The translations under genes were made by a program, and so were the position numbers. Positions 1 through 64,000 of a stretch of 64,000 bases of DNA are shown here, piece by piece (positions within the stretch are counted from its first letter, which is position 1; every line of letters begins with the position of its first letter). The stretch spans positions 434,001-498,000 of the forward strand of contig JAHBSZ010000002.1 in NCBI GenBank assembly GCA_019638845.1, read 5' to 3'. Source of the stretch: Salinibacterium sp. Lineage in GTDB: Bacteria; Actinomycetota; Actinomycetes; Actinomycetales; Microbacteriaceae. Under the pieces are notes generated by a model. That model worked only from the letters and a program-made list of their open reading frames with translations, did not search any database and was not told the origin of the DNA.

Positions 1-18
1 GGTCAGTGACGGGGACGA

Positions 19-543
19 TCACGAGGTCGGAGTGTACAGCTCGTCGAACGCCACGATTGTTCGGCCATCGCGCGTGCCTGTCACTGCGGTTGAGAACCCG
101 TCGCCCGCGCTGAGCGGGCGTTCCCACAGCCTCACCTCGCGCAGGTCACGGGCGGCCTCGGGTAGATCGAGAAGGGCGTCGATCTCCTCGTATGCGTTCG
201 ACATCGTCACGAGCCCGCCCTCGGGAAGGACGACCTCCGCACGGAATTCATGGAGGGTACCGAGCTCCTGCGCGTACCCCGAGCGCACCTCTGTGCCCGG
301 CGGCAGAGCAATGCCTGAGAGCTCTTCAACGCTCGCCACGGAGAGTTCGGCGCAGGGCGCAACGGTGATCCGGCACAAGCCGGCCTCCGTCTGCGAAAAG
401 GTGCCGACGAGCCAACTGCCCACGCCGAAAATCGCCCCGAAGGCGAGCCCAATTCCCACAAGTGCAACGAGCAGCCGAGGAAGCTGACCGCGAGTGGGCT
501 CGTCCCCCACTTCGACCGGATCTCCCCACTGCTCCATGCTCAT
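19..543 (-). CDS. Hypothetical single-pass membrane protein
   Basis: A 174-residue protein that I do not recognise. A short charged N-terminus is followed by one strong membrane segment at about residues 22-48. The remaining 125 residues or so are probably extracytoplasmic and contain Cys57 and Cys64, which could form a disulfide. No lipobox or clear signal-peptidase site is visible, so a membrane-anchored form is more likely than a secreted one. Its ATG overlaps the stop of the upstream aldehyde dehydrogenase gene by 4 bp, so the two are probably co-transcribed. Nothing in it looks enzymatic, and the pairing may be incidental. Confidence 0.7.
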   Translation of the reverse strand: MSMEQWGDPVEVGDEPTRGQLPRLLVALVGIGLAFGAIFGVGSWLVGTFSQTEAGLCRITVAPCAELSVASVEELSGIALPPGTEVRSGYAQELGTLHEFRAEVVLPEGGLVTMSNAYEEIDALLDLPEAARDLREVRLWERPLSAGDGFSTAVTGTRDGRTIVAFDELYTPTS

Positions 544-2015
544 GCGAGGGTTGGGTCGGGAATGAGGGTGTACTTCGTCGAAAGGTACTCGTGGATGCCC
601 TCGGCTCCACCTTCGCGCCCAAGACCAGACTGCTTGAGGCCACCGAACGGGGCCGCTGCGTTCGACACGACGCCCACGTTGATGCCCATCATTCCGGTAT
701 CGATGGCGTCGATCATCCGGTGCGCACGTGCCAGGTCGCGCGTGAAGACGTAGCCGACGAGGCCATACTCGGTGGAGTTTGCAAGACGCACGGCTTCATT
801 CTCGTCGCTGAAGGTCACGATGCTCAGCACCGGGCCGAAAATCTCCTCCACGAGGATGTCGCTACCGGCGGGCACGCCGGAAATGACGGTTGGCGCGTAG
901 AACGAACCGACGCCCGCGATCGCCTTGCCGCCAGTGAGAACCGTTGCGCCCCGCGAGACCGCATCCTGAACGAGGTCGCCGACCTTGGCGACGGCCTTGT
1001 CGTCGATGAGTGGGCCGATGGTGACGCCCTCTTCGGTGCCACGGCCGACCTTCATCGCCTTGACCCGGTCCGCGACGCGCGACGCGAACTCGCTGGCAAC
1101 CGACTCGTGCACGATGAACCGGTTCGCGGCCGTGCAGGCTTGGCCGATGTTGCGAAACTTCGCGATCATCGCGCCATCGACAGCCTTGTCGAGGTCTGCG
1201 TCGTCGAACACGACGAAGGGTGCGTTGCCGCCGAGTTCCATCGAGGTGCGAAGCACGCCGTCTGCCGCTTGCTTGAGCAACGCGACACCCACCGGGGTCG
1301 ACCCAGTGAAACTGAGTTTGCGGAGACGGTCATCGGTGAGAATCGGCTCGGAAATCTGCGCGGATGACGTGCTCGTGAGCACGTTGACGACACCTGCAGG
1401 CAGCCCAGCCTCCTCGAGCAGAGCGACGAGGTGAAGGGTGGTCAGCGGGGTCAGCGCTGCGGGCTTGATGACGACCGTGCAGCCCGCCGCGAGCGCCGGC
1501 GCGATCTTGCGGGTTGCCATCGCGAGCGGAAAGTTCCACGGTGTGATGAGGTAGCAGGGCCCGACCGGTCGCTGGGTGACGATCATCCGCCCGGTGCCCT
1601 CGGGATTGGTGCCATAGCGGCCGGAGATTCGCACGGCCTCCTCACTGAACCAGCGCAGGAACTCGCCGCCGTACGCCACTTCGCCGCGCGCCTCGGCGAG
1701 TGGCTTCCCCATCTCGAGCGTCATCAGCAAGGCGAACTCGTCAGCTCGTTCCTGCAGCAGGTCGAACGTGCGGCGCAGGATCTCACCGCGAACCCGAGGG
1801 GCTGTCGCCGCCCACGAATCCTGGGCTGCTGCCGCGGCATCCATCGCTACTCTCGCGTCGTGTGCGGTCGCATCGGCGATGGACTTGATCACCGCTCCCG
1901 TTGCGGGATCGAGCACGTCGAAAGTCTTGCCGGACTCGGATGGCACCCACTGCCCGTCGATAAAAAGTTCCCCCGGGACGCGAGCGAGAAGGGTATTTTC
2001 GGTGGACGTGGACAT
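540..2015 (-). CDS. NAD(P)-dependent succinate-semialdehyde-type aldehyde dehydrogenase
   Basis: A 491-residue soluble aldehyde dehydrogenase, the usual length of the family. The catalytic set is complete: Asn161 (PWNF), Lys184 (IKPA), Glu260 (MELGG) and nucleophile Cys294 (GQACTA). The overall pattern is that of succinate-semialdehyde dehydrogenases (GabD type), which oxidise a semialdehyde to the acid with NAD(P)+. It is divergent from the AraC regulator gene, and a copy of the regional palindrome lies between them. In this setting it may oxidise the aldehyde made by the amine oxidase at 13.7 kb rather than succinate semialdehyde; that is inference. The start follows an AAGGAG-type ribosome site. 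Confidence 0.85.
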
Positions 2016-2036
2016 GCCTGTCTCCTTGTGCTGTGG

Positions 2037-2052
2037 GTCAACGCCCGTTGAT
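2037..2052. promoter_or_regulatory. Regional palindrome, site 1 (gabD-like/AraC divergent promoter)
   Basis: GTCAAC-GCCC-GTTGAT, half-sites GTCAAC facing GTTGAT with a 4-bp spacer. It overlaps a TTGATA (2048-2053) that can act as -35 for a TATGAT -10 at 2073-2078 reading towards the AraC gene, with a 19-bp spacer. It is one of seven related sites in the left half of the window. Confidence 0.55.
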
Positions 2053-2106
2053 AATCGTTCAAGGGCTGCTGCTATGATCCCAAATCACACGAGGAGGTGG
2101 TTGCTT

Positions 2107-3048
2107 ATGAGCGCACTGTCGATGTCCACGACGCAGAATTTCAGTCAATTCCGCACGGCAGTCTCAGAGTCGTTCGTTCCGCTGCAGGTAACAAGCGACA
2201 AGCCGCAGCCTTTTTACGGGCGTATCCGGATGGCAGCCGCCGACGAGGTACACGTTTCCGAGGTGAGCGCGGGCCGGCACGTCGTAGAGCGCACGCCCGA
2301 GCTGATCGCGCGCGGCGACCGGAAGTACTTCAAACTCAGCCTCATGCTCGCGGGAAATGGCCTTCTCGTGCAAGACAACCGCGAGGCACTTCTCCAGCCT
2401 GGCGACCTCGCGATCTACGACACCAATCGCCCGTACTCGCTGGTCTTCGATGACGATTTCCGCACGATGGTCGTCATGTTCCCGCAGCACCTGGTCGACC
2501 TGCCCCTCGAGGCAGTCGGCCAGCTCACTGCCGTTCGGATGTCGGGCCGAGAAGAGGGTCTCACCGGCATCATCGTTCCGTTCCTCGCCCAAATGGCCAA
2601 CAACCTCGAACAGGTCTCGGGCGCTCCCGGAGTACGACTCACCCGCAGCGCCATCGACTTGGTGACGACGGTTCTCGCCAACCAGCTCGATCTCGATCGG
2701 GGCACCGGTAACGGACACCGCGCACTCGCACATCGGGTGCGCCAGTTCATCGACACAAATCTCTCCTCCGTCGATCTTGGGCCGACACAGATCGCTGCCG
2801 CTCACTTCATCTCGACTCGTCACCTGCACAGCATCTTCCGGGAACAAGGCACGACGGTCTCGTCGTGGATCCGCGAACGCAGGCTCGACCGCTGCCGCCG
2901 GGACTTGCTCGACCTCGTGCACGCCGATCGTCCAGTCGCTACGATCGCGGCACGCTGGGGCTTCGTCGATGCCGCCCACTTCAGTCGGGTCTTCAAAGCG
3001 GCCTATGGCGTATCCCCGAGCGAGCTTCGAGCCCGCCGCACCAGTTGA
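2107..3048 (+). CDS. AraC-family transcriptional regulator (FeaR-like architecture)
   Basis: A 313-residue regulator. The N-terminal 180 residues or so look like the AraC-binding-like ligand domain found in FeaR-type activators. The C-terminal 100 residues carry a double helix-turn-helix (first helix pair around IAAAHFIS, second around VATIAARWGFVDAAHFSRVF) ending in the usual GVSPSELR. I chose the ATG at 2107 because a GAGGAGG ribosome site sits just upstream; a Met five codons later is the alternative. FeaR-type proteins activate amine oxidase and aldehyde dehydrogenase genes in enterobacteria. The amine oxidase and dehydrogenases here make a similar role plausible, but that is inference. 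Confidence 0.85.
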   Translation: MSALSMSTTQNFSQFRTAVSESFVPLQVTSDKPQPFYGRIRMAAADEVHVSEVSAGRHVVERTPELIARGDRKYFKLSLMLAGNGLLVQDNREALLQPGDLAIYDTNRPYSLVFDDDFRTMVVMFPQHLVDLPLEAVGQLTAVRMSGREEGLTGIIVPFLAQMANNLEQVSGAPGVRLTRSAIDLVTTVLANQLDLDRGTGNGHRALAHRVRQFIDTNLSSVDLGPTQIAAAHFISTRHLHSIFREQGTTVSSWIRERRLDRCRRDLLDLVHADRPVATIAARWGFVDAAHFSRVFKAAYGVSPSELRARRTS

Positions 3049-3108
3049 CGTTCGAGGAACGTCGATTGACGGGTAGCGAAGGAACACCGCCGCGGCCTTG
3101 AGCGCGGC

Positions 3109-4263
3109 ATGCCCGTCGCCAACGATTGGCGCATGCCCCACGCCGCGCTGCCCACCTCCAGCAGGCAGGTGCTCTTCTCCGCCCCTGACACCATCGAGCA
3201 CGCGGTCTCGGCTGTGGATGCCCCTGGTCCCGACGAGGCCATCGTGCGGATAGCCCTCGTCGGCATCTGCGCCACTGACCTGCACCTGCTTGCCGGCCAC
3301 ATCGGCGACCCGTTCCCGCTCGTGCCAGGGCACGAGTTCGTCGGCGCCATCGCGGCGATCGGGGATCGCGCATCGGCCGCACGTGGTCTTCACGTCGGTG
3401 ATCATGTCGCGGTAGAGATGCTCCTTCCGTGCCGGGCGTGCGCGCGCTGTCGGGAGGGGCGCTACAACCTCTGCGACGAGGATGACATGGCGCGCGGTCT
3501 CGCGCGCGGTCGGCAGTACGGCGTCAACATCCCGCGAACCGTGTCACCGGGCCTGTGGGGCGGCTATGCCGAATACCTGTTCGTCCCGGCCGAGGCGATC
3601 ACCCACAAACTTCCGTCGACCATGCCGTGGACTCGAGCCGTGCTCGCCGAGCCGCTCGCCGTCGCCAGTCGCGCGGTGGCGCGCGGGCGCGTGTCGCCAG
3701 GCGACACAGTCGTCGTGATCGGGCCCGGGCCCGTCGGAATTCTCACCGCTGCAGCCGCGCGAGCCGCTGGCGCGCGCAAAGTCATCATGGTCGGCACGCG
3801 TACGTCTCGGCTCGCGCTCTCCCTCTCGTTCGGCGCCGATGCGGCCGTCGACTCGCGTGACTGCGATCCCGTCGTCGGCGTCCGCGAGCTGATCGGTGGA
3901 CAGCTTGCGGACGTCGTCGTCGAGGTCGCTGGCGTTCCGGCAGCACAGCAGCAGGCGGTGAGTTTGGTGCGACGCGGCGGTCGGGTCGTGCTCGCCGGCG
4001 CGTGCGGAGCACACGCGGTGGTGTCGTTCCTCGCCGATGAAGACTTGCTCACGCGGGAGATCGACATTCTCCCGTCGTTTCTCTCATCGGGAGGCTTCGA
4101 GCCGGCGATTGCCCTGCTCGAACGCCATGACTTCCCGTTCGAGCAACTGGTAACGCACAGCTTCGCCTTCGAAGACGTCGATCTGGCATACGACCTGATC
4201 CGCTCTCGCTCCGACGACGTGCTCAAAGCTGTTCTCGACCCGAGCGCCGAGCGCTCCCGATGA
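3109..4263 (+). CDS. Zinc-dependent medium-chain alcohol dehydrogenase
   Basis: A 384-residue member of the zinc-containing medium-chain dehydrogenase family. Catalytic zinc ligands are visible at Cys54 (GICATD) and His75-Glu76 (PGHE). Structural zinc ligands are Cys108, Cys111, Cys114 and Cys122. The NAD(P)-binding Rossmann motif is GPGPVG. It should oxidise an alcohol to a ketone or aldehyde. Met9 (3133) is an alternative start, and family alignment of the N-terminus would favour it. Its stop overlaps the next gene, an SDR, by 4 bp, and five genes to 7219 run in one direction with little spacing, so they form one operon starting near the AraC gene. The substrate is unknown. Confidence 0.88.
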   Translation: MPVANDWRMPHAALPTSSRQVLFSAPDTIEHAVSAVDAPGPDEAIVRIALVGICATDLHLLAGHIGDPFPLVPGHEFVGAIAAIGDRASAARGLHVGDHVAVEMLLPCRACARCREGRYNLCDEDDMARGLARGRQYGVNIPRTVSPGLWGGYAEYLFVPAEAITHKLPSTMPWTRAVLAEPLAVASRAVARGRVSPGDTVVVIGPGPVGILTAAAARAAGARKVIMVGTRTSRLALSLSFGADAAVDSRDCDPVVGVRELIGGQLADVVVEVAGVPAAQQQAVSLVRRGGRVVLAGACGAHAVVSFLADEDLLTREIDILPSFLSSGGFEPAIALLERHDFPFEQLVTHSFAFEDVDLAYDLIRSRSDDVLKAVLDPSAERSR

Positions 4264-4979
4264 GCCGTTTCGAAGGGCGCGTGGCTGTGGTCACGGGCAC
4301 CACGAGCGGCATCGGGGCCGGGATCGCGTCGGCGCTCGAAGCTGAAGGAGCACGCATTTTCGGTCTCAACGTCGAGTCGGGCGGGGTCGGTGAGCACGTC
4401 GATTGCGATGTCAGGGATGCCGCATCGGTCGCCGCTGCGGCAGCTACCGTGCTGGCCGCGACCGGAGGCCGACTCGACCATGTTGTCGCCAACGCAGGAA
4501 TCCGCGGTTCTGACACTGCGGCGGAAGACCTCGCCGTCGAGGAGTGGGACGCCGTGCTGGGAGTGAATCTTCGTGGGGTCTTCCTCGCGATCCAAGCATT
4601 CGGTCGACCACTATTGGCCGCCGGGCGCGGCAGTATCGTCGCGATCGCATCGATGTCCGGCAACCGCGTCGTCAACGTCCCGCAGCGCACGGTGCCCTAC
4701 AACACGGCAAAAGCTGGGGTGACGGCGCTCGTGCGCAGCCTCGCCGTCGAGTGGGGACCGCGCGGGGTTCGGGTCAACTCGGTCTCACCCGGATACGTGT
4801 CCACTCCCCTGCTCGAGGCCGACTCAGCGCTACACGAGCAGTGGCTGCCGATGACCGTGCCCGGTCGATTCGCCTCGGTCGAGGACATCGCCGCTGGCGC
4901 TCTCTACTTGCTGTCGGATGATGCGGGGTCGTGCTTCGGCACCGATCTGCTCATCGACAGCGGCTACACCCTCCGCTGA
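4260..4979 (+). CDS. Short-chain dehydrogenase/reductase (SDR)
   Basis: A 239-residue classical SDR. It has the cofactor motif TGTTSGIG near the N-terminus, VANAGI in the core, a Ser-containing strand (SMSG), the active-site YNTAK and the usual PGYVSTPL after it. Such enzymes interconvert hydroxyl and carbonyl groups with NAD(P)(H). The ATG overlaps the previous stop by 4 bp, which argues for translational coupling with the zinc dehydrogenase; the two may act on successive hydroxyl groups of the same compound (inference). No unusual residue is seen in the catalytic set. Confidence 0.9.
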   Translation: MSRFEGRVAVVTGTTSGIGAGIASALEAEGARIFGLNVESGGVGEHVDCDVRDAASVAAAAATVLAATGGRLDHVVANAGIRGSDTAAEDLAVEEWDAVLGVNLRGVFLAIQAFGRPLLAAGRGSIVAIASMSGNRVVNVPQRTVPYNTAKAGVTALVRSLAVEWGPRGVRVNSVSPGYVSTPLLEADSALHEQWLPMTVPGRFASVEDIAAGALYLLSDDAGSCFGTDLLIDSGYTLR

Positions 4980-5002
4980 AGGATGCACCCAGAAAGGCAC
5001 CC

Positions 5003-5800
5003 ATGACTGACGACAACCGCCCTGACCCCGACGAGTGGCGCACCTACGACGAATTCGCCGCGGGAATCGATACTTACCGGCTTCCGAATGCCGATCTTGT
5101 CGGCACAGAGCTTGAGGTGACCCTCTCCGACGACACCCGGCTCACCCTGAACTTTGGCCACGATTCGGTCGAGTGGACGGCATCCGGAGCCCTCACGACC
5201 AACGCTGCGACACGCGACCCTTATGACGCCGTCGCCGTTCGTGACGGAGTGTTCTTCGTCACCATCCCGTTTGCCAGCCGCGAGCGCGAGTCACTCTCTC
5301 TCGTGCACTCTGTCCACACCCACCGCGCACTTGCCGTTCACTCGGTGATCGAAGACGAAGAGGCCGAGGGCACCCCTCGCGTACGACAGCGGTTCTGGTC
5401 GGGGACGACGATGGGGGACGCCTCCGGGATCGAGCCCGGGCCATCCCGCGACCTGATCGGCAAGCGGAACCTGTACCGCTACAGCCCCGAGCACCTGTAC
5501 GAGCACGTCTATGTGTCTTCCGAGCGCTACGCATGGCAGTGCCTCGAGGGCGTTCAACGCGGACATGGCGACATGGATTTGTCCACGGTCTGGAAGTTCG
5601 ACGACGGCCTCTACCTGTTCTGCTTCCGCGAATTCCGCATCGCCGTAGCAAGCGTGTGGTTGCACGACCTGGGCTACCAGCTCATGACCACCGGGGTCTT
5701 CCTCGGCCTCAATGGCGACGGCAACTCCGAACACTCGCGCGCTGGTGGCCACATCTATCCCCTTGGCTCGGTCGCCTACCCCGACGCCCAACCCGTCTAA
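5003..5800 (+). CDS. MoaF-family protein
   Basis: A 265-residue protein resembling the two-part MoaF family, named from a gene in the Klebsiella monoamine regulon. Recognisable pieces are the central RFWSGTTMG segment, the YSPEHLYEHVYVS stretch, the LEGVQRG loop and the FCFREFRIAVAS strand. The pattern suggests a beta-barrel (calycin-like) fold. Although the family name refers to molybdenum cofactor biosynthesis, no molybdopterin gene is visible in the window. The amine oxidase 8 kb away fits the Klebsiella context better. The ATG at 5003 follows an AGAAAGG ribosome site. The biochemical role is unknown; a ligand-binding or ring-modifying role is a guess. Confidence 0.75.
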   Translation: MTDDNRPDPDEWRTYDEFAAGIDTYRLPNADLVGTELEVTLSDDTRLTLNFGHDSVEWTASGALTTNAATRDPYDAVAVRDGVFFVTIPFASRERESLSLVHSVHTHRALAVHSVIEDEEAEGTPRVRQRFWSGTTMGDASGIEPGPSRDLIGKRNLYRYSPEHLYEHVYVSSERYAWQCLEGVQRGHGDMDLSTVWKFDDGLYLFCFREFRIAVASVWLHDLGYQLMTTGVFLGLNGDGNSEHSRAGGHIYPLGSVAYPDAQPV

Positions 5801-5819
5801 GCAGAGAGAGACCCACACG

Positions 5820-6215
5820 ATGAGCACGAACCTGGACATCATCAAAGCCCACTACGCGGCAAGTGATCGCGGTGACCTCGAAGGCATGCTTGCTCCTCTC
5901 GCGGACGACGCGAGCTGGACCGAGATGGCGGGCTTCCCTTATGCCGGCACGTACATCGGTCCGGACGCCGTCCGCGACGGGGTATTCATCCGGATCGCCT
6001 CGGAATGGGATGGCTACACAGCGACCATCAACGAACTTGTGGATGGCGGCGACACCATCGTCGGTCTGGGCCTCTACGCGGGAACCCACAAATCGACGGG
6101 CGAGCACTTCACCGCGCGTGTTGCGCATGTCTGGCACTTGGCCGGCGGCAAAGTCGTTTCGTTCGAACAGTTCACCGACACGCTGCTCGTCGCTCGAGCT
6201 ACCGGGTCGTTCTGA
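5820..6215 (+). CDS. SnoaL-like / NTF2-fold protein
   Basis: A 131-residue single-domain protein of the SnoaL-like, NTF2-fold superfamily. The N-terminal helix (IIKAHYAASDRGDLEGMLAPLADD) followed by a WTEMAGFPYAGTYIG strand, and the closing HVWHLAGGKVVSFEQFTDT, are typical. Family members are isomerases, dehydratases, cyclases or non-enzymatic binders, and the fold alone does not tell which. It lies in an operon, 19 bp after the MoaF-like gene, and its stop overlaps the start of the aldo/keto reductase gene (TGATG). The ATG at 5820 is the only reasonable start. It may catalyse a ring isomerisation or dehydration in this pathway (inference). Confidence 0.85.
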   Translation: MSTNLDIIKAHYAASDRGDLEGMLAPLADDASWTEMAGFPYAGTYIGPDAVRDGVFIRIASEWDGYTATINELVDGGDTIVGLGLYAGTHKSTGEHFTARVAHVWHLAGGKVVSFEQFTDTLLVARATGSF

Positions 6216-7219
6216 TGTCGGTCCCCACGCGCGCAAGCGGGCCGTCGGGTACTCCGGTTTCCGCCCTCGCTCTGGGCTCGTGGCACACCTGGGATCGGCT
6301 CGCTCCGAGCGAGACTGCTGAGACCTTGACGACCGCCATCGAGCACGGGATCAACCTGTTCGACGTTGGCATCTACAGTCCCCAGCGCAAAGGTGCTACC
6401 GATGTGCTCTTTGCCGAGGGGATGCACCGAGCCGGCATAGCCCGAGATCGCTACCGCCTCGCAGTCAAGGGCTGGTTGCCGCACGACGCCGACGAACTAC
6501 CCAACCTGCTGCCTCAGGTGGACGAACTGCTCGACCGGCAGAACACGGATCGCGCCGACTTCCTCGTGTTGGGCGACCTCATGCACGGCATCACGTTCCG
6601 TGATGAGCTCCTGAAACAATTGGAATCGCTGATCGCCTCCGGGAAGGTAGCGAACTGGGCAGTCAACAACTGGTCGGCCGACGACATCTTTTCCTTCACC
6701 CGTTCGGCTGTCGAAGCTGGGCTCCCCCGCCCCGAGTACGCTCAGCTCAAGTACGGTCCGGCGCGACGTTCCGTCGCCGAGAGCGATCTGCTGCGCTCCC
6801 TGGGTGTGTCGATCGGGCTCACGATTCAGGCGTCGGACACGTTCGAAGGCGGTCTGCTGCTCGGCAGTCAGGCTGGTCGCATGATCGGCGGCGATCTCGG
6901 GGGGATCCAGGCCAGCATCCGGGCATCCGTCACGCTGCTGCGCGAAGTTGCGGCAGAGCTGGGGGGAACCGCCGCGCAACTCGCCATCGCAGTACCGCTA
7001 TGCAACCCGCAGGTGAGCAGCGTTCTGGTGGGGGCGCGGACTCAGGAACAGGTCCTCGACAACATCGGGGCCTTTGCCCTCATCGAGCGTGTGGGAGTCG
7101 AGGGCATCCGTCGAGCAGCCCACGAATTCTGGTTCGACAAGGGGATCGTCGACCCCGCCTCGTCGTGGGGAATACGACCGGATGACGATCCGCACAGCTA
7201 CACCGTGAGCGAGCGTTGA
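6215..7219 (+). CDS. Aldo/keto reductase, first paralogue, catalytic His missing
   Basis: A 334-residue aldo/keto reductase with a TIM-barrel pattern. Asp50 (LFDVG), Tyr54 and Lys85 (AVKGW) correspond to three members of the usual Asp-Tyr-Lys-His tetrad. At the position of the fourth, normally in a DLLLLH-type strand, the sequence reads FLVLGD with Gly120. It shares the blocks LGSWHTWDR, QLKYGPARRSVAE and QASDTFEGG with the protein at 25.5-26.5 kb, so the two are paralogues. The ATG overlaps the preceding stop, and this is the last gene of the operon. It could be a reductase with altered chemistry, or use another histidine (His124 is close). Confidence 0.85.
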   Translation: MSVPTRASGPSGTPVSALALGSWHTWDRLAPSETAETLTTAIEHGINLFDVGIYSPQRKGATDVLFAEGMHRAGIARDRYRLAVKGWLPHDADELPNLLPQVDELLDRQNTDRADFLVLGDLMHGITFRDELLKQLESLIASGKVANWAVNNWSADDIFSFTRSAVEAGLPRPEYAQLKYGPARRSVAESDLLRSLGVSIGLTIQASDTFEGGLLLGSQAGRMIGGDLGGIQASIRASVTLLREVAAELGGTAAQLAIAVPLCNPQVSSVLVGARTQEQVLDNIGAFALIERVGVEGIRRAAHEFWFDKGIVDPASSWGIRPDDDPHSYTVSER

Positions 7220-7332
7220 GACCCCGCCTACATCGTCAAGTGGCGTGCTCAGAGGGACAACAGCGGTCCCGCACCCCCGACCTAGCCTTCAACACATGGG
7301 CCGACGGTCCATCCGCTCCCCGAGGCGGCAGG

Positions 7333-7359
7333 AGTGTCAGACACAGCAGTCATGACACT
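7333..7359. promoter_or_regulatory. Inverted repeat upstream of the accessory branched-chain-type importer
   Basis: AGTGTCA and TGACACT, a perfect 7-bp inverted repeat with a 13-bp spacer, end 19 bp before the ATG at 7379. It differs from the 16-bp regional palindrome, so this importer operon may answer to another regulator. I found no second copy. Confidence 0.35.
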
Positions 7360-7378
7360 GTTCAGGAGGCAGGAATCA

Positions 7379-8563
7379 ATGAAGAAACACCTGTTGGGAG
7401 TCGCGGCGCTCAGCGCAGCGAGCATCCTCGTTCTTTCCGGTTGTACCGGTACCGGGTCCGGTGACAACGGCGACGCAAGCCCCATTGTCGTCGGGTCAGT
7501 TAACGCGCTGAGCGGCGCTGCCGCATTCCCCGAGGCCTCGCAGGCGGCGCAGGCCGTGTTCGACGCGGTCAACGCCGAGGGCGGCATCAATGGTCACCTG
7601 ATCGACTACAAGATCCTCGACGACAAGGGTGACCCGGCCGCCGCCGCTGCCGCCGCTCGCGAGGTCGTGAGCTCCGACAACGCGGTAGCGCTCGTCGGTT
7701 CCGCGAGTCTTCTCGAGTGCGAGATCAACGGCGACTACTACGTTCAGCAAGACATCCTGTCGATCCCCGGCGTCGGTGTCGACCCGGTGTGCTTCGCGAA
7801 CGCGAACATCTCGCCGGCCAACGTCGGCCCGTTCCTCGACATGACGCTCTCACTGCTGTACGGCTCAGAAGTGCTGCATCTCGACAACATCTGCGCGATG
7901 CTCGAGATCGCAGGTAGCACGCTGCCCGCGTATCAGGCAGCCATCGACAAGTGGACCGAGATCACGGGCAAAAAGCTCATCTACGTCGATGCGACTGTTC
8001 CCTATGGAGCAGCCGACTACACGCCGTACATCGTCGCTCTGAAGGAGCACGGCTGCCAGGCCGTCACCGTCAACCCGGTTGAGCCCGACTCGATCGGTCA
8101 GCTCAAGGCGGCACAGGCTCAGGGTCTTACCGATGTCACGTGGCTACTTCTCACGAGCGTCTACAGCGAGAACTTCGCTGCAGCGATCTCGGATGCTGGT
8201 GCCGGCATCTACGTCCCAGCAGAGTTCTACCCCTTCACCGACGCGGCGAGCCCGCAGACGAAGGACTGGCGCACGCTCATGGAGGCGAACAACATCCCGT
8301 TGACCTCGTTCAGCCAGGGTGGCTTCCTCGCGGCGACGTACTTCATCGATGTGCTCAAGACGATCAAGGGTGACATCACCCGCGAGTCGGTCTCCGAGGC
8401 GCTACGCACCATGGACCCGATCGAAAGCCCGATGGCAGGTAGCCCCTACATCTTCGGCGACGCGGCCACCCACAACAGCAACACCTCTGGCTTCCCAGTG
8501 AAGCTGCTGAGCGGCACCAATCAGTGGGAACTCGCCGCCGAGGACTGGCTGACGATCCCGTAG
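7379..8563 (+). CDS. ABC transporter solute-binding lipoprotein, branched-chain amino acid type
   Basis: A 394-residue lipoprotein. A short basic N-terminus and hydrophobic stretch end in the lipobox LSGC with Cys22 as lipidation site. The mature part follows the Leu/Ile/Val-binding family (periplasmic-binding type 6): SVNALSGAAAFPE near the start and GGINGHLIDYKILDDKGDP after it. The ATG at 7379 was chosen because AGGAGG lies 7-12 bp upstream and the signal peptide starts there. It opens a four-gene importer operon to 11933. Members of this family bind amino acids, amides, urea and many aromatic acids, so the ligand here is open. Cys residues at about 119, 142, 171 and 230 are unusual for a Liv-type binder. 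Confidence 0.88.
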   Translation: MKKHLLGVAALSAASILVLSGCTGTGSGDNGDASPIVVGSVNALSGAAAFPEASQAAQAVFDAVNAEGGINGHLIDYKILDDKGDPAAAAAAAREVVSSDNAVALVGSASLLECEINGDYYVQQDILSIPGVGVDPVCFANANISPANVGPFLDMTLSLLYGSEVLHLDNICAMLEIAGSTLPAYQAAIDKWTEITGKKLIYVDATVPYGAADYTPYIVALKEHGCQAVTVNPVEPDSIGQLKAAQAQGLTDVTWLLLTSVYSENFAAAISDAGAGIYVPAEFYPFTDAASPQTKDWRTLMEANNIPLTSFSQGGFLAATYFIDVLKTIKGDITRESVSEALRTMDPIESPMAGSPYIFGDAATHNSNTSGFPVKLLSGTNQWELAAEDWLTIP

Positions 8564-8582
8564 TAGTCCGGAACACCCCACT

Positions 8583-8618
8583 CTGCGGCGGCGCCAGCGA
8601 GCACTCGCGCCGCCGCAG
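8583..8618 (+). terminator. Intercistronic hairpin after the solute-binding gene
   Basis: A perfect 12-bp GC-rich stem (CTGCGGCGGCGC with GCGCCGCCGCAG) and a 12-base loop lie between the binding-protein stop and the first permease start. There is no T-run. It probably attenuates or protects the upstream message so that more binding protein than permease is made. Confidence 0.55.
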
Positions 8619-8645
8619 TCCACCCCCACCGAATCGGAGTTACCA

Positions 8646-9506
8646 GTGCTTCAGGGCGCGCTATCCGGCCTCGCGGCCGGCGGGGTCTACGCGATTATCG
8701 CCGTCTGCCTCACTCTTATGTCCCGCCTCGTGCGGGTCGTCAATTTCGCTCAGGCGGCTACCGGCATGTTCGGCAGCTACGTCGCGGTCTGGATGGTCAG
8801 CAAAGCAGGCATCCCCATCGGCCTTGCGACAGTCGTCGGAATTCTCATCGGCGGGCTGCTCAGCGGTCTCATCGGTTGGATTATCGCCACGTGGCTCTCC
8901 GAAGCCGATACCAGCACGCGGTCAGCCGTCACAGTTGGGCCGTTGCTGCTGCTCATCTCTCTCTCGTTCATCCTGTTCGGTAACAAGCCTCAACCATTCC
9001 AGCCCCTCCTTGCCGGACCAGCGTTCACGGTCAGTGGAGTCGTCATCAGCCAGGTGACCGTTGTCATCGTGGTACTCGCGATCGTTGTTGCGGCCGCATC
9101 GAAACTCGTGCTGTCACGCACGTCCGTCGGCACCAAGTTGCGGGCCCTCTCGGAGCGTCCGACAACAGCTGAACTCATTGGCATCCCCGCCAAACCCCTC
9201 GGTGTTGCTGTGTGGGCGATCACGGGAATCATCTCGACCATCGTCATCGTCATCGTGGCCCCATCGCAGTCCAACGACGCGATCGCGCTCTCCATGCTCA
9301 TCGTCCCCGGCGCCGCGGCAGCTTTGCTCGGCGCTTTCCGTCGCCTCGACCTCGCCGTCCTCGGCGGACTCGTGCTCGGCGTCATCCAAGGCACTGTCGC
9401 CCAGATCGATCAGGTCTCGTTCGTGCGTTATTTCCTCCCCTTCCTCTTTATTGTCGGACTCTTGCTCTGGAACCAGCGAAAGGCGGTATGGGATGCCGCG
9501 CGCTAG
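8646..9506 (+). CDS. ABC importer permease, LivH type
   Basis: A 286-residue integral membrane protein with about eight hydrophobic segments. It begins with the hallmark GLAAGGVYAIIAVCLTL of LivH-type permeases and has the coupling-helix region RALSERPTTAELIGI near residue 175. A GTG start at 8646 fits the family N-terminus and follows a GGAG site. It forms half of the membrane channel for the solute delivered by the lipoprotein at 7.4 kb. Its 3' end overlaps the next gene by 14 bp. Confidence 0.88.
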   Translation: MLQGALSGLAAGGVYAIIAVCLTLMSRLVRVVNFAQAATGMFGSYVAVWMVSKAGIPIGLATVVGILIGGLLSGLIGWIIATWLSEADTSTRSAVTVGPLLLLISLSFILFGNKPQPFQPLLAGPAFTVSGVVISQVTVVIVVLAIVVAAASKLVLSRTSVGTKLRALSERPTTAELIGIPAKPLGVAVWAITGIISTIVIVIVAPSQSNDAIALSMLIVPGAAAALLGAFRRLDLAVLGGLVLGVIQGTVAQIDQVSFVRYFLPFLFIVGLLLWNQRKAVWDAAR

Positions 9507-11232
9507 CTTTCCCCGCGTCCTCGCGTTCTTGGTCCCATTCCTCGTTGCGGCGGGCGGAATTCTCGTCGGATTCGCGTTGAGCGTGGGACTTCCCGGCTAC
9601 TTCGTCTTCCTCGGCACGAGCGCGATCGTTGCCGCCATCGCAATTCTCGGGCTCGGCATCGTCACCGGTAGCGCGGGAATGATCGCGCTGTGCCAACTCA
9701 CGTTCGCGGCCGTCGGCGCGTGGGTCGTCGCCGGCCTCAATGTGATCGGTGCTCCCGGCGGATTCGTCGTCTGGCTCGCGTTCGGCGGCGTGGCTGCGGG
9801 GGTGGTCGGAATTCTGGTCGGGCTTCCCGCCCTGCGCCTGCGGGGGGTGAATCTCGCGGTGGTGACCCTCGGCTTCGCGGCCGCCGCCGATGTCACTCTC
9901 GTGCAGATCCAGTTCCCCGGTTCGGTAACCGGCACCTCCATCGAACGACCCGAGGCCTTCGGGACCGACCGTGAGTTCTTCTTCCTGGGCATCCTCGTGC
10001 TTGCCGCCTGTGGCCTCCTCGTCTATTTCCTCCAGCGCAGTCGCTGGGGAAGCAGCTGGAAGGCTGTCGCATTCTCTGAACGGGGCACTGCCTCGACCGG
10101 CCAAAGCGTTCCGGGCGCAAAGCTCACGGCATTCGCGGTGAGCGCGGCGCTCGGCGGCGTGAGCGGCGGCCTCATCGCGGGGCAAGTGGGGCTCGCGTTC
10201 GCGAGCAGTTTCAGCCCGATCCAGTCGCTCGCCCTCTATGTGTTGGCAATCATGTCGGGAGCACACCTCATCGACATGGCGATCTTCGGCGGCCTACTCT
10301 GGATCGTCGTTCCCGAGTTGCTCAAACGCTGGGGGGTCCCGCAGGATTGGGCGTTTGTCGTCTTCGGGGTTCTCGGCGTTCAGGCTCTCACGAGTGGAAC
10401 GAACTTGGGGACGGGCATCCGTAATCTTTGGTGGAAGCGGGCGCTACGACGCAGTGCGGTCCCGACGAAATCGCTCTCCCACGACGTCGATCCCGCACCC
10501 CCTCACCGCCAGCCCTCGCGCGGCGAACCGATCCTGGTGGTGCGCGACCTCTCCGTGACCTTCGGCAAGGTCGAGGCGCTCAAGAAGGTGAGCTTCGAAC
10601 TCGTCGAGGGCACAGTGCTGGGCCTCATTGGCCCGAATGGCGCCGGCAAATCGACTCTCGTCGATGCACTCACCGGATTCTTGCCGCAGCACACCGGGTT
10701 CGTCAGCCTGGACGGGCGTTCGCTCGACAAGCTCTCCCCTACCCGACGAGCCCGCCTAGGGCTCCGACGCACTTTCCAGCAGGACCGCGTTCCGCCTAGC
10801 CTCACCATTGACGCCTATGTGCGATTCGCTGCGCGCCGGCGCCTCTCGACCCCCGAGATCGCGGACGCACTCCAGTTCTTCGGATGCCCGCCCGCCAGCA
10901 CTCGACTTGCGAGCGTCGACGTCGGCACCCGGCGACTCGTGGAGGTCGCAGCCAACGTCCTCTCCCAGCCTCGTGTGCTGCTGCTTGACGAGCCCGCTGC
11001 CGGGCTCTCCCACGAGGAACACGTCGACCTCGGCCGACGGTTGACCCAGGTCCCGGATCGATTCGGAACATCCATCATCCTTATCGAGCACGATCTCGAC
11101 CTGGTTCGGTCGACGTGCGACAGCATCATGGTGCTCGACTTCGGAAGTGTCCTCGCGAGCGGCCCGCAGGATCAGGTCCTCGCTAATCCCGACGTGATCA
11201 AGGCCTACATGGGCGAAACGGAGTTGCTGTGA
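9493..11232 (+). CDS. Fused LivM-type permease and LivG-type ATPase
   Basis: A 579-residue fusion. Residues 1 to about 315 form the LivM-type permease with its typical TGSAGMIALCQLTFAAVGAW block and LPALRLRGVNLAVVTLGF. After a linker, an ABC ATPase starts near residue 344. Walker A (GPNGAGKS) is at about 380 and Walker B (VLLLDEP) at about 495. The signature motif is degenerate: where LivG has an L-P/S-x-G-Q-type sequence this protein reads VDVGTRRLVEVA near residue 475. No separate LivG gene exists in this operon, so the fusion must supply it. I chose the ATG at 9493, inside the end of the previous gene. Confidence 0.87.
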   Translation: MPRASFPRVLAFLVPFLVAAGGILVGFALSVGLPGYFVFLGTSAIVAAIAILGLGIVTGSAGMIALCQLTFAAVGAWVVAGLNVIGAPGGFVVWLAFGGVAAGVVGILVGLPALRLRGVNLAVVTLGFAAAADVTLVQIQFPGSVTGTSIERPEAFGTDREFFFLGILVLAACGLLVYFLQRSRWGSSWKAVAFSERGTASTGQSVPGAKLTAFAVSAALGGVSGGLIAGQVGLAFASSFSPIQSLALYVLAIMSGAHLIDMAIFGGLLWIVVPELLKRWGVPQDWAFVVFGVLGVQALTSGTNLGTGIRNLWWKRALRRSAVPTKSLSHDVDPAPPHRQPSRGEPILVVRDLSVTFGKVEALKKVSFELVEGTVLGLIGPNGAGKSTLVDALTGFLPQHTGFVSLDGRSLDKLSPTRRARLGLRRTFQQDRVPPSLTIDAYVRFAARRRLSTPEIADALQFFGCPPASTRLASVDVGTRRLVEVAANVLSQPRVLLLDEPAAGLSHEEHVDLGRRLTQVPDRFGTSIILIEHDLDLVRSTCDSIMVLDFGSVLASGPQDQVLANPDVIKAYMGETELL

Positions 11233-11933
11233 GTGTCCTCAGCCTTGACGGTGTGACCGTGAGCCGCGGTGCCGGGCCGGTCATTCGCGATGTGAGTCTC
11301 GAGGTGGTTTCGGGCACCATCACCGCGCTTGTCGGCCCCAACGGCGCGGGGAAAACGAGCCTGCTCGAAGCGATCTCGGGCGTCATCGACGCCAGTTCGG
11401 GAACGATCTCCCTCGACGGGGAGCCGCTCGGGAAGCTCTCGCGAGTACGGCGCGCCCACCGCGGCATCGTCCACATTGAACAGGGAAGAGCGGTGTTCCC
11501 CTCCCTCACTGTCGTCGAAAACGTGCGGCTCGCTTCGGGGAATGCTGCTCGCGCGAACGAGGCCATCGACATGTTCCCGGAACTCGAGAAACGTCGGGAC
11601 TCCCCTACAGGCCTGCTCTCCGGTGGCGAACAGCAGATGGTGGTGCTCGCGCGTGCGTTCGCCGCCCAACCCACGTTTCTGCTCATCGATGAGATGTCCC
11701 TGGGTCTGGCACCGGTCGTCTTCACCCGACTCCTGCCGATGGTCCAGCGCTTCGCGGAAGACGGAGTCGGGGTTCTGCTCGTGGAGCAGTTCACGAACCT
11801 CGCGCTGTCGGTCGCACGTCAAGCACTCGTCTTCTCCAACGGGCGGGTGACGTTTCAGGGCGAAGCCTCCGTGCTCCAGCAGTCGCCAGAAGTGCTGCAC
11901 ACCGCATATCTCGGCGGTTCACCGGCGCACTGA
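11229..11933 (+). CDS. ABC importer ATPase, LivF type
   Basis: A 234-residue ABC ATPase completing the importer. Walker A is GPNGAGKTS, the signature is LLSGGEQQMV and Walker B is FLLIDEMSLGL, followed by LLVEQF with the switch region. Both the signature and Walker motifs are canonical, in contrast to the fused ATPase encoded just before. In the ATPase heterodimer this subunit may therefore contribute the only normal signature. GTG start with a 4-bp overlap (GTGA) with the fusion gene. The operon ends here and faces an SDR gene of opposite orientation 9 bp away. Confidence 0.9.
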   Translation: MSVLSLDGVTVSRGAGPVIRDVSLEVVSGTITALVGPNGAGKTSLLEAISGVIDASSGTISLDGEPLGKLSRVRRAHRGIVHIEQGRAVFPSLTVVENVRLASGNAARANEAIDMFPELEKRRDSPTGLLSGGEQQMVVLARAFAAQPTFLLIDEMSLGLAPVVFTRLLPMVQRFAEDGVGVLLVEQFTNLALSVARQALVFSNGRVTFQGEASVLQQSPEVLHTAYLGGSPAH

Positions 11934-11942
11934 CCGCTGGCG

Positions 11943-12761
11943 CTACCCCGCTGCTGCGGCGTGCTCGAAGGCAAGTGTCGGCACGTCCACAATGTGTGCG
12001 CCGCCATCGGCCAGCAGCACGGCTCCGGTCATGATGGACGATTCCCCCGAGCCGAGGAAGCGGATGATGGCCGCAATCTCCTCAGGCTCGGCAGGACGCC
12101 CGAGGGGAACATCGACCGTGACGAGACCGTAGCCCTCTGCACGATCGGTGAACCCGGCAATACGGGCGAGCTCATCCATTTCAGCGTCGGCCATGGGGGT
12201 GCGCACCCAGCCCGGACACACGGCGTTGACCCGCACACCGTACTTGCCATAGTCCCGAGCGAGCGAGCGGGTTAGCCCGATGAGGGCGTGCTTGCCCACC
12301 GTATAGCCGGCAACTCCCGGGCCCGCGAAGAGTCCGGCGAGCGACGACACCACGACGATGTGCCCCTTCGACTCCATCAGGAAGGGCAGCGCCTCTCGTG
12401 CCAACACGAACGCTGTGGTCACGTTAGTCGTGAACGCGAGCGCCCAGTCCGCGTCATCCGTTTCGCCCACCGTAGACAGGCCGTGACCACCCGCGTTGGC
12501 AACGACTACGTCGATGCCGCCGAAGGCTTCCACTACCGTTGCGATCGCCGCCGCGCAACTCTCGGCGTCCGAAGCGTCGGCGACCACGGCGAGCGCACCG
12601 GTGTCGGCCGCGATCGCCTCAAGCGGTTCCCGGCGGCGGCCGAGAATCGCAACCCGAGCACCCTCCGCCGTGTATCGACGTGCGGTGGCAGCACCGATGC
12701 CGGTACCACCGCCGGAAATCACGACGACCTTGCCGTCAACCTCAGAGCCGCTGTACGTCAT
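11943..12761 (-). CDS. Short-chain dehydrogenase/reductase (SDR)
   Basis: A 272-residue classical SDR: cofactor motif SGGGTGIG, NAGG, catalytic SSLAG, YTVGK and CPGWVRTPM. The ATG follows AAAGGA. It lies 30 bp after a second SDR of the same orientation, with which it forms a two-gene operon between the importer and the amine oxidase. Paired SDRs with different sequences often act on different stereoisomers or different hydroxyls of one substrate (inference). The cofactor cannot be decided, although an Arg-rich strand after the motif (GRRRE) would suit NADP(H). Confidence 0.9.
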   Translation of the reverse strand: MTYSGSEVDGKVVVISGGGTGIGAATARRYTAEGARVAILGRRREPLEAIAADTGALAVVADASDAESCAAAIATVVEAFGGIDVVVANAGGHGLSTVGETDDADWALAFTTNVTTAFVLAREALPFLMESKGHIVVVSSLAGLFAGPGVAGYTVGKHALIGLTRSLARDYGKYGVRVNAVCPGWVRTPMADAEMDELARIAGFTDRAEGYGLVTVDVPLGRPAEPEEIAAIIRFLGSGESSIMTGAVLLADGGAHIVDVPTLAFEHAAAAG

Positions 12762-12791
12762 GTGTGTTCCTTTATCTTTGGGGTCCGCGAT

Positions 12792-13538
12792 CTAGGCGGG
12801 AAACGAGGATCGGGCGAGGTACCCGAAGTCAGAGACCAAGGTCGTGCCGTTCACGGTGCGCGTGGCCGGCGATGCGAGGAAGAGCACTGAGCGCGCGACA
12901 TCCTCCGCCGACTGCACCGGGTAGCCGACGCCAGCGAAACTGTCGAGCCCAAGGTCTGCGCGTGCCATGGGAGTGTCGACGATCGACGGGCACACGCAGG
13001 TGACCCGGATGCCGTCAGCCGCAAGGTCGACGGAGAGCGCGCGTGTGAGCTGCACGACAGCACCTTTCGACGCGTTGTACGGCAGCATTCCCGGCGCCGC
13101 TACGAAGCCGGAGTCCGACCCCATGAGCACGATCGACGCTGCCGAGGACCGCCGGAGGTACGGCAGCGCGTGCTTCACCAACAGGAACTGCCCTGTGACA
13201 TTGACCGCCAGGACGCGGTTCCAGTCCGCGAGGCTGATCTCGTCGACGGCAGTTCCGAAGGGCCCGGATGTCCCGGCGCAGGCGATCGCGACAGCCAGAC
13301 CGCCCAACTCCCCCGCAGCATGAGCAACCGCAGCCGCCATGGCGGTCTCATCAGTGACATCGGCAGGAACGGCAACGAGACCGGGCAGCTCGGCAGCGAG
13401 GCCGGCGAGAGCTGCAGCATCCCTATCGATGGCGGCGACCATTGCTCCTTCCGCTACGAATGCGACGGCACATGCACGACCGATACCCGATGCGGCGCCC
13501 GTGATGATGACGGGAACTCCTGTGAGGTCGAGGTGCAT
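12792..13538 (-). CDS. Short-chain dehydrogenase/reductase (SDR)
   Basis: A 248-residue classical SDR with TGAASGIG, CAGTSG, catalytic MGSDSG, YNASK and CPSIVDTPM. The strand after the glycine motif ends in AIDRD, an acidic residue that usually goes with NAD(H). An upstream in-frame start would add 15 residues, but the ATG at 13538 gives the usual family N-terminus. It is first of a two-SDR operon that diverges from the amine oxidase gene. The divergent region of about 120 bp shows no copy of the 16-bp regional palindrome. Confidence 0.88.
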   Translation of the reverse strand: MHLDLTGVPVIITGAASGIGRACAVAFVAEGAMVAAIDRDAAALAGLAAELPGLVAVPADVTDETAMAAAVAHAAGELGGLAVAIACAGTSGPFGTAVDEISLADWNRVLAVNVTGQFLLVKHALPYLRRSSAASIVLMGSDSGFVAAPGMLPYNASKGAVVQLTRALSVDLAADGIRVTCVCPSIVDTPMARADLGLDSFAGVGYPVQSAEDVARSVLFLASPATRTVNGTTLVSDFGYLARSSFPA

Positions 13539-13660
13539 GACGTCCAGCTTCGCGGTAGGGCGGGGCTGCCGATTGCCGATCACTGCAGGGTATTTGTCCG
13601 GCGCCGCACGGAGACCAGCGGTCGCACATTGTCGGCAACGCGCGGGCGGAGACTGGTCGG

Positions 13661-15586
13661 ATGCAGCACCCTCTGGATCCTCTGACCGTCGCCGAAATTG
13701 AGGCCGGCCGCGCCGTGCTCGAGTCGGCCGGGCGGGTCACGTCAACCACACGCTGTGCTGCGGTGCTCCCCGTCGAGCCAAGCAAAGAGGCCGTCGCTGC
13801 ATGGCTGCCTGGCGAAACGGTCGAGCGTCGGATTCTCTTCGTCGCTCTCGATACCTCGAGCGGCCGCAGCGCTGAAGCGGTGGTCGAAGTCACCACCGGA
13901 ACCCTCGAGTCGTGGACCGAACTCACCACCGACGTTGCCCCGTACGGCCAGCCGCCGTACTTGCGGGAGGAGTTCGAACTCACGGAGCAGATCGTGCGCG
14001 CCGATCCGCAATGGCAGGCCGCCATGGCGCGGCGCGGGCTTTCTCCCGAGTTCGCATTCTGTGCACCGCTAGCTCCCGGCTTCTTCGGCCGCGACGACGA
14101 GGCCGGGCATCGGGTGATTCGTTCGCTCACCTTCCTCCGTGAGGACGCACACGACAGTCCGTGGTCGCATCCGGTCGAAGGCCTGATCGTGCACATCGAC
14201 CTCACTCAGCGCCGCGTCCTGCGGGTCGAGGATGAGGGGAACACACCTGTGCCGTCGTCGGACGGTCGTTTCGGCACTCCCGCCGCCCTCACTGAACGAG
14301 TCACGCTGAAGCCCATCGCGATCACTCAGCCCGAGGGCCCGAGCTACTCGGTGGACGGGTCGGCCGTCACGTGGGAGAACTGGTCGTTCCGGGTCGGTTT
14401 CAACGCCCGCGAAGGGCTCGTGCTGAACCAGGTCGCGTTCGACGGACGACCCGTGCTCTACCGAGCATCCGTACCAGAGATGGTCGTGCCATACGGCGAT
14501 ACCTCGCCGACGCGGTTCTGGATCAGCTACTTCGACGCGGGCGAATACCTGCTCGGCATGAATGCCAACCCGCTCATGCTCGGCTGCGACTGTCTCGGCG
14601 TCATCCACTACTTCGACGGTGTCATCGCTGACGGCGGCGGTCATGCCGTAACGATCCCGCAGGCCGTGTGCATGCACGAGGAGGACTACGGCGTGCTCTG
14701 GAAGCACACCCACCTCGACGGCACCGCAGACTCTCGCCGCTCCCGCCGCCTCGTCATCTCCTATTTCTCGACGATCGGCAACTACGACTACGGATTCTTC
14801 TGGTATCTCTATCTCGACGGGTCGATCGAGTTCGAGGCCAAGGCCACCGGGGTGGTCTTCGCCGGTGCGGGTGTGCCCGGCAGCAGCTCCCCCCATGCCA
14901 ACGAGATTGCGCCGGGTCTGTTCGCGCCCGTGCACCAGCACCTGTTCTGCGCGCGACTGGACGTGTCCATCGACGGCGATGCCAACTCACTCGCCGAGAT
15001 CGATGTGGTCCGAATGCCGACCGGGCCCGACAATCCCCATGGCAACGCTTTCACGTGGACGACTACCGAGCTCACCTCCGAACTCGAGGCGAAGCGTGTC
15101 GCGAACCCAGCGGCTGCGCGGGTCTGGGAAATCACGAGTGGCTCGCGGCGAAATGCCGTCGGAAAGCCGACCGCCTACCATCTCGTTCCGCGGGCAAGCG
15201 CGACGCTCATGGCCCAGCCGGACTCGTCGGTATTCGACCGCGCCACGTTCGCGACGCAACAGCTGTGGGCGACGCCCTTCTCTCCTGCCGAACGATTTCC
15301 GGCGGGCGACTATCCGAACGGACACGCGGGCGGGGGCGGGCTGCCGACGTGGACCGCTGCGGACCGAAGCATCGAGAACACCGACATCGTGTTGTGGCAC
15401 GTGTTCGGCCCCACGCACATCCCTCGGCCCGAAGACTGGCCGGTCATGCCCGTCGACTACTCGGGATTCACTTTCAGGCCGTACGGTTTTCTCGACCGGA
15501 ACCCCGCGCTGGACCTTCCCTCCGGCATGATCCACGACGACCACTGCGCACCACACGGGAGCCACCATGAAGGCCACGGCCACTGA
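13661..15586 (+). CDS. Copper/topaquinone amine oxidase
   Basis: A 641-residue primary-amine oxidase, the length of the Arthrobacter phenylethylamine oxidase group. All key residues are visible. Tyr375 in GNYDY is the precursor of the topaquinone cofactor, Asp292 (YFDAGEY) is the catalytic base, and His425, His427 (HQH) and His586 (PTHIPRP) are the copper ligands. The enzyme converts R-CH2-NH2, oxygen and water to aldehyde, ammonia and peroxide. No signal peptide is present, so it is cytosolic as in other Gram-positive bacteria. It overlaps the next gene, an amidohydrolase, by 20 bp. Nearby aldehyde dehydrogenases could remove the aldehyde. The amine substrate cannot be named. Confidence 0.93.
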   Translation: MQHPLDPLTVAEIEAGRAVLESAGRVTSTTRCAAVLPVEPSKEAVAAWLPGETVERRILFVALDTSSGRSAEAVVEVTTGTLESWTELTTDVAPYGQPPYLREEFELTEQIVRADPQWQAAMARRGLSPEFAFCAPLAPGFFGRDDEAGHRVIRSLTFLREDAHDSPWSHPVEGLIVHIDLTQRRVLRVEDEGNTPVPSSDGRFGTPAALTERVTLKPIAITQPEGPSYSVDGSAVTWENWSFRVGFNAREGLVLNQVAFDGRPVLYRASVPEMVVPYGDTSPTRFWISYFDAGEYLLGMNANPLMLGCDCLGVIHYFDGVIADGGGHAVTIPQAVCMHEEDYGVLWKHTHLDGTADSRRSRRLVISYFSTIGNYDYGFFWYLYLDGSIEFEAKATGVVFAGAGVPGSSSPHANEIAPGLFAPVHQHLFCARLDVSIDGDANSLAEIDVVRMPTGPDNPHGNAFTWTTTELTSELEAKRVANPAAARVWEITSGSRRNAVGKPTAYHLVPRASATLMAQPDSSVFDRATFATQQLWATPFSPAERFPAGDYPNGHAGGGGLPTWTAADRSIENTDIVLWHVFGPTHIPRPEDWPVMPVDYSGFTFRPYGFLDRNPALDLPSGMIHDDHCAPHGSHHEGHGH

Positions 15587-17213
15587 CTTACTGGTCACCA
15601 ACGCCCGCATCTACACTGTCGACAGCGCCCGGCCGTGGGCCTCCGCATTCGCGGTACGGGACGGCCGGATCGTCGCCTTCGACGACGACGCGGTGGCTAC
15701 GGATGCCGCCACCACGGTCGATGTGCACGGCGCAACGGTCATGCCCGGGCTCGTTGACGTCCACAACCACCACGCGCTTGCGGGACACTCCGACCTGTAC
15801 GAACTCGTCTTTTCCCCCGCTGCCTCGCTCCCGGAGGTTCTCGACGCGATCCGGATGCACGCCGCATCCGTCGCCGAAGGTGAGTGGATCGTCGGCGGCA
15901 GTTGGGGCAGCACTCTGTTCGACGAACTCGCCCGACCCGAAGCCCTCGCGGCGCTGGACGCGGCCTCCAACGGTCACCCCGTCGTCCTTACCGACGACAG
16001 CCGCCACAATCGCTGGGTGAACTCGCAAGCGCTCGAGCGTGCGGGCGTGACGGCGGAGACTCACGATCCAGTCGGTGGACGAATCCTCCGGGATGCCACG
16101 GGCGCGCCCACGGGAGTGATGCTCGAGCAGGCCGGACTTGTGGTCGAACGCGTGCGGGCCGCGGCAAACCCTCCGACTCCAGAGCAATCCCGTCAGGCAT
16201 CGGCACGCGGGATCGAGATTCTGCACAGTTACGGCATCACCGCGTTCCAAGATGCGGCAATCTCGCTCGACGCGCTGAGCGCTCTGCAGTCACTTGACGA
16301 GGCGGGTGAACTCACCGCCTGGGTCGTCACGTGCCTGCTCGTCAATGATCCAATCTTCGGCTTCCCGGTCACGGGCGACGAGCTCATCGCGCACGGAGAA
16401 ATCCATCGCAGTGAGCACCACCGACCCGACTTCATCAAGATCTTCCTCGACGGGGTGCCGCCCGCTCACACCGGAGCCTTCCTCGAGCCCTACCTCCCGA
16501 CTGCCGAGTACGGCGACCACTTCTGTGGGAACACGACGATGTCCGCTGGGAAACTCCTTGCTCGGCTGCGGTCGGCCGCGGCCCTCGGTTTGTCAGCGAA
16601 GATCCACTGCTCGGGCGACGCCGCGGTGCGGATGGTTCTCGACAGTGTCGAGATCTTGCGCACCGAGGGCGTTACGCAGCGCTACCAGATCGCCCACGGC
16701 CAATTCATCTCCGAGGCCGACGTTCCGCGGCTGGCGACGCTGGGCGTGAGCGCCGACATCTCACCCTTCCTGTGGGTACCTGGCGTGATCCCCGACGCCA
16801 TCGCCACGGCGGTTCCCGCCGAGCGCGCGGCGCGGATGCAGCCGAATCGCGCCCTCATCGACTCCGGTGCCCTGGTCGCGGGTGGCTCGGATTGGCCAGT
16901 GAGCGAGACGCCCAACGCGTGGGAGGGCATCGAGGGCCTCGTCACCCGCGCTGACCCGAGCGGGCGGCATCCGGGAACTCTCTGGGCAGACCAAGCGATC
17001 ACCGTCAGTGAGGCGATCGAAGTGTTCACGATCAACGGAGCGCGGGCCATGGGTCTCGACGATGTCACCGGATCGTTGGAAATCGGAAAGTCTGCGGACT
17101 TCATCGTGCTGAGCGCGAACCCCCTCGAGTTGGCGGCAGACAGGCTAGCGACTGTGCACGTGACGGAAACCTGGTTCGCCGGAGAGAGGGTCTACGCCCG
17201 GCAGTCCGGATGA
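15567..17213 (+). CDS. YtcJ-like metal-dependent amidohydrolase
   Basis: A 548-residue amidohydrolase of the YtcJ (Amidohydro_3) group. It has the beta-sandwich start (TNARIYTVDSARPWA), PGLVDVHNHH with the first metal ligands, the DFIKIFLDGV lysine segment, KIHCSGDAA, QIAHGQF and the GGSDWPV aspartate, so the metal site looks intact. These enzymes hydrolyse amide, carbamate or cyclic C-N bonds in compounds that sequence does not predict. It overlaps the amine oxidase gene by 20 bp and is co-transcribed with it. A second, different YtcJ-like protein is encoded at 27.3-28.7 kb. No signal peptide, so it acts in the cytoplasm. Confidence 0.88.
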   Translation: MKATATDLLVTNARIYTVDSARPWASAFAVRDGRIVAFDDDAVATDAATTVDVHGATVMPGLVDVHNHHALAGHSDLYELVFSPAASLPEVLDAIRMHAASVAEGEWIVGGSWGSTLFDELARPEALAALDAASNGHPVVLTDDSRHNRWVNSQALERAGVTAETHDPVGGRILRDATGAPTGVMLEQAGLVVERVRAAANPPTPEQSRQASARGIEILHSYGITAFQDAAISLDALSALQSLDEAGELTAWVVTCLLVNDPIFGFPVTGDELIAHGEIHRSEHHRPDFIKIFLDGVPPAHTGAFLEPYLPTAEYGDHFCGNTTMSAGKLLARLRSAAALGLSAKIHCSGDAAVRMVLDSVEILRTEGVTQRYQIAHGQFISEADVPRLATLGVSADISPFLWVPGVIPDAIATAVPAERAARMQPNRALIDSGALVAGGSDWPVSETPNAWEGIEGLVTRADPSGRHPGTLWADQAITVSEAIEVFTINGARAMGLDDVTGSLEIGKSADFIVLSANPLELAADRLATVHVTETWFAGERVYARQSG

Positions 17214-17217
17214 TTGG

Positions 17218-17233
17218 GTCTACACTGGTGGAC
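17218..17233. promoter_or_regulatory. Regional palindrome, site 2 (TetR promoter)
   Basis: GTCTAC-ACTG-GTGGAC, ending 31 bp before the GTG start of the TetR gene and overlapping a TACACT that could be its -10. Its position suggests autoregulation and makes this TetR protein the best candidate to bind all seven sites. Confidence 0.55.
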
Positions 17234-17264
17234 ACTCGCTCGGCCTCCGGTGGAAAGGACCTTC

Positions 17265-17852
17265 GTGCCCAAGCTCATCGACCACGACAAGCGTCGCGAG
17301 CACATCATCGATGTGACGTGGGCACTCATCGTCGAGGGGGGCATCGAGGCCGCCACGATGCGCGAGATCGCCACGAAGGCCGGCTTCGCCAATGGTGCGC
17401 TCAAGCACTACTTCCCCGGCAAAGCGGAGATCGTCGAGGGCACCTTCGATCGGGCAATGCGCATTATCGGCTCCGAACTCAACCCAGACCAGGGCCGCGG
17501 GCTATCCGGTTTGCGCGCGCTGGGAGTGGCCGCGCTACCCCGGGACGCGTCGAGCATCACTGCTGGTCGGGTGCTCATGGCCTACTGGGAAATGTCACTC
17601 TCCAACACCGCTATGCACGACAAGTACGAGGCTTTCCTCGGCGACTGGCGCGCCCTCATCCTCCGCTACCTCGCCGAAGGTCGGACGGATGGCGACATCG
17701 TGACCACCACGCCAGACGAGGTGCTCGCCGACGAGCTCATCCTGCTCACCGCTGGATCGAACGTAATGACGCTCGTGGGCAAGCGATACACGACCGTCGC
17801 GTTGGTCGAGCGTCACCTCGAGGATTACCTGGACCGGCTTACCCGCCGTTAG
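17265..17852 (+). CDS. TetR/AcrR-family regulator (BetI-like)
   Basis: A 195-residue TetR-type regulator. The N-terminal helix-turn-helix spans about residues 25-45 (MREIATKAGFANGALKHYFPGK) and the rest is an all-helical ligand domain. I chose the GTG at 17265 because GGAAAGGA lies at the right distance upstream; a TTG at 17214 would add 17 unlikely residues and overlap the operator. It lies directly after the amidohydrolase gene but has its own palindrome. Its 3' end overlaps that of the convergent methyltransferase-like gene by 4 bp. The ligand is probably the amine substrate or an intermediate (inference). Confidence 0.85.
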   Translation: MPKLIDHDKRREHIIDVTWALIVEGGIEAATMREIATKAGFANGALKHYFPGKAEIVEGTFDRAMRIIGSELNPDQGRGLSGLRALGVAALPRDASSITAGRVLMAYWEMSLSNTAMHDKYEAFLGDWRALILRYLAEGRTDGDIVTTTPDEVLADELILLTAGSNVMTLVGKRYTTVALVERHLEDYLDRLTRR

Positions 17853-18847
17853 ATTGCGTGCGCGACGATCACGCGGGGACTGCCCTCGAGGGCGAGCGTC
17901 TCGACCGGCAACCATCCGGATGCCGCGAGCCACTCATTGACCTCGGATTGCGGCCACACGACAGTGCCATCGATGACGAGGTACTCCCCCGCGTGTACAG
18001 CGTCGATCGAGCGCTGTCGCTCGTCATCATCGAGGAAGAAGTCGAGCAAAAGGAGGGTCGCTCCCTCCGCAGCTGCCGCGCGAGCGTGCGTGAGAATCAG
18101 CACGTTCTCGTCAGCCGTAAAGCGATGGATCACGTGATTGAGCATCACGAGATCGTAGTTGCCCTCGGGCTGCGCAGTGACCGTCTCAGCGCCCACTACC
18201 GTGCTGCGGGCGTCCATCCCGCTCGCTGCCAGATGACCCGTGACAAAACCGAGCATCTCGGGATCGAACACGAATGTCGTGCGCAAACCCGGGTTCGCCA
18301 TCATGGCCTCGACGGCGAACGCACTGCTCAACCCGCCCAGATCGAGCATGTCGGCGAAGGGCGAGAAGTCGAAGGTACGGGCCAGCATCTTGGCGTGCAA
18401 CGCGTTGTAGGTCATGACGCCACCCATGAAGATGTCCATGCGGTCGCCACTGATGTCGAGGGTGCCCGGTTCGGTCGTATCCACAGTTCCATCGAAGTAC
18501 TGCGTCCAGTGCGGGAAGCTGATGCCCCCGAGGAAAGCGAGGAACGGCGTGAGATCGAGATCAGAGTCGGCGCCAGCGAGATAGGCCGCGGCATCCGGGG
18601 CGAGGGTGTACATGCCGGCGGTGCGCTCGAGCAAGCCGATACCGTTGAGGCTGTCCGCGAGGATGCGGGTCATGCGGGGCGTGATTCCGATGCGCGACGC
18701 GAGTTGATCGACGCCGAGCGGACCTCCCGCGAGCGCAGCGAACATGCCGACGCGGCTCGCAGCAAAGAGTTGCTTGGCCGCCATGTAGCCGGTGGCGATG
18801 TCGAGGATGCGGTGCGGTGATGCACCATCGTGAGGCGTGGAAGTCAC
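17849..18847 (-). CDS. O-methyltransferase-like protein with altered SAM motif
   Basis: A 332-residue protein built like the acetylserotonin/phenolic O-methyltransferases: an N-terminal winged-helix dimerisation domain to about residue 95 (GVDQLASRIGITPRMTRILADSL) and a C-terminal Rossmann domain. The SAM motif that is normally D-x-G-G-G-x-G reads DLGGLSS (residues 169-175), so two of the glycines are lost. The later LNHVIHRFTADE matches the catalytic-His segment of the family. It may still bind SAM poorly, or have taken another role as in methyltransferase-like hydroxylases. GTG start after AAGGAG. It is divergent from the peptide-type importer, and the intergenic region holds two copies of the regional palindrome. 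Confidence 0.8.
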   Translation of the reverse strand: MTSTPHDGASPHRILDIATGYMAAKQLFAASRVGMFAALAGGPLGVDQLASRIGITPRMTRILADSLNGIGLLERTAGMYTLAPDAAAYLAGADSDLDLTPFLAFLGGISFPHWTQYFDGTVDTTEPGTLDISGDRMDIFMGGVMTYNALHAKMLARTFDFSPFADMLDLGGLSSAFAVEAMMANPGLRTTFVFDPEMLGFVTGHLAASGMDARSTVVGAETVTAQPEGNYDLVMLNHVIHRFTADENVLILTHARAAAAEGATLLLLDFFLDDDERQRSIDAVHAGEYLVIDGTVVWPQSEVNEWLAASGWLPVETLALEGSPRVIVAHAI

Positions 18848-18883
18848 TGTCTATCTCCTTCTCTGAGACTGGGATGGCTGTGA

Positions 18884-18899
18884 CTCTACAGTTGTTGAC
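18884..18899. promoter_or_regulatory. Regional palindrome, site 3 (methyltransferase-like gene)
   Basis: CTCTAC-AGTT-GTTGAC. Read on the minus strand it runs into TAGAGT, a possible -10 for the methyltransferase-like gene 37 bp downstream. One outer base differs from the consensus. Confidence 0.5.
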
Positions 18900-18961
18900 T
18901 AAAAAAGAGCAATGTGAAACTATCGGGCCAGGCGCCTCGTCGGTCACGGTGGCCTCAGGTT

Positions 18962-18977
18962 GTCAACGAATGTAGAA
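18962..18977. promoter_or_regulatory. Regional palindrome, site 4 (peptide-type importer)
   Basis: GTCAAC-GAAT-GTAGAA. The right half-site coincides with TAGAAT at 18973-18978, a good -10 for the importer operon starting at 19071. Binding here would block RNA polymerase directly. Confidence 0.55.
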
Positions 18978-19070
18978 TTACCTCGCACACAGGGCTGTGG
19001 CGCATCCGGATTTCGGTCTGGCCGTCCTCCCCCACGGCACCACCCAGCCACTCCCGAAAGGACTCACCGG

Positions 19071-20942
19071 ATGTCGCGCCTCGAGCTCGCAGGCCTATCG
19101 CTCACCGTCCTCGCCGACGATGTCGAAACCGAGCTTGTACACGAGATCTCACTCAGTGTCGCCGCCGGCGAGACCCTGTGCATCGTTGGGGAGTCCGGCA
19201 GCGGCAAGACCGTTACCGCGATGTCGATAATTCGGCTCCTTGAGTTCGTCGCGCCGGTACGCACGACAGGGGGAATCCTGCTCGAGCGCACCGACATCCC
19301 CACGCTCACCGCGGAGGAAATGCGCGCGTTCCGCACCGGGCGCATTGGCATGGTGTTTCAAGAAGCACTCGACTCCCTCAACCCGAGCCAACGGATCGGC
19401 AAGCAACTCCTCGAGGCATACAGCCCCCGCGACATGATTCCGGGTGCACTGCGCACCATGAAAGGGCAGCAGGCCGCGATGGCCAAAGCCACGAGCTTGC
19501 TGCGCGAAGTCGGGCTGCCCGATACCGAGCGCATCATGGCGCTCTACCCGCACCAGCTCTCCGGCGGGATGCAACAGCGCATCATGATTGCGCTCGCGCT
19601 CATGTCAGATCCGATCCTGCTTCTCGCCGACGAGCCGACGACAGCGCTCGACGTCACCACCCAGGCCGAGATCCTCGAACTCTTCCGTCGCCTGCAGCGT
19701 GAACACAACATGTCGTGCGTGTTCATCACACACGACATGGGGGTCGCGGCGGAGATTTCCGACCGAATCGCCGTGATGTATGGCGGGCGGCTTGTCGAAG
19801 TTGGCACCACTCGTGACATTCTCACCAAGCCGCGTCACCACTACACGCGTGCACTTCTGGAGTGCGTCCCTCAGCTCGGGGTGCGGCGCACGTCCGGGCT
19901 CGCGTCGATCCCGGGAGCGGTGCCGAGCCCGCGCGACGAGCTTCTCGGCTGCCGCTACGCCCCCCGCTGCCCCGCCGCCACCGAGGTGTGCACGACCGCA
20001 CCCCCCACGCTCGCAGCAACCCTCGGCGACACGACTTTCGCCTGCTTCAACCCGGCAACCCGACCGCTCGACCTCACCATTGCAGTCGGCGAAACGGATG
20101 CCCCCGCCCTCGTCGCCACCGACCGCCCGACGCTCACCGTCTCCGGCATCACCAAAGTGTTCGGCAACGGGCGTCGCACTCCCAACCTCGACCACCTGCG
20201 CAAACGTGCCGTGGTAGCAGTCCGTGACGTCTCGCTCCATATCGCGCCTGGTGAGTTCTTCGGTCTTGTCGGGGAGTCTGGTTCCGGAAAGACGACGCTC
20301 GGTCGAATGATCGCCGCCCTTGAGCATCCCAGCGCGGGAACCATCTCCGTCGGAGATCACGAGCACACCTCGAAGGGTGTCACGGGCGACAGCCGCGAAT
20401 TCCGCCGATCAATTCAGCTCATCTTCCAAGACCCGCAAAGTTCGCTAGACCCCCGGCACACCGTCGCACGAATTATCGGGGAGCCGCTGCGTGAACTGAC
20501 GAACCTGCGCGGCGCCGAACTCGACACGCGAGTCGCGAGCCTCATCGACGAGGTCGGGCTTCCTGCAGCGACGAAGAACAAACTTCCGTCCCAGCTTTCG
20601 GGTGGTCAGCGCCAGCGCGTCGCCATCGCGCGCGCGATCGGCCCCGAGCCCCGGCTCATTGTCGCCGACGAGCCCACCTCGGCGCTCGACGTGTCCGTCC
20701 AGGGGCAGGTCATCAACATCTTGCTCGAGCTGCGTCGCGAACGTGACCTGAGTTTTCTGTTCATCACCCACAACCTGAGCCTCGTGCTTTCGGTTGCCGA
20801 CCGGGTCGGGGTCATGTGCAAGGGCGAACTCGTTGAGGTCGGGCATCCGACGGACATCGTCACCAACTCGACCCACCCCTATACGCGACAGCTCCTGGCC
20901 GCCAACCCGGACCTGCTCGCCTACCAGACCACCAACCCATAA
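19071..20942 (+). CDS. Fused peptide-type ABC importer ATPase (DppD-DppF)
   Basis: A 623-residue protein containing two complete ABC ATPases of the oligopeptide/dipeptide class. The first half (to about 330) has [16 protein letters not shown] and LLLADEPT and ends in the oligopeptide-type cysteine segment GCRYAPRCP. The second (from about 355) has [23 protein letters not shown] and LIVADEPTS. Usually these are separate DppD and DppF subunits. I chose the ATG at 19071, with AAAGGA upstream, as the family start. It is first in a five-gene operon to 25207: ATPases, binding lipoprotein, two permeases and a hydrolase. Confidence 0.92.
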
Positions 20943-20970
20943 CCGCACACCTAAGAGAACCGAGGATCAC

Positions 20971-22605
20971 ATGAATCGCATCTCACGGCGGTGGCGTCAC
21001 CTGAGCGTGACGTCCATGGCTATCGTGGCGGCCGGAGCACTAGTGCTTTCCGGCTGCACTCCCACCGACCCGTCAAGCACCAGCGGTGACGAGGGCGCGC
21101 CCGTTCAGGGCGGAAACCTGACAATCCAGATCTCCGGCGATCCCGGCGGCTTGGACCAGAACGCGTCGTACTCGATCGAGGCCGTCAACATCTCGGAACT
21201 GATCTTCGAGAAGCTGTTCGCCCTCGACGCCACGAACACACCGCACCCCATGCTCGTCGACACCTACGACCTGAGCGACGACCGCAAGACCTACACGTTC
21301 CACCTGCGCGACGGCGTGACGTTCTCGGACGGCAAACCGCTCACTGCTGACGACGTCGTCGAGTCGCTCAACTACTGGCTACGCGTTAACGCGCAGGGCA
21401 AGATCGTGGCCGGCGATGTCGAGAGCATTGAGGCGACCGACGACCTGACGGTAACTCTCACGCTCACAAAGCCGCGGTATCCGCTCATCGTCGAGCTCAC
21501 CGGTGTGGGCACGGGCATCCTCGAAGCCGACACTGCGAAAGGGCTCGATGCGACGGGCTTCACGCAGGATCAAGCCATCGGCACGGGACCCTACAAACTC
21601 CAGTCGTGGCAGCCCAACGAACAACTGGTTGTCGAACGCAACGACGCATACTCTTCGCTGCCCGATGAGGAAAGCGGCTACGCGGGCGCCAAGCATGCCT
21701 ACCTCGACACGATCACCTTCAAGATCGTCGCCGACCCGGATGCAGTCAAGAACGGTCTCCTCACCGGCCAATGGCTCTATGCCTCGCCGACCCCGGATGC
21801 CTACCCGGAGCTCAAGGCGAACCCCGACCTCGTCGTCCACACCCTGAGCGGCGGAAACCTGAACTTGCTCGTGCTCAACCACGCGTGGTCCGGCTCGATC
21901 TTCTCGAAGCCGGAGGCGCGGGATGCACTCAACCTCGCACTCGACAAGCCCGGCATCGTTGCCGCGACAGGCGGAAGCCCCGACTTGACCATCGAAAGCG
22001 CCGCCCTCACTCCGGAGGCGAGCACGATCATGTACTCAACCGCGGGCGATGAGGAGTACGCCAAGCACGACCCGGAGAAGGCGAAGGCACTGTTCGCCAA
22101 GGCCGGCTACTCCGACGACAAGCCCATCCAGATCCTCACGACCAATGCCTTCCCCGCGTTCCAGGCCTGGGCGACGCTCGTGCAGGATCAGCTGTCGAGC
22201 ATCGGGGTGAAGTCCGAGATCCAGGCGTACGACTTCGTGACGATGCTCGGCCAGTGGCAGAGCTATCCCGACAAGTGGGACATCGTGCCGATCTTCTTCA
22301 ACGGTGACTTCCCGTCTCCCGGCCAGATGAACGTGCTCGCCTCCGCTGCCTCCCCGGCGACGGACACCCACCCCGAGATCGCGGACGACCGCTCACAGGA
22401 TCTCATCGACGCGCTGGCCGACTACAACAAGGTCGACAACGCGGACGACGCCCACGCGATCATGGACACCATCACGAGCATCATTGCCCGTGACAAGCCC
22501 GCGATCATCCTCGGAATGACCACCCCGTACGCGGCGTACAGCCCCACCCTCAAGGGCTACGACAACTACTGGTACGTCTTCTGGAACTCCTGGATCGCCG
22601 AGTAA
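20971..22605 (+). CDS. Peptide-type ABC solute-binding lipoprotein
   Basis: A 544-residue lipoprotein of the DppA/OppA family (solute-binding type 5). The N-terminal signal ends in LSGC with Cys29. Typical blocks follow: TFHLRDGVTFSDGKPLTADDVV, the EANDxY-like VVERNDAYSS, and AIGTGPYKLQSW. Many family members bind peptides, but others bind opines, polyamines, nickel or plant-derived amines. The ATG at 20971 follows a GAGGA site. A hairpin separates it from the permease genes. The ligand is probably related to the amine catabolised here (inference). Confidence 0.92.
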   Translation: MNRISRRWRHLSVTSMAIVAAGALVLSGCTPTDPSSTSGDEGAPVQGGNLTIQISGDPGGLDQNASYSIEAVNISELIFEKLFALDATNTPHPMLVDTYDLSDDRKTYTFHLRDGVTFSDGKPLTADDVVESLNYWLRVNAQGKIVAGDVESIEATDDLTVTLTLTKPRYPLIVELTGVGTGILEADTAKGLDATGFTQDQAIGTGPYKLQSWQPNEQLVVERNDAYSSLPDEESGYAGAKHAYLDTITFKIVADPDAVKNGLLTGQWLYASPTPDAYPELKANPDLVVHTLSGGNLNLLVLNHAWSGSIFSKPEARDALNLALDKPGIVAATGGSPDLTIESAALTPEASTIMYSTAGDEEYAKHDPEKAKALFAKAGYSDDKPIQILTTNAFPAFQAWATLVQDQLSSIGVKSEIQAYDFVTMLGQWQSYPDKWDIVPIFFNGDFPSPGQMNVLASAASPATDTHPEIADDRSQDLIDALADYNKVDNADDAHAIMDTITSIIARDKPAIILGMTTPYAAYSPTLKGYDNYWYVFWNSWIAE

Positions 22606-22624
22606 CTTCCGCATCCGACTCATC

Positions 22625-22656
22625 GGTGGGGTGGCTCACATTCGGGCCACCCCACC
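22625..22656 (+). terminator. Intercistronic hairpin after the peptide-type binding gene
   Basis: A perfect 11-bp stem, GGTGGGGTGGC with GCCACCCCACC, and a 10-base loop lie between the binding-protein stop and the DppB-type start. No T-run follows. It occupies the same place as the hairpin in the other importer operon and probably sets a higher level of binding protein. Confidence 0.55.
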
Positions 22657-22674
22657 CCAACAGAAAGTCAACCC

Positions 22675-23619
22675 GTGCTCGGCATCATCTTGCGCAGACT
22701 GGTGAACCTCGTCATCATCCTGTTCGTCGTCGGAACCCTGCTCTTCTTCATCATCAGGGCGATTCCCGGGGACCCCGCAATTGCCTTGCTCGGGTCCACC
22801 GCTAAGCCGGAAGAGCTCGAGGCGCTTCGTCAGGACCTCGGCATCAGCGGGCCCCTCTACCTCCAATATCTGGGTTGGTTCGGCCGAGTTCTGCAGGGTG
22901 ACTTCGGGATGTCGATCATCTACGACAAGCCCGTCCTCGATGTCATTGCCGACCACATCGCCCCTACCCTGACGATCGCCATCATCAGCACTCTGCTGAG
23001 CTTCTTGCTCGCCGTGCTCATCACGGTGTGGAATGCTTCGAGCCCGCGCAACTGGGTAGCGCGAGCACTCAACCAGCTGTCGCAGATCGGTCTGGCCCTT
23101 CCCGACTTTTGGCTCGCGGTGCTGCTTATCTACCTGATCGCGCTCAACCTGCGATGGGTGCCGACCAGTGGCTATACCGACATCTGGGTGGACCCGATCG
23201 CGTCGATCCGCACTCTGCTCCTCCCGGTTGCCGTTCTGGTAATCGGTCAGGGGGCGAGCTTCGTGATCGTGCTCCGCGAGGGCATGCTCGGACAGATGTC
23301 GCAGCTGTACTTGCGAACCGCGCGCGTCAAGGGGCTCAGCGAGTTCGCCGTAGCCATGCGACATGCCCTGCCGAACGCGCTGTTGCCCATCCTCACCATT
23401 GTCGGGCTCAACTTCGCCGGCCTCGTCGGCGGCATCGTCATCCTCGAGAACATTTTCGTGATCCCCGGGCTCGGTTCCATGATGTTGGGCGCCATCAACG
23501 GTCGTGATTTTCTTCTCCTTCAGGGTGGCGCGCTGTTCATCGCCGTCCTCTTCGTCACGGTGAACCTCATCACCGATCTCACCTACGCCCTCGTCGACCC
23601 GAAGGTCCGTGTTTCATGA
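22675..23619 (+). CDS. ABC importer permease, DppB type
   Basis: A 314-residue permease with six membrane segments. It opens with the LRRLVNLVIILFVV start of the DppB group, has AIPGDPA after the first segment, and the coupling loop LYLRTARVKGLSE near residue 220. A GTG start at 22675 matches the family N-terminus; the ribosome site is weak (AGAAAG). It overlaps the DppC-type gene by 4 bp. Confidence 0.92.
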   Translation: MLGIILRRLVNLVIILFVVGTLLFFIIRAIPGDPAIALLGSTAKPEELEALRQDLGISGPLYLQYLGWFGRVLQGDFGMSIIYDKPVLDVIADHIAPTLTIAIISTLLSFLLAVLITVWNASSPRNWVARALNQLSQIGLALPDFWLAVLLIYLIALNLRWVPTSGYTDIWVDPIASIRTLLLPVAVLVIGQGASFVIVLREGMLGQMSQLYLRTARVKGLSEFAVAMRHALPNALLPILTIVGLNFAGLVGGIVILENIFVIPGLGSMMLGAINGRDFLLLQGGALFIAVLFVTVNLITDLTYALVDPKVRVS

Positions 23620-24497
23620 CCGCCTTTCTCGCCTTCGCTCGACGCAACCCTGCCGTCGTTGTGCCCGCAGGCCTTCTGCTGGTGATCGTGTTCATCACTC
23701 TGATCGGGCCGTTCTTCCTCGCCTCCCCCACCGCGACTGATCCGATCAACCGGCTGCAACCCCCGGGCGGTTCGCACCTGCTTGGCACCGACACCTACGG
23801 TCGGGATGTGCTCTCCCGGCTGGTGACCGGAGGGCGGGCATCCCTCGGTATGGCCCTTCTGATCACCGTGTGTTCGGGCGCCATCGGCACCTTCCTCGGG
23901 CTCGTCAGCGGGTACTTCATTAGGGCCGGAAATGTGATTATGCGGGTGACCGATGCGTGGATGGCGTTCCCCGCCATCGTGTTGGCAATGGTCTTCAGCG
24001 TCACTCTCGGACCGGGCGTTCTCACCGAGGTACTGGCGATCGGGATCATCTTCATCCCGTTCTCTGCGCGAGTGTTGCGCAGTCGCACGATGGAGATCAC
24101 GAGCCGCACTTTCGTCGAGGCCGCGCGCGTCTCGGGCATGGGACCGTGGAAGATCCTTGCCGTGCACGTGCTCCCCAATGTCGTGCCGCTCATCATCGTC
24201 CAGACGATCGTGTACATTGCCGCGACAATGCTCATCGACGGGGTGCTGAGCTTTCTCGGGCTGGGCATCGCGGCTCCCGCACCGAGCTGGGGAAACATGA
24301 TCGCGGAAGGTCGCAACTACATGTCGATCGCGCCGTACCTCATGGTGTTCCCGGGCCTCGTGCTCGCCGTCACCGTGTTCCTGGTCAACATGCTCGGCAC
24401 GAATCTGCGACCCGTGTTCGACCCGCAAGCTCGCCAACTGCAGGCTCTGCAACGCCTCCGCACACACGGCAACCCGTTCCGCCGCCCGAAGGGATAG
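23616..24497 (+). CDS. ABC importer permease, DppC type
   Basis: A 293-residue partner permease. After an N-terminal membrane segment comes the HLLGTDTYGRDVLSRL motif typical of DppC, then the coupling region FVEAARVSGMGPWKIL and FLGLGIAAPAPSWGNM near the C-terminus. The ATGA overlap with the DppB-type gene shows coupled translation. The following hydrolase gene begins 2 bp after its stop. Confidence 0.93.
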   Translation: MTAFLAFARRNPAVVVPAGLLLVIVFITLIGPFFLASPTATDPINRLQPPGGSHLLGTDTYGRDVLSRLVTGGRASLGMALLITVCSGAIGTFLGLVSGYFIRAGNVIMRVTDAWMAFPAIVLAMVFSVTLGPGVLTEVLAIGIIFIPFSARVLRSRTMEITSRTFVEAARVSGMGPWKILAVHVLPNVVPLIIVQTIVYIAATMLIDGVLSFLGLGIAAPAPSWGNMIAEGRNYMSIAPYLMVFPGLVLAVTVFLVNMLGTNLRPVFDPQARQLQALQRLRTHGNPFRRPKG

Positions 24498-24499
24498 CA

Positions 24500-25207
24500 G
24501 TGCCCACACTCGTCTACCTGGAGACCCAGCCGCGCGGCGCCCACTCGGGCCCGCCCGTCCTCCTCATCCACGGATTCGCCTCAGACTCCTCCGACTGGAC
24601 AGGCTGGCCGGATGCCCTCGCCGCCGCTGGCCGCGGCAGCATCCTCGTCGACCTTCCTGGCCACGGAAGGACCCCCGCCCCCGACTCGCTCGACGACGCC
24701 AGCACCACCCACATCGTGGATGCCCTCGCCACCGTCGTGCACGAGCATCCGGCGATCGACGTCGTCGCGTACTCACTCGGCGCGCGGCTCGCGTGGGAGC
24801 TCCCGGCCATCGCCCCTGTGCGCCGCCTCGTGCTTGGCGGCCTCAGCCCGGTGGAACCGTTCGGCGCCCTTGACTTCGCGCAGGTCGAGGCCTTCGTAGC
24901 CCACGGCGTTGCCCCGACCGACGGCCTGACGAGCATGCTCATGGGCATGATCTCTGCTCCGGGCAAGGATGCCTCGGCTCTCGCGCTCGTGATGCAGGGC
25001 TTGGCCACCGAACCATTCGCTCCTGTTGATGGGCCGGCCGTGCCGACGCTGTTCGTCTCCGGCGACGGCGACCCGATGGCTGCCGGGGTCGACGCACTGG
25101 TGGCGATCACACCGGGCGCACAGCGGGTTACCGTGCCGGGTGACCATCTGGGGGCGCTTCGCTCAACGGAGTTCCGTGCGGCAGCATTAGGTTTCCTGGG
25201 GATCTGA
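24500..25207 (+). CDS. Alpha/beta-fold hydrolase
   Basis: A 235-residue alpha/beta hydrolase. The oxyanion-hole segment is IHGFASDSSDW, the nucleophile Ser92 lies in AYSLG (Ala instead of the usual first Gly), and Asp (SGDGDPMA) and His (PGDHLGA) complete the triad. It is close to the small hydrolases of the MenH or ring-cleavage-product type. The GTG start lies 2 bp after the DppC-type stop, and a long upstream in-frame extension inside the permease gene is not coding. As last gene of the importer operon it probably hydrolyses an ester, thioester or C-C bond in the imported compound. Confidence 0.87.
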   Translation: MPTLVYLETQPRGAHSGPPVLLIHGFASDSSDWTGWPDALAAAGRGSILVDLPGHGRTPAPDSLDDASTTHIVDALATVVHEHPAIDVVAYSLGARLAWELPAIAPVRRLVLGGLSPVEPFGALDFAQVEAFVAHGVAPTDGLTSMLMGMISAPGKDASALALVMQGLATEPFAPVDGPAVPTLFVSGDGDPMAAGVDALVAITPGAQRVTVPGDHLGALRSTEFRAAALGFLGI

Positions 25208-25548
25208 GATCGGCCGTCGCTGCCGACGAGTTCACGTGAGCGACAATCGCCGGGGTCAGCAGCTCTGCCCACTCCGCATACACGCTCGCCCCACCGTCCT
25301 CAACCACATCGATAGAGGACGGTTCAAACCGGATAGGTGGCATGAGTGAGAGATTCGCATGCGGCTTCGGTAATGAGATTGAACCGCGCGACCCGACGCA
25401 CTATCCCCCGCCGCAAGATGGCGGGCGGGTCAACCAACGCAGCAATTCTACCACTCAGCGCGCTGACGCCGGGCGCTCCCGAGAACGGTACCTACCACCC
25501 TGGCACGCGGCCGATACCGTTCTCGGGAGCGCCCGACTATCTTCGGGA
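25208..25548. other. Non-coding gap between convergent genes, with a long inverted repeat
   Basis: About 340 bp without a convincing gene. The main structure is the 21-bp inverted repeat at 25470-25535. A smaller CCCGCC/GGCGGG hairpin lies near 25405-25430. Several short frames are open, but none has a plausible ribosome site and product. Confidence 0.5.
25470..25535. repeat. Perfect 21-bp inverted repeat with 24-base loop
   Basis: The arms at 25470-25490 and 25515-25535 are exact reverse complements (left arm begins CGGGCGCTCCCGAGAACGGT). It stands between the ends of the importer operon and the convergent aldo/keto reductase gene. A two-way terminator is the simplest reading, although no T-run follows on either side and the loop is large for that. 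A protein-binding site or the scar of an insertion are alternatives. Confidence 0.75.
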
Positions 25549-26529
25549 TCATGCCGCGGGGAACGTCCACCTGCCGTCAGGGTTCACCCGGTCGCGATCG
25601 ATCCAGAGGTGGTCTACCGCCTCGCGGATCTCTGCACCGTGCCGCGCGTAGAGCTCGAGCGCGCCGAGGTTTTCATCAAGTTGCTCCATGCGACTCACTC
25701 CGAACAGCACGTTCGCGACGGCAGGGTTGGTGAGACAGAAGGCGATCCCGAGCTGGGCAGGTGTCGCCCCGAACTCCCCCGCCACCCGCACGACCTCATC
25801 GGCTGCTTCGCGGATGAGCTCACGAATACCACCGGGATCCGCCCCTATCTGGCGCACAGTGTTTTTCTTGCCGGCGAGAACCCCTCCCTCGAACGTGTCA
25901 GAGGCCTGCAGCGCGAGCTGTCCGCTGCGGAACAGAGCGCCATAGAAGGGTCCCTCGGCAACGGTGCGGCGGGCGATCCCGTACTTCAGCTGCACGAAGG
26001 TGGGTAGTGGCAGTCCTTCCGCGGCGGCGAAGTCACGCGCTGCCAGGAAGTCGGCAATCGGCCAATTGTTGGTGCCCCAGGACCCGAGACGGCCGGCAGC
26101 CACTTGCTCGGCGACATCCGTGACGACCGCAGGAATGTCGATCGTCGCATAGTCCCCGATCACGGCGGTGTCGGCCTTCTCAATCCCGACACGGTCGAGC
26201 GATTCCACGAGCTGGCTCGTGAAGTTCTGTTTCGGGTAGTCCCACAGCCAAAGCTTGCCGCTGAACACGTATTCCTCGCGAGCGATTCCCGCTTCACGCA
26301 TAGCGCGCGACCAGATGAGGTCGGTCGGCGAATCGTCGGGGTGTGGGCCCATGTTGTAGTAGGCGACATCAAACAACGTCACGCCAGCGTCGACTGCGCG
26401 GCGCACAAGTGCCACAGCCTCATCGAAGGTCATCCGATCCCACGTGTGCCATGAGCCGAGACCAAGCGTCGACACCGTCGGTCCGGTCGGTCCGAGTGGG
26501 CGGGACTGGGCAGGTTGTTCGGTCGCCAT
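25549..26529 (-). CDS. Aldo/keto reductase, second paralogue, catalytic His missing
   Basis: A 326-residue aldo/keto reductase, clearly paralogous to the protein at 6.2-7.2 kb (shared LGSWHTWDR, QLKYGIARRTVAE, LQASDTFEGG). Asp54, Tyr58 and Lys92 of the catalytic set are present. The position of the catalytic His again holds Gly125 in AVIGDY, so the substitution is shared and old. The ATG at 26529 follows AAGGAG. A longer frame would start 25 codons upstream in the divergent promoter and is unlikely. It diverges from an SDR gene, with a copy of the regional palindrome between them. Confidence 0.87.
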   Translation of the reverse strand: MATEQPAQSRPLGPTGPTVSTLGLGSWHTWDRMTFDEAVALVRRAVDAGVTLFDVAYYNMGPHPDDSPTDLIWSRAMREAGIAREEYVFSGKLWLWDYPKQNFTSQLVESLDRVGIEKADTAVIGDYATIDIPAVVTDVAEQVAAGRLGSWGTNNWPIADFLAARDFAAAEGLPLPTFVQLKYGIARRTVAEGPFYGALFRSGQLALQASDTFEGGVLAGKKNTVRQIGADPGGIRELIREAADEVVRVAGEFGATPAQLGIAFCLTNPAVANVLFGVSRMEQLDENLGALELYARHGAEIREAVDHLWIDRDRVNPDGRWTFPAA

Positions 26530-26555
26530 GGTGCTCCTTCGTCGCAGCGGTTTTT

Positions 26556-26571
26556 GTCTACGCTTGTATAA
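26556..26571. promoter_or_regulatory. Regional palindrome, site 7 (aldo/keto reductase and SDR promoter)
   Basis: GTCTAC-GCTT-GTATAA. The left half-site is perfect. The right half has become part of a perfect TATAAT -10 at 26567-26572 for the SDR gene at 26607. It is the weakest of the seven by symmetry, but is identical to site 6 over its first 11 bases. Confidence 0.45.
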
Positions 26572-26606
26572 TAACCGCACATGGCTAATCGAGCAAAGGA
26601 GCACGA

Positions 26607-27329
26607 ATGAGCAGGACTGTCCTCGTCACCGGTGGCGCGAGCGGGATCGGCAAGGGCATCGCCCGAGCGTTTGTCGCGAACGGCGACCGGGTGGTGATTG
26701 CTGACATTGACGGGGAATCCGGCGCTGCGGCATCCGTCGAGCTGGGGTGCGACGCGGTGCAGGTCGACATCGCCGACGCGCATTCAGTCGCGGACGCCGT
26801 CGAGCGAGTGGGATCCATCGATGTGCTCGTCAACAACGCGGGATTGATCGCGATCGGCGGGCTTCTCGTCGACCTCACTCCCGACGACTTCGACCGGGTG
26901 GTTCACGTCAACTTTCGCGGCACGTTCCTGATGACGCAGGCGGTTGCCCGGCAGATGATCGGCGGCGGAGTGGCCGGCGCCATCGTCAATGTGACGTCCA
27001 TTGGCGCTCGCCAGCCGACCCGAGCACTCGGCGCCTATGAGGCGACCAAGGCTGCGGTGGAAGCACTCACCCGATCAGCAGCGCTCGAGTTTGCGCAGCA
27101 CGGTATTCGAGTCAACGCCGTGGCGCCCGGGCCCGTGCTCACCGAGATGCTCCGAGGCGCGATGCCCGAGGGTTCTCCCGCGCGCACCGCGTGGCAGGCG
27201 CGAATTCCCCTCGGTCGGATGGCGGAGGTTGACGACGTCGCACCCGTCACGGTCTTCCTTGCTAGCCCGGGAGCGCAGCACATCACCGGGGCGAGCGTCC
27301 AGATTGATGGCGGGCAGTTGCTGACCTAG
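26607..27329 (+). CDS. Short-chain dehydrogenase/reductase (SDR)
   Basis: A 240-residue classical SDR with TGGASGIG, an acidic NAD-type strand end (IADIDGE), NNAGL, catalytic TSIGA, YEATK and APGPVLTEM. The ATG follows AAAGGA. Its promoter contains a perfect TATAAT overlapped by the regional palindrome. The 3' end overlaps that of the convergent amidohydrolase gene by 4 bp. It is the fourth SDR of the region and, like the others, has no identifiable substrate. Confidence 0.9.
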   Translation: MSRTVLVTGGASGIGKGIARAFVANGDRVVIADIDGESGAAASVELGCDAVQVDIADAHSVADAVERVGSIDVLVNNAGLIAIGGLLVDLTPDDFDRVVHVNFRGTFLMTQAVARQMIGGGVAGAIVNVTSIGARQPTRALGAYEATKAAVEALTRSAALEFAQHGIRVNAVAPGPVLTEMLRGAMPEGSPARTAWQARIPLGRMAEVDDVAPVTVFLASPGAQHITGASVQIDGGQLLT

Positions 27330-28690
27330 CTTCGTTCGAACACCACCCGCCCACCAGCGACGGTCACGTCCACGGTGACACCAGGTAGTTCCGCTGGCGT
27401 GACCTCAAGCGGGTTGCGGGCCAGCACGCACAGGTCGGCAACCTTGCCCACAGTGAGAGTGCCCTTCCAGCTCTCCGCGCGATCCTGCCAAGCCGGATTC
27501 ACCGTATACGTCTTGAGCAGAGTGAGCATGGTCTGGCGCGGGTCGCCAAGACTTCCCTCCCCGGCCCAGGCTGCTGCTGCCGCTATCCCGATTCGCCAAT
27601 CCGGAGTGAGCACCGGGGCGTCAGAACTCAAGCACAACGGGATTCCAGCAGCGAGAGCATCCGGAATCGGCCACGCGTTCAGTGCAACCTGGGGCCCGAG
27701 AGTGGCGGCGAGCATGGCTGAGGTGGCCGGAGCGATTCCGGCCTGGGTGTTGAGGCCGATTCCCAGCGCCGCCATTCGATCGAGTGTGGACCGGCCCACC
27801 AGATCACCATGAATGATGTAGTGGCGAAGGTCAGACCCATCGAGGGACTCGACGATCTCGACCACGGCATCGATCGACTTGTCGCCGGTCGCGTGCACGC
27901 CCACCTGATAGCCGAGTTCGTGCGCAAGGGTGATCATCGCCCGCATGTTCTCGGCACGATCGGACTCATCTATGCCCTCCACCAAGAGCGTGCCGTGCGT
28001 GCCGTCGAGGTAGTGCCCATGGATCCAGGCAGAACGCATGGGCGGGATGCCGTCGGCGAACACCTTGATGCCGCCAATGCGGAACCACTCTGAATCGGGG
28101 TCGTCATCGGCGAGATCGTGAATCCCGCGTTCGAAATCGTCAATGGTGCTGGGTCCATCGAGCTCGCCGAACAACATGAGCACGGTGACGCGTGCGCGCA
28201 GGAGCCCTTCCGCCGCGAGCGCGCGATACTGCTCAAGTACGTCGGAGCCGCACGCGCCCGTCGCCCCGTCGTCCTCCCCCGGGCCAAGTCCGGGTTCGGT
28301 ATAGCTCGTGATCCCGAGGGACGCCGCGATGTCTCCTGCCCGGAGAATCGCCGCACGGCGCTCGGCCGAGCTCTCCAGCGTCGTGGATTGCGCAAAACCC
28401 GAGCCGCCCGCGAGACCGTCCATGATCGTCGCCGGCCAGATGGCGCCCAGCCATGTCGCGTGCATGTGCGATTCGTTGATGCCGGGGATGACCGCCCGCC
28501 CGGCGAGATCGATGTGGCGGGAGGCATCCGTAACCAGTGCGATAGCCCCGTCGTCGTCCCCGACATAGACGATTCGACCACCACGAGTCGCGATCGCAGT
28601 GGCTTCCGAATTCCGCTCGTCGAGCGTGAGGACGAGACCGCCGGTGAGGATCAGGTCGGCGTTCAACTGGTTCGGTGGCATCGGTGGCAC
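27326..28690 (-). CDS. YtcJ-like metal-dependent amidohydrolase, second copy
   Basis: A 454-residue amidohydrolase, about 95 residues shorter than the one at 15.6 kb and only distantly similar. Metal and catalytic elements are present: PGINESHMH, the IKVFADGIPP lysine, VGVHATGDK, YIIHGDLV and LSSDAPVLTPDW. A Met three codons downstream is an alternative start. It diverges from the zinc dehydrogenase gene, with palindrome site 5 between them, and so belongs to the same putative regulon. It probably opens a ring or removes an acyl group by hydrolysis of a C-N bond (inference). Confidence 0.87.
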   Translation of the reverse strand: MPPMPPNQLNADLILTGGLVLTLDERNSEATAIATRGGRIVYVGDDDGAIALVTDASRHIDLAGRAVIPGINESHMHATWLGAIWPATIMDGLAGGSGFAQSTTLESSAERRAAILRAGDIAASLGITSYTEPGLGPGEDDGATGACGSDVLEQYRALAAEGLLRARVTVLMLFGELDGPSTIDDFERGIHDLADDDPDSEWFRIGGIKVFADGIPPMRSAWIHGHYLDGTHGTLLVEGIDESDRAENMRAMITLAHELGYQVGVHATGDKSIDAVVEIVESLDGSDLRHYIIHGDLVGRSTLDRMAALGIGLNTQAGIAPATSAMLAATLGPQVALNAWPIPDALAAGIPLCLSSDAPVLTPDWRIGIAAAAAWAGEGSLGDPRQTMLTLLKTYTVNPAWQDRAESWKGTLTVGKVADLCVLARNPLEVTPAELPGVTVDVTVAGGRVVFERS

Positions 28691-28720
28691 TCAGGGCCTT
28701 CTCTGGTAGATCGAATTTAT

Positions 28721-28736
28721 GTCAACGTATGTAGAA
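28721..28736. promoter_or_regulatory. Regional palindrome, site 5 (amidohydrolase/zinc dehydrogenase promoter)
   Basis: GTCAAC-GTAT-GTAGAA, nearly identical to site 4. The right half coincides with TAGAAT (28732-28737), a -10 candidate for the zinc dehydrogenase gene at 28783. Confidence 0.55.
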
Positions 28737-28782
28737 TATCCAAAAACTGCGCCACCGCCAGACCCAGACCCAAGGAGCCACG

Positions 28783-29889
28783 ATGATGTCGCCCACCAGC
28801 ACTCGAGCCGCCGTGCTTACTGAGCACGGAACTGAACTCACCCTCCAGACCCTTCCGCTACCCACCGCAGTCGAGGCGGGTGCCGCACTGGTTCGGCTCA
28901 CCTGCACGACGCTGTGCGGCACGGACATCGAGATCTGGAATGGCACGATGTCATTTCCTGGAATGGTGCCGATGGTGCTCGGTCACGAGATGGTCGGCGA
29001 AGTCGTCGCAGTCGGCGCCGGCACCGTCGACGCACTCGGTCGCGACATCGAGATCGGAGCCAGAATCGGCTGGTCAGAGCGAACCTGCGGCCACTGCTAC
29101 GGATGCACGATCCTGCGTGAACCCGTGGCCTGCAGCACGCGTGGCTACGGGTTCACGCAGCGCTCGGATGTTGCCCCCTTCGCGATTGGCGGCCTCTCCG
29201 AGTACTGCTACGTGACTCCGGGTGCCGCAAAACTGCTGCTCCCCGACGACATCAAGGACACCTGGGCGTCAATGGCGGGGTGCGCCGCAAAAACGGTTCT
29301 TCGTGCCTTCTCCCGAGTTGGTGGCATCCGGCCAGCGTCTCGGGTGGTTATCCAAGGTGCGGGCGCACTCGGCATCTTCGCCACCGCGGTAGCGCACATT
29401 TCCGGCGCAGCGCAGGTCATCACCGTCGGCGCACCGGACTCACGACTTGAGACCGCGCGTCGGTTCGGTGCGGATGCCACGGTGAACGTCACCCGCGGAT
29501 CGGAGGGCATCGTCGCCGATGTGATGACACTCACGGGTGGCCGCGGCGCCGACCACGTGTTTGACTTCGCCGGCGCATCAAGTGTGGGCGCAGAAGCCAT
29601 CGGTATGGCCGCCCAACGAGCCACGTTCGCTGTCGTCGGCAGCACCGGTTGGGGACTGAGCGAGATACCGCTCAGCGCCGTCATGGGCAAGGAGCTCACC
29701 ATCGCCGGCTCTCTCAACGGCGACATCTCGGACTACTTCCGGGCCATCGAGTTCTTCCAGGCGTTCGCCGACCGGATGCCCTGGGACGAGCTCTTTTCAG
29801 AACCGGTCGGCCTCTCCGGCGCCACCGAGTGCATCCGCAGGATGGCCGATCTCGGCCAGATCAAGGCCGTCATCGACCCCCGCCTCTGA
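28783..29889 (+). CDS. Zinc-dependent medium-chain dehydrogenase, second copy
   Basis: A 368-residue zinc-type medium-chain dehydrogenase. The catalytic zinc ligands are Cys45 (LCGTD) and His68-Glu69 (GHE), the structural ones Cys102, Cys105, Cys108 and Cys117. The nucleotide-binding loop is GAGALG. It is only distantly similar to the enzyme at 3.1 kb. The ATG follows an AAGGAG site. It is a single-gene unit: a GC-rich hairpin follows, then a long promoter region. It probably oxidises a secondary or primary alcohol of the pathway. Confidence 0.9.
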   Translation: MMSPTSTRAAVLTEHGTELTLQTLPLPTAVEAGAALVRLTCTTLCGTDIEIWNGTMSFPGMVPMVLGHEMVGEVVAVGAGTVDALGRDIEIGARIGWSERTCGHCYGCTILREPVACSTRGYGFTQRSDVAPFAIGGLSEYCYVTPGAAKLLLPDDIKDTWASMAGCAAKTVLRAFSRVGGIRPASRVVIQGAGALGIFATAVAHISGAAQVITVGAPDSRLETARRFGADATVNVTRGSEGIVADVMTLTGGRGADHVFDFAGASSVGAEAIGMAAQRATFAVVGSTGWGLSEIPLSAVMGKELTIAGSLNGDISDYFRAIEFFQAFADRMPWDELFSEPVGLSGATECIRRMADLGQIKAVIDPRL

Positions 29890-29963
29890 TGTCAGATCCG
29901 TCGGCGACGCTGGGCTGCGCGAACAGTACTGCGCTGCAGGCGTGATCGGCACATCGGGATCAA

Positions 29964-29989
29964 GCGGCCCAATACAAGTTCGGGGCCGC
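29964..29989 (+). terminator. Possible terminator after the second zinc dehydrogenase
   Basis: GCGGCCC and GGGCCGC form a 7-bp GC stem with a 12-base loop, 75 bp after the stop. No T-run follows, so this is a weak terminator call. Confidence 0.4.
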
Positions 29990-30062
29990 CCGGACCGATT
30001 GTGATGAGCAAGGAACTCGCTCACCAGGCACGGCCGGGACGACCCCTGGTCTTTCCACCAAC

Positions 30063-30083
30063 CTGTGGACCATTCTTCCACAG
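30063..30083. promoter_or_regulatory. Second inverted repeat in the aldehyde dehydrogenase promoter
   Basis: CTGTGGA and TCCACAG are perfect 7-bp arms with a 7-bp spacer, ending 3 bp before palindrome site 6. The arrangement suggests a second regulator acting next to the first. No other copy was noticed. Confidence 0.4.
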
Positions 30084-30086
30084 TGT

Positions 30087-30102
30087 GTCTACGCTTGTTG
30101 AC
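30087..30102. promoter_or_regulatory. Regional palindrome, site 6 (aldehyde dehydrogenase promoter)
   Basis: GTCTAC-GCTT-GTTGAC, the most symmetrical copy. It contains a perfect TTGACA at 30098-30103. A TATGAC at 30119-30124 would be a -10 at a short 15-bp spacing. Confidence 0.6.
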
Positions 30103-30264
30103 AATTCGTGCACACCAGTATGACATCCGCGAGCAAAAGCCCGGATGGGCATTCGTTCGCTGGAGTACAACGCGCGTGCCCGTGCAGACAACCGCAAGAC
30201 AATGCCCTGTCGAAGACTGGTCTGGCGGCGTGGCGAATGACCTCGCACGAGGGAGAACACACCA

Positions 30265-31710
30265 ATGAGCACACGCCTGTACATCGACGGCGAATGGGTC
30301 GAGGCCACCGGCGGAACGATCCCCACGATAAATCCAGCCACCGAAGAAGTTCTCGACGACGTGGCCTTGGCATCGTCTGCAGACGTGGATGCCGCGGTCG
30401 CCGCCGCGCGCGCCGCGCTCGAGAAATCCGACTGGACGACGATGTTGCCGTTGCAGCGTGCCGCTCTCCTGTTCAGGCTCGCGGATCTGATCGACGCCCA
30501 CTCAGAGGAACTTGCCGCGCTCGAGACCCGCGACCAGGGCCAGCCGATCGGCATCTCCCGGATCGTCAGCGTCACTGGCGCGGCCGAGCACTTCCGCTAC
30601 TACGCCGGATGGGTGACCAAGATCCAAGGCACCACAAACCCGATCTCCTTCCCCGACACGCTGCACTACACCCGGCGAGAACCGATTGGCGTGAATGCAC
30701 TCGTGCTGCCGTGGAACTTCCCGCTCATGATCCTCGCGTGGAAGCTCGCTCCGGCACTGGCAACCGGGAACACTGTGCTCGTCAAACCCTCCGAGGTCAC
30801 CCCCCTCACGAGCATCCGCCTTGTGCAGCTCATCGAAGAAGCCGGGTTCCCCAAGGGCGTCGTGAACCTCGTCACCGGGGACCACACGACCGGGTCGCTC
30901 CTGAGCTCGCACATGGGTATCGACCATCTGTCCTACACGGGTTCTACGAACGTCGGGAGAGTAATCACCCGGGCGAGCGCGGACTCGAACCTCAAGCGAC
31001 TCACGCTCGAGCTCGGTGGAAAGGCTCCGAGCATCATCGCTGGTGATGCCGATATCGATGCGGCGGTGGCAGGCAACATCGCTGGCAGCGTGCTCAACAG
31101 CGGTCAGGTCTGTGCCGCATACACCCGTTTCTACGTCGACAAGAAGCGCGAACAGGAGTTCGTGGACAAACTCGCCAGTGGTGTTGCCGGCCTCGCGGTC
31201 GGCTCCGGCCTCGACGAAAGCAACCACCTCGGCCCGCTGGTGTCAGGGAAGCACCGCGAGCACGTCGCCCGCCTGGTCGCTACAGGAACCGCAGAGGGGG
31301 CAGAAGTGGTTACCGGCGGCAAAGCGATCGACGGCACCGGCTACTTCTTCGAGCCCACGGTGTTCGGCGGAGTGACCGATGAGATGACCATCGCGCACGA
31401 TGAGATCTTTGGGCCGGTGCTCTCCGTTCTCGCCTATGACGATGCCGACGAACTCGACTCTCTCATCGCCCGCGCCAATGACACCGAGTACGGTCTTGCT
31501 GCCACGATCTGGACCCGCGACATCGCCACGTCCCAACGACTCGCGAACGGCATCAAAGCCGGAGCAGTATTCGTAAACATGCCGTCAATTCCCGACATGG
31601 CCGCACCCTGGGGCGGCTACAAGGCGTCCGGATGGGGCCGCGAGATGGGCCCGTGGGCGATCGACGCGTACACCGAGACCAAGTCGGTGTGGCTGCACTA
31701 CGGCTACTAG
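30265..31710 (+). CDS. NAD(P)-dependent aldehyde dehydrogenase
   Basis: A 481-residue aldehyde dehydrogenase with Asn151 (PWNF), Lys174 (VKPSE), Glu249 (LELGG) and nucleophile Cys283 (GQVCAAYTR). The pattern resembles the broad betaine-aldehyde/phenylacetaldehyde dehydrogenase branch more than the succinate-semialdehyde branch. It follows a GGGAGA ribosome site and is transcribed alone. With the enzyme at 0.5-2.0 kb, two aldehyde oxidations in the pathway are possible. The gene ends next to the convergent nicotinamidase gene, which marks the right edge of the catabolic region. Confidence 0.92.
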   Translation: MSTRLYIDGEWVEATGGTIPTINPATEEVLDDVALASSADVDAAVAAARAALEKSDWTTMLPLQRAALLFRLADLIDAHSEELAALETRDQGQPIGISRIVSVTGAAEHFRYYAGWVTKIQGTTNPISFPDTLHYTRREPIGVNALVLPWNFPLMILAWKLAPALATGNTVLVKPSEVTPLTSIRLVQLIEEAGFPKGVVNLVTGDHTTGSLLSSHMGIDHLSYTGSTNVGRVITRASADSNLKRLTLELGGKAPSIIAGDADIDAAVAGNIAGSVLNSGQVCAAYTRFYVDKKREQEFVDKLASGVAGLAVGSGLDESNHLGPLVSGKHREHVARLVATGTAEGAEVVTGGKAIDGTGYFFEPTVFGGVTDEMTIAHDEIFGPVLSVLAYDDADELDSLIARANDTEYGLAATIWTRDIATSQRLANGIKAGAVFVNMPSIPDMAAPWGGYKASGWGREMGPWAIDAYTETKSVWLHYGY

Positions 31711-32277
31711 CTAGACGATCCGAGCGCCCGCTGCGTCGAGCTTCACGAGCGCCGCGGCACTGGAGTCGGGCGCCACTCCGGCGACGAGGTCGGTGAGTAC
31801 GCGCACGGTTCGCCCCGAGTCGAGCGCATCGAGCGCGGAGGCGAGCACGCAGTAGTCGGTGGCGATACCCACGACGTCGACCTCCGTGATGCCCAGTCTG
31901 TCGAGAGCGGCGGGCACCGTCTCTCCGCCATCGGTCACGCCCTCGAATATCGAATAGGCGGGTTTGCCCTGCCCCTTCCGCACGTGAACATCGACGGTGT
32001 CGGGATCGATCGCGGGGTGGTACTCGGCGCCGAATGTTCCCGCAACGCAATGCACGGGCCACGAGTCCACGAAGTCCGGTTCGGCCGCAAAGTGCCCGCC
32101 GTTGTCGTTGTCGCCGTCGTGCCAGTCGCGCGAAGCAAACACGTAGTCGTAGCGGCGCGGATGCTCGGCCAGCAGTGTCGCAATGCGCGCAGCCACTGCG
32201 GCCCCGCCGTCAACGCCCAGTGCACCGCCCTCGGTGAAGTCGTTCTGCACATCGATGATGAAGAGCGCAGACGTCAC
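31711..32277 (-). CDS. pncA: Nicotinamidase / isochorismatase-family hydrolase
   Basis: A 188-residue isochorismatase-fold hydrolase with the PncA catalytic triad: Asp9 (IDVQNDF), Lys101 (RKGQ) and Cys143 (DYCV). Metal-ligand candidates Asp51 and His53 are in the RDWHD segment. PncA converts nicotinamide to nicotinate in NAD salvage. Another amidase of this fold that serves the neighbouring catabolic region is possible, but the family signature is strong. It is 16 bp downstream of the PBP4-like gene and probably co-transcribed with it. Confidence 0.85.
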   Translation of the reverse strand: MTSALFIIDVQNDFTEGGALGVDGGAAVAARIATLLAEHPRRYDYVFASRDWHDGDNDNGGHFAAEPDFVDSWPVHCVAGTFGAEYHPAIDPDTVDVHVRKGQGKPAYSIFEGVTDGGETVPAALDRLGITEVDVVGIATDYCVLASALDALDSGRTVRVLTDLVAGVAPDSSAAALVKLDAAGARIV

Positions 32278-32292
32278 GGGAGCCTCCGTTGC

Positions 32293-33759
32293 TCAGTTGT
32301 TCGACAGGTTGTCGCCGCAGGTGAAAGCGGCGGTGGCGAGCGTGTCGAGCGCTTCCTTGGTATCGCGTGTGATCGCGTCGCCCAGCCCGTAGAAGGCAAA
32401 CGCCAGCGGTGTGCCATCTGCAGCGTTGATAACGCCCGCGAGAGAACGTTCGTTTGAGATCCAACCAGGCTTGGCGACGATCTTGCCGACCGCGACCGCG
32501 TTCGCGCCCGAGAAGCGGTTGTAGAGATCGCCGCTCTGGCCCGCGACGGGGAGCCCTGCGTAGATGATGCCCAGATCAGCTTCGTTGGCGCGCACCTTCA
32601 CGAGTAGTTGCGCGACGAGTTGAGGCGACACTGAATTGTTCGGGCTCTCCCCCGAGGCATCCTTGGTGATGAGTCCGCTCGTATCGAGCCCGAGGTCTTT
32701 CAGGGTGAGAGGGATGACCTGAGCGAGGGAGGCGGACGAGCCGTCGAATCCGGCAGCCTTGGAAGCGACGCGAGCAAGCATCTCGGCCAGGGTGTTGTCA
32801 CCCACCGAGAGCATCTGGCCGAGGAGGGTACTGAGCGGTTGGGACTTCACTTCGGCGAGCACCGTCGATCCGACCGCTGTGCCCCGGGAGAACGTCACAC
32901 CGCTGAGGCCCGCGGCTGCCGCGAAGGCATCCCCGGCGCGCTGAATCGGATCCTCGCTTCGAGCACCCTCGGGGTCGGCCGGGTCGAGCCGGTCACCATC
33001 GACCATGAGCGCCGTCACGTACGAGAGATAGCCGTTCGACCGGTCGGACGTGGGCCACGAAGCATCCCAATTGTCGGTAGCGCTCCAAAGCGAGGAGTCG
33101 AGAACGATGTTCGTCACGGGCTTGCCCGGATGCTTAAGGGTGTACGCGGCCATCGCGGACGTTGCCAGGTCGGAGATCAGGGGCGCGCCTTCGTACACGC
33201 TGTTCGAGGTCGTTGCGAGGGTCGGATCACCACCACCGACGAGCACGATCGTGCCCTCGGAAGTACCATCGATAACCCGCGTAGACAGTTGAGCAGCCGA
33301 GCCCAAGATCTTGATCACTGTCGCGGCCGTCAGCAAGTGTTCGACATTCGCGGGAGTTGCCGGAGTCGCGCCACTGCGGTCAAACAGCACCTCTCCGGTG
33401 TTCGCATTCAGCACCGATCCGACGAGCGTGCCCAGCAGCGGCTGCGCTGCTGCTGAGGCAATCGAGCAGGTGCGCAAGTGAGTTCCTGCGGGAATGGCAC
33501 TCGGTTGTGGTCGCGGCGGCGCGGCACTCTCGGTGGGCACTGCGACCTCGACGACGCGATTCGACCCCGACGCAATTCCTGCGAACACTGCTCCCGTGCT
33601 CAAGAGCAGAAACACGACGGCGATTGTCGAAGCGAGCCATGCTGTGGGGTGCTTCGCGATAAGAGCCCGGATGCCCCCGCGCGCGGCAGGCTTCTGACTA
33701 CTCTCACGTGCCGCCCGACGGCTGAACACTTCGGTGGGCTGGTCGGGGGAATCCGTCAC
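32293..33759 (-). CDS. PBP4-family (peptidase S13) protein with degraded active site
   Basis: A 488-residue protein of the D-alanyl-D-alanine carboxypeptidase/endopeptidase (PBP4, DacB) family. A cytoplasmic N-terminus and one membrane anchor (about 41-62) precede the domain. Family landmarks are clear, for example LLTAATVIKILG, VGGGDPTL and FSRGTAV. Every catalytic motif is changed. The SxxK position reads Asn138-Val-Glu-His141, SxN reads Gly320-Asp-Asn322 and KTG reads Lys430-Pro-Gly432. The reading frame is intact, so it is probably a non-catalytic homologue, perhaps a peptidoglycan-binding or regulatory protein. GTG start at 33759. Confidence 0.85.
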   Translation of the reverse strand: MTDSPDQPTEVFSRRAARESSQKPAARGGIRALIAKHPTAWLASTIAVVFLLLSTGAVFAGIASGSNRVVEVAVPTESAAPPRPQPSAIPAGTHLRTCSIASAAAQPLLGTLVGSVLNANTGEVLFDRSGATPATPANVEHLLTAATVIKILGSAAQLSTRVIDGTSEGTIVLVGGGDPTLATTSNSVYEGAPLISDLATSAMAAYTLKHPGKPVTNIVLDSSLWSATDNWDASWPTSDRSNGYLSYVTALMVDGDRLDPADPEGARSEDPIQRAGDAFAAAAGLSGVTFSRGTAVGSTVLAEVKSQPLSTLLGQMLSVGDNTLAEMLARVASKAAGFDGSSASLAQVIPLTLKDLGLDTSGLITKDASGESPNNSVSPQLVAQLLVKVRANEADLGIIYAGLPVAGQSGDLYNRFSGANAVAVGKIVAKPGWISNERSLAGVINAADGTPLAFAFYGLGDAITRDTKEALDTLATAAFTCGDNLSNN

Positions 33760-33781
33760 CCAGTAATGATACCGGGCAGTC

Positions 33782-34639
33782 CTAGCAGCTCACCCAGCGA
33801 GCTGCCGAGCGGGTGAAGTCGTAGGGTTCGTCAATGCCACCGTGGGTCATCGCGAACGCAATGCACGCGCCGATCACGCTGTCTCCAGGGCGGTACAACG
33901 ATGCCCGGTGTGCGAGCGAGTACCACCACTTGCTGGCGACAGTGGCTCCGGTATTGCCGGAACCGCCGGCGAGATTCCCGTCACAGCCCGTACTCGGCAC
34001 CCCATCGGAGCGCGTCGAGCCCATGTGGCCCCACGCGTCGAGAGGATCCGGGCTCGGCGACTCCGCCATCCAGAACAGGCGAGCCTCCATGCAGGAGTCG
34101 TAGTAGAAGTTGCCGTATGGGATGGGTTCGAGGCAGTTCTCGACCCGGATCGCATTGAACGTGTAGGCGAACGACGCGAGGTCGTCCGAGGTCGTGCCGG
34201 GAACACCCTGCGCTGACGTCGCGCTCGGAGCTCCACCAAGGCTGCCGCCGGCGTCACCGGGGCACGAGAGCCCCTGCGCTGCAAGTTGTGCGCGGCGCCC
34301 ATCAGGATTGAACGAGCCATCCTCGTTCACCACCGGAACCGGCTTGGGAACGGGCTTCTGTGCGATGTGCTCCCAGTCATCCGTGAGGGCTAGCGCTTGT
34401 GCCGCGGCCTGTGCCGCCGCGTATTCGTCCGTGACGCGCACGGTGGATGCGAGCGCCACCCGAGGCGCTTCAGCCACCGGCGCGGCAACCGGGACGGACA
34501 TCGAGGCGAGAAGCGGCGTGGCTGAACCCGAATCAGCCACCGCCAGAGACGTGAGTCCTGGCCCACCGCCGCCTACGAAGGGAAGTACCACAACCAGCAC
34601 AGCGGTGAAGAGCGTCGCAAGAAATGCGATTCGCTTCAT
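33782..34639 (-). CDS. Secreted CAP-like (SCP/PR1-type) protein
   Basis: A 285-residue protein with an N-terminal signal or anchor (residues 4-22), an Ala/Pro/Val-rich linker and a C-terminal domain resembling the CAP fold. Supporting pieces are FNAIRVENCLEPIP at the first helix, MEARLFWMA for the second, AWGHMGS for the conserved His strand, and SKWWYSLAHRASLYRPG matching the W-x-x-S-x-x-H-R segment. Cysteines in the domain suggest disulfides, consistent with secretion. CAP proteins have varied roles and the two active-site His may be present (GHMG and AHRA). It stands alone, between the PBP4-like gene and tRNA-Thr. Confidence 0.7.
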   Translation of the reverse strand: MKRIAFLATLFTAVLVVVLPFVGGGGPGLTSLAVADSGSATPLLASMSVPVAAPVAEAPRVALASTVRVTDEYAAAQAAAQALALTDDWEHIAQKPVPKPVPVVNEDGSFNPDGRRAQLAAQGLSCPGDAGGSLGGAPSATSAQGVPGTTSDDLASFAYTFNAIRVENCLEPIPYGNFYYDSCMEARLFWMAESPSPDPLDAWGHMGSTRSDGVPSTGCDGNLAGGSGNTGATVASKWWYSLAHRASLYRPGDSVIGACIAFAMTHGGIDEPYDFTRSAARWVSC

Positions 34640-34854
34640 GATTACCCCCGTGCCGTGGAGCAGGTGCCCCGATAGTGTTTCCGGGACTAAACGTAGGTCT
34701 GTCCGGGGTACCCAGCAAGCGAATGGGGGACAAAAACAGCCAGTTCACCCGCACACTGGGGGCAGGATTTCGGTGTCGTGTCCGCACTTTGGAGGACAAA
34801 ACTGGCCCGGAGGCGAGGAAACACCGTGCGACCACACGGGGGACAAAAATTGTG
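34640..34854. other. Short gap between CAP-like gene and tRNA-Thr
   Basis: Contains the promoter of the CAP-like gene and the sequence downstream of the tRNA. A short motif, G-rich followed by GGACAAAA, occurs three times (near 34725, 34792 and 34838). I cannot assign it. Confidence 0.4.
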
Positions 34855-34927
34855 AGCCGCCTGTCAGAATCGAACTGACGACCTTCTCATTACGAGTGAG
34901 ATGCTCTACCGACTGAGCTAAGGCGGC
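34855..34927 (-). tRNA. tRNA-Thr (anticodon CGU)
   Basis: A 73-base cloverleaf. The acceptor stem GCCGCCT pairs with AGGCGGC, the D-arm reads AGCTCAGTCGGTAGAGC, the anticodon loop is CTCGTAA with anticodon CGT, and the T-arm contains GTTCGATTC. The discriminator is U and CCA is not encoded. It reads ACG codons. Confidence 0.95.
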
Positions 34928-34970
34928 GGGCCCGGTTTCCCGAGGCACAGCATGAAAGCTTAGCCGAAGT

Positions 34971-35606
34971 TCACGCGGGCACTGACGCAAAGAGACCAGA
35001 GAGTTCGTCGAACGATTCCCGCAACCGATCCGTGAGGCGCTCGGCCGGGTCACCGTTCACCCAGCAGATCCAGGCATGCCGCATTGCGGCGAACGCCACC
35101 AAGGTCACCAATCGCGACCGCGAGGCGAGGGCATCCGGAGATGCGGCGAGTGCGGGGTCATCTTTCGCGAGACGCTGCAGGATGATCTCACCGAGGCTGT
35201 CTTCGAAGGCACGCATCGTCGCCATACGCATCGCGAGAAGCTGCGGGTACTGCTTGAGCAGTCCGTGGCGCAACTTGAACAACTCGATATCGTCCATCGA
35301 CTTGTCTCCGGTATCGGCCAACAATGTCGCCACATCGTCGAGGATGGGGCCCGTCGACCGCAGGAAGATGCCGATCGCTGCGGCGCTGGGGAGGTCTGGC
35401 GCATCCCCGAGCATTGCTTCCTCTTTGGAGGCGAAGTAGTTGAAGAAGGTACGCGGTGAGATGTCGGCAACCCGGCTGATCTCGTCGACCGTCACACCGT
35501 CGAGCCCACCCTCAGCGACGAGGTTGACGACCGCGAGCTGGATGGATCGTCGGGTGGCGAGACGCTTGCGTTCCCGGAGGCCGGGTTCTGCGTCAGTGGT
35601 GGTCAC
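34971..35606 (-). CDS. TetR-family regulator
   Basis: A 211-residue TetR-type regulator. The helix-turn-helix is at about residues 38-58 (VDEISRVADISPRTFFNYFASKEEA) and the ligand domain follows. GTG start. Two overlapping perfect palindromes just upstream are the probable autoregulatory operator. No transporter or enzyme gene diverges from it, so its other targets are elsewhere. The FFNYFASKEE form is common in regulators of efflux pumps, but nothing here confirms that. Confidence 0.88.
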   Translation of the reverse strand: MTTTDAEPGLRERKRLATRRSIQLAVVNLVAEGGLDGVTVDEISRVADISPRTFFNYFASKEEAMLGDAPDLPSAAAIGIFLRSTGPILDDVATLLADTGDKSMDDIELFKLRHGLLKQYPQLLAMRMATMRAFEDSLGEIILQRLAKDDPALAASPDALASRSRLVTLVAFAAMRHAWICWVNGDPAERLTDRLRESFDELSGLFASVPA

Positions 35607-35617
35607 GACTACTATTC

Positions 35618-35640
35618 TTGCACAGCGTGCAAAATTTTGC
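35618..35640. promoter_or_regulatory. Overlapping palindromes at the TetR promoter
   Basis: TTGCAC-AGC-GTGCAA (35618-35632) and GCAAAATTTTGC (35629-35640) are both perfect and share four bases. They end 12 bp upstream of the TetR start codon, on the typical place for autorepression. Confidence 0.6.
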
Positions 35641-35654
35641 CGGATGCCCTGCGG

Positions 35655-37193
35655 CTAGCAATTCGGATCGCTCGCGGGCACCGTCCCCTTGGTGAAGTAC
35701 GCATCAACCGCGTCATCCACGCACGCATTCGACTTGTTGTACGCGGTGTGACCCTCTCCGTTGTACGTGATGAGGTGTGCGCTCTCGAGCTGCTGGGCGA
35801 GCGCGACGCCCCACTGGTACGGCGTCGCCGGATCGCCGGTCGTCGAGACGATAAGAACGTCCGGCGCACCCGCGCCGGTGAGCTCCGTGATGGGCGGGCC
35901 GATGTACTGGTACGGCCAATGTGCGCACGTGAGATCACCGACCGGAGGGAAATCGCGATAGGTAGTCGGGGATGCCGCCTGCAACTCGACCTCTTGCTGG
36001 GCGAGCACGGCAGGGTCTGTCTCCACCGGATAGTCGACGCAGTAGATGGCGATGAACGCCTCAAGAGAATTGTCGGAGTAGGTGCCGTCCGGGTCCCGGC
36101 CGTAGTAGTAGTCGGCAAGGAAGAATGCCGTGTCCGTGACACCCTGCTCGGCCTCGGAGTACAGGTCGTTCAGGAAGCTCCACGAGTCTTGCGAGTACAG
36201 GGCCATGCTCATCGCGATGTCCAACACCCCCGCGTCCATCATGCGGCCATCGGCGGCTGCCACGGGGTTGGCGTCATATCGGTCGTATAGTGCACGGATC
36301 GTTGCTAGCGCGGCATCCTTGCCATCGTGGAACGGGCAGTTGTCGAACATCGTGGGGCACGCCGTGAGGTAGTTCTCCAGCGCGAGTTGGAACCCTGCGG
36401 TCTGCACGAGGCCGACCTCGAAAACGGATATAGACGAATCCGTCGCCCCGTCGAGCACGATGCGACCGACCCGGTCGGGGAAGTTCTCGATGTAGTACGA
36501 GCCAATATCGCTGCCGTACGAGTAGCCGAGATAGTTGAGCTTCTCGTCGCCCACAATCGCTCGCATCATGTCGAGGTCGTGAACCGTGCTCTGCGTATCG
36601 ACGAACTGAAGTACAGGCCCGGTGTTATCTAGACAGGCCTGACCAAAATCTATTGCCGACTGAGTGACCTCGGTCAGCCATGCGTCCGAACCCACCGGAT
36701 TGACCGGCAGTCCGTAGATGAAATCGTCGAGTTCGTTGCCGAGGTAGCACGTCACTGGGGTCGAACGACCGACTCCACGAGGATCCCACCCGATGACATC
36801 GAAACTGCCCTGCAGGGTCGAATCCACCGCGAAATCGACATCATCGTGGATGAGGTCGTAACCCGACGCTCCGGGCCCGCCGGGATTGACGAATAGGGAG
36901 CCGAGCTTGTGCCCGGTCGCCGTCTGCCGGGCGAGCGCGAGGGTGATGTCCGTGTCAGCCGACGGATGCGCCCAGTCCATGGGTGCGATCACTGTCGCGC
37001 ATTCTGCGCCACCGCCACAATCCGACCAGCTGACCTTCTGCGTGTAGTACGGAAGCAGTTCGGCAGGTACGTCGGAGTTATCAACCGCGGCCGGCTTGGC
37101 ACCACCGAAGAAGCAGCCAGACATGAGCAGGACGAGGGCAGTCGCGGCGGCGACGAACGGGGCGCGCGAACGGAGTGTGTTTGCCGTGGTCAC
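35655..37193 (-). CDS. Lipoprotein alpha/beta hydrolase, tripeptidyl-aminopeptidase-like
   Basis: A 512-residue exported lipoprotein (lipobox LLMSGC, Cys27) of the TAP/SlpD-SlpE family. The oxyanion segment is NPGGPGASG, the nucleophile lies in GYSYGS, and the C-terminal TAP-like part brings Asp (STTGDPATPY) and His (GEGHTAY). These enzymes remove di- or tripeptides from the N-terminus of extracellular peptides. It lies 34 bp after a paralogue of the same size, and the pair arose by duplication. GTG start at 37193. Confidence 0.9.
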   Translation of the reverse strand: MTTANTLRSRAPFVAAATALVLLMSGCFFGGAKPAAVDNSDVPAELLPYYTQKVSWSDCGGGAECATVIAPMDWAHPSADTDITLALARQTATGHKLGSLFVNPGGPGASGYDLIHDDVDFAVDSTLQGSFDVIGWDPRGVGRSTPVTCYLGNELDDFIYGLPVNPVGSDAWLTEVTQSAIDFGQACLDNTGPVLQFVDTQSTVHDLDMMRAIVGDEKLNYLGYSYGSDIGSYYIENFPDRVGRIVLDGATDSSISVFEVGLVQTAGFQLALENYLTACPTMFDNCPFHDGKDAALATIRALYDRYDANPVAAADGRMMDAGVLDIAMSMALYSQDSWSFLNDLYSEAEQGVTDTAFFLADYYYGRDPDGTYSDNSLEAFIAIYCVDYPVETDPAVLAQQEVELQAASPTTYRDFPPVGDLTCAHWPYQYIGPPITELTGAGAPDVLIVSTTGDPATPYQWGVALAQQLESAHLITYNGEGHTAYNKSNACVDDAVDAYFTKGTVPASDPNC

Positions 37194-37227
37194 GAGCCGA
37201 GCCTATCGGGAGCCTTCCCCGTTGGCA

Positions 37228-38760
37228 CTAGCACTGCGGATCGGTCGCCGGCACTGTTCCCTTCACGAAGTAATCATCGACGGCGTCGTTCACGCATGAA
37301 TTCGACTTGTTGTACGCGGTGTGACCCTCTCCCGTGTAGGTGATCAGGTGGCCGTTCTCGAGGGTCGAGGCGACGGTCTGTGCCCACGAGTACGGAGTCG
37401 CCGGGTCGTTCGTCGTACCCACGACAAGGATGTCTGCCGAGCCTGCTGCGACGATGGGTACGCGATCCCGCTTCGCGGGAACCGGCCAATTGGGGCATCC
37501 GGTGCCGCCCCACGACATCTGGGGACCGAAGACGGGTGCGATTAGCTTGAGCTTCGCTGCCTCGGCGCGCATCTCGTCGACATTGCCGTCGCCGTGCGCA
37601 TCAAGGCAGTTGATCGAGATGAATGCCTCGGTTTGGTTGTCGGCATAGCTGCCGTCAGGATTGCGCCCGTTGTAGCTGTCGGCGAGTTGGAAGGCGTAGG
37701 CGGCGTCGCCCTGTTTCACCAGGGTGAAGAGCTGACGCAGGTACACCCAGTTGTCGGCGTTGTACAGCGGAAGGATGATCGCCGTGAACATCGCGGCGCT
37801 CCCGAGCTGCCGTCCGTCATCCGCGTTCCGCAGCGGACTCGCGTCGAGGTTGTCGAGCAACGCCCGGATATCGAGCAGATCCTGGTCGACCGTGCCAGAG
37901 AACGGGCAGTCCTTCTGGCTCCCGCAATCGGTGAGAAAGGCCTTGAGTGCGCTCTCGAAACCCTTGGCTTGTGTCGCCGTTCCATCGAAATCACTTGCCG
38001 CAGGGTCGACCGCCCCGTCGAGCACGAGCCTTCCGGTCTTGCTCGGGAACAGCTCGGCGTACACCTGGCCGAGCAGGGTGCCGTAGGAATACCCGAGGTA
38101 GTTGAGAGTGGTGTCGCCAAGCGCCGCACGCAGCATGTCCAGATCGCGAGCAGCGCTCGGAGTGTCGACGTTGGCGAGCAGCGGCCCGGTGAGCTCGAGG
38201 CACCGCTCACCAAATTTCTTCATGGTGTCGTTCGCAGCCGCGAGCCACTCGTCGTTACCTGGGACGCCGGGGTAGATGTCGTACAGGTATGAATCGAGCT
38301 CGGCTGGATCTTTGTAGCACGTCACGGGGGTGGAGTGGTTGACGCCCCTGGGGTCGAACCCGACGATGTCGAAGCTGGACTGGAGTCGGGCATCCGTGGC
38401 GTAGTCGACGCTGTCTCTGATGAAGTCGTAGCCCGAGCCGCCCGGACCGCCGGGATTCACGAGAAGCGAGCCCAGCCGAGTGCCGGTTGCTGTCTTTCTG
38501 ATGAGGGCGAGCTCGATATCCCCCGCTCCGGGATTCGACCAGTCGAGTGGCGCCTTCGCGGTGGAGCATTGCATTCCGGTCTCGCAGCTCTTCCAGCTCA
38601 GCACCTGCGAGTAGTAGGGCTTGAGATCGGCGGCGACCTCCTCCCCCGTGGGCGTCGATGTCGAACGGGACGTGGGTGGGAGGAACCACGACACGCACCC
38701 ACTGAGCGGCAGAAGCACCGCGGCGGCGATGGCAACGGCGACGAGCATGCGACGCTTCAC
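37228..38760 (-). CDS. Lipoprotein alpha/beta hydrolase, tripeptidyl-aminopeptidase-like (paralogue)
   Basis: A 510-residue lipoprotein (lipobox PLSGC, Cys22) with the same architecture as its neighbour: NPGGPGGSG, GYSYGT nucleophile, DPATPYSW and GEGHTAYNK. The C-terminal halves are very similar, the middle parts less so, suggesting different peptide specificity. Its ATG overlaps the stop of holB by 4 bp, so an exported peptidase is co-transcribed with replication genes. Confidence 0.9.
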   Translation of the reverse strand: MKRRMLVAVAIAAAVLLPLSGCVSWFLPPTSRSTSTPTGEEVAADLKPYYSQVLSWKSCETGMQCSTAKAPLDWSNPGAGDIELALIRKTATGTRLGSLLVNPGGPGGSGYDFIRDSVDYATDARLQSSFDIVGFDPRGVNHSTPVTCYKDPAELDSYLYDIYPGVPGNDEWLAAANDTMKKFGERCLELTGPLLANVDTPSAARDLDMLRAALGDTTLNYLGYSYGTLLGQVYAELFPSKTGRLVLDGAVDPAASDFDGTATQAKGFESALKAFLTDCGSQKDCPFSGTVDQDLLDIRALLDNLDASPLRNADDGRQLGSAAMFTAIILPLYNADNWVYLRQLFTLVKQGDAAYAFQLADSYNGRNPDGSYADNQTEAFISINCLDAHGDGNVDEMRAEAAKLKLIAPVFGPQMSWGGTGCPNWPVPAKRDRVPIVAAGSADILVVGTTNDPATPYSWAQTVASTLENGHLITYTGEGHTAYNKSNSCVNDAVDDYFVKGTVPATDPQC

Positions 38761-39926
38761 GAGGTACTCCTTGGGCGGATGGCGGTGACGAGCATGGCCT
38801 CAAGCGCGAGGGCCGGCGTGACGTTGCTTTCGATACGCTCACGCGCAGCGCTTATCGCGTCCATGGTGGCCAGCGTCTCCACTGGCGTGCAGGCGGCCGC
38901 TGCCGCGATGAGTCGATCGAGGATCCTGACGTTGATCGGCTCCCCGGGCACGCCCAACTGCAACAGAAGCACATCGCGATAAAGCGACAGCAGGTCCACC
39001 ATGATCCTGTCGATGCCGTCCCGAAGGCTTCGCGTGGCCCTGCGCTTCTGGTCTTCATCGAGCACCTTGAGCTGGGCTCGCAGAGCCGGTGGGATGGTTC
39101 CGCCCGGCTCGATTCCGAGGGAGCGAAGTGCGGCGTCGCGCTCCTCCGCGTCTTTCTCCTCGGTGATCGCTTCGGCGTCGGCTTTGGCGAGGTCGAGCAG
39201 CGAACCGGCCGCGACCACCGCGGTCGAGACACTTCGGATGCCCAGGGCGATGTCGAGCGTGCGTTCACGCCGCTCGCGCGCTTCGGCGTTGGTGGCCAAT
39301 CGGTGCGCCATTCCAATGTGTGACTGCGCCTCGCGCGCCGCACGCGTGGCGATCTCGGGATCTACCCCGTCCCGTCGCTGAAGCAATTCTGCGACCTCCG
39401 CGACCTCGGGCACCCGCAATCGCACGGTGCGCACGCGTGACCGAATCGTCGGAATGAGGTCTGCCTCGCTCGGCGCGCACAGAATCCACACCGTGCGCGG
39501 CGGGGGCTCCTCAAGCGCCTTGAGCAGCACGTTCGAGGTGCGCTCCGCCATTCGGTCGGCATCTTCAATCACCATCACGCGGTAGCGACCAACCGACGGG
39601 GAAAACTGTGACGTCGCGACAAGCTGCCGCACGTCGTCGATAGGAATGATGACTCGCTCGGTGGCGAGTACGCCCAGATCGGGATGCGTTCGAGCAGTTA
39701 CCTGTCGAGCTGCTGAGGCGTCACCGTCTGGGTCGCCGGTACTGAGCAACGCCGTCGCGAAGGCGTAGGCAAGGTTCGAACGACCGGAACCGGGCGGGCC
39801 GGTGATGAGCCAGGAATGGGTCATCGAGGAGTCGCCACTGCCCCCGATCGCTGAAGCGGAAGCTGCCGCTTTGACGATCTCGATGGCGTCGGCCTGCCCT
39901 GTGAGTTCGTCCCAAAAGGCAGTCAT
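38757..39926 (-). CDS. holB: DNA polymerase III subunit delta prime
   Basis: A 389-residue clamp-loader subunit. The AAA+ part has Walker A-like GPPGSGRS, a Walker B-type VIEDADRM and sensor ALEEPPPRTVW. The C-terminal collar domain is alpha-helical. No cysteine is present in the segment between Walker A and Walker B where many delta prime proteins carry a four-Cys zinc module. The ATG at 39926 (MTAFWDEL) is preferred over a GTG two codons upstream. It sits in the conserved order topA-tmk-holB. Confidence 0.92.
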   Translation of the reverse strand: MTAFWDELTGQADAIEIVKAAASASAIGGSGDSSMTHSWLITGPPGSGRSNLAYAFATALLSTGDPDGDASAARQVTARTHPDLGVLATERVIIPIDDVRQLVATSQFSPSVGRYRVMVIEDADRMAERTSNVLLKALEEPPPRTVWILCAPSEADLIPTIRSRVRTVRLRVPEVAEVAELLQRRDGVDPEIATRAAREAQSHIGMAHRLATNAEARERRERTLDIALGIRSVSTAVVAAGSLLDLAKADAEAITEEKDAEERDAALRSLGIEPGGTIPPALRAQLKVLDEDQKRRATRSLRDGIDRIMVDLLSLYRDVLLLQLGVPGEPINVRILDRLIAAAAACTPVETLATMDAISAARERIESNVTPALALEAMLVTAIRPRSTS

Positions 39927-39935
39927 GCGCACAGC

Positions 39936-40553
39936 CTAAAGCAGGTGGCTGACGCGCTCCCTGATAGCGGCGGAGATCGTGTCAATAGGCTCCCGCGCGT
40001 CAAGCACTAGGAACCGGTCTGGCTCGGCGGCGGCGAGTGCGAGGTAACCCGCACGGACGCGCGCATGGAACTCTACGGCCTCAGCCTCCAACCTGTCGTA
40101 CCGGGTCCGGGAGTCCGCGAGCCGGCCCTTCCCCTCCCCCTCGTGCAGGTCGAGCAACACCGTGAGGTCGGGTAGCAGGCCTTCCGTTGCCCACAAGGAG
40201 AGATCGCGGATCTCGGCGCCATCGAGCACCCGTCCCGCACCTTGATAGGCAACCGACGAGTCAAGATATCGATCCTGAACCACGATCTCGCCGCGTGCGA
40301 GTGCCGGGCGAACCTTCGTGGCGATGTGGTGCGCGCGGTCGGCTGCGTAGATGAGTGCCTCTGCCCGGGGAGCGATGTCGCCGCGACGGTGAAGAACGAT
40401 CTCACGAAGTTCTTCGCCCAGAGGGGTGCCACCGGGCTCACGGGTGACGAGCACCCTGTGCCCTGCAGCCGTGAGCCAGTCGACGAGTAGGGCCGACTGG
40501 GTCGACTTCCCCGACCCGTCGCCGCCCTCCAGCGTGATGAACCGGCCGGGCAT
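39936..40553 (-). CDS. tmk: Thymidylate kinase
   Basis: A 205-residue dTMP kinase: P-loop EGGDGSGKST, the DR(Y/H) motif in QDRYLDSSVAYQG and the lid region between about 140 and 155 (EGKGRLADSRTRYDR). It phosphorylates dTMP to dTDP for DNA synthesis. The start overlaps the topA stop by 1 bp, and holB follows after 9 bp, so the three form one operon. Confidence 0.95.
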   Translation of the reverse strand: MPGRFITLEGGDGSGKSTQSALLVDWLTAAGHRVLVTREPGGTPLGEELREIVLHRRGDIAPRAEALIYAADRAHHIATKVRPALARGEIVVQDRYLDSSVAYQGAGRVLDGAEIRDLSLWATEGLLPDLTVLLDLHEGEGKGRLADSRTRYDRLEAEAVEFHARVRAGYLALAAAEPDRFLVLDAREPIDTISAAIRERVSHLL

Positions 40554-43261
40554 TACTTCTTCGCCGGTGCCTTCTTGGCGGGAGCCTTGCGCTTGGCCGC
40601 GGCTTTCGGCCTGGGTTTTGCCGGTCCTTTGGCGCGCTTGTCAGCGAGCAACTGGACTGCTCGTTCGAAGTCGATATCTTCGATCTCTTCGCCCCGAGGA
40701 ATCGTGGCGTTCGTGGTGCCGTCGGTCACGTACGCGCCGAAACGACCGTCTTTGATCTTGATCGGCTTGCCACTCTCGGGGTCGGCATCGAATTCCTTGA
40801 GCGCACTCGACGCTGCACGGCCCCCGTACTTGGGTTGCGCGTAGAGCTCCAATGCCCCGGCAAGATCGATCTCGAAGATCTGCTCTTCCGTGGTGAGCGA
40901 GCGGGTGTCGGTGCCGCGCTTGAGATAGGGGCCGAAGCGGCCATTCTGGGCAAGAATCTCGGTACCGCTCTCGGGGTCGACACCGACCGACCGCGGCAGG
41001 GACAGCAGCGCGAGAGCAGTCTCGATGTCGATGGTCGCGAGGTCCATCGACTTGAAGATCGACGCGGTGCGTGGTTTGACCACCGCGACCTTCTTGGCCT
41101 TCTTCTCCTTGAGCTCGCCAGTCTTCTTGTCGAGCACGTACTCCGGCTCGACCGGTTCCGGCTCCGGCTCTACCTCGGTGACATACGGGCCGAAGCGACC
41201 GTCCTTCGCGACGATCTCCTTGCCGTTCTCCGGGTTTACTCCGATGACCCGGTCCCCAACGACGGGTGCGTCAATGAGTTCGCGCGCCTTGTCTGCGGTG
41301 AGTTCGTCGGGCGCCAGATCCTGCGGGATATTGATGCGACGCGGGGTGGCCGGGTCCTCGCCAGGAGCCTCGAGATAGGGGCCGTACTTTCCGATGCGCA
41401 GCGTCACGTCGTCGGCAATATGGATCGAATTGATCTCGCGCGCGTCGATTTCACCGAGATTGTCAATAACTGTCCGCAGACCGCGATGCTTCGCGTTGCC
41501 GAAGTAGAAGCCCGTGAGCCACTCGACCCGGTCTGCTTCGCCGCCGGCGATGCGGTCGAGGTCGTCTTCCATCCCGGCCGTGAATCCGTACTCCACGAGG
41601 TCGGCAAAATACTCCTCGAGCAGGCGCACCACCGAGAAGGCGATCCAGTTGGGAACCAGCGCCTGGCCGCGAGGGGTCACATAGCCACGATCGATGATCG
41701 TGGAGATGATCGAGGCATAGGTCGAAGGGCGCCCAATGCCGAGCTCTTCGAGCGTCTTGACGAGGCTCGCCTCCGTGTAACGAGGAGGCGCGGAAGTCTC
41801 GTGCCCCTTGGCTTCCACACTGGCAAGCGTGAGTGATTGGCCCTCGGTCAGCGGCGGGAGCTTGGCTTCTTTAGGTTCAGCGGTCTCGTTGCGCGCCTCA
41901 TCCTGCGACTCCTCATAGGCCGACATGAACCCGCGAAAGGTGATGATCGTTCCGGTTGCGACGAACTCGGCGATCGTGCCTGTCGGGGTAGGGCCGGCGC
42001 CGATCGTGATCGAGGCGGTCGAGCCCTTGGCATCGGCCATCTGCGATGCAACCGTGCGCTTCCAGATGAGGTCGTAGAGCTTCCAGTCGTTGCCCCGCAA
42101 CGTCGACTGAAGCTCGGTCGGTGTGCGGAACATGTCGCCCGAGGGACGAATCGCCTCGTGCGCTTCTTGAGCATTCTTGCTCTTGCTCGAGTACATCCTC
42201 GGCGCATCGGGCACCGTCTCAGCGCCGTAAAGTTTGCGGGCCTGAGTGCGTGCTGCGTCGATCGCCTGCTGGGAGAGCGACGACGAATCGGTACGCATAT
42301 AGGTGATGTATCCGTTTTCGTAGAGCGACTGCGCGACGCTCATCGTCTGGCGAGCTGAGAAGCGCAGCTTGCGGCCCGCCTCCTGCTGCAACGTCGAGGT
42401 CGTAAACGGGGCCGCTGGTCGACGCGTGTATGGCTTGGACTCGACCGCGGTCACCGTGATGGGGACGGCGGGGTCGCGCAGGGCATCCGCGAGCGACTGC
42501 GCGGTCGCTTCGTCGATGACGACCGCGTCTGCCTTGAGCTTGCCTCGATCATCGAAGTCGCGACCGGCAGCGATGCGTTTGCCATCGACGCGCACGAGAC
42601 GGGCTTCGAAGTCCTGAGACTCACCCTTCGGAGTCAGCTGCGCCAGAAGATCCCAATAGCCAGCCGTGACGAATGCGAGGCGCTCGCGTTCTCGATCGAC
42701 GACGAGCCGAGTTGCCGCGGACTGCACGCGGCCCGCGGAAAGCCCAGGACCGACCTTGCGCCACAGCACCGGCGACACCTCGTAGCCATACAGGCGGTCA
42801 AGGATGCGCCTGGTCTCCTGTGCATCGACGAGAGCGGTATCGAGCTCGCGGGGGTTGTCGATCGCGTGCTGGATCGCGTCTTTGGTGATCTCGTGGAACA
42901 CCATGCGCTTCACGGGAACTTTGGGCTTGAGTTCCTGAAGCAAGTGCCACGCAATGGCCTCGCCTTCGCGGTCCTCATCAGTGGCGAGGAAGAGTTCGTC
43001 TGCACCCTTGAGGGCTCGCTTGAGGTCGGCTACCGTCTTCTTCTTCGCATCGGAGACGACGTAGTAGGGCTCGAAGTTGTTCTCGACATCGACGGAGAAT
43101 TTGCCGAGGGAGCCCTTCTTGAGCTCCGGGGGGAGGTTCTTCGGCTCGATGAGATCACGGATATGGCCAACCGAAGACTGGACCTCATAGCCCTCGCCCA
43201 GGTATTGGGCGATCGTCTTAGCCTTGGTGGGCGACTCGACGATGACGAGCTTCACGGGCAC
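40553..43261 (-). CDS. topA: DNA topoisomerase I
   Basis: A 902-residue type IA topoisomerase. The TOPRIM domain starts with VKLVIVESPTKAKTI and has the acidic DxDxE motif (TDEDREGEA). The active-site Tyr lies in GYITYMRTDSSSL. The C-terminal third holds the repeated actinobacterial-type domains (RFGPYV/RFGAYV repeats), without zinc fingers, and ends in a Lys/Ala-rich tail that helps bind DNA. GTG start after AGGAG. It relaxes negatively supercoiled DNA. Confidence 0.97.
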   Translation of the reverse strand: MPVKLVIVESPTKAKTIAQYLGEGYEVQSSVGHIRDLIEPKNLPPELKKGSLGKFSVDVENNFEPYYVVSDAKKKTVADLKRALKGADELFLATDEDREGEAIAWHLLQELKPKVPVKRMVFHEITKDAIQHAIDNPRELDTALVDAQETRRILDRLYGYEVSPVLWRKVGPGLSAGRVQSAATRLVVDRERERLAFVTAGYWDLLAQLTPKGESQDFEARLVRVDGKRIAAGRDFDDRGKLKADAVVIDEATAQSLADALRDPAVPITVTAVESKPYTRRPAAPFTTSTLQQEAGRKLRFSARQTMSVAQSLYENGYITYMRTDSSSLSQQAIDAARTQARKLYGAETVPDAPRMYSSKSKNAQEAHEAIRPSGDMFRTPTELQSTLRGNDWKLYDLIWKRTVASQMADAKGSTASITIGAGPTPTGTIAEFVATGTIITFRGFMSAYEESQDEARNETAEPKEAKLPPLTEGQSLTLASVEAKGHETSAPPRYTEASLVKTLEELGIGRPSTYASIISTIIDRGYVTPRGQALVPNWIAFSVVRLLEEYFADLVEYGFTAGMEDDLDRIAGGEADRVEWLTGFYFGNAKHRGLRTVIDNLGEIDAREINSIHIADDVTLRIGKYGPYLEAPGEDPATPRRINIPQDLAPDELTADKARELIDAPVVGDRVIGVNPENGKEIVAKDGRFGPYVTEVEPEPEPVEPEYVLDKKTGELKEKKAKKVAVVKPRTASIFKSMDLATIDIETALALLSLPRSVGVDPESGTEILAQNGRFGPYLKRGTDTRSLTTEEQIFEIDLAGALELYAQPKYGGRAASSALKEFDADPESGKPIKIKDGRFGAYVTDGTTNATIPRGEEIEDIDFERAVQLLADKRAKGPAKPRPKAAAKRKAPAKKAPAKK

Positions 43262-43336
43262 AGCACTCCTAAGTAAGGAACGGATCCCCAGTTAGCTCCG
43301 TCAGCGACACCATACACACACCAACCGCGCCGGAGC

Positions 43337-43681
43337 CTAATCCGCTCCCGAACCCGCCGGTCCGGCGGTTGCGCTCTCCGCGATCACGAACCCCAGCACG
43401 AGGCGCGTTGTGGTGACCGTGACCACAAGTCCATCGACTCTGCACTTCTCGACAGCTACTCCATTTTCGGCGGCTATCCGCACGGCGACATCGCACGGAT
43501 GCCCGCGCACCAACCCACTCGCGGCATCCGCCGCCCCGAGCGCCGCGGCGTCGGCGGCCGCCGAAACACTGTGCCGCGCTGCGAGTGCCGCGTACAACGG
43601 CATTGCGAGCATGAACAGTGCCACGACCCCGAGCCCCACTCCCATGGTCACGACGGTGCCAGCCCCGCGCTCGCTTCTCAT
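43337..43681 (-). CDS. TadE-like helper protein (Rv3654c type)
   Basis: A 114-residue protein with a basic N-terminus, one hydrophobic segment after the RGAGTVV motif (a prepilin-like site), and an extracytoplasmic rest with a Cys pair (HPCDVA and EKCRVD). It matches the TadE-like proteins encoded between Flp/TadE genes and topA in actinobacteria. The start at 43681 gives an ATGA overlap with the upstream TadE gene. An upstream start would add seven residues. Confidence 0.8.
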   Translation of the reverse strand: MRSERGAGTVVTMGVGLGVVALFMLAMPLYAALAARHSVSAAADAAALGAADAASGLVRGHPCDVAVRIAAENGVAVEKCRVDGLVVTVTTTRLVLGFVIAESATAGPAGSGAD

Positions 43682-44010
43682 CGCCCGCCGCCGAGCGCGC
43701 ACGAGCGCGCCGAGAGCGTCACCGGCAGCAGCGCGGTGAGCGACGCGGATTGGCTGAGCGTGACGCAGACGATGTCGCCGTCAGCCCCGAGAGTGACGAG
43801 GGCGCCCGGCGAGAGACGAGCAGCGATGGCGTGCGGGTCGCCGCCGCGCCCGAGAGTCCGTGCGGCGAGCGCCGCGGCATCCGTCAAGCGCAGCTGTTGA
43901 CCCGCCACCGACATACCCGAAATGCAGCACGCGAGGACGAGAACCACCGAAGGGAGCGCGACGGCAAGTTCAGCGGTCGCGCTGCCTCGCTCGTCAGCCG
44001 GGAATCGCAA
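43678..44010 (-). CDS. TadE-family pseudopilin
   Basis: A 110-residue TadE-type minor pilin: short charged leader, the prepilin-like RGSATAELAVALPSV segment with a conserved Glu, and a single membrane helix. The C-terminal domain has three cysteines. It overlaps the Flp-like gene upstream by 17 bp and the next gene by 4 bp. TadE proteins take part in Flp-pilus assembly at the membrane. Confidence 0.85.
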   Translation of the reverse strand: MRFPADERGSATAELAVALPSVVLVLACCISGMSVAGQQLRLTDAAALAARTLGRGGDPHAIAARLSPGALVTLGADGDIVCVTLSQSASLTALLPVTLSARSCALGGGR

Positions 44011-44191
44011 GTGCTTGGCGCACCACGTCGGTGAGCATGCCGCGCACTTCGTCCGATCGCAGGATCACCACGAGCAAACCGGCGAAGCCGACCGCGGCTA
44101 GCGTCGCGATTGCGTACTCAGCTGTAGCTGCCCCACGCTCGGCGAGTAGCCGAGCCCTCAGTGCCCTCATGTTCCGCTCCCGTCTCGGCAC
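43994..44191 (-). CDS. DUF4244 Flp-like small pilin
   Basis: A 65-residue (or 58, starting at Met8) protein of the DUF4244 type. A basic leader ends in AERGAATAEYAIA, the Glu-Tyr-containing Flp processing region, followed by one hydrophobic helix. It is the likely major pilin of the cluster. The usual genes for the ATPase (TadA) and membrane platform (TadB/C) are not upstream; guaB is. Confidence 0.85.
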   Translation of the reverse strand: MPRRERNMRALRARLLAERGAATAEYAIATLAAVGFAGLLVVILRSDEVRGMLTDVVRQALAIPG

Positions 44192-44299
44192 GAGCTGAGT
44201 TCAGCCTGCCTCGACGACCGGGTCGTACGACCCGGCGCCCATGGACCGGTACAGAGCCGGGCATCGGTTCGCCTGTTGAGGGCGCGCCACGACGAAGTG

Positions 44300-44363
44300 C
44301 GCGCGGGGGTTTCGACGGGGCGCGTCTGTCGAAACGTCGGCATGGCGTCAAAACCCCCGCGCG
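44300..44363 (-). terminator. Inverted repeat downstream of guaB
   Basis: Arms 44300-44317 and 44346-44363 pair over 18 bp with one mismatch (CGCGCGGGGGTTT core), with a second TTCGAC/GTCGAA pairing inside the loop. It begins about 40 bp after the guaB stop. There is no clear T-run, so it may end transcription with help or separate guaB from the pilin genes. Confidence 0.5.
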
Positions 44364-44400
44364 ATCACGGGTCGGCGCCGAAGACCTGCGCCGGGCGGAC

Positions 44401-45969
<1,569 letters not shown>

Positions 45970-46122
45970 TTAACCGTGACTTGCGCTGAGGTATTTCCGT
46001 GACATTCTTTATCTGCACGACGCCGTGCTCTGCTCGAAACACGGAAGCAACATGGTGTGAGTAGTTTTGGTAATGACGCCAACGCAGACCGCGCCGGTAG
46101 TCTCGAGTTTCTTGGAGGTACC

Positions 46123-47463
46123 GTGACGCGATCCCGAGCCGCTTCAGCAGCCCGCGTTATGCCGACACTCGCACTCATTGTCGCGTTCCTCGCGACAATG
46201 CTCGCCTTTACTTTCCTTGCAGGAGTCGGGTCAGCATCGGCCGACGAGATCGATACCGACAAGTATCAATACCGGATCAGCGGCAACGTGCAACTCGACG
46301 GGAAGCCGCTCGAGAACATCGCCCTCACGATCGCAGGCAACGGTGTCGACACCACGGTGAAGACCGACAAGAACGGTCAGTGGGCAGTGGGCGTGCCAGA
46401 GAAGAACGCGACCTACACCGTGGCTCTCGATGAGAACACCCTTCCAACCGGCATCGCCGTCGTGAACGATGCCGACGCGACCGACGAGACTCCCAACATC
46501 AAAGACGCTGAGGTGGGGCCGGGCGGCCGTGTCACCGTCAACTTCTTCATCGGCGAGGGTGAACGCCATGTCACGAGTTTCGCCGACCAGTTAGTCGAAC
46601 GCATCGTCAACGGACTGCGGTTCGGACTCATGCTCGCGCTTGCGGCGGTCGGGATCTCACTTGTCTACGGCACTACTGGCCTCTCCAACTTCGCCCACGG
46701 CGAGATGGTGACGTTCGGAGCCGTCATGACACTCGTGTTCTCACGAGGAGTAGGGCTGCCGATCTATCTGGCCGTACCGATCGCGCTCGTCTTGAGCGGC
46801 TTCATCGGCTACGTCATGGATGCCGGCTTGTGGAGACCCCTTCGTCGACGGCGAACAGGCATTGTGCAGCTCATGATCGTGAGCATCGGCCTTTCGCTGG
46901 CCGCCCGCTACACCTTCCAGTACTTCATCGGCGGAAGCACGACGCAGCTCGTGGGTGCCGACCAGCGTCCGATCCAGTTGTTCGGGTCGGTGTCGATGAG
47001 CATCATCGACATGGTGAGCGTCGTGATCTCCATCGTGGTGATCGTCGCCTTCGCCATGTGGTTGCTCTTCACACGCATCGGTAAAGCGACTCGCGCCATC
47101 TCGGACAACCCCTCGCTAGCGGCGGCATCCGGTATCGACGTCGACCGCGTTGTGCGCATCGTGTGGATTATCTCCTCGGCCCTCGCGGGGCTCGCGGGCG
47201 TCTTGTACGCCTACTACCGCCCCGGCATCAAATGGGACATGGGTGCAGAATTCTTGCTCCTCCTCTTTGCTGCGGTGACCCTCGGCGGGCTCGGCACGGC
47301 ATTTGGTGCCCTCATCGGCGCCGTCGTGATCGGTCTCATCGTCGAAGTCTCCACCTTGTGGATTCCCGCAGATCTCAAGTTCGCGGCTCCGCTGCTGGTG
47401 CTTATTATCATTCTGCTGTTCCGCCCTCAGGGCATTCTCGGGCGACGTGAGAGGGTCGGGTAA
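46123..47463 (+). CDS. livH: LivH-type permease with N-terminal beta domain
   Basis: A 446-residue permease, about 150 residues longer than a usual LivH. After an N-terminal hydrophobic segment ending near SASA come about 110 residues that look like an extracytoplasmic beta-sandwich of the carboxypeptidase-regulatory-like type (SGNVQLDGKPLENIALTI, TDKNGQWAVGVP). The permease proper starts near residue 165 (ERIVNGLRFGLMLALAAVGIS) with the usual GLSNFAHGEM. The GTG at 46123 follows GGAGG. It opens an operon with livM, livG and livF. Confidence 0.9.
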   Translation: MTRSRAASAARVMPTLALIVAFLATMLAFTFLAGVGSASADEIDTDKYQYRISGNVQLDGKPLENIALTIAGNGVDTTVKTDKNGQWAVGVPEKNATYTVALDENTLPTGIAVVNDADATDETPNIKDAEVGPGGRVTVNFFIGEGERHVTSFADQLVERIVNGLRFGLMLALAAVGISLVYGTTGLSNFAHGEMVTFGAVMTLVFSRGVGLPIYLAVPIALVLSGFIGYVMDAGLWRPLRRRRTGIVQLMIVSIGLSLAARYTFQYFIGGSTTQLVGADQRPIQLFGSVSMSIIDMVSVVISIVVIVAFAMWLLFTRIGKATRAISDNPSLAAASGIDVDRVVRIVWIISSALAGLAGVLYAYYRPGIKWDMGAEFLLLLFAAVTLGGLGTAFGALIGAVVIGLIVEVSTLWIPADLKFAAPLLVLIIILLFRPQGILGRRERVG

Positions 47464-47468
47464 CGACA

Positions 47469-48449
47469 ATGGACTGGATACAGATCCTCAGCAACTCCGC
47501 ATCATCGATCATCAGCCCGGCGACTCTCGCGTATGCGCTTGCCGCTCTCGGCCTCGCAGTGCACTTCGGTTTCGCTGGCCTGTTGAATATGGGTATTGCG
47601 GGCTTCATGGCAATTGGGGCCTATGGCTATGCGATTGGCATCCTCACCTTTGGCCTTCCGTGGTGGGCGGCCGCTCTGTTGGGACTTGTCGCATCCGCGG
47701 TGTTCGCACTCATTCTCGGTATCCCCACACTGCGGCTTCGGGGCGACTATCTCGCGATCGTGACAATCGCAGCGGCAGAGGTATTGAGGCTGCTGTTCCT
47801 CACGACCGCGTTCGACAAGGTCACCGGTTCGGCCGATGGCCTCTTCGGGTACCACGCGAGCTTCCGCGCTTCCAACCCGATTCCCGAGGGCACCTACGGG
47901 TTCGGGCCTTGGGAGTACCGAGAGGTCGACTGGTGGGTGCGCATCCTCGGAATCATCGCGCTCATCCTCGCCATCATTACCGTGTGGCGGCTCATGGCGA
48001 GCCCGTGGGGGCGAGTGCTCAAGGGCATCCGTGAAGACGAGGAGGCCGTTCGCGCCCTCGGAAAGAACGTCTTCGGCTACAAGCTCACCGCCCTCGTCGT
48101 CGGTGGCGTGATCGCCGCCGCTGGTGGCATCGTCTACGCACTGCCCTCGTCGGTGAACCCGGGCGTCTATGTGACCTCGCTCACGTTCTTCGTCTACACC
48201 GCGCTACTACTCGGTGGCGCCGCCACCGTGTTCGGGCCGGTGATCGGGTCGCTCATCTTCTGGGTGCTGCAAACGGTGCTCGGCAACGTGCTCCCGGCTG
48301 CAGTCCAAGCGGGGTACTTGCCGTTCATGACCAGCATTCAAGCGCAGACCCTGAAGTTCATACTCGTGGGCATCGCGCTCATGCTCATCGTGATCTTCCG
48401 CCCACAGGGCATCCTCGGGAACAAGAAGGAGCTGACCTTTGTCAAGTGA
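47469..48449 (+). CDS. livM: LivM-type permease
   Basis: A 326-residue permease with the family block ALGLAVHFGFAGLLNMG, then IPTLRLRGDYLAIVTIAAAEVLR and the coupling segment IREDEEAVRALGKN near residue 195. With LivH it forms the transmembrane channel. It begins 5 bp after livH and overlaps livG by 11 bp. Confidence 0.93.
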   Translation: MDWIQILSNSASSIISPATLAYALAALGLAVHFGFAGLLNMGIAGFMAIGAYGYAIGILTFGLPWWAAALLGLVASAVFALILGIPTLRLRGDYLAIVTIAAAEVLRLLFLTTAFDKVTGSADGLFGYHASFRASNPIPEGTYGFGPWEYREVDWWVRILGIIALILAIITVWRLMASPWGRVLKGIREDEEAVRALGKNVFGYKLTALVVGGVIAAAGGIVYALPSSVNPGVYVTSLTFFVYTALLLGGAATVFGPVIGSLIFWVLQTVLGNVLPAAVQAGYLPFMTSIQAQTLKFILVGIALMLIVIFRPQGILGNKKELTFVK

Positions 48450-49362
48450 CCTCACTGCGCCGGTGGCCCGCGAAAAGACCACCGGGCTACACATCGGGGA
48501 TGCGAAACCTGGCGTTGCCAAGACCGATCCCATCATCATCGCGGACGGCGTCCGACGTACCTTCGGTGGTCTCACGGCTGTCGACGTCGAACATCTCGAA
48601 ATCCCTCGTGGCGCTATCACTGCTCTTATCGGGCCCAACGGTGCGGGCAAGACGACCCTGTTCAACCTGCTGACCGGGTTTGACAAGCCCGACTCCGGCG
48701 CCTGGACCTTCGAGGGTCACTCTCTGTCGGGCGTCCCAGCCTACAAAGTCGCCCGCCTGGGCCAGGTACGCACGTTCCAGTTGACGAAGGCACTCGGTCT
48801 GCTCACAGTGCTCGACAACATGAAGCTTGGCGCAAAGGGCCAAGTGGGCGAGCGCTTCTGGCAGAGCCTCTTCCCCTTCCTCTGGCGCAAGCAGGACCAC
48901 CAGATCGAAGAGCGCGCATTCGAACTCCTCAAGAAATTCAAACTTGACGAGAAAAGCGACGACTTCGCCGCCAGCCTTTCCGGTGGCCAGCGCAAGCTTC
49001 TCGAGATGGCTCGTGCACTCATGAGCGAACCGCGGCTCGTCATGCTCGACGAACCGATGGCTGGCGTCAACCCCGCCCTCACGCAGTCGCTGCTGGAGCA
49101 CATCCTTGACCTGAAAGACGAGGGGATGACCGTTCTCTTCGTCGAGCACGATATGCACATGGTCCGTCATATCGCCGACTGGGTAGTCGTGATGGCGGAG
49201 GGTCGCGTTGTCGCCGAAGGGGATCCCATCTCCGTCATGAAGAATCCCGAAGTCGTGGATGCCTACCTTGGCGCACATCAAGAAATCGACCTCGGCGTCG
49301 TTACCGGCAGGTACCCGGCGGCTGACGCGGGCAAGAACAAGGCCAGCAAGGAGTCCAAGTGA
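48439..49362 (+). CDS. livG: LivG-type ABC ATPase
   Basis: A 307-residue ABC ATPase. Walker A is GPNGAGKTT, the signature is SLSGGQRKLLEMA and Walker B is RLVMLDEPMAGVNP, all canonical. A 25-residue N-terminal and a 20-residue C-terminal extension flank the core. A TTG start at 48439 is supported by AAGGAG upstream and the absence of a better codon. It overlaps livM by 11 bp and livF by 4 bp. Confidence 0.92.
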   Translation: MSSDLTAPVAREKTTGLHIGDAKPGVAKTDPIIIADGVRRTFGGLTAVDVEHLEIPRGAITALIGPNGAGKTTLFNLLTGFDKPDSGAWTFEGHSLSGVPAYKVARLGQVRTFQLTKALGLLTVLDNMKLGAKGQVGERFWQSLFPFLWRKQDHQIEERAFELLKKFKLDEKSDDFAASLSGGQRKLLEMARALMSEPRLVMLDEPMAGVNPALTQSLLEHILDLKDEGMTVLFVEHDMHMVRHIADWVVVMAEGRVVAEGDPISVMKNPEVVDAYLGAHQEIDLGVVTGRYPAADAGKNKASKESK

Positions 49363-50096
49363 GCGCCGCCGCAACTGCAGAGCTAGTCGTCGACATCCAG
49401 AATGTCGTGGCAGGCTACCTCCCGGGTGTGGACATTCTCAACGGATGTTCGCTCCAAGCCCGCCGCGGCGAGCTCATCGGGATTATCGGACCGAACGGCG
49501 CTGGCAAGTCGACCCTTCTCAAGTCGATCTTCGGCCAGGTCAACGTGCGCAGCGGGTCGATCACCCTTGAAGGGCGCGACATCACCAGCCTTCGGGCCAA
49601 CCAGCTCGTCGCGCTCGGGGTCGGAATGGTCCCGCAGACCAACAACGTCTTCTCGACGTTGACGATCGAAGAGAATCTTCAGATGGGCCTCTACCAAAGG
49701 CCGAAAGCATACGACGAGCGACTCGAGTTCGTTACGAGCATCTTTGCGGAACTCGGCAAGCGCCTGAAACAGCGTGCGGGTTCGCTCTCCGGTGGAGAGC
49801 GCCAAATGGTCGCCATGTCTCGGGCGCTCATGATGGACCCGAAGGTACTGCTGCTCGACGAACCCTCCGCCGGCCTGTCGCCCGTGCGCCAAGATGAGGC
49901 GTTCATCCGTGTCTCCGAGATCAACAAGGCCGGGGTGACCTGCATCATGGTCGAGCAGAACGCCCGACGCTGTCTCCAGATCTGCGACCGAGGCTACGTG
50001 CTCGATCAGGGCAGCGATGCCTATACCGGCACAGGCCGCGAGCTACTGGGCGACCCCAAGGTCACTGAGCTCTATCTAGGCACCCTCGGCGAATAG
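49359..50096 (+). CDS. livF: LivF-type ABC ATPase
   Basis: A 245-residue ABC ATPase with GPNGAGKST, LSGGERQMVAMSRAL, VLLLDEPSAGLSP and the LivF-type VEQNARRCL. GTG start overlapping livG. It closes the operon; a strong hairpin follows 14 bp later. The solute for this importer is delivered by one or more of the three lipoproteins encoded on the other strand from 50.2 to 55.1 kb. Confidence 0.94.
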   Translation: MSAAATAELVVDIQNVVAGYLPGVDILNGCSLQARRGELIGIIGPNGAGKSTLLKSIFGQVNVRSGSITLEGRDITSLRANQLVALGVGMVPQTNNVFSTLTIEENLQMGLYQRPKAYDERLEFVTSIFAELGKRLKQRAGSLSGGERQMVAMSRALMMDPKVLLLDEPSAGLSPVRQDEAFIRVSEINKAGVTCIMVEQNARRCLQICDRGYVLDQGSDAYTGTGRELLGDPKVTELYLGTLGE

Positions 50097-50110
50097 CGCA
50101 CCCACGCCGC

Positions 50111-50151
50111 ACAACGAAGCCCCCGTCCCACACGGACGGGGGCTTCGTTGT
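50111..50151 (+). terminator. Strong terminator after livF
   Basis: A perfect 18-bp stem (ACAACGAAGCCCCCGTCC with its complement) around a 5-base CACAC loop. The lower part of the stem carries AACGAAG/CTTCGTT, so the transcript ends in a T-rich half-arm. It can act for both strands. Confidence 0.85.
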
Positions 50152-50199
50152 GAGCCCACGAAATGCGCGGCCGCGGATATTGGATGCCCGGGCACACGA

Positions 50200-50229
50200 A
50201 AAGGCCCCGGTCCGAGGACCGGGGCCTTT
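50200..50229 (-). terminator. Terminator after the first binding-protein gene
   Basis: A perfect 14-bp stem AAAGGCCCCGGTCC/GGACCGGGGCCTTT with a 2-base centre, 18 bp beyond the stop of the minus-strand lipoprotein gene. On that strand it ends in CCTTTT. Confidence 0.85.
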
Positions 50230-50246
50230 CCTGCAATGACTGCTAC

Positions 50247-51521
50247 TTAGCCCTTGTAGGCCGTGTAGTTGTTGTCCTCGCCGAACTGGTAGATGCCGAT
50301 CGACGCCTCGGTCGGGTCGCCGACCCCGTCGAACGTGATCGGGCCGGAGATACCGTCGTAGTCGGCTACGCCGCCTCCGACGATGATCGCGGCGCAGTCA
50401 GCGAACGTGCTGCACTTCGTGCCGTTGCCCGAACCGCCGGAAACTTCCTGAAGCTTCGCAGCAATCGTCTTGCCGTCGGTGGAACCACCGGCAGCGAGCG
50501 AAGCAAGAGCAAGCAGGATCACTGCGTCGTAGGACTCAGCTGCGTAGCTGTAGTCCTCGAGCGGTGCGGTTCCCTCGGACGCGACGAACGCGTCGAGCTT
50601 CGTGGTGAAGTCCTTGATCGAGTCGATCGACAGACCGGGCAGCGTACCCTTGGCGCCCGTGAGCGAACCAGCGGCGAATGCATCGCCGAAGTTCTTCAGG
50701 TTGCCATCAACGAAGTACAGCTTGTCCGACGGGAACTTGCCGAACAGACCGGGCAGCATCGTGTTGATCTCGTCGAACGTGATCAAGGCGATTGCGTCGG
50801 GGTCCGCCGCGAGAACCTCGCTGATCTGCGAGTCGAACACAGTGTCACCCGTGTTGTAGGTCGGCTGTGCGACAACCTTGCCACCAGCAGCTTCGAAAGC
50901 CTCGGTGACGTACTTCGCAAGGCCGGTGCCGTACGAGTCGTTGAGGACGATCATGCCGAGGGTCTGGTTGCCGTCTTCCGCGATGAGGTTTCCGAGAACC
51001 GCGCCCTGGAGCGTGTCCGACGGAGCCGTGCGGAAGTACAGGCCGTTGTCGTCATACGTGGTGAACGCGTCAGACGTGTTTGCCGGGGAGAACAGGATGA
51101 CACCAGCGCCGACCACCTGGTCGATGAACTGGAGCGACACACCTGAAGACGCGGCGCCGATGATTCCCGAAACGCCAGCATTGAGCAGGCGGGGGATCTC
51201 GGTGACGTATGCCTTGTTGTCGGTGTTGCCGGAGTCACCGTAGGTGATGTCCAGGGTGAGGCCGGTGGTAGCCGTCTCGGCGTTGACCAAGGAGGTTGCG
51301 TACGCGACGCCAGCCTCTTCGGGCGGGCCGAGGAACGCCAGGTTACCGGTCTGCGGCAGCGCCGTGCCGAGTTTCAGGGTGTAGTCGGTGGCGGGGCCAG
51401 CGGCCTCCTCGGGCGCTGCAGTGGCACAGCCACTCAGCACCAACGCGGAAGTGGCGAGCAGGGCAATGCCTGCGCCAATCGTCCGCGAGCGCGAGGTGGA
51501 AGCCTTCGCGAATACGCTCAT
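50247..51521 (-). CDS. Solute-binding lipoprotein, branched-chain amino acid type (first of three)
   Basis: A 424-residue lipoprotein (lipobox LVLSGC, Cys32) of the Leu/Ile/Val-binding family. Typical segments are LGTALPQTGNLAFLGPPEEAGV and IGAASSGVSLQFID. Near the C-terminus it has a close cysteine pair, KCSTFADC, as in the third copy. ATG at 51521 after AAGGAG. It stands next to the liv operon in convergent orientation and is the most likely main binder for it. A GlnR-box-like palindrome lies in its promoter. Confidence 0.9.
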   Translation of the reverse strand: MSVFAKASTSRSRTIGAGIALLATSALVLSGCATAAPEEAAGPATDYTLKLGTALPQTGNLAFLGPPEEAGVAYATSLVNAETATTGLTLDITYGDSGNTDNKAYVTEIPRLLNAGVSGIIGAASSGVSLQFIDQVVGAGVILFSPANTSDAFTTYDDNGLYFRTAPSDTLQGAVLGNLIAEDGNQTLGMIVLNDSYGTGLAKYVTEAFEAAGGKVVAQPTYNTGDTVFDSQISEVLAADPDAIALITFDEINTMLPGLFGKFPSDKLYFVDGNLKNFGDAFAAGSLTGAKGTLPGLSIDSIKDFTTKLDAFVASEGTAPLEDYSYAAESYDAVILLALASLAAGGSTDGKTIAAKLQEVSGGSGNGTKCSTFADCAAIIVGGGVADYDGISGPITFDGVGDPTEASIGIYQFGEDNNYTAYKG

Positions 51522-51624
51522 GTTGCTCCTTGCGTTTATCGATGTGTTCAGGACAATTGGCCGCACAGTCGTACGGCCATCTAATCAAGCTATTGGCAGG
51601 ATCGATCTGGCACAATACGACAGG

Positions 51625-51640
51625 GTTACAGGCGTGTAAC
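51625..51640. promoter_or_regulatory. GlnR-box-like palindrome at divergent lipoprotein promoters
   Basis: GTTACA-GGCG-TGTAAC, equal to GTTAC-N6-GTAAC, close to the a/b-site form (gTnAC-N6-GaAAC) known for actinobacterial GlnR. A further GTTACA half-site follows at 51653-51658. It lies about 100 bp before the first binding-protein start and 45 bp before the hypothetical lipoprotein gene. Confidence 0.45.
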
Positions 51641-51685
51641 ACGGCCTTAATCGTTACATTCCCCTGCGTCTACTATCAGGACGTG

Positions 51686-52540
51686 ATGAACTGGCGGATT
51701 GCAACGATCGGAACCGCACTTGCAGTGGCCTTGGCGGGGTGCGCGGCTCCTGCGGGCAGCACTGCGCCTCCCGAAGGTGTCTCCGTGGCTGTGTACCAGA
51801 CCCGCACCGATGTAGGTCCACGGCGACTTGAACTATCGATTCAGAATGGCTCCACCGAACCTCTCCACGTTACCGGCGCACGCCTTTTCTCGGCCCAGTT
51901 CACCGAAACCGCGGTGTGGATGAAGGCGTCCACGACGATACCTGCCGGGGCAACCATCGATCTGCCGGTGCTGCTCCCGGCCCCCGATTGCACAGCTGCC
52001 GACCCCCAGCCGATCGTCGAGTTCGACTACACGCGCGAGGACGGCTCGACAGGTACCGCACGGACCGTTGCCGATGACCGGCTCGATCGTCTACCCGCGC
52101 TCAGGGCTGAAGACTGTCTGGCGAAAGCAGTGTCGGATATCGTCGACCTCTCGATCACCGCCCCGCCGCGCGCTGGCCTGATCAACGGCGTACCCGTGAT
52201 CGAAGTGGAACTCGCGGCGGTGCCCACCGGCGCCACAGGTTCCGTCGAGCTCAGCACGCTGTCGAGCACGACCTTGTTCATGGCACCCGATCCACTCACC
52301 GGCATGGCGACAAACGAGCAGCCGATCGGGGTCACGATCGCCGGCACCGACGACCCCTCCGTGGTCACGCTCTTCCTGGTGCCGGGTCGGTGCGACCCGC
52401 ACGCGATCCAGGAGGACAAACGCGGAACAATCATGCCCATCGACGTGAAGGTGGGCGACCTCGAGGGCCGGATATACGTGCCGTCAGCAGACGCAGTGCG
52501 AGGCGCCCTCTACCAATTCGTCACGAACGCTTGCTCCTAG
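51686..52540 (+). CDS. Hypothetical lipoprotein
   Basis: A 284-residue protein with a short signal and lipobox ALAGC (Cys19). The mature part is rich in beta-strand-like segments (YQTRTDVGPRRLELSIQN, LHVTGARLFS) and has three further cysteines, each likely in disulfides (PDCTAADP, EDCLAKA, PGRCDPHA, NACS). I do not recognise the family. It lies between two minus-strand binding-protein genes and reads against them. The ATG at 51686 gives a good signal peptide; an in-frame GTG precedes it directly. A cell-surface role is the only safe statement. Confidence 0.75.
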   Translation: MNWRIATIGTALAVALAGCAAPAGSTAPPEGVSVAVYQTRTDVGPRRLELSIQNGSTEPLHVTGARLFSAQFTETAVWMKASTTIPAGATIDLPVLLPAPDCTAADPQPIVEFDYTREDGSTGTARTVADDRLDRLPALRAEDCLAKAVSDIVDLSITAPPRAGLINGVPVIEVELAAVPTGATGSVELSTLSSTTLFMAPDPLTGMATNEQPIGVTIAGTDDPSVVTLFLVPGRCDPHAIQEDKRGTIMPIDVKVGDLEGRIYVPSADAVRGALYQFVTNACS

Positions 52541-52549
52541 TGCGCGACC

Positions 52550-53776
52550 TCAGTTGAATCGGGTGAACGTGTCGTCGGCGCCATACCGATACAGGCCGAT
52601 TTCGGCTCCCTGAGGGTCTCCCTTGGCATCGAAGGTGATCTTCCCCGAAGGACCGTCGTAGTCGACAACTCCGCCGGCAAGGATGATCTTCGCGCCCGAC
52701 GCGAAGTCCCGTGCCTTCTTACCGTCACCCTCACCCCCGGACACCTCACGAAGAAGAGACCCGATGTCGGTTCCCTTGGTCGAGTTGGCGGCGAGCGCCG
52801 CCAGGGCGGCAAGTACCACGGCGTCATAAGTCTCCGCCGCGTAGCTGAAGTCGGTAATCGCGGGGTTGATGTCGATAAGCCGGTCGGTGAAGCTCTTGAG
52901 CGACCCGATGTCGATTCCGGGCATGCTCGCGACCGATCCCGTGATCGAACCGGCCGCAATATCAGCGCTGTGGTTGGCGATACTGAGACCGACAAAATAC
53001 AGTGCGCTTCCCTCGTAGCCAGCTGCAACGAGAGGCGGGACCGCCGAGGGACCGCCACCTCCGATGACGACCACGGCGTCGGGCTTTGCCTCGGCAACGG
53101 TTGCCACCGGCGTGCCCAGTGCCGTGTTTCCGGCGGAATACGCCTCCGTGGCGACTACCTTTCCGCCCTCCCGTTCGAAGGCCGTCGAGAGCTCCTCGGG
53201 GAGGCCCGGCTCGCAATATCCGGCTTCATAGATGATGCCGAGCTTCTTCACACCATCGGCAGCGATCTGTTTCCCCATGACATCGCCTTCGAGCACGCAC
53301 GCTGGCGACGTTCTCCAAAACAGGCCGTTGTCGTCGGCGCGGGTGAAGTCGGTCGAGGTAGCGGCGGGTGATATCTGCAACACCCCAGCACTGACGATCT
53401 GATCGAGAACCTTGCGAGAGACATTGTCGGAGAGCGCGCCGATGATGACCGACGCGCCGTCATCGATGAGCGTCGTCGCGGACGTTATCGAGGTGTCGGT
53501 GGTGGCGTCGCCAGAATCCGCTGTGGTTGCCGTTACGGTGATGCCCGCTTTGGCGTTGTTGATGTCGTTGACCGCGAGTTCCACCGCTGCCGCATTCGCC
53601 GGTCCGAAGGGCGCGAGGGATCCGGTGAGCGGAAGCAAAGCTCCGACCGACAGTTCGAGGGGTACCCGGGTCGTGGGCGCGACGGTGGGCTCAGCCGTGT
53701 CGGGCGTGCATCCGGTGAGCACGAGTGCAAGCGCCACGGCCGCTGCTACGCCGGGTCGCACGATTCGAGACGTCAT
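52550..53776 (-). CDS. Solute-binding lipoprotein, branched-chain amino acid type (second of three)
   Basis: A 408-residue lipoprotein (lipobox LVLTGC, Cys23), paralogous to the proteins on either side (shared LLPLTGSLAPFGPANAAAVELA, DYDGPSGKITFDAKGDP). It lacks the C-terminal cysteine pair of its paralogues, which reads KARDFASG here, and instead has a different pair in the middle (SPACVLEG and AGYCEPG). That suggests a remodelled ligand site. ATG at 53776 after AGGAGG. It follows the third copy by 29 bp in the same operon. Confidence 0.9.
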   Translation of the reverse strand: MTSRIVRPGVAAAVALALVLTGCTPDTAEPTVAPTTRVPLELSVGALLPLTGSLAPFGPANAAAVELAVNDINNAKAGITVTATTADSGDATTDTSITSATTLIDDGASVIIGALSDNVSRKVLDQIVSAGVLQISPAATSTDFTRADDNGLFWRTSPACVLEGDVMGKQIAADGVKKLGIIYEAGYCEPGLPEELSTAFEREGGKVVATEAYSAGNTALGTPVATVAEAKPDAVVVIGGGGPSAVPPLVAAGYEGSALYFVGLSIANHSADIAAGSITGSVASMPGIDIGSLKSFTDRLIDINPAITDFSYAAETYDAVVLAALAALAANSTKGTDIGSLLREVSGGEGDGKKARDFASGAKIILAGGVVDYDGPSGKITFDAKGDPQGAEIGLYRYGADDTFTRFN

Positions 53777-53805
53777 TGATCTCCTCCTGGGTTTGAGGCA
53801 CCGGA

Positions 53806-55050
53806 TCAACCGGCGAGCACTCCGCGTCCGAACACGAACCGGTTCTCACCGTCGTACGTGTAGAGGCCGTAGTAAGCGGGTGAGACATCACCCGCGGGGG
53901 TGAAGTTCAGCGGTCCGGACACCCCATCGTAGTCAATGTCCTCCCCCGACTGGAGTGGCCCGAGGCATTCGGAGAAGCTTCCACACTTCAGCCCGCCCAC
54001 GGATACGTCCACCAGATCGGCCGCGATCATGCTCCCAGCGTCACCGCCCTGCACCGCGGCGAGTGCCGCAAGGACGACAGCATCGTAGGCCTCCGCGCCG
54101 TACCGGAACGTCGTGAGCGAAGAGTCGACCGTCTTGAGCCGGGCGATGAAGGCGTCATCCGGTTCATAGCCTTCGATGATCCCGTTGACATCTTTGAGGG
54201 TGCCGTTGGGGAACGACTGCGAGTAGTCACCGGTGTTTTGGGTCGTCAGCCACAGTTTCGCCCCGCCAAACCCTGCACCGATCACGGCCGCGATGAGGGC
54301 CTTTGTGGCCTCGACGGAAGCGTAGGTGGAGCCGACCACGACCACATCCGGCGCCGCATCCTTGAGATTCTGGATGGCGAGCGACAGGTCGGTCGTCCCC
54401 GGGGGGATTGCCTGCGAGAGGACGAGACTGCTCCCGTGCTGCTCGAGCCCGGTGGCGAGGGTGGGGGCGAGGGCTTGGCCAAAAGTGTCGTCGATATACA
54501 CGAACGCGACGGTGGTCGGCCCTGACTCGGAAAGGACCTGTCCAAGTGCGAGCCCTTGGTGCCCATACGCAGGAATCGTGCGGAAGAAATATCCATCGTC
54601 TGACGCGGTGGTCAGACCGGGAAAGGTCGCCGCGGGTGAGATCACCGGGATCTCGGCTGCAACCGCGAGTGGGATGACACGAGCGGCGAGGAGCGAGGAA
54701 GACGGGCCGATCACAACATCGGCTCCACCCGCGGCGAGTTCGGCGAAGGATGCCTCCAGTGTGTCGCCGGACGCCTCCCCCGATTCGCGCGCAATCAGCT
54801 CGACAGGCTCGCCTTCGACACCACCCGCGGCATTGATGTCGGCGACGGCGAGTGCGGCCCCCGCCGCCTGGGCGGGGCCGATGTAGGCGGCAGCTCCGGT
54901 GACCGGGAACAAGGTTCCGACGCGGAGGACGCCGTCACCCGGGAGGGCTGATGTCGGCGATGGCTGGGAGGCCTGGATGCCGGAACCGGGAGCCGTGCAT
55001 CCGGTAAGCAGCAGGAGGGTCACGAGGGCAGCAACGACGCGTGAACGCAC
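53806..55050 (-). CDS. Solute-binding lipoprotein, branched-chain amino acid type (third of three)
   Basis: A 414-residue lipoprotein (lipobox LLTGC, Cys18) with GTLFPVTGAAAYIGPAQAAG, the IGPSSSLLAARV segment and the cysteine pair KCGSFSEC. I chose the GTG at 55050 because GGGAGG lies 5 bp upstream and the hydrophobic signal starts there; a longer frame begins 31 codons earlier. It is the first gene of a two-gene operon with the second copy. No permease or ATPase genes accompany it, so it probably feeds the liv permease at 46-50 kb. Confidence 0.88.
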   Translation of the reverse strand: MRSRVVAALVTLLLLTGCTAPGSGIQASQPSPTSALPGDGVLRVGTLFPVTGAAAYIGPAQAAGAALAVADINAAGGVEGEPVELIARESGEASGDTLEASFAELAAGGADVVIGPSSSLLAARVIPLAVAAEIPVISPAATFPGLTTASDDGYFFRTIPAYGHQGLALGQVLSESGPTTVAFVYIDDTFGQALAPTLATGLEQHGSSLVLSQAIPPGTTDLSLAIQNLKDAAPDVVVVGSTYASVEATKALIAAVIGAGFGGAKLWLTTQNTGDYSQSFPNGTLKDVNGIIEGYEPDDAFIARLKTVDSSLTTFRYGAEAYDAVVLAALAAVQGGDAGSMIAADLVDVSVGGLKCGSFSECLGPLQSGEDIDYDGVSGPLNFTPAGDVSPAYYGLYTYDGENRFVFGRGVLAG

Positions 55051-55108
55051 GGCGACCTCCCTGTTCTCAACCCGTGCACAGGCTACCGGCGCCACGCTGG
55101 GGGTTGGC

Positions 55109-56047
55109 TTAGGGCGCGCCTGTCGCCTCGGGGAGGGCGACACCCCGTTGGCGATTCGTGTGCATGAGCATGTCGACGGTCAAAATGACCAGCGCGAGCC
55201 ACACGATGCCGAATCCCAGCCAGCGCTCTGGCGGCATCGCCTCCCGAAGCAAGACCACCCCCACGATGAGCTGGAGGATGGGGGCGAGGTATTGCGCGAG
55301 ACCCAGATACACGAGCGGCAGCCGGCGGGCAGCAGCAGCGAACAGAATCAGGGGTACTGCAGTCGCAATGCCGAGCGAGAGCATCAGGAGCGCGTGCGAT
55401 GCGCCCAACGCACCCAACGAGAGTCCAGACGTCGCACCGATCAGGATGAGAGCCCCGACCGCGGCGGGCGCCAGCACTGCTGTCTCGATTGTCAGCCCGC
55501 TGAGAGCGTCGGCGGATGGCCCGACCTTCTTCTTCACGAGCCCGTAGAACCCAAAACTAAAGGCAAGAGTCACGGCTACCCAGGGGAATGCACCGTACCC
55601 GACGGCGATAACGAGAACTGCAACCACGCTCACGCCGAGAGCAACCCACTGCATGGGCCGTAGGCGCTCACGCAGAATCACCACCCCGAGTAGCACGGTG
55701 ACGATCGGATTGGTGAAGTAGCCGAGGGATGCCTCGATCACATGACCACTTATGCTCGCGAACACGTAGACGGTCCAGTTGACGAGGATGAACGCCGCCG
55801 CCAACGCCAGACCGAGCATCGTGCGCCGGTCGCGGAGGATCGCGAGAAGTCGAGGCCATCCCCGGGTCACAGTGATCAGGAGCACACAGAAGACCAGCGA
55901 CAGCACGATGCGCCACGCGACGATTTCCGGGGCTGCAGAGTCGCGCAGCGCGAAGAACAGAACCGGCAGGAAACCCCAGAGCAGGTACGCCACTCCGGCA
56001 AAAGCTATGCCGCTACCCGAAACTTTGTCCTGGGTCGGCGAGATCAC
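55109..56047 (-). CDS. rarD: EamA-family transporter, RarD type
   Basis: A 312-residue membrane protein with ten hydrophobic segments in two EamA repeats. The GVAYLLWGFLPVLFFAL start and the NWTVYVFASISGHVIEASLGYF block are characteristic of RarD. Its transport substrate is not established in general. The GTG at 56047 is chosen; a TTG at 56077 would lie inside the terminator hairpin of groES. A TTG two codons after that is a further alternative. Confidence 0.85.
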   Translation of the reverse strand: MISPTQDKVSGSGIAFAGVAYLLWGFLPVLFFALRDSAAPEIVAWRIVLSLVFCVLLITVTRGWPRLLAILRDRRTMLGLALAAAFILVNWTVYVFASISGHVIEASLGYFTNPIVTVLLGVVILRERLRPMQWVALGVSVVAVLVIAVGYGAFPWVAVTLAFSFGFYGLVKKKVGPSADALSGLTIETAVLAPAAVGALILIGATSGLSLGALGASHALLMLSLGIATAVPLILFAAAARRLPLVYLGLAQYLAPILQLIVGVVLLREAMPPERWLGFGIVWLALVILTVDMLMHTNRQRGVALPEATGAP

Positions 56048-56075
56048 AGTTAAGCCTATGTCTCGCTCCAACGTC

Positions 56076-56109
56076 AAAGGTCCCGATGACCGAAATCACC
56101 GGGACCTTT
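56076..56109 (-). terminator. Terminator after groES
   Basis: AAAGGTCCCG and CGGGACCTTT form a perfect 10-bp stem with a 14-base loop, 18 bp beyond the groES stop. On the minus strand it ends in CCTTT. Confidence 0.75.
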
Positions 56110-56126
56110 GGCGGAAACGAATCGGA

Positions 56127-56423
56127 CTAGCGGACTACTACCGCGAGAACATCGCGGGCCGAGAGCACGAGGAGGTCTTCGCCGCCGTACTTCACCTCGG
56201 TGCCGCCGTACTTGGAGTAGATGACCTTGTCACCGACTGCGATGTCGAGCGGGATGCGGTTGCCGTTGTCGTCGATGCGACCGGGGCCCACAGCCACGAC
56301 CTCGCCCTCCTGGGGCTTCTCCTTGGCAGTATCGGGGATGACGAGACCCGACGCAGTGGTCGTCTCAGCCTCGACCTGCTTGATGACAATGCGATCCTCG
56401 AGCGGCTTGATGGACACCGACAC
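56127..56423 (-). CDS. groES: Co-chaperonin GroES
   Basis: A 98-residue GroES. It starts [14 protein letters not shown], has the mobile loop [19 protein letters not shown] and ends [11 protein letters not shown]. It forms the seven-fold lid of GroEL. The GTG at 56423 is the family start, with AGAGG upstream. No groEL follows; the gene ends at a terminator before rarD, so groEL must lie elsewhere. Two CIRCE elements upstream show HrcA control. Confidence 0.95.
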
Positions 56424-56463
56424 GGTTGACCTCTTTCTCAGTGCTAATTTTCTCAGAGCTTGG

Positions 56464-56490
56464 TTGGCACACTCCCTCTGAGAGTGCCAG
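56464..56490. promoter_or_regulatory. CIRCE element (proximal, one mismatch)
   Basis: TTGGCACAC-N9-GAGTGCCAG, the HrcA operator pattern (TTAGCACTC-N9-GAGTGCTAA) with one arm position mismatched, 41 bp before the groES start. Confidence 0.8.
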
Positions 56491-56508
56491 TTCAACTATA
56501 GAGCCTCG

Positions 56509-56535
56509 TTGGCACTCGATCAACGCGAGTGCCAG
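56509..56535. promoter_or_regulatory. CIRCE element (distal)
   Basis: TTGGCACTC-N9-GAGTGCCAG, a near-perfect HrcA operator. It lies 37 bp before the divergent methyltransferase gene as well as upstream of groES. Confidence 0.85.
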
Positions 56536-56571
56536 ATATCGACAAGCTCGATCAACGGTAGCGTCAATCGC

Positions 56572-57747
56572 ATGGATCAGGCCGAACTCAGAGAGCTCCT
56601 CTCGCCGGGGGGCCTCACCCTGTTGGACTCGCTGCCTGCGTGGCAGTCAACGTCAGACGTCGTCCGCACTGTTGCTGACCTTCGCAAAGCTGGTCACTCC
56701 CCCGCCCTGGTCGCCGCAGTGGTGAGCCAGGCGAGGCTGCGCGCGAAGGCTGTCGCGAAGTTCGGTCCCTTCGCGGAGTCGATGCTCTTTACCGAGGCCG
56801 GGCTCGAGCAGGCGACACGTTTGAGCGTCGCAGCCCAGCACGCTGGCCGATTCCAACGCGCAGGCGTAACCTGGGTCGCGGACCTCGGCTGCGGTATTGG
56901 CTCGGATGCCCTCGCTCTCGCCGCGCTCGATATCGAGGTGACCGCGGTCGATCGTGACGAGGTGACTGCTGCCGTCGCCGCGTACAACCTCGCGCCGTGG
57001 TCTAACGCTCGCGTTGAACACGCGGACGCAGAGACCTTCGACCTCACCGGGATCGGCGGCGCCTATCTCGACCCAGCACGACGAGACGGGGCAAAGCGCC
57101 TCAAGAACCCGGCCGACTGGTCACCTTCCCTCGACTTCGCGTTCGGACTTGCCTCGTCGCTTCCGACGGGGGTCAAGCTCGGTCCCGGCATCGACCGCGA
57201 CCTCATTCCGCCCGACGCGGAGGCACAGTGGGTTTCCGTCGACCGTGAGGTCGTCGAACTGAGCGTGTGGTTCGGGTCGCTCGCGCGGCCCGGGATCCGC
57301 CGCGCGGCCCTCGTCGTCGGTGAACACGGGACAGCCGAACTCGTCGCGGAGGCCGACAGCGCAGATGCCTCGACCGGCAGCCTCGGGGAATACATCTACG
57401 AACCGGATGGCGCGGTCATCCGGGCTCGGCTCATCGGCGATCTCGCCCGCAACATCGACGGGCGCATGGTCGAACCGTCGATCGCCTACATCACCGCCGA
57501 CACTGCGGTGCAGACCCCGTTTGCCGTGGGATTCCGCGTACTCGAGGAACTACCCCTCGATCGAAAGGCGATCAAGCGCGCGCTGGGAGAACGAGAGATC
57601 GGCACCCTCGAGATCAAGAAACGAGGGGTTGATATCGACCCCGCCACCTTCCGCACGTCACTCGCACCGAAGGGACCCGCCAGCGGCACACTAATCCTGA
57701 CCAGGATCGGGCAGCACCGCCGGGCCCTTCTGGTGGAGCGTCTTTAG
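56572..57747 (+). CDS. Class I SAM-dependent methyltransferase, THUMP-like
   Basis: A 391-residue protein with a helical N-terminus (to about 85), a Rossmann methyltransferase core with motif I VADLGCGIGSDALAL and the acidic strand VTAVDRDE, an LDPARR loop, and a C-terminal THUMP-like part (about 310-391, GTLEIKKRGVDIDP). THUMP-associated methyltransferases usually modify RNA, so an RNA target is plausible but unproven. The ATG at 56572 is preferred over a codon inside the CIRCE element. It diverges from groES. Confidence 0.85.
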   Translation: MDQAELRELLSPGGLTLLDSLPAWQSTSDVVRTVADLRKAGHSPALVAAVVSQARLRAKAVAKFGPFAESMLFTEAGLEQATRLSVAAQHAGRFQRAGVTWVADLGCGIGSDALALAALDIEVTAVDRDEVTAAVAAYNLAPWSNARVEHADAETFDLTGIGGAYLDPARRDGAKRLKNPADWSPSLDFAFGLASSLPTGVKLGPGIDRDLIPPDAEAQWVSVDREVVELSVWFGSLARPGIRRAALVVGEHGTAELVAEADSADASTGSLGEYIYEPDGAVIRARLIGDLARNIDGRMVEPSIAYITADTAVQTPFAVGFRVLEELPLDRKAIKRALGEREIGTLEIKKRGVDIDPATFRTSLAPKGPASGTLILTRIGQHRRALLVERL

Positions 57748-58322
57748 TAGTAGGAGTAGCTGCTCGTCACCGCAGCGATGACCCCGAACAGGATCACGAG
57801 CCCCCACAGCAGCGAGATTCCCAACCCGATGTAGCCGGTAACAAGACCGGTCAGCCAGTACGCCCGTGCGTAAGGCTGACGCCGTTGACCAAGGTGCCCG
57901 AGAATGACCGCGGCCACCGCGGGGAGGAAGCCGAACGAGACGAAGCTCAGGAGAACAGCTCCGATCCCCGTGATCATCGACGCAATGCTCACCCCTTGGG
58001 GAGCGCTAGCAGGAACCGCGGTGTAGCCACCATAACCAGGCTGCGCGTACCCGCCCGGTTGCGCGTACCCGCTCGGTTGCGCGTACCCGCCCGGTTGCGC
58101 GTAACTGCCGGGCTGTGCCGGTGCCGCATAGGGGTCTGGTCGGGCCGGCGGGGCCACCGGAGGCAGCGGCTGAGGCGCTGCCTCCGGAGTGGGCGCTGTG
58201 GGCGGCTTCGCGGCGGTCGGGGGAACTGCCGGAGTCGGCACGACCGGGGCCGGCTCGACCGGAGCTGGGCCGCCTGAGGGTGGCAAAGGGATGGGAGGGA
58301 CGTCGTCATTGTTCGCAGCCAT
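57744..58322 (-). CDS. DUF4190 membrane protein with Pro-rich repeat N-terminus
   Basis: A 192-residue protein. Residues 1-110 or so are rich in Pro, Ala and Gly with tandem GYAQPG-type hexapeptides; the C-terminal part has two or three membrane segments of DUF4190 type (AVAAVILGHLGQRR). The ATG at 58322 is the first sensible start after the upstream gene. It is last in a run of four related genes. Such proteins are common at the actinobacterial membrane and have no assigned function. The end overlaps the convergent methyltransferase stop by 4 bp. Confidence 0.8.
   Translation of the reverse strand: MAANNDDVPPIPLPPSGGPAPVEPAPVVPTPAVPPTAAKPPTAPTPEAAPQPLPPVAPPARPDPYAAPAQPGSYAQPGGYAQPSGYAQPGGYAQPGYGGYTAVPASAPQGVSIASMITGIGAVLLSFVSFGFLPAVAAVILGHLGQRRQPYARAYWLTGLVTGYIGLGISLLWGLVILFGVIAAVTSSYSYY
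58040..58115. repeat. Tandem 18-bp coding repeats
   Basis: About four copies of an 18-bp unit (GCGTACCCGCCCGGTTGC and variants) encode the Gly-Tyr-Ala-Gln-Pro-containing hexapeptides of the DUF4190 protein. Copy number may vary by slippage. Confidence 0.75.
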
Positions 58323-58332
58323 AGTCGAGACT

Positions 58333-58572
58333 TTACTGGGGGTTCGCCGCAAGGACATAAGGCATGACGAACGCGACAACGAAGAACGCCGTGACCAAGA
58401 GCCCTGCGATGATGGCCGCGACGGCGAGGCCTCGTCCCGCTTCGCCGCTGCGCCGAATCTGCCCGAGCGCGACAAAACCCAGCACCACGCCAACGCCTGA
58501 GGCTACGAACGCCGCGACAAGGGAGAGGATCGCGAGGGTATTCGTACGAGGTGCAAGCCCCGGCGTCGTCAC
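58333..58572 (-). CDS. Small DUF4190 membrane protein
   Basis: A 79-residue protein with two membrane segments around the DUF4190 core VLGFVALGQIRRSGEAGRGLAVAA. The GTG at 58572 starts one base after the stop of the previous gene, which is the usual coupling distance here. A much longer open frame extends back over that gene and is not coding. No function is known. Confidence 0.75.
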   Translation of the reverse strand: MTTPGLAPRTNTLAILSLVAAFVASGVGVVLGFVALGQIRRSGEAGRGLAVAAIIAGLLVTAFFVVAFVMPYVLAANPQ

Positions 58573-58573
58573 C

Positions 58574-58906
58574 TCAATATCCGCGTGTGGCAGCGGCGAT
58601 TCCCACGAAGATGAGCGGGAACACGACAGCCATGACAACCATGATGAGCGTGAACAGTACAACGGCAGCGATACTCGCGTAGCCGACGATCGTACCCGCG
58701 AGCGCGAGACCCTTGCCCTGTTCCCCGCTCGTCTTGAGCTGACCCAAAGCAAGATGCCCCGTGATGATGCCGGCCAGGCCGAATCCCACGAGGGAAGCGA
58801 TGAGCGACACTATCGACAGCACGTTCCAGGGCGGGGTCGGGCCATACAGCGGCTGGGCCGCTGGGGTCGTCGACGGGGACTCGGGGACAGAAACCTTGTC
58901 AGTCAT
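58574..58906 (-). CDS. DUF4190 membrane protein
   Basis: A 110-residue protein with a short Pro-rich head, then membrane segments flanking IITGHLALGQLKTSGEQGKGLALAG, the DUF4190 signature. It is paralogous to the genes on both sides. No enzymatic motif is present. Confidence 0.82.
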   Translation of the reverse strand: MTDKVSVPESPSTTPAAQPLYGPTPPWNVLSIVSLIASLVGFGLAGIITGHLALGQLKTSGEQGKGLALAGTIVGYASIAAVVLFTLIMVVMAVVFPLIFVGIAAATRGY

Positions 58907-58925
58907 CCTTTGACCCTAACAACGA

Positions 58926-58958
58926 AGCGGGGCCCGCGGCAGTGCCGCGAGCCCCGCT
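58926..58958 (-). terminator. Hairpin between DUF4190 genes
   Basis: AGCGGGGC pairs with GCCCCGCT, extended inside by CGCGGC/GCCGCG, directly after the stop of the first DUF4190 gene. It separates that gene from the other three. Confidence 0.6.
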
Positions 58959-58970
58959 ATCGAGTATGGA

Positions 58971-59264
58971 TCAGTAGTAGCGGTAGTTTGCGGCGAAGAG
59001 CAGCGGGATCAAAACCGACATCGCGATGAACAGCAGCCACAGCACCGAGAAGACGATCCCGAGAACAACGCCCGCGAGCGCGAGCCCGTGGCCGCCCTCT
59101 CCAGTCTTCTTGATCTGGCCGAGCGCGATGAAGCCAACGATGATTCCTGCGAGTGGAATAACAAACGCGCCGACGAGCGCAATGATCGAAAGCGTGTTCG
59201 TCGGACGAGCTGGCGCTGCAGCCGGGGCAGTGTACGGAGTGGGGGTGGGTTCTGTCATAGTCAT
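58971..59264 (-). CDS. DUF4190 membrane protein
   Basis: A 97-residue protein with a Pro/Ala/Thr-rich head and two to three membrane segments around IIVGFIALGQIKKTGEGGHGLALAG. Ends in ANYRYY. A Met two codons downstream is an alternative start. It is 59 bp after tsaD and separated from the next DUF4190 gene by a hairpin. Confidence 0.82.
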   Translation of the reverse strand: MTMTEPTPTPYTAPAAAPARPTNTLSIIALVGAFVIPLAGIIVGFIALGQIKKTGEGGHGLALAGVVLGIVFSVLWLLFIAMSVLIPLLFAANYRYY

Positions 59265-59323
59265 GCCATAGTGTCAGCGCTGTCGCGGGCCTGTCAACGG
59301 CCCGCGCGGGTATCGCGCAGGAC

Positions 59324-60370
59324 TCAACGCTGCTGGATAACGGTCACGGGTAACGTCGAATCGGCCCCGAACCCGAGCTCCGAAGGCGGGTGTCCGGCTT
59401 GCACGAGCTGAGCGCCGAGGGCCGCAATCATCGCCCCGTTGTCGGTACACAACGACAACGGCGGTATGCGCAGCCGGATGCCCGCTGCCGAGCAGCGCTC
59501 GGCCGCGAGCTCACGAACCCGGGCGTTGGCGACCACTCCGCCACCGAGCAGCAGGCGCGGAACACCGAGTTCGACACACGCGGCGACAGCTTTCGTGAGC
59601 AGAACATCGACGACCGCTTCACGGAAGCTGGCCGCGACATCCGCCACCGGCACGTCGCGACCCTCGTCACGCTCGCGCTCTACCCAGCGTGCCACCGCCG
59701 TCTTGAGACCCGAGAACGAGAAGTCGTAGCGATGCTTCTCGAGATCCTTCGGCAGGCTCAGCCCCCGGGGAAACCGGATGGCCTTGGGGTCACCACCGAC
59801 GGCGGCACGATCGATCTCGGGCCCCCCGGGATAGGGAAGCCCGAGTAAGCGCGCAACCTTATCGAACGCCTCACCCGCGGCATCGTCAATGGTCTCGCCG
59901 AGCAACTCCACATCGGAGATGAGATCACGAACATGCAGCAGGGACGTATGCCCCCCGGAAACAAGCAGGGCGATGGTCGGATACTCGAGAGGATCGTGGT
60001 CGAGCACATCAGCCCCGACATGGCCCACCAGATGGTTGACGGCATACAGCGGCTTGCCGAGGGAAAGCGCGAGCCCCTTCGCGGCACCCACTCCCACCAT
60101 GAGCGCGCCGGATAGCCCCGGCCCGCTCGTCACGGCGATCGCATCAAGGTCGTCCAGCGTCACCCCTGCCTCGTCGAGCGCCTGGGTGAGTGCGGGCACG
60201 AGCGCCTCGAGGTGGGCCCGTGCCGCGACTTCCGGCACCACTCCGCCATACCGCGCGTGCTCCTCCATCGACGACGCGATGACGTTGGCGAGCAGTGTCG
60301 TGCCGCGCACGATGCCGATACCTGTCTCATCGCAACTTGTCTCAATGCCGAGGACCAGTGGCTCGCTCAT
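59324..60370 (-). CDS. tsaD: tRNA threonylcarbamoyladenosine transferase subunit TsaD
   Basis: A 348-residue TsaD. It starts [13 protein letters not shown], has the metal-binding [16 protein letters not shown] segment, [20 protein letters not shown] and the C-terminal [12 protein letters not shown] and CTDNGAMIA. With TsaB and TsaE it transfers the threonylcarbamoyl group to A37 of ANN-reading tRNAs. It overlaps rimI by 4 bp and is last in the operon from acpS. Confidence 0.96.
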
Positions 60371-60846
60371 GCCAGACCCGCTTTCGGCTTCGGAATCACG
60401 AGCCGCATGATCACCGCGTCGACGACTCCGGAGTAGTAACGGGGACGCACCGCGATCTGCTCGAATCCGAGCGACTCGTAGAGCAATTGCGCCGAGGGGT
60501 TGTCGGCTCGCACCTCAAGGAACAGTTCGGTGGCACCGCGTTCGCGAGCCTCATCGATCAAGCGCAGCATCAGTACCCGACCCAAGCCCTGCCGACGCGC
60601 TGTCTCGACAACCGCGATGGTCTGGATGTCGGCTTGTGGTTGGTGGCGCGGTGCGCGCACGCCGGCGTAGGCGTCGATCCGATCAGGATCAGCGAGCGGA
60701 GCGGCTACGAGATAGTAGCCATTGCGGTCTGCAAGTTCGGCGAGCATGGTGGGCGGCGACCACGCATCCTCCGGGAACACCCGCTCTTCAATCGCCATGA
60801 TCGCATCGAGATCGTCGGTCGTCGCGGTGCGCAGCTGCCAGGTCAT
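60367..60846 (-). CDS. rimI: GNAT acetyltransferase RimI
   Basis: A 159-residue GNAT protein with the acetyl-CoA loop [15 protein letters not shown] and [21 protein letters not shown], the usual RimI pattern for N-terminal alanine acetylation of ribosomal protein S18. It overlaps tsaB and tsaD by 4 bp each, the typical actinobacterial order. Confidence 0.92.
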
Positions 60847-61463
60847 GCGGTGACCCGCTTCGGGCCTGCCGACAGGGTCACGTCGGGTGAACGGAGGTAC
60901 AGCGGCTCATCGGTCGCGAACGGCCGACGATTCGCGTAGAGGGTCTCCGCGAGCATCCCCAGGGCGCCCGCCGACACGGTCCGCGCTTCGAGCAGACGGT
61001 AGTTGGTGAAGTTCTGCACGGTCTGCTCGAGGTCCGTGGCCTTGGCGAGGGCCGGGCCGTGGGTGCGCACCGGGAGGCCCGCGGCATCCGTGCCACTGTA
61101 CGTGGTCCAATACACTTCACGCCGGCGCGCATCCGTCGCGACGAGGAGAGGGCCGTCCTGACCGAAGGCGAGTGCGTCGTGACTCACGACGGGAACGACG
61201 ATCTTGCCGGCCCCGACGGCGAAAGCACGAGCGGCGGCAATGCCCACGCGAAGGCCGGTGAAGGGGCCCGGACCCATCCCCGCGACGACCCCAGAGAGGT
61301 CGCCGACCGCAACCCCCGAGTCGGTGAGGCATGCGGAGATGAGGTCACCGATCACCTCGGCGTGTCGGCGGGTGTCGTCAGACGAGTGCTCGGCAAGGAT
61401 GCCCGCTGCCCTGTCGACAACGGCAACACTCGTTCCCGCCGAGGTGTCAATGGCCAGCAGCAT
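60843..61463 (-). CDS. tsaB: tRNA t6A modification protein TsaB
   Basis: A 206-residue TsaB with LLAIDTSAGTSVAVVD at the start and the VVAGMGPGPFTGLRVGIAAARAFA block. It is the non-catalytic partner that assembles with TsaD and TsaE. It overlaps tsaE by 17 bp. Confidence 0.94.
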   Translation of the reverse strand: MLLAIDTSAGTSVAVVDRAAGILAEHSSDDTRRHAEVIGDLISACLTDSGVAVGDLSGVVAGMGPGPFTGLRVGIAAARAFAVGAGKIVVPVVSHDALAFGQDGPLLVATDARRREVYWTTYSGTDAAGLPVRTHGPALAKATDLEQTVQNFTNYRLLEARTVSAGALGMLAETLYANRRPFATDEPLYLRSPDVTLSAGPKRVTA

Positions 61464-61908
61464 CGAGCCACCCCTTCCAGCGTGGGCCGTGGGCCGTCAG
61501 GGTCACCGTGCGCGGCTCGACCTCGGCCTCGGGATCTCCCCCGTGCGGACGCTCGATGTCGATCTCCAGCCAATCGTCGCTGATGCCGTCGGTGAGCCCC
61601 TTGCCCCACTCGATGATCACCATCGAGCCGGCATAGTCGATGTCGAGATCGTCGAGTTCGACCGCGCTACCCAGCCGATATGCGTCGACGTGTACGAGGG
61701 GGCCGCGGTCTGAGGGGTGGGTTCGAGCGAGCACAAAAGTCGGACTCGTCACCGCCCCGCGAACGCCCAGCGCCTCGCCGATCCCCCTGGTCAAAGTCGT
61801 CTTACCCGCACCCAGCTCACCGTTGAGCAGCACGAGGTCGCCCGCGGTCAGCTCGCGCGCCAGCGTTGCCCCAAACTCCGCCATGGCCTCGGGAGTGTCG
61901 ATGATCAC
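61447..61908 (-). CDS. tsaE: tRNA t6A modification ATPase TsaE
   Basis: A 153-residue P-loop protein with LNGELGAGKTTLTRGI, TSPTFVL, HVDAYRL and IIEWGKGL, all TsaE hallmarks. It drives the TsaBD cycle by ATP hydrolysis. It overlaps alr by 4 bp. Confidence 0.95.
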   Translation of the reverse strand: MIIDTPEAMAEFGATLARELTAGDLVLLNGELGAGKTTLTRGIGEALGVRGAVTSPTFVLARTHPSDRGPLVHVDAYRLGSAVELDDLDIDYAGSMVIIEWGKGLTDGISDDWLEIDIERPHGGDPEAEVEPRTVTLTAHGPRWKGWLDAAGH

Positions 61909-62987
61909 AGGCGATACTCCCGCTTCACCCGGTTGCCGATGCGCGTCACGACCTCGTAGTTGATGGTGTCTGCCCAGTCAGCCCAATCGGCGGCAGACGG
62001 CACTCCCGAACGATCATCGCCGAACAGCACCACTCTGTCGCCGACGGCGACGGCGTGATCTCCCACGTCGACGACGAACTGGTCCATCGCGATCCGCCCT
62101 GTGACACGGTGCCGAACACCGTTGATCGTTACCTGCGCACGACCCGAGGCGTGTCGGGGGATGCCGTCGGCGTATCCCAAGGGGACAAGCGCGAGTGTCG
62201 TCTCGTCGGATGTGACGTGATCGTAGCCGTACGAGACGCCGTGCCCCGCGGGCACGCGCTTTGTCGAGACCACGGATGCGGCAAGCTCCATCGCCGGACG
62301 TAGCTGTGCGACGGGTGCGGCGTCGGGCGAAAGCCCATACGCCCCGATGCCCAATCGCACCATGCCGAACCGTGACGCCGGAACGTGGAGCGCTCCCGCG
62401 GTCGCCGCGAGGTGGACGAGCTCAGGATCGAGTCCCGCGGCATGCGCCGCGGCGAGGGCTTCGGCAAAGATCTGAACCTGTGCAGCGTCTTCGTCGGCGC
62501 CGGTATTCGACAGGTGGCTCCAGATGCCGCGCACGTGCAGACGGCCGGCGCGCTCATGAGCCGCGGCATCCGCAACCAGCGACGGCCACGATTCGAGGGT
62601 CGCACCGTTACGCCCGAGCCCCGTGTCGACCTTGAGCTGCACCTCGGCCCGACCGGGTAGCGCCGCGAGCGCCTCGAGCTGCGCCGCAGAACTCACCCCC
62701 ACATCGATGCCCGCCTCGACCGCGGAGGCGAAGTCGGCCACAGGATCGTGCAACCACGCAAGCAGTGGCGCGTCGACGCCCGCGACGCGCAACGCTCGCG
62801 CCTCGTCGAGGTCGGCTACCCCGAGCCACGTCGCGCCGCCGGCGAGCGCCGCTCGGGCAGACTCGACGGCGCCGTGGCCGTAGCCGTTCGCTTTGACGAT
62901 CACCATAGCGTCGACGCCCGCGATACCCCGCAGAACCTCGACGTTGTGGCTGATCGCGCCAAGATCGATAAGTGCTTCCCGCATCAT
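61905..62987 (-). CDS. alr: Alanine racemase
   Basis: A 360-residue PLP enzyme. The cofactor lysine is in VIVKANGYGHG, and the second catalytic residue Tyr lies in GYDHVTSDETT-type context near residue 250 (VSYGYDHV). MDQFVVDVG follows. It makes D-alanine for peptidoglycan. Two adjacent Met codons (62987, 62984) are possible starts. Confidence 0.95.
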   Translation of the reverse strand: MMREALIDLGAISHNVEVLRGIAGVDAMVIVKANGYGHGAVESARAALAGGATWLGVADLDEARALRVAGVDAPLLAWLHDPVADFASAVEAGIDVGVSSAAQLEALAALPGRAEVQLKVDTGLGRNGATLESWPSLVADAAAHERAGRLHVRGIWSHLSNTGADEDAAQVQIFAEALAAAHAAGLDPELVHLAATAGALHVPASRFGMVRLGIGAYGLSPDAAPVAQLRPAMELAASVVSTKRVPAGHGVSYGYDHVTSDETTLALVPLGYADGIPRHASGRAQVTINGVRHRVTGRIAMDQFVVDVGDHAVAVGDRVVLFGDDRSGVPSAADWADWADTINYEVVTRIGNRVKREYRL

Positions 62988-63352
62988 GGGGACTCCGCGA
63001 TGACGTAAGCGATGGCAAACCCTGCGTCGTGGCTCATCGAGACATGGATCGCGGTGATCCCCCGGGAGTCTGCGATGGCCTTCGTCGACTTGTGCAACTC
63101 GATTCCTGGATTGCCAAGTTCGTCGGAGACCACGCGCATATCGTGCCAGGCAACCCCGCTGGAATCCCCCAGCGCCTTGATGAGTGCTTCCTTCGCCGCA
63201 AAGCGCGCGGCGAGCGACCGCAGCGGCATCGGGGCGCCGTCACGCACTTGTTCGCTCGGAGCGAACAGGCGGTCTTTCAGCGCCGGCGTACGGATGAGAC
63301 CGCGCTCGAATCGAGCGATATCGACCACGTCAACGCCGATGCCGACGATCAT
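62984..63352 (-). CDS. acpS: Holo-[acyl-carrier-protein] synthase
   Basis: A 122-residue AcpS with IVGIGVDVVDIARFERG (metal-binding Asp) and RFAAKEALIKALGD with the conserved Glu and Lys, ending in HVSMSHDAGFAIAYVIAE. It attaches 4'-phosphopantetheine to acyl carrier protein. It lies 3 bp after glmS and overlaps alr by 4 bp. Confidence 0.95.
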   Translation of the reverse strand: MIVGIGVDVVDIARFERGLIRTPALKDRLFAPSEQVRDGAPMPLRSLAARFAAKEALIKALGDSSGVAWHDMRVVSDELGNPGIELHKSTKAIADSRGITAIHVSMSHDAGFAIAYVIAESP

Positions 63353-63355
63353 GGG

Positions 63356-64000
63356 CTACTCCACCGTGACGGACTTGGCGAGGTTACGCGGCTGGTCGAC
63401 GTCGAGGCCTTTGGCGGCCGAGAGTTCCATTCCGAAGATGTGCAACGGAACTACCGAAAGAAACGGTTCGAAGAGCGAACCGGCAAGCGGGATCGGAATG
63501 ACCTCGTCGGCAAAAGGCAGCACTGCGGCATCCCCCTTCTCGGCGATCGCAATCACCCGGGCACCGCGTGCGCGGATCTCCTGAATGTTGGAGACCACCT
63601 TGGGGTGCAAAGAGTTGGGGTCGCGTGGGCTCGGAACGATGACGAAGACAACCTGGCCCGGCTCGATCAGCGCGATCGGGCCGTGCTTGAGTTCGCCGGC
63701 CGCGAAGCCCTCGGCGTGAATGTAGGCGAGTTCCTTGAGCTTGAGCGCGCCCTCGAGTGCAACCGGGTAGCCCACATTGCGACCGAGGAACAAGACCGAC
63801 TGGGTGTCGGTCATCCAGTGTGCGAGCTGACCGATCTCGGCCTGCGATACTGCGAGAATTTCGGAGATCTTGTCGGGGATGGCCTGAAGCTCGACGACAT
63901 TCTCACGGATCTCGTCGTCGGTGAGCGTGCCCCGCACCTTCCCGAGGTGTAGGCCGATCAGATAGAGCGCCGTAACCTGGGCCACGAAGGCCTTGGTCGA
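63356..64000 (-). CDS. glmS: Glutamine-fructose-6-phosphate aminotransferase, C-terminal part
   Basis: The last 214 residues of GlmS; the gene continues beyond the window. Present are the second sugar-isomerase (SIS) domain (FLGRNVGYPVALEGALKLKE, IHAEGFAAGELKHGPIALI) and the C-terminal end PRNLAKSVTVE. The enzyme makes glucosamine-6-phosphate for peptidoglycan. The glutaminase domain lies outside the window. Confidence 0.95.
   Translation of the reverse strand, partial: STKAFVAQVTALYLIGLHLGKVRGTLTDDEIRENVVELQAIPDKISEILAVSQAEIGQLAHWMTDTQSVLFLGRNVGYPVALEGALKLKELAYIHAEGFAAGELKHGPIALIEPGQVVFVIVPSPRDPNSLHPKVVSNIQEIRARGARVIAIAEKGDAAVLPFADEVIPIPLAGSLFEPFLSVVPLHIFGMELSAAKGLDVDQPRNLAKSVTVE

Follow-up and report, generated by a model that had tools for sequence, protein, structure and literature searches.

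Seven copies of one 16-bp palindrome are spread over a 30-kb catabolic region of the Salinibacterium sp. genome, which raises the question of whether they make up a single regulon and, if so, which protein binds them. A sequence-only reading had proposed that a TetR protein encoded in the region represses all seven. In the 64-kb stretch of DNA that was analysed (the window), the seven 16-mers were found exactly where that reading had placed them (Table 1), and all of them lie in intergenic DNA, which makes up 2165 of 28,265 bases (7.7%, based on manually assigned gene starts). Their consensus is roughly YTCWACRNNYGTWGAR, the outer bases being looser. A symmetric matrix built from the seven sites ranks them 1 to 7 in the window, the weakest scoring 17.4 bits versus 9.7 bits for the eighth-ranked match at 30375, ~8 bits lower, and in a leave-one-out analysis every omitted site ranks 7th or better with the matrix from the other six. 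The pattern GTCWACN4GTWGAC with at most one mismatch gives 6 matches in the window against 0.28 expected, a count reached by 0 of 100 shuffles; with at most two mismatches the window holds no significant excess (8 matches against 5.3 expected; 21 of 100 shuffles reach 8).

Table 1. Putative operators and genes of the island. Site counts refer to the genomes compared, G007 and G024 being two of them.
Feature	Position	Strand	Remarks
ALDH1, aldehyde dehydrogenase	540–2015	-	site 21 bp upstream; 1/3 at threshold
Putative operator	2037–2052		between divergent ALDH1 (-) and AraC gene (+); GTCAACGCCCGTTGAT; G007 copy differs by one base
AraC-family regulator, FeaR-like	2107–3048	+	Pfam AraC_binding_2 and HTH_18; second regulator of the island
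Second module	3109–17213		ADH1, SDR1, MoaF, AKR1, LivKHMGF importer, SDR2/SDR3 (-), copper amine oxidase, AmH1
Copper-containing primary-amine oxidase (CuAO)	13661–15586		NCBIfam PRK11504, 837.8 bits (cut-off 651)
AmH1	15567–17213		second module
Putative operator	17218–17233		31 bp before TetR; GTCTACACTGGTGGAC; unchanged in G007 and G024; other genera also carry comparable sites before TetR
TetR-family regulator, proposed binder, 195 aa	17265–17852	+	Pfam TetR_N, TetR_C_6; homologs with conserved helix-turn-helix
OMT, methyltransferase	17849–18847	-	Methyltransf_2 with dimerisation domain; site upstream in 13/16 genomes
Putative operator	18884–18899		methyltransferase (-) side of divergent promoter region; CTCTACAGTTGTTGAC
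Putative operator	18962–18977		peptide-type importer (+) side; overlaps TAGAAT; GTCAACGAATGTAGAA
Peptide/opine-type ABC importer genes and alpha/beta hydrolase	19071–25207	+	site upstream of OppDF in 3/3
Importer parts	19071–20942 (ATPase), 20971–22605 (binding protein), 22675–24497 (permeases), from about 24503 (alpha/beta hydrolase)	+	
AKR2, aldo-keto reductase	25549–26529	-	site upstream in 12/13 genomes
Putative operator	26556–26571		between divergent AKR2 (-) and SDR4 (+); overlaps TATAAT; GTCTACGCTTGTATAA
SDR4, short-chain dehydrogenase	26607–27329	+	site upstream in 12/13 genomes
AmH2, Amidohydro_3 family hydrolase	27326–28690	-	site upstream in 13/13 genomes
Putative operator	28721–28736		between divergent AmH2 (-) and ADH2 (+); overlaps TAGAAT; GTCAACGTATGTAGAA
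ADH2, zinc alcohol dehydrogenase	28783–29889	+	site upstream in 11/12 genomes
Putative operator	30087–30102		before ALDH2; GTCTACGCTTGTTGAC; G024 counterpart between divergent ALDH2 and alpha/beta-hydrolase gene
ALDH2, aldehyde dehydrogenase	30265–31710	+	site upstream in 2/2

A pattern scan of the genome, akin to the matrix scan that the sequence-only reading had proposed, found the strict core TCWACRNNYGTWGA, which five of the seven sites match, 5 times in the 2.96-Mb genome, all at this cluster, and the reversed-pattern control 0 times. The laxer TCHACRNNYGTDGA occurs 10 times, 5 of them at this cluster (control 3), and GTCWACN4GTWGAC with at most one mismatch occurs at 19 places, 6 in the cluster and 13 elsewhere (reversed-pattern control 12). 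In the rest of the genome the motif is at background level, but the scan did return some good off-cluster matches, e.g. C1:238042 (19.6 bits) and C7:127092 (17.1 bits). A search of 16 analyst-chosen TetR-positive genomes gave 59 strict-core sites versus 9 in the reversed control. Of these 59, 48 (counted by hand from the places listed) are no more than 28 kb from the TetR gene or share a contig of G024 with the rest of its cluster; one TetR-positive genome, G280, has no strict-core site. The 16 family genomes chosen as having no TetR homolog at E ≤ 1e-30 show no excess (15 versus 22 in the control). A 15-base operator word, TTCTACATACGTTGA, picked after the loci had been inspected, is present in 9 of 398 family genomes. 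These nine all belong to the 21 TetR-positive genomes, of which the other 12 lack the word. At the level of loci, 31 control loci contain 0 sites in 101 kb, a set that leaves out L002, L004, L005 and L013, which are stretches of the source genome retrieved because they match the pattern and of which two contain the 19.6- and 17.1-bit sites. A fairer comparison sets the 24 cluster loci, with 63 sites, against the same sequences reversed, with 1. A chance origin of the seven matches, or a local crowding of the sites of some general regulator, would fit the few good matches outside the cluster and the bare pattern at two mismatches, but the leave-one-out ranks and the conservation across genera speak against it, and because of the genome counts and the TetR-negative genomes we regard it as scarcely credible.

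The proposed binder belongs to the TetR family (TetR_N 48.6 bits, cut-off 24; TetR_C_6 34.6 bits, cut-off 27), and palindromic operators at own and target promoters, a further trait of that family, are present as judged by comparison only. It falls below the cut-off of the model for BetI, the choline repressor (NCBIfam TIGR03384, 42.7 versus 201.3 bits). Homologs of the gene were found in other genera of the family, and their helix-turn-helix is near-invariant. Nine of 26 homologs have a site of at least 15.5 bits within 150 bp upstream, whereas none of 14 unrelated TetR genes does (maximum 7.1 bits; these are 14 of the 26 loci L034–L059, their starts placed from partial matches). The gap of 31 bp between the 17218 site and the TetR start was confirmed in the window. 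Since the other 17 homologs have no upstream site at 15.5 bits (seven of them reach 9.7–11.7 bits and one 15.3), autoregulation via this operator is not universal. The 47% homolog in G045 has neither a cluster nor a nearby site, and no site accompanies the homolog of Arthrobacter sp. ERGS1:01, which adjoins an amine oxidase gene. An order-wide protein search at E ≤ 1e-45 found the protein in 1 of 396 genomes, the source genome itself, and says little on other families because its sample contains same-family genomes. Homologs in plasmid records are all below 60% identity, and the literature matches listed include no paper on this regulator. The closest solved sequences, 2nx4 and 2gfn, match over most of the length (E 9.9e-25 and 3.5e-19); neither target nor ligand is given in their molecule titles (TetR family protein; pksA-related protein), and we know of no operator for either.

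Comparison of related genomes, also suggested by the sequence-only reading, placed the same palindrome before the same genes in other genera (Table 1), as well as upstream of a different importer operon in 9 of 9 genomes, whose binding protein is only 27–29% identical to the 20971–22605 product. Sites upstream of the second module are rare in relatives (CuAO 0/11, LivK 0/7, MoaF 0/6, AmH1 1/10, SDR2 1/7, ADH1 0/4, and AraC 1/7 at threshold). The statement that nearly every unit of the region is served, with the branched-chain-type importer, the SDR pair and the amine oxidase excepted, was overstated, as ADH1-SDR1-MoaF-AKR1 and AmH1 likewise have no site of their own. The idea of one regulon bound by the TetR protein is thereby upheld by the co-occurrence of site and TetR, by the orthologous promoters and by the background elsewhere, but the second module falls outside it, and the predicted regulon is narrower than claimed, being mainly the 17.2–30.1 kb half.

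The sequence-only reading had overlooked an AraC gene at about 2107–3048, next to the 2037 site. Its product is FeaR-like only, scoring 160.8 bits against the cut-off of 199 of the FeaR model (NCBIfam NF007243). In several genomes this FeaR-like gene is accompanied by those for the amine oxidase, the Liv importer, MoaF and the SDR pair, and the module of amine oxidase, Liv importer and MoaF is more likely run by the AraC protein than by TetR. Could this protein, or a regulator encoded elsewhere, bind the palindromes instead? The AraC gene adjoins one of the sites, AraC genes are present in fetched loci of several TetR-positive genomes, and co-occurrence and conservation alone do not name the binder. 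The palindrome, however, precedes TetR-linked genes, and we consider either alternative unlikely, AraC because the genes linked to it in relatives almost always lack the sites. Paenarthrobacter aurescens TC1 carries on its plasmid pTC2 (CP000476.1) a 36.5% TetR homolog and a copper amine oxidase gene that are divergently oriented, and TTCTATACTTGTAGAT lies in the gap; no AraC gene is annotated in the 24.6 kb covered, in a gene table that may be incomplete. The 2037 site is the only link between the two halves of the island. G007 was the one close relative that allowed it to be compared, and the copy there scores 14.1 bits; ALDH1 and AraC lie apart in G089, and the site stands before neither of them.

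The position of the sites relative to promoter elements suggests how TetR would act. As had been claimed, the right half-site overlaps TAGAAT at 18962 and 28721 and TATAAT at 26556. The -35-like hexamers attributed to 2037 (TTGATA) and 30087 (TTGACA) are present too, but the nearest -10-like hexamers, read by eye, are 19 and 15 nt away; a strict sigma-70 scan gave no promoter in three stretches covering five of the seven sites. Among 75 sites from 27 loci (L063, L097 and L102–L108 left out), there are 55 in which the half-site plus one flanking base reads TANNNT, the position expected of a blocking repressor. Probably a few of the 75 arose by chance, such as L114:5779, which falls within a Liv gene. 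Activators make up a minority of the TetR family, and the -35-like hexamers in place of a -10 at 2037 and 30087 would suit activation or mixed effects by a bound TetR; set against the TANNNT tally, we find this very improbable.

We therefore hold with considerable confidence, from comparison of sequences, that the seven palindromes are operators of the TetR protein, which would be a repressor, autoregulated here, acting at overlapping promoters and released by a metabolite. The observed basis is the sites, their confinement to the locus, the conserved orthologous promoters, the co-occurrence with TetR and the TANNNT overlap; binding, repression and an inducer are what we infer, with repression and its relief taken from the protein family and the overlap with -10-like hexamers. 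At the methyltransferase, importer, AKR2/SDR4 and AmH2/ADH2 promoters, TetR dimers would probably cover the -10 element; for the TetR gene, ALDH2 and ALDH1/AraC they would likewise sit on the promoter or close to it. RNA polymerase would be kept away until TetR is freed from the DNA by a small molecule, the likeliest being the imported substrate or an intermediate of the pathway. The 2037 operator would tie the TetR regulon and the AraC module together in this genus.

A TetR switch, ordinary in kind, appears to control a catabolic pathway here. KstR and KstR2, the repressors of actinobacterial steroid catabolism, act through several operators and serve as a general model of TetR-family catabolic regulons. 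Like them, the present protein has a TetR_N domain and short palindromic (here putative) operators repeated at the promoters of one catabolic region; unlike them, it has another operator and other genes, and it scores 39.8 bits against the cut-off of 280 of the KstR model (NCBIfam NF033703). In E. coli, FeaR/TynA/FeaB form an aromatic amine oxidation arrangement, which the island resembles in bringing together an AraC_binding_2 regulator, a copper amine oxidase and aldehyde dehydrogenase genes, and from which it differs in having a TetR regulon alongside. Plasmid pTC2 likewise has an amidohydrolase gene near its TetR/copper amine oxidase pair, but its gene set is small and the OMT/AKR2/SDR4/AmH2/ADH2 module is not apparent in the annotation shown.

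The closest PDB relatives of the copper amine oxidase are phenylethylamine oxidase chains, and the substrate is not pinned down by any PDB or NCBIfam match. A candidate route, presumably, is an N-substituted formamide deformylase (an Amidohydro_3 enzyme) followed by an amine oxidase, on which there was nothing among the literature matches listed. More tentatively, the island may be one in which two regulators govern the catabolism of an undescribed compound, probably derived from an amine, and in which an old TetR/amine-oxidase switch was rewired onto a separate dehydrogenase/hydrolase/methyltransferase module, with a half-site doubling as a -10 box; the operators would have been gained more than once, because the same operator precedes unrelated peptide-type importers in different genera.

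With these data an uncharacterised TetR subfamily has a concrete putative operator and a conserved gene list, and because these are now at hand the regulator and its catabolic pathway become testable. Within the 30-kb island, the genes under the TetR switch are told apart from those probably answering to a second regulator, and the search for the substrate is thereby narrowed.

All seven 16-bp GTCWAC-N4-GTWGAC-like palindromes listed by the sequence-only reading are present where it placed them (2037, 17218, 18884, 18962, 26556, 28721 and 30087), and all lie between genes, as it claimed, in a region (2000-30264) of which intergenic DNA makes up 7.7% with hand-set gene starts. A symmetric matrix built from the seven sites returned the same seven as ranks 1-7 in the 64-kb window, the weakest at 17.4 bits and the eighth-ranked place at 9.7 bits, and every site omitted in a leave-one-out matrix still ranked 7th or better. 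The pattern GTCWACN4GTWGAC gave six matches with at most one mismatch against 0.28 expected, a number reached in 0 of 100 shuffles; with two mismatches, eight matches against 5.3 expected were not significant.

The same confinement was seen in the whole genome (2.96 Mb, 13 contigs). The strict core TCWACRNNYGTWGA, matched by five of the seven sites, occurs five times, always in the cluster (control, 0), and a laxer core ten times, five of them in the cluster (control, 3). Allowing one mismatch gives 19 places, six in the cluster; since the reversed-pattern control gave 12, the 13 outside it are about background level. Equally good sites scattered genome-wide, the outcome that would have counted against a single regulon, are not what these pattern searches show. 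Two places off the cluster nevertheless score highly, C1:238042 (19.6 bits; L064:5043), within a mechanical ORF, and C7:127092 (17.1 bits; L065:5093), 9 bp before one. Elsewhere, paired GTCAAC-N4-GTTGAC-like palindromes, 28-29 bp start to start, occur in four genomes (L066:5096/5124, L060:190/219, L063:15787/15815, L101:1882/1910), and at the last three loci a gene matching an ABC ATPase (LivF, 27-33%) is found no more than about 2 kb away; the pairs are probably a different regulator's site with a similar half-site.

The sole TetR gene found in the 30-kb region carries TetR_N and TetR_C_6 above cut-off. Homologs were found in two further genomes of the genus (81% and 84%; 27 genomes searched, own included), in 21 of the 398 genomes of the family (E<=1e-30; the count includes the own genome, and the remaining homologs have 33-56% identity), and on one MAG contig labelled Pseudomonadota (55%; L016). 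Homologs with identities as low as about 35% share an almost unchanged helix-turn-helix, from which two unrelated TetR proteins of the same alignment differ. A site of at least 15.5 bits lies within 150 bp upstream of 9 of 26 homologs, and within 200 bp upstream of 0 of 14 unrelated TetR genes (best 7.1). No site of at least 8 bits was found within 150 bp of TetR in G250, G188, G280 and G073; G280 lacks the strict core and nonetheless has 16-17-bit sites inside its cluster. G045 has a 47% homolog without the cluster or a nearby site. In locus L063 (G019:C78, 10881-11560), an isochorismatase gene that shares 86% identity with its window counterpart is adjoined by 38 residues matching the TetR C-terminal end at 66%, with no other TetR-regulon gene within the 20 kb examined; this looks like a relic of a lost cluster.

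The strict core follows the TetR gene across genomes. Sixteen TetR-positive genomes hold 59 occurrences against 9 in the control, and 48 of the 59 (counted from listed places) are either no more than 28 kb away from the TetR gene or on the G024 contig that carries the remainder of its cluster; the remaining 11 are about background. Sixteen family genomes without a TetR homolog (E<=1e-30) hold 15, fewer than the 22 of the control. A 15-base word taken from the putative AmH2/ADH2 operator, TTCTACATACGTTGA, was found in single copy in 9 of 398 genomes, all among the 21 TetR-positive ones; the exact word is absent from the other 12.

In the close relative G007 all seven sites are in place, the 2037 counterpart scoring 14.1 bits. 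Six are present in G024 on the compared contigs, which do not include its ALDH1/AraC region. In six two- or three-way alignments, identical columns within sites numbered 15/16, 16/16, 31/32, 16/16, 16/16 and 11/16, and outside them, where gaps and uneven ends count as differences, 62/76, 22/48, 100/194, 40/71, 31/76 and 85/271. The first alignment is weak evidence for site conservation because conservation there is almost as high in the flanks as in the site, and the 11/16 at 30087 masks kept half-sites and an altered spacer. The G024 counterpart of 30087 lies between divergent ALDH2 and alpha/beta-hydrolase genes, the latter without a match in the window at E<=1e-3, and the G007 counterpart has no ALDH2; the putative operator is kept both in the window, without that hydrolase, and in G007. 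A 20.3-bit site in G007 (C2:2505969; L119:4969) lies far from the cluster, where a long ORF ends, with no window gene nearby.

Comparison of orthologous promoters, the check proposed earlier, showed that the sites recur before AmH2, AKR2, SDR4 and ADH2. A putative operator also precedes an importer operon in 9 of 9 genomes, its binding protein just 27-29% identical to the window's.

Orthologs from 17 genomes with a site of at least 15.5 bits in the 300 bp upstream (n, genomes with the gene start and sufficient upstream DNA)
Gene	Window position	With site/n	Remark
AmH2 (amidohydrolase)		13/13	
AKR2 (aldo-keto reductase)		12/13	thirteenth at 13.3 bits
SDR4 (short-chain dehydrogenase)		12/13	thirteenth at 13.3 bits
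ADH2 (alcohol dehydrogenase)		11/12	
OMT (methyltransferase)		13/16	
OppDF (peptide-type importer ATPase)		3/3	
ALDH2 (aldehyde dehydrogenase)		2/2	
alpha/beta hydrolase		9/15	
TetR	17265-17852 (+)	7/16	G007 start at stretch end; its site found in homolog upstream scan
CuAO (copper amine oxidase)		0/11	
AmH1		1/10	
LivK, LivH, LivF (branched-chain-type importer)		0/7 each	
MoaF		0/6	
ADH1		0/4	
SDR1		0/2	
AKR1		0/2	
SDR2		1/7	
SDR3		0/7	
AraC (FeaR-like)	2107-3048 (+)	1/7	
ALDH1		1/3	
isochorismatase	31711	0/3	

From these counts we read the island as two modules, a TetR regulon and an amine-oxidase/Liv/MoaF module. The single regulon claimed across the region stands for the TetR-linked promoters, which are marked in relatives; CuAO and LivK, whose units the sequence-only reading had itself set apart, and MoaF have no such site in relatives. 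The second module includes a FeaR-like AraC gene in several genomes; in the window this gene, absent from the sequence-only reading's list, directly adjoins the 2037 site.

More distant relatives suggest a tie between the TetR line and amine oxidase. Plasmid pTC2 of Paenarthrobacter aurescens TC1 carries a TetR homolog (36.5%) and a copper amine oxidase gene in divergent orientation, and the stretch between the two contains TTCTATACTTGTAGAT and then AAT (15.9 bits). G335 has the order CuAO, TetR, AraC with TTCTATAGTTGTAGAA (16.4 bits) between the first two. G104 and G217, of the same genus as G335, have weaker matches (10.1 bits), and the homolog adjoining an amine oxidase gene in Arthrobacter sp. 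ERGS1:01 has no site (locus best, 9.9 bits). An old tie is likely, though not a uniform one.

Among 75 sites from 27 loci, 55 have a half-site that, read with one base of its flank, takes the -10-box form TANNNT, and at the AKR2/SDR4 promoter the half-site is TATAA in 11 of 13 genomes (read from loci). This is what a repressor covering the -10 would look like: TetR would bind the palindromes, cover the -10 and repress, and a ligand would release it. The -35-like TTGATA and TTGACA reported at 2037 and 30087 are present, but by eye stand 19 and 15 nt from TATGAT and TATGAC; a strict promoter scan found no promoter in the three stretches scanned.

The closest solved relatives of CuAO are phenylethylamine oxidases. 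Together with the amidohydrolases, hydrolases, dehydrogenases and methyltransferase, this enzyme suggests that the pathway substrate is an organic compound derived from an amine. In other genera, phosphotriesterase-family genes lie between TetR and the methyltransferase gene (L090:10638-11714, L091:7721-9903), a hint of lactone-like intermediates. Our literature search, judged from search results alone, found nothing on this TetR regulator. Catabolic islands in which one TetR repressor has several operators are already known as a kind; what seems new is this putative operator, the content of the regulon and the boundary between the two modules.
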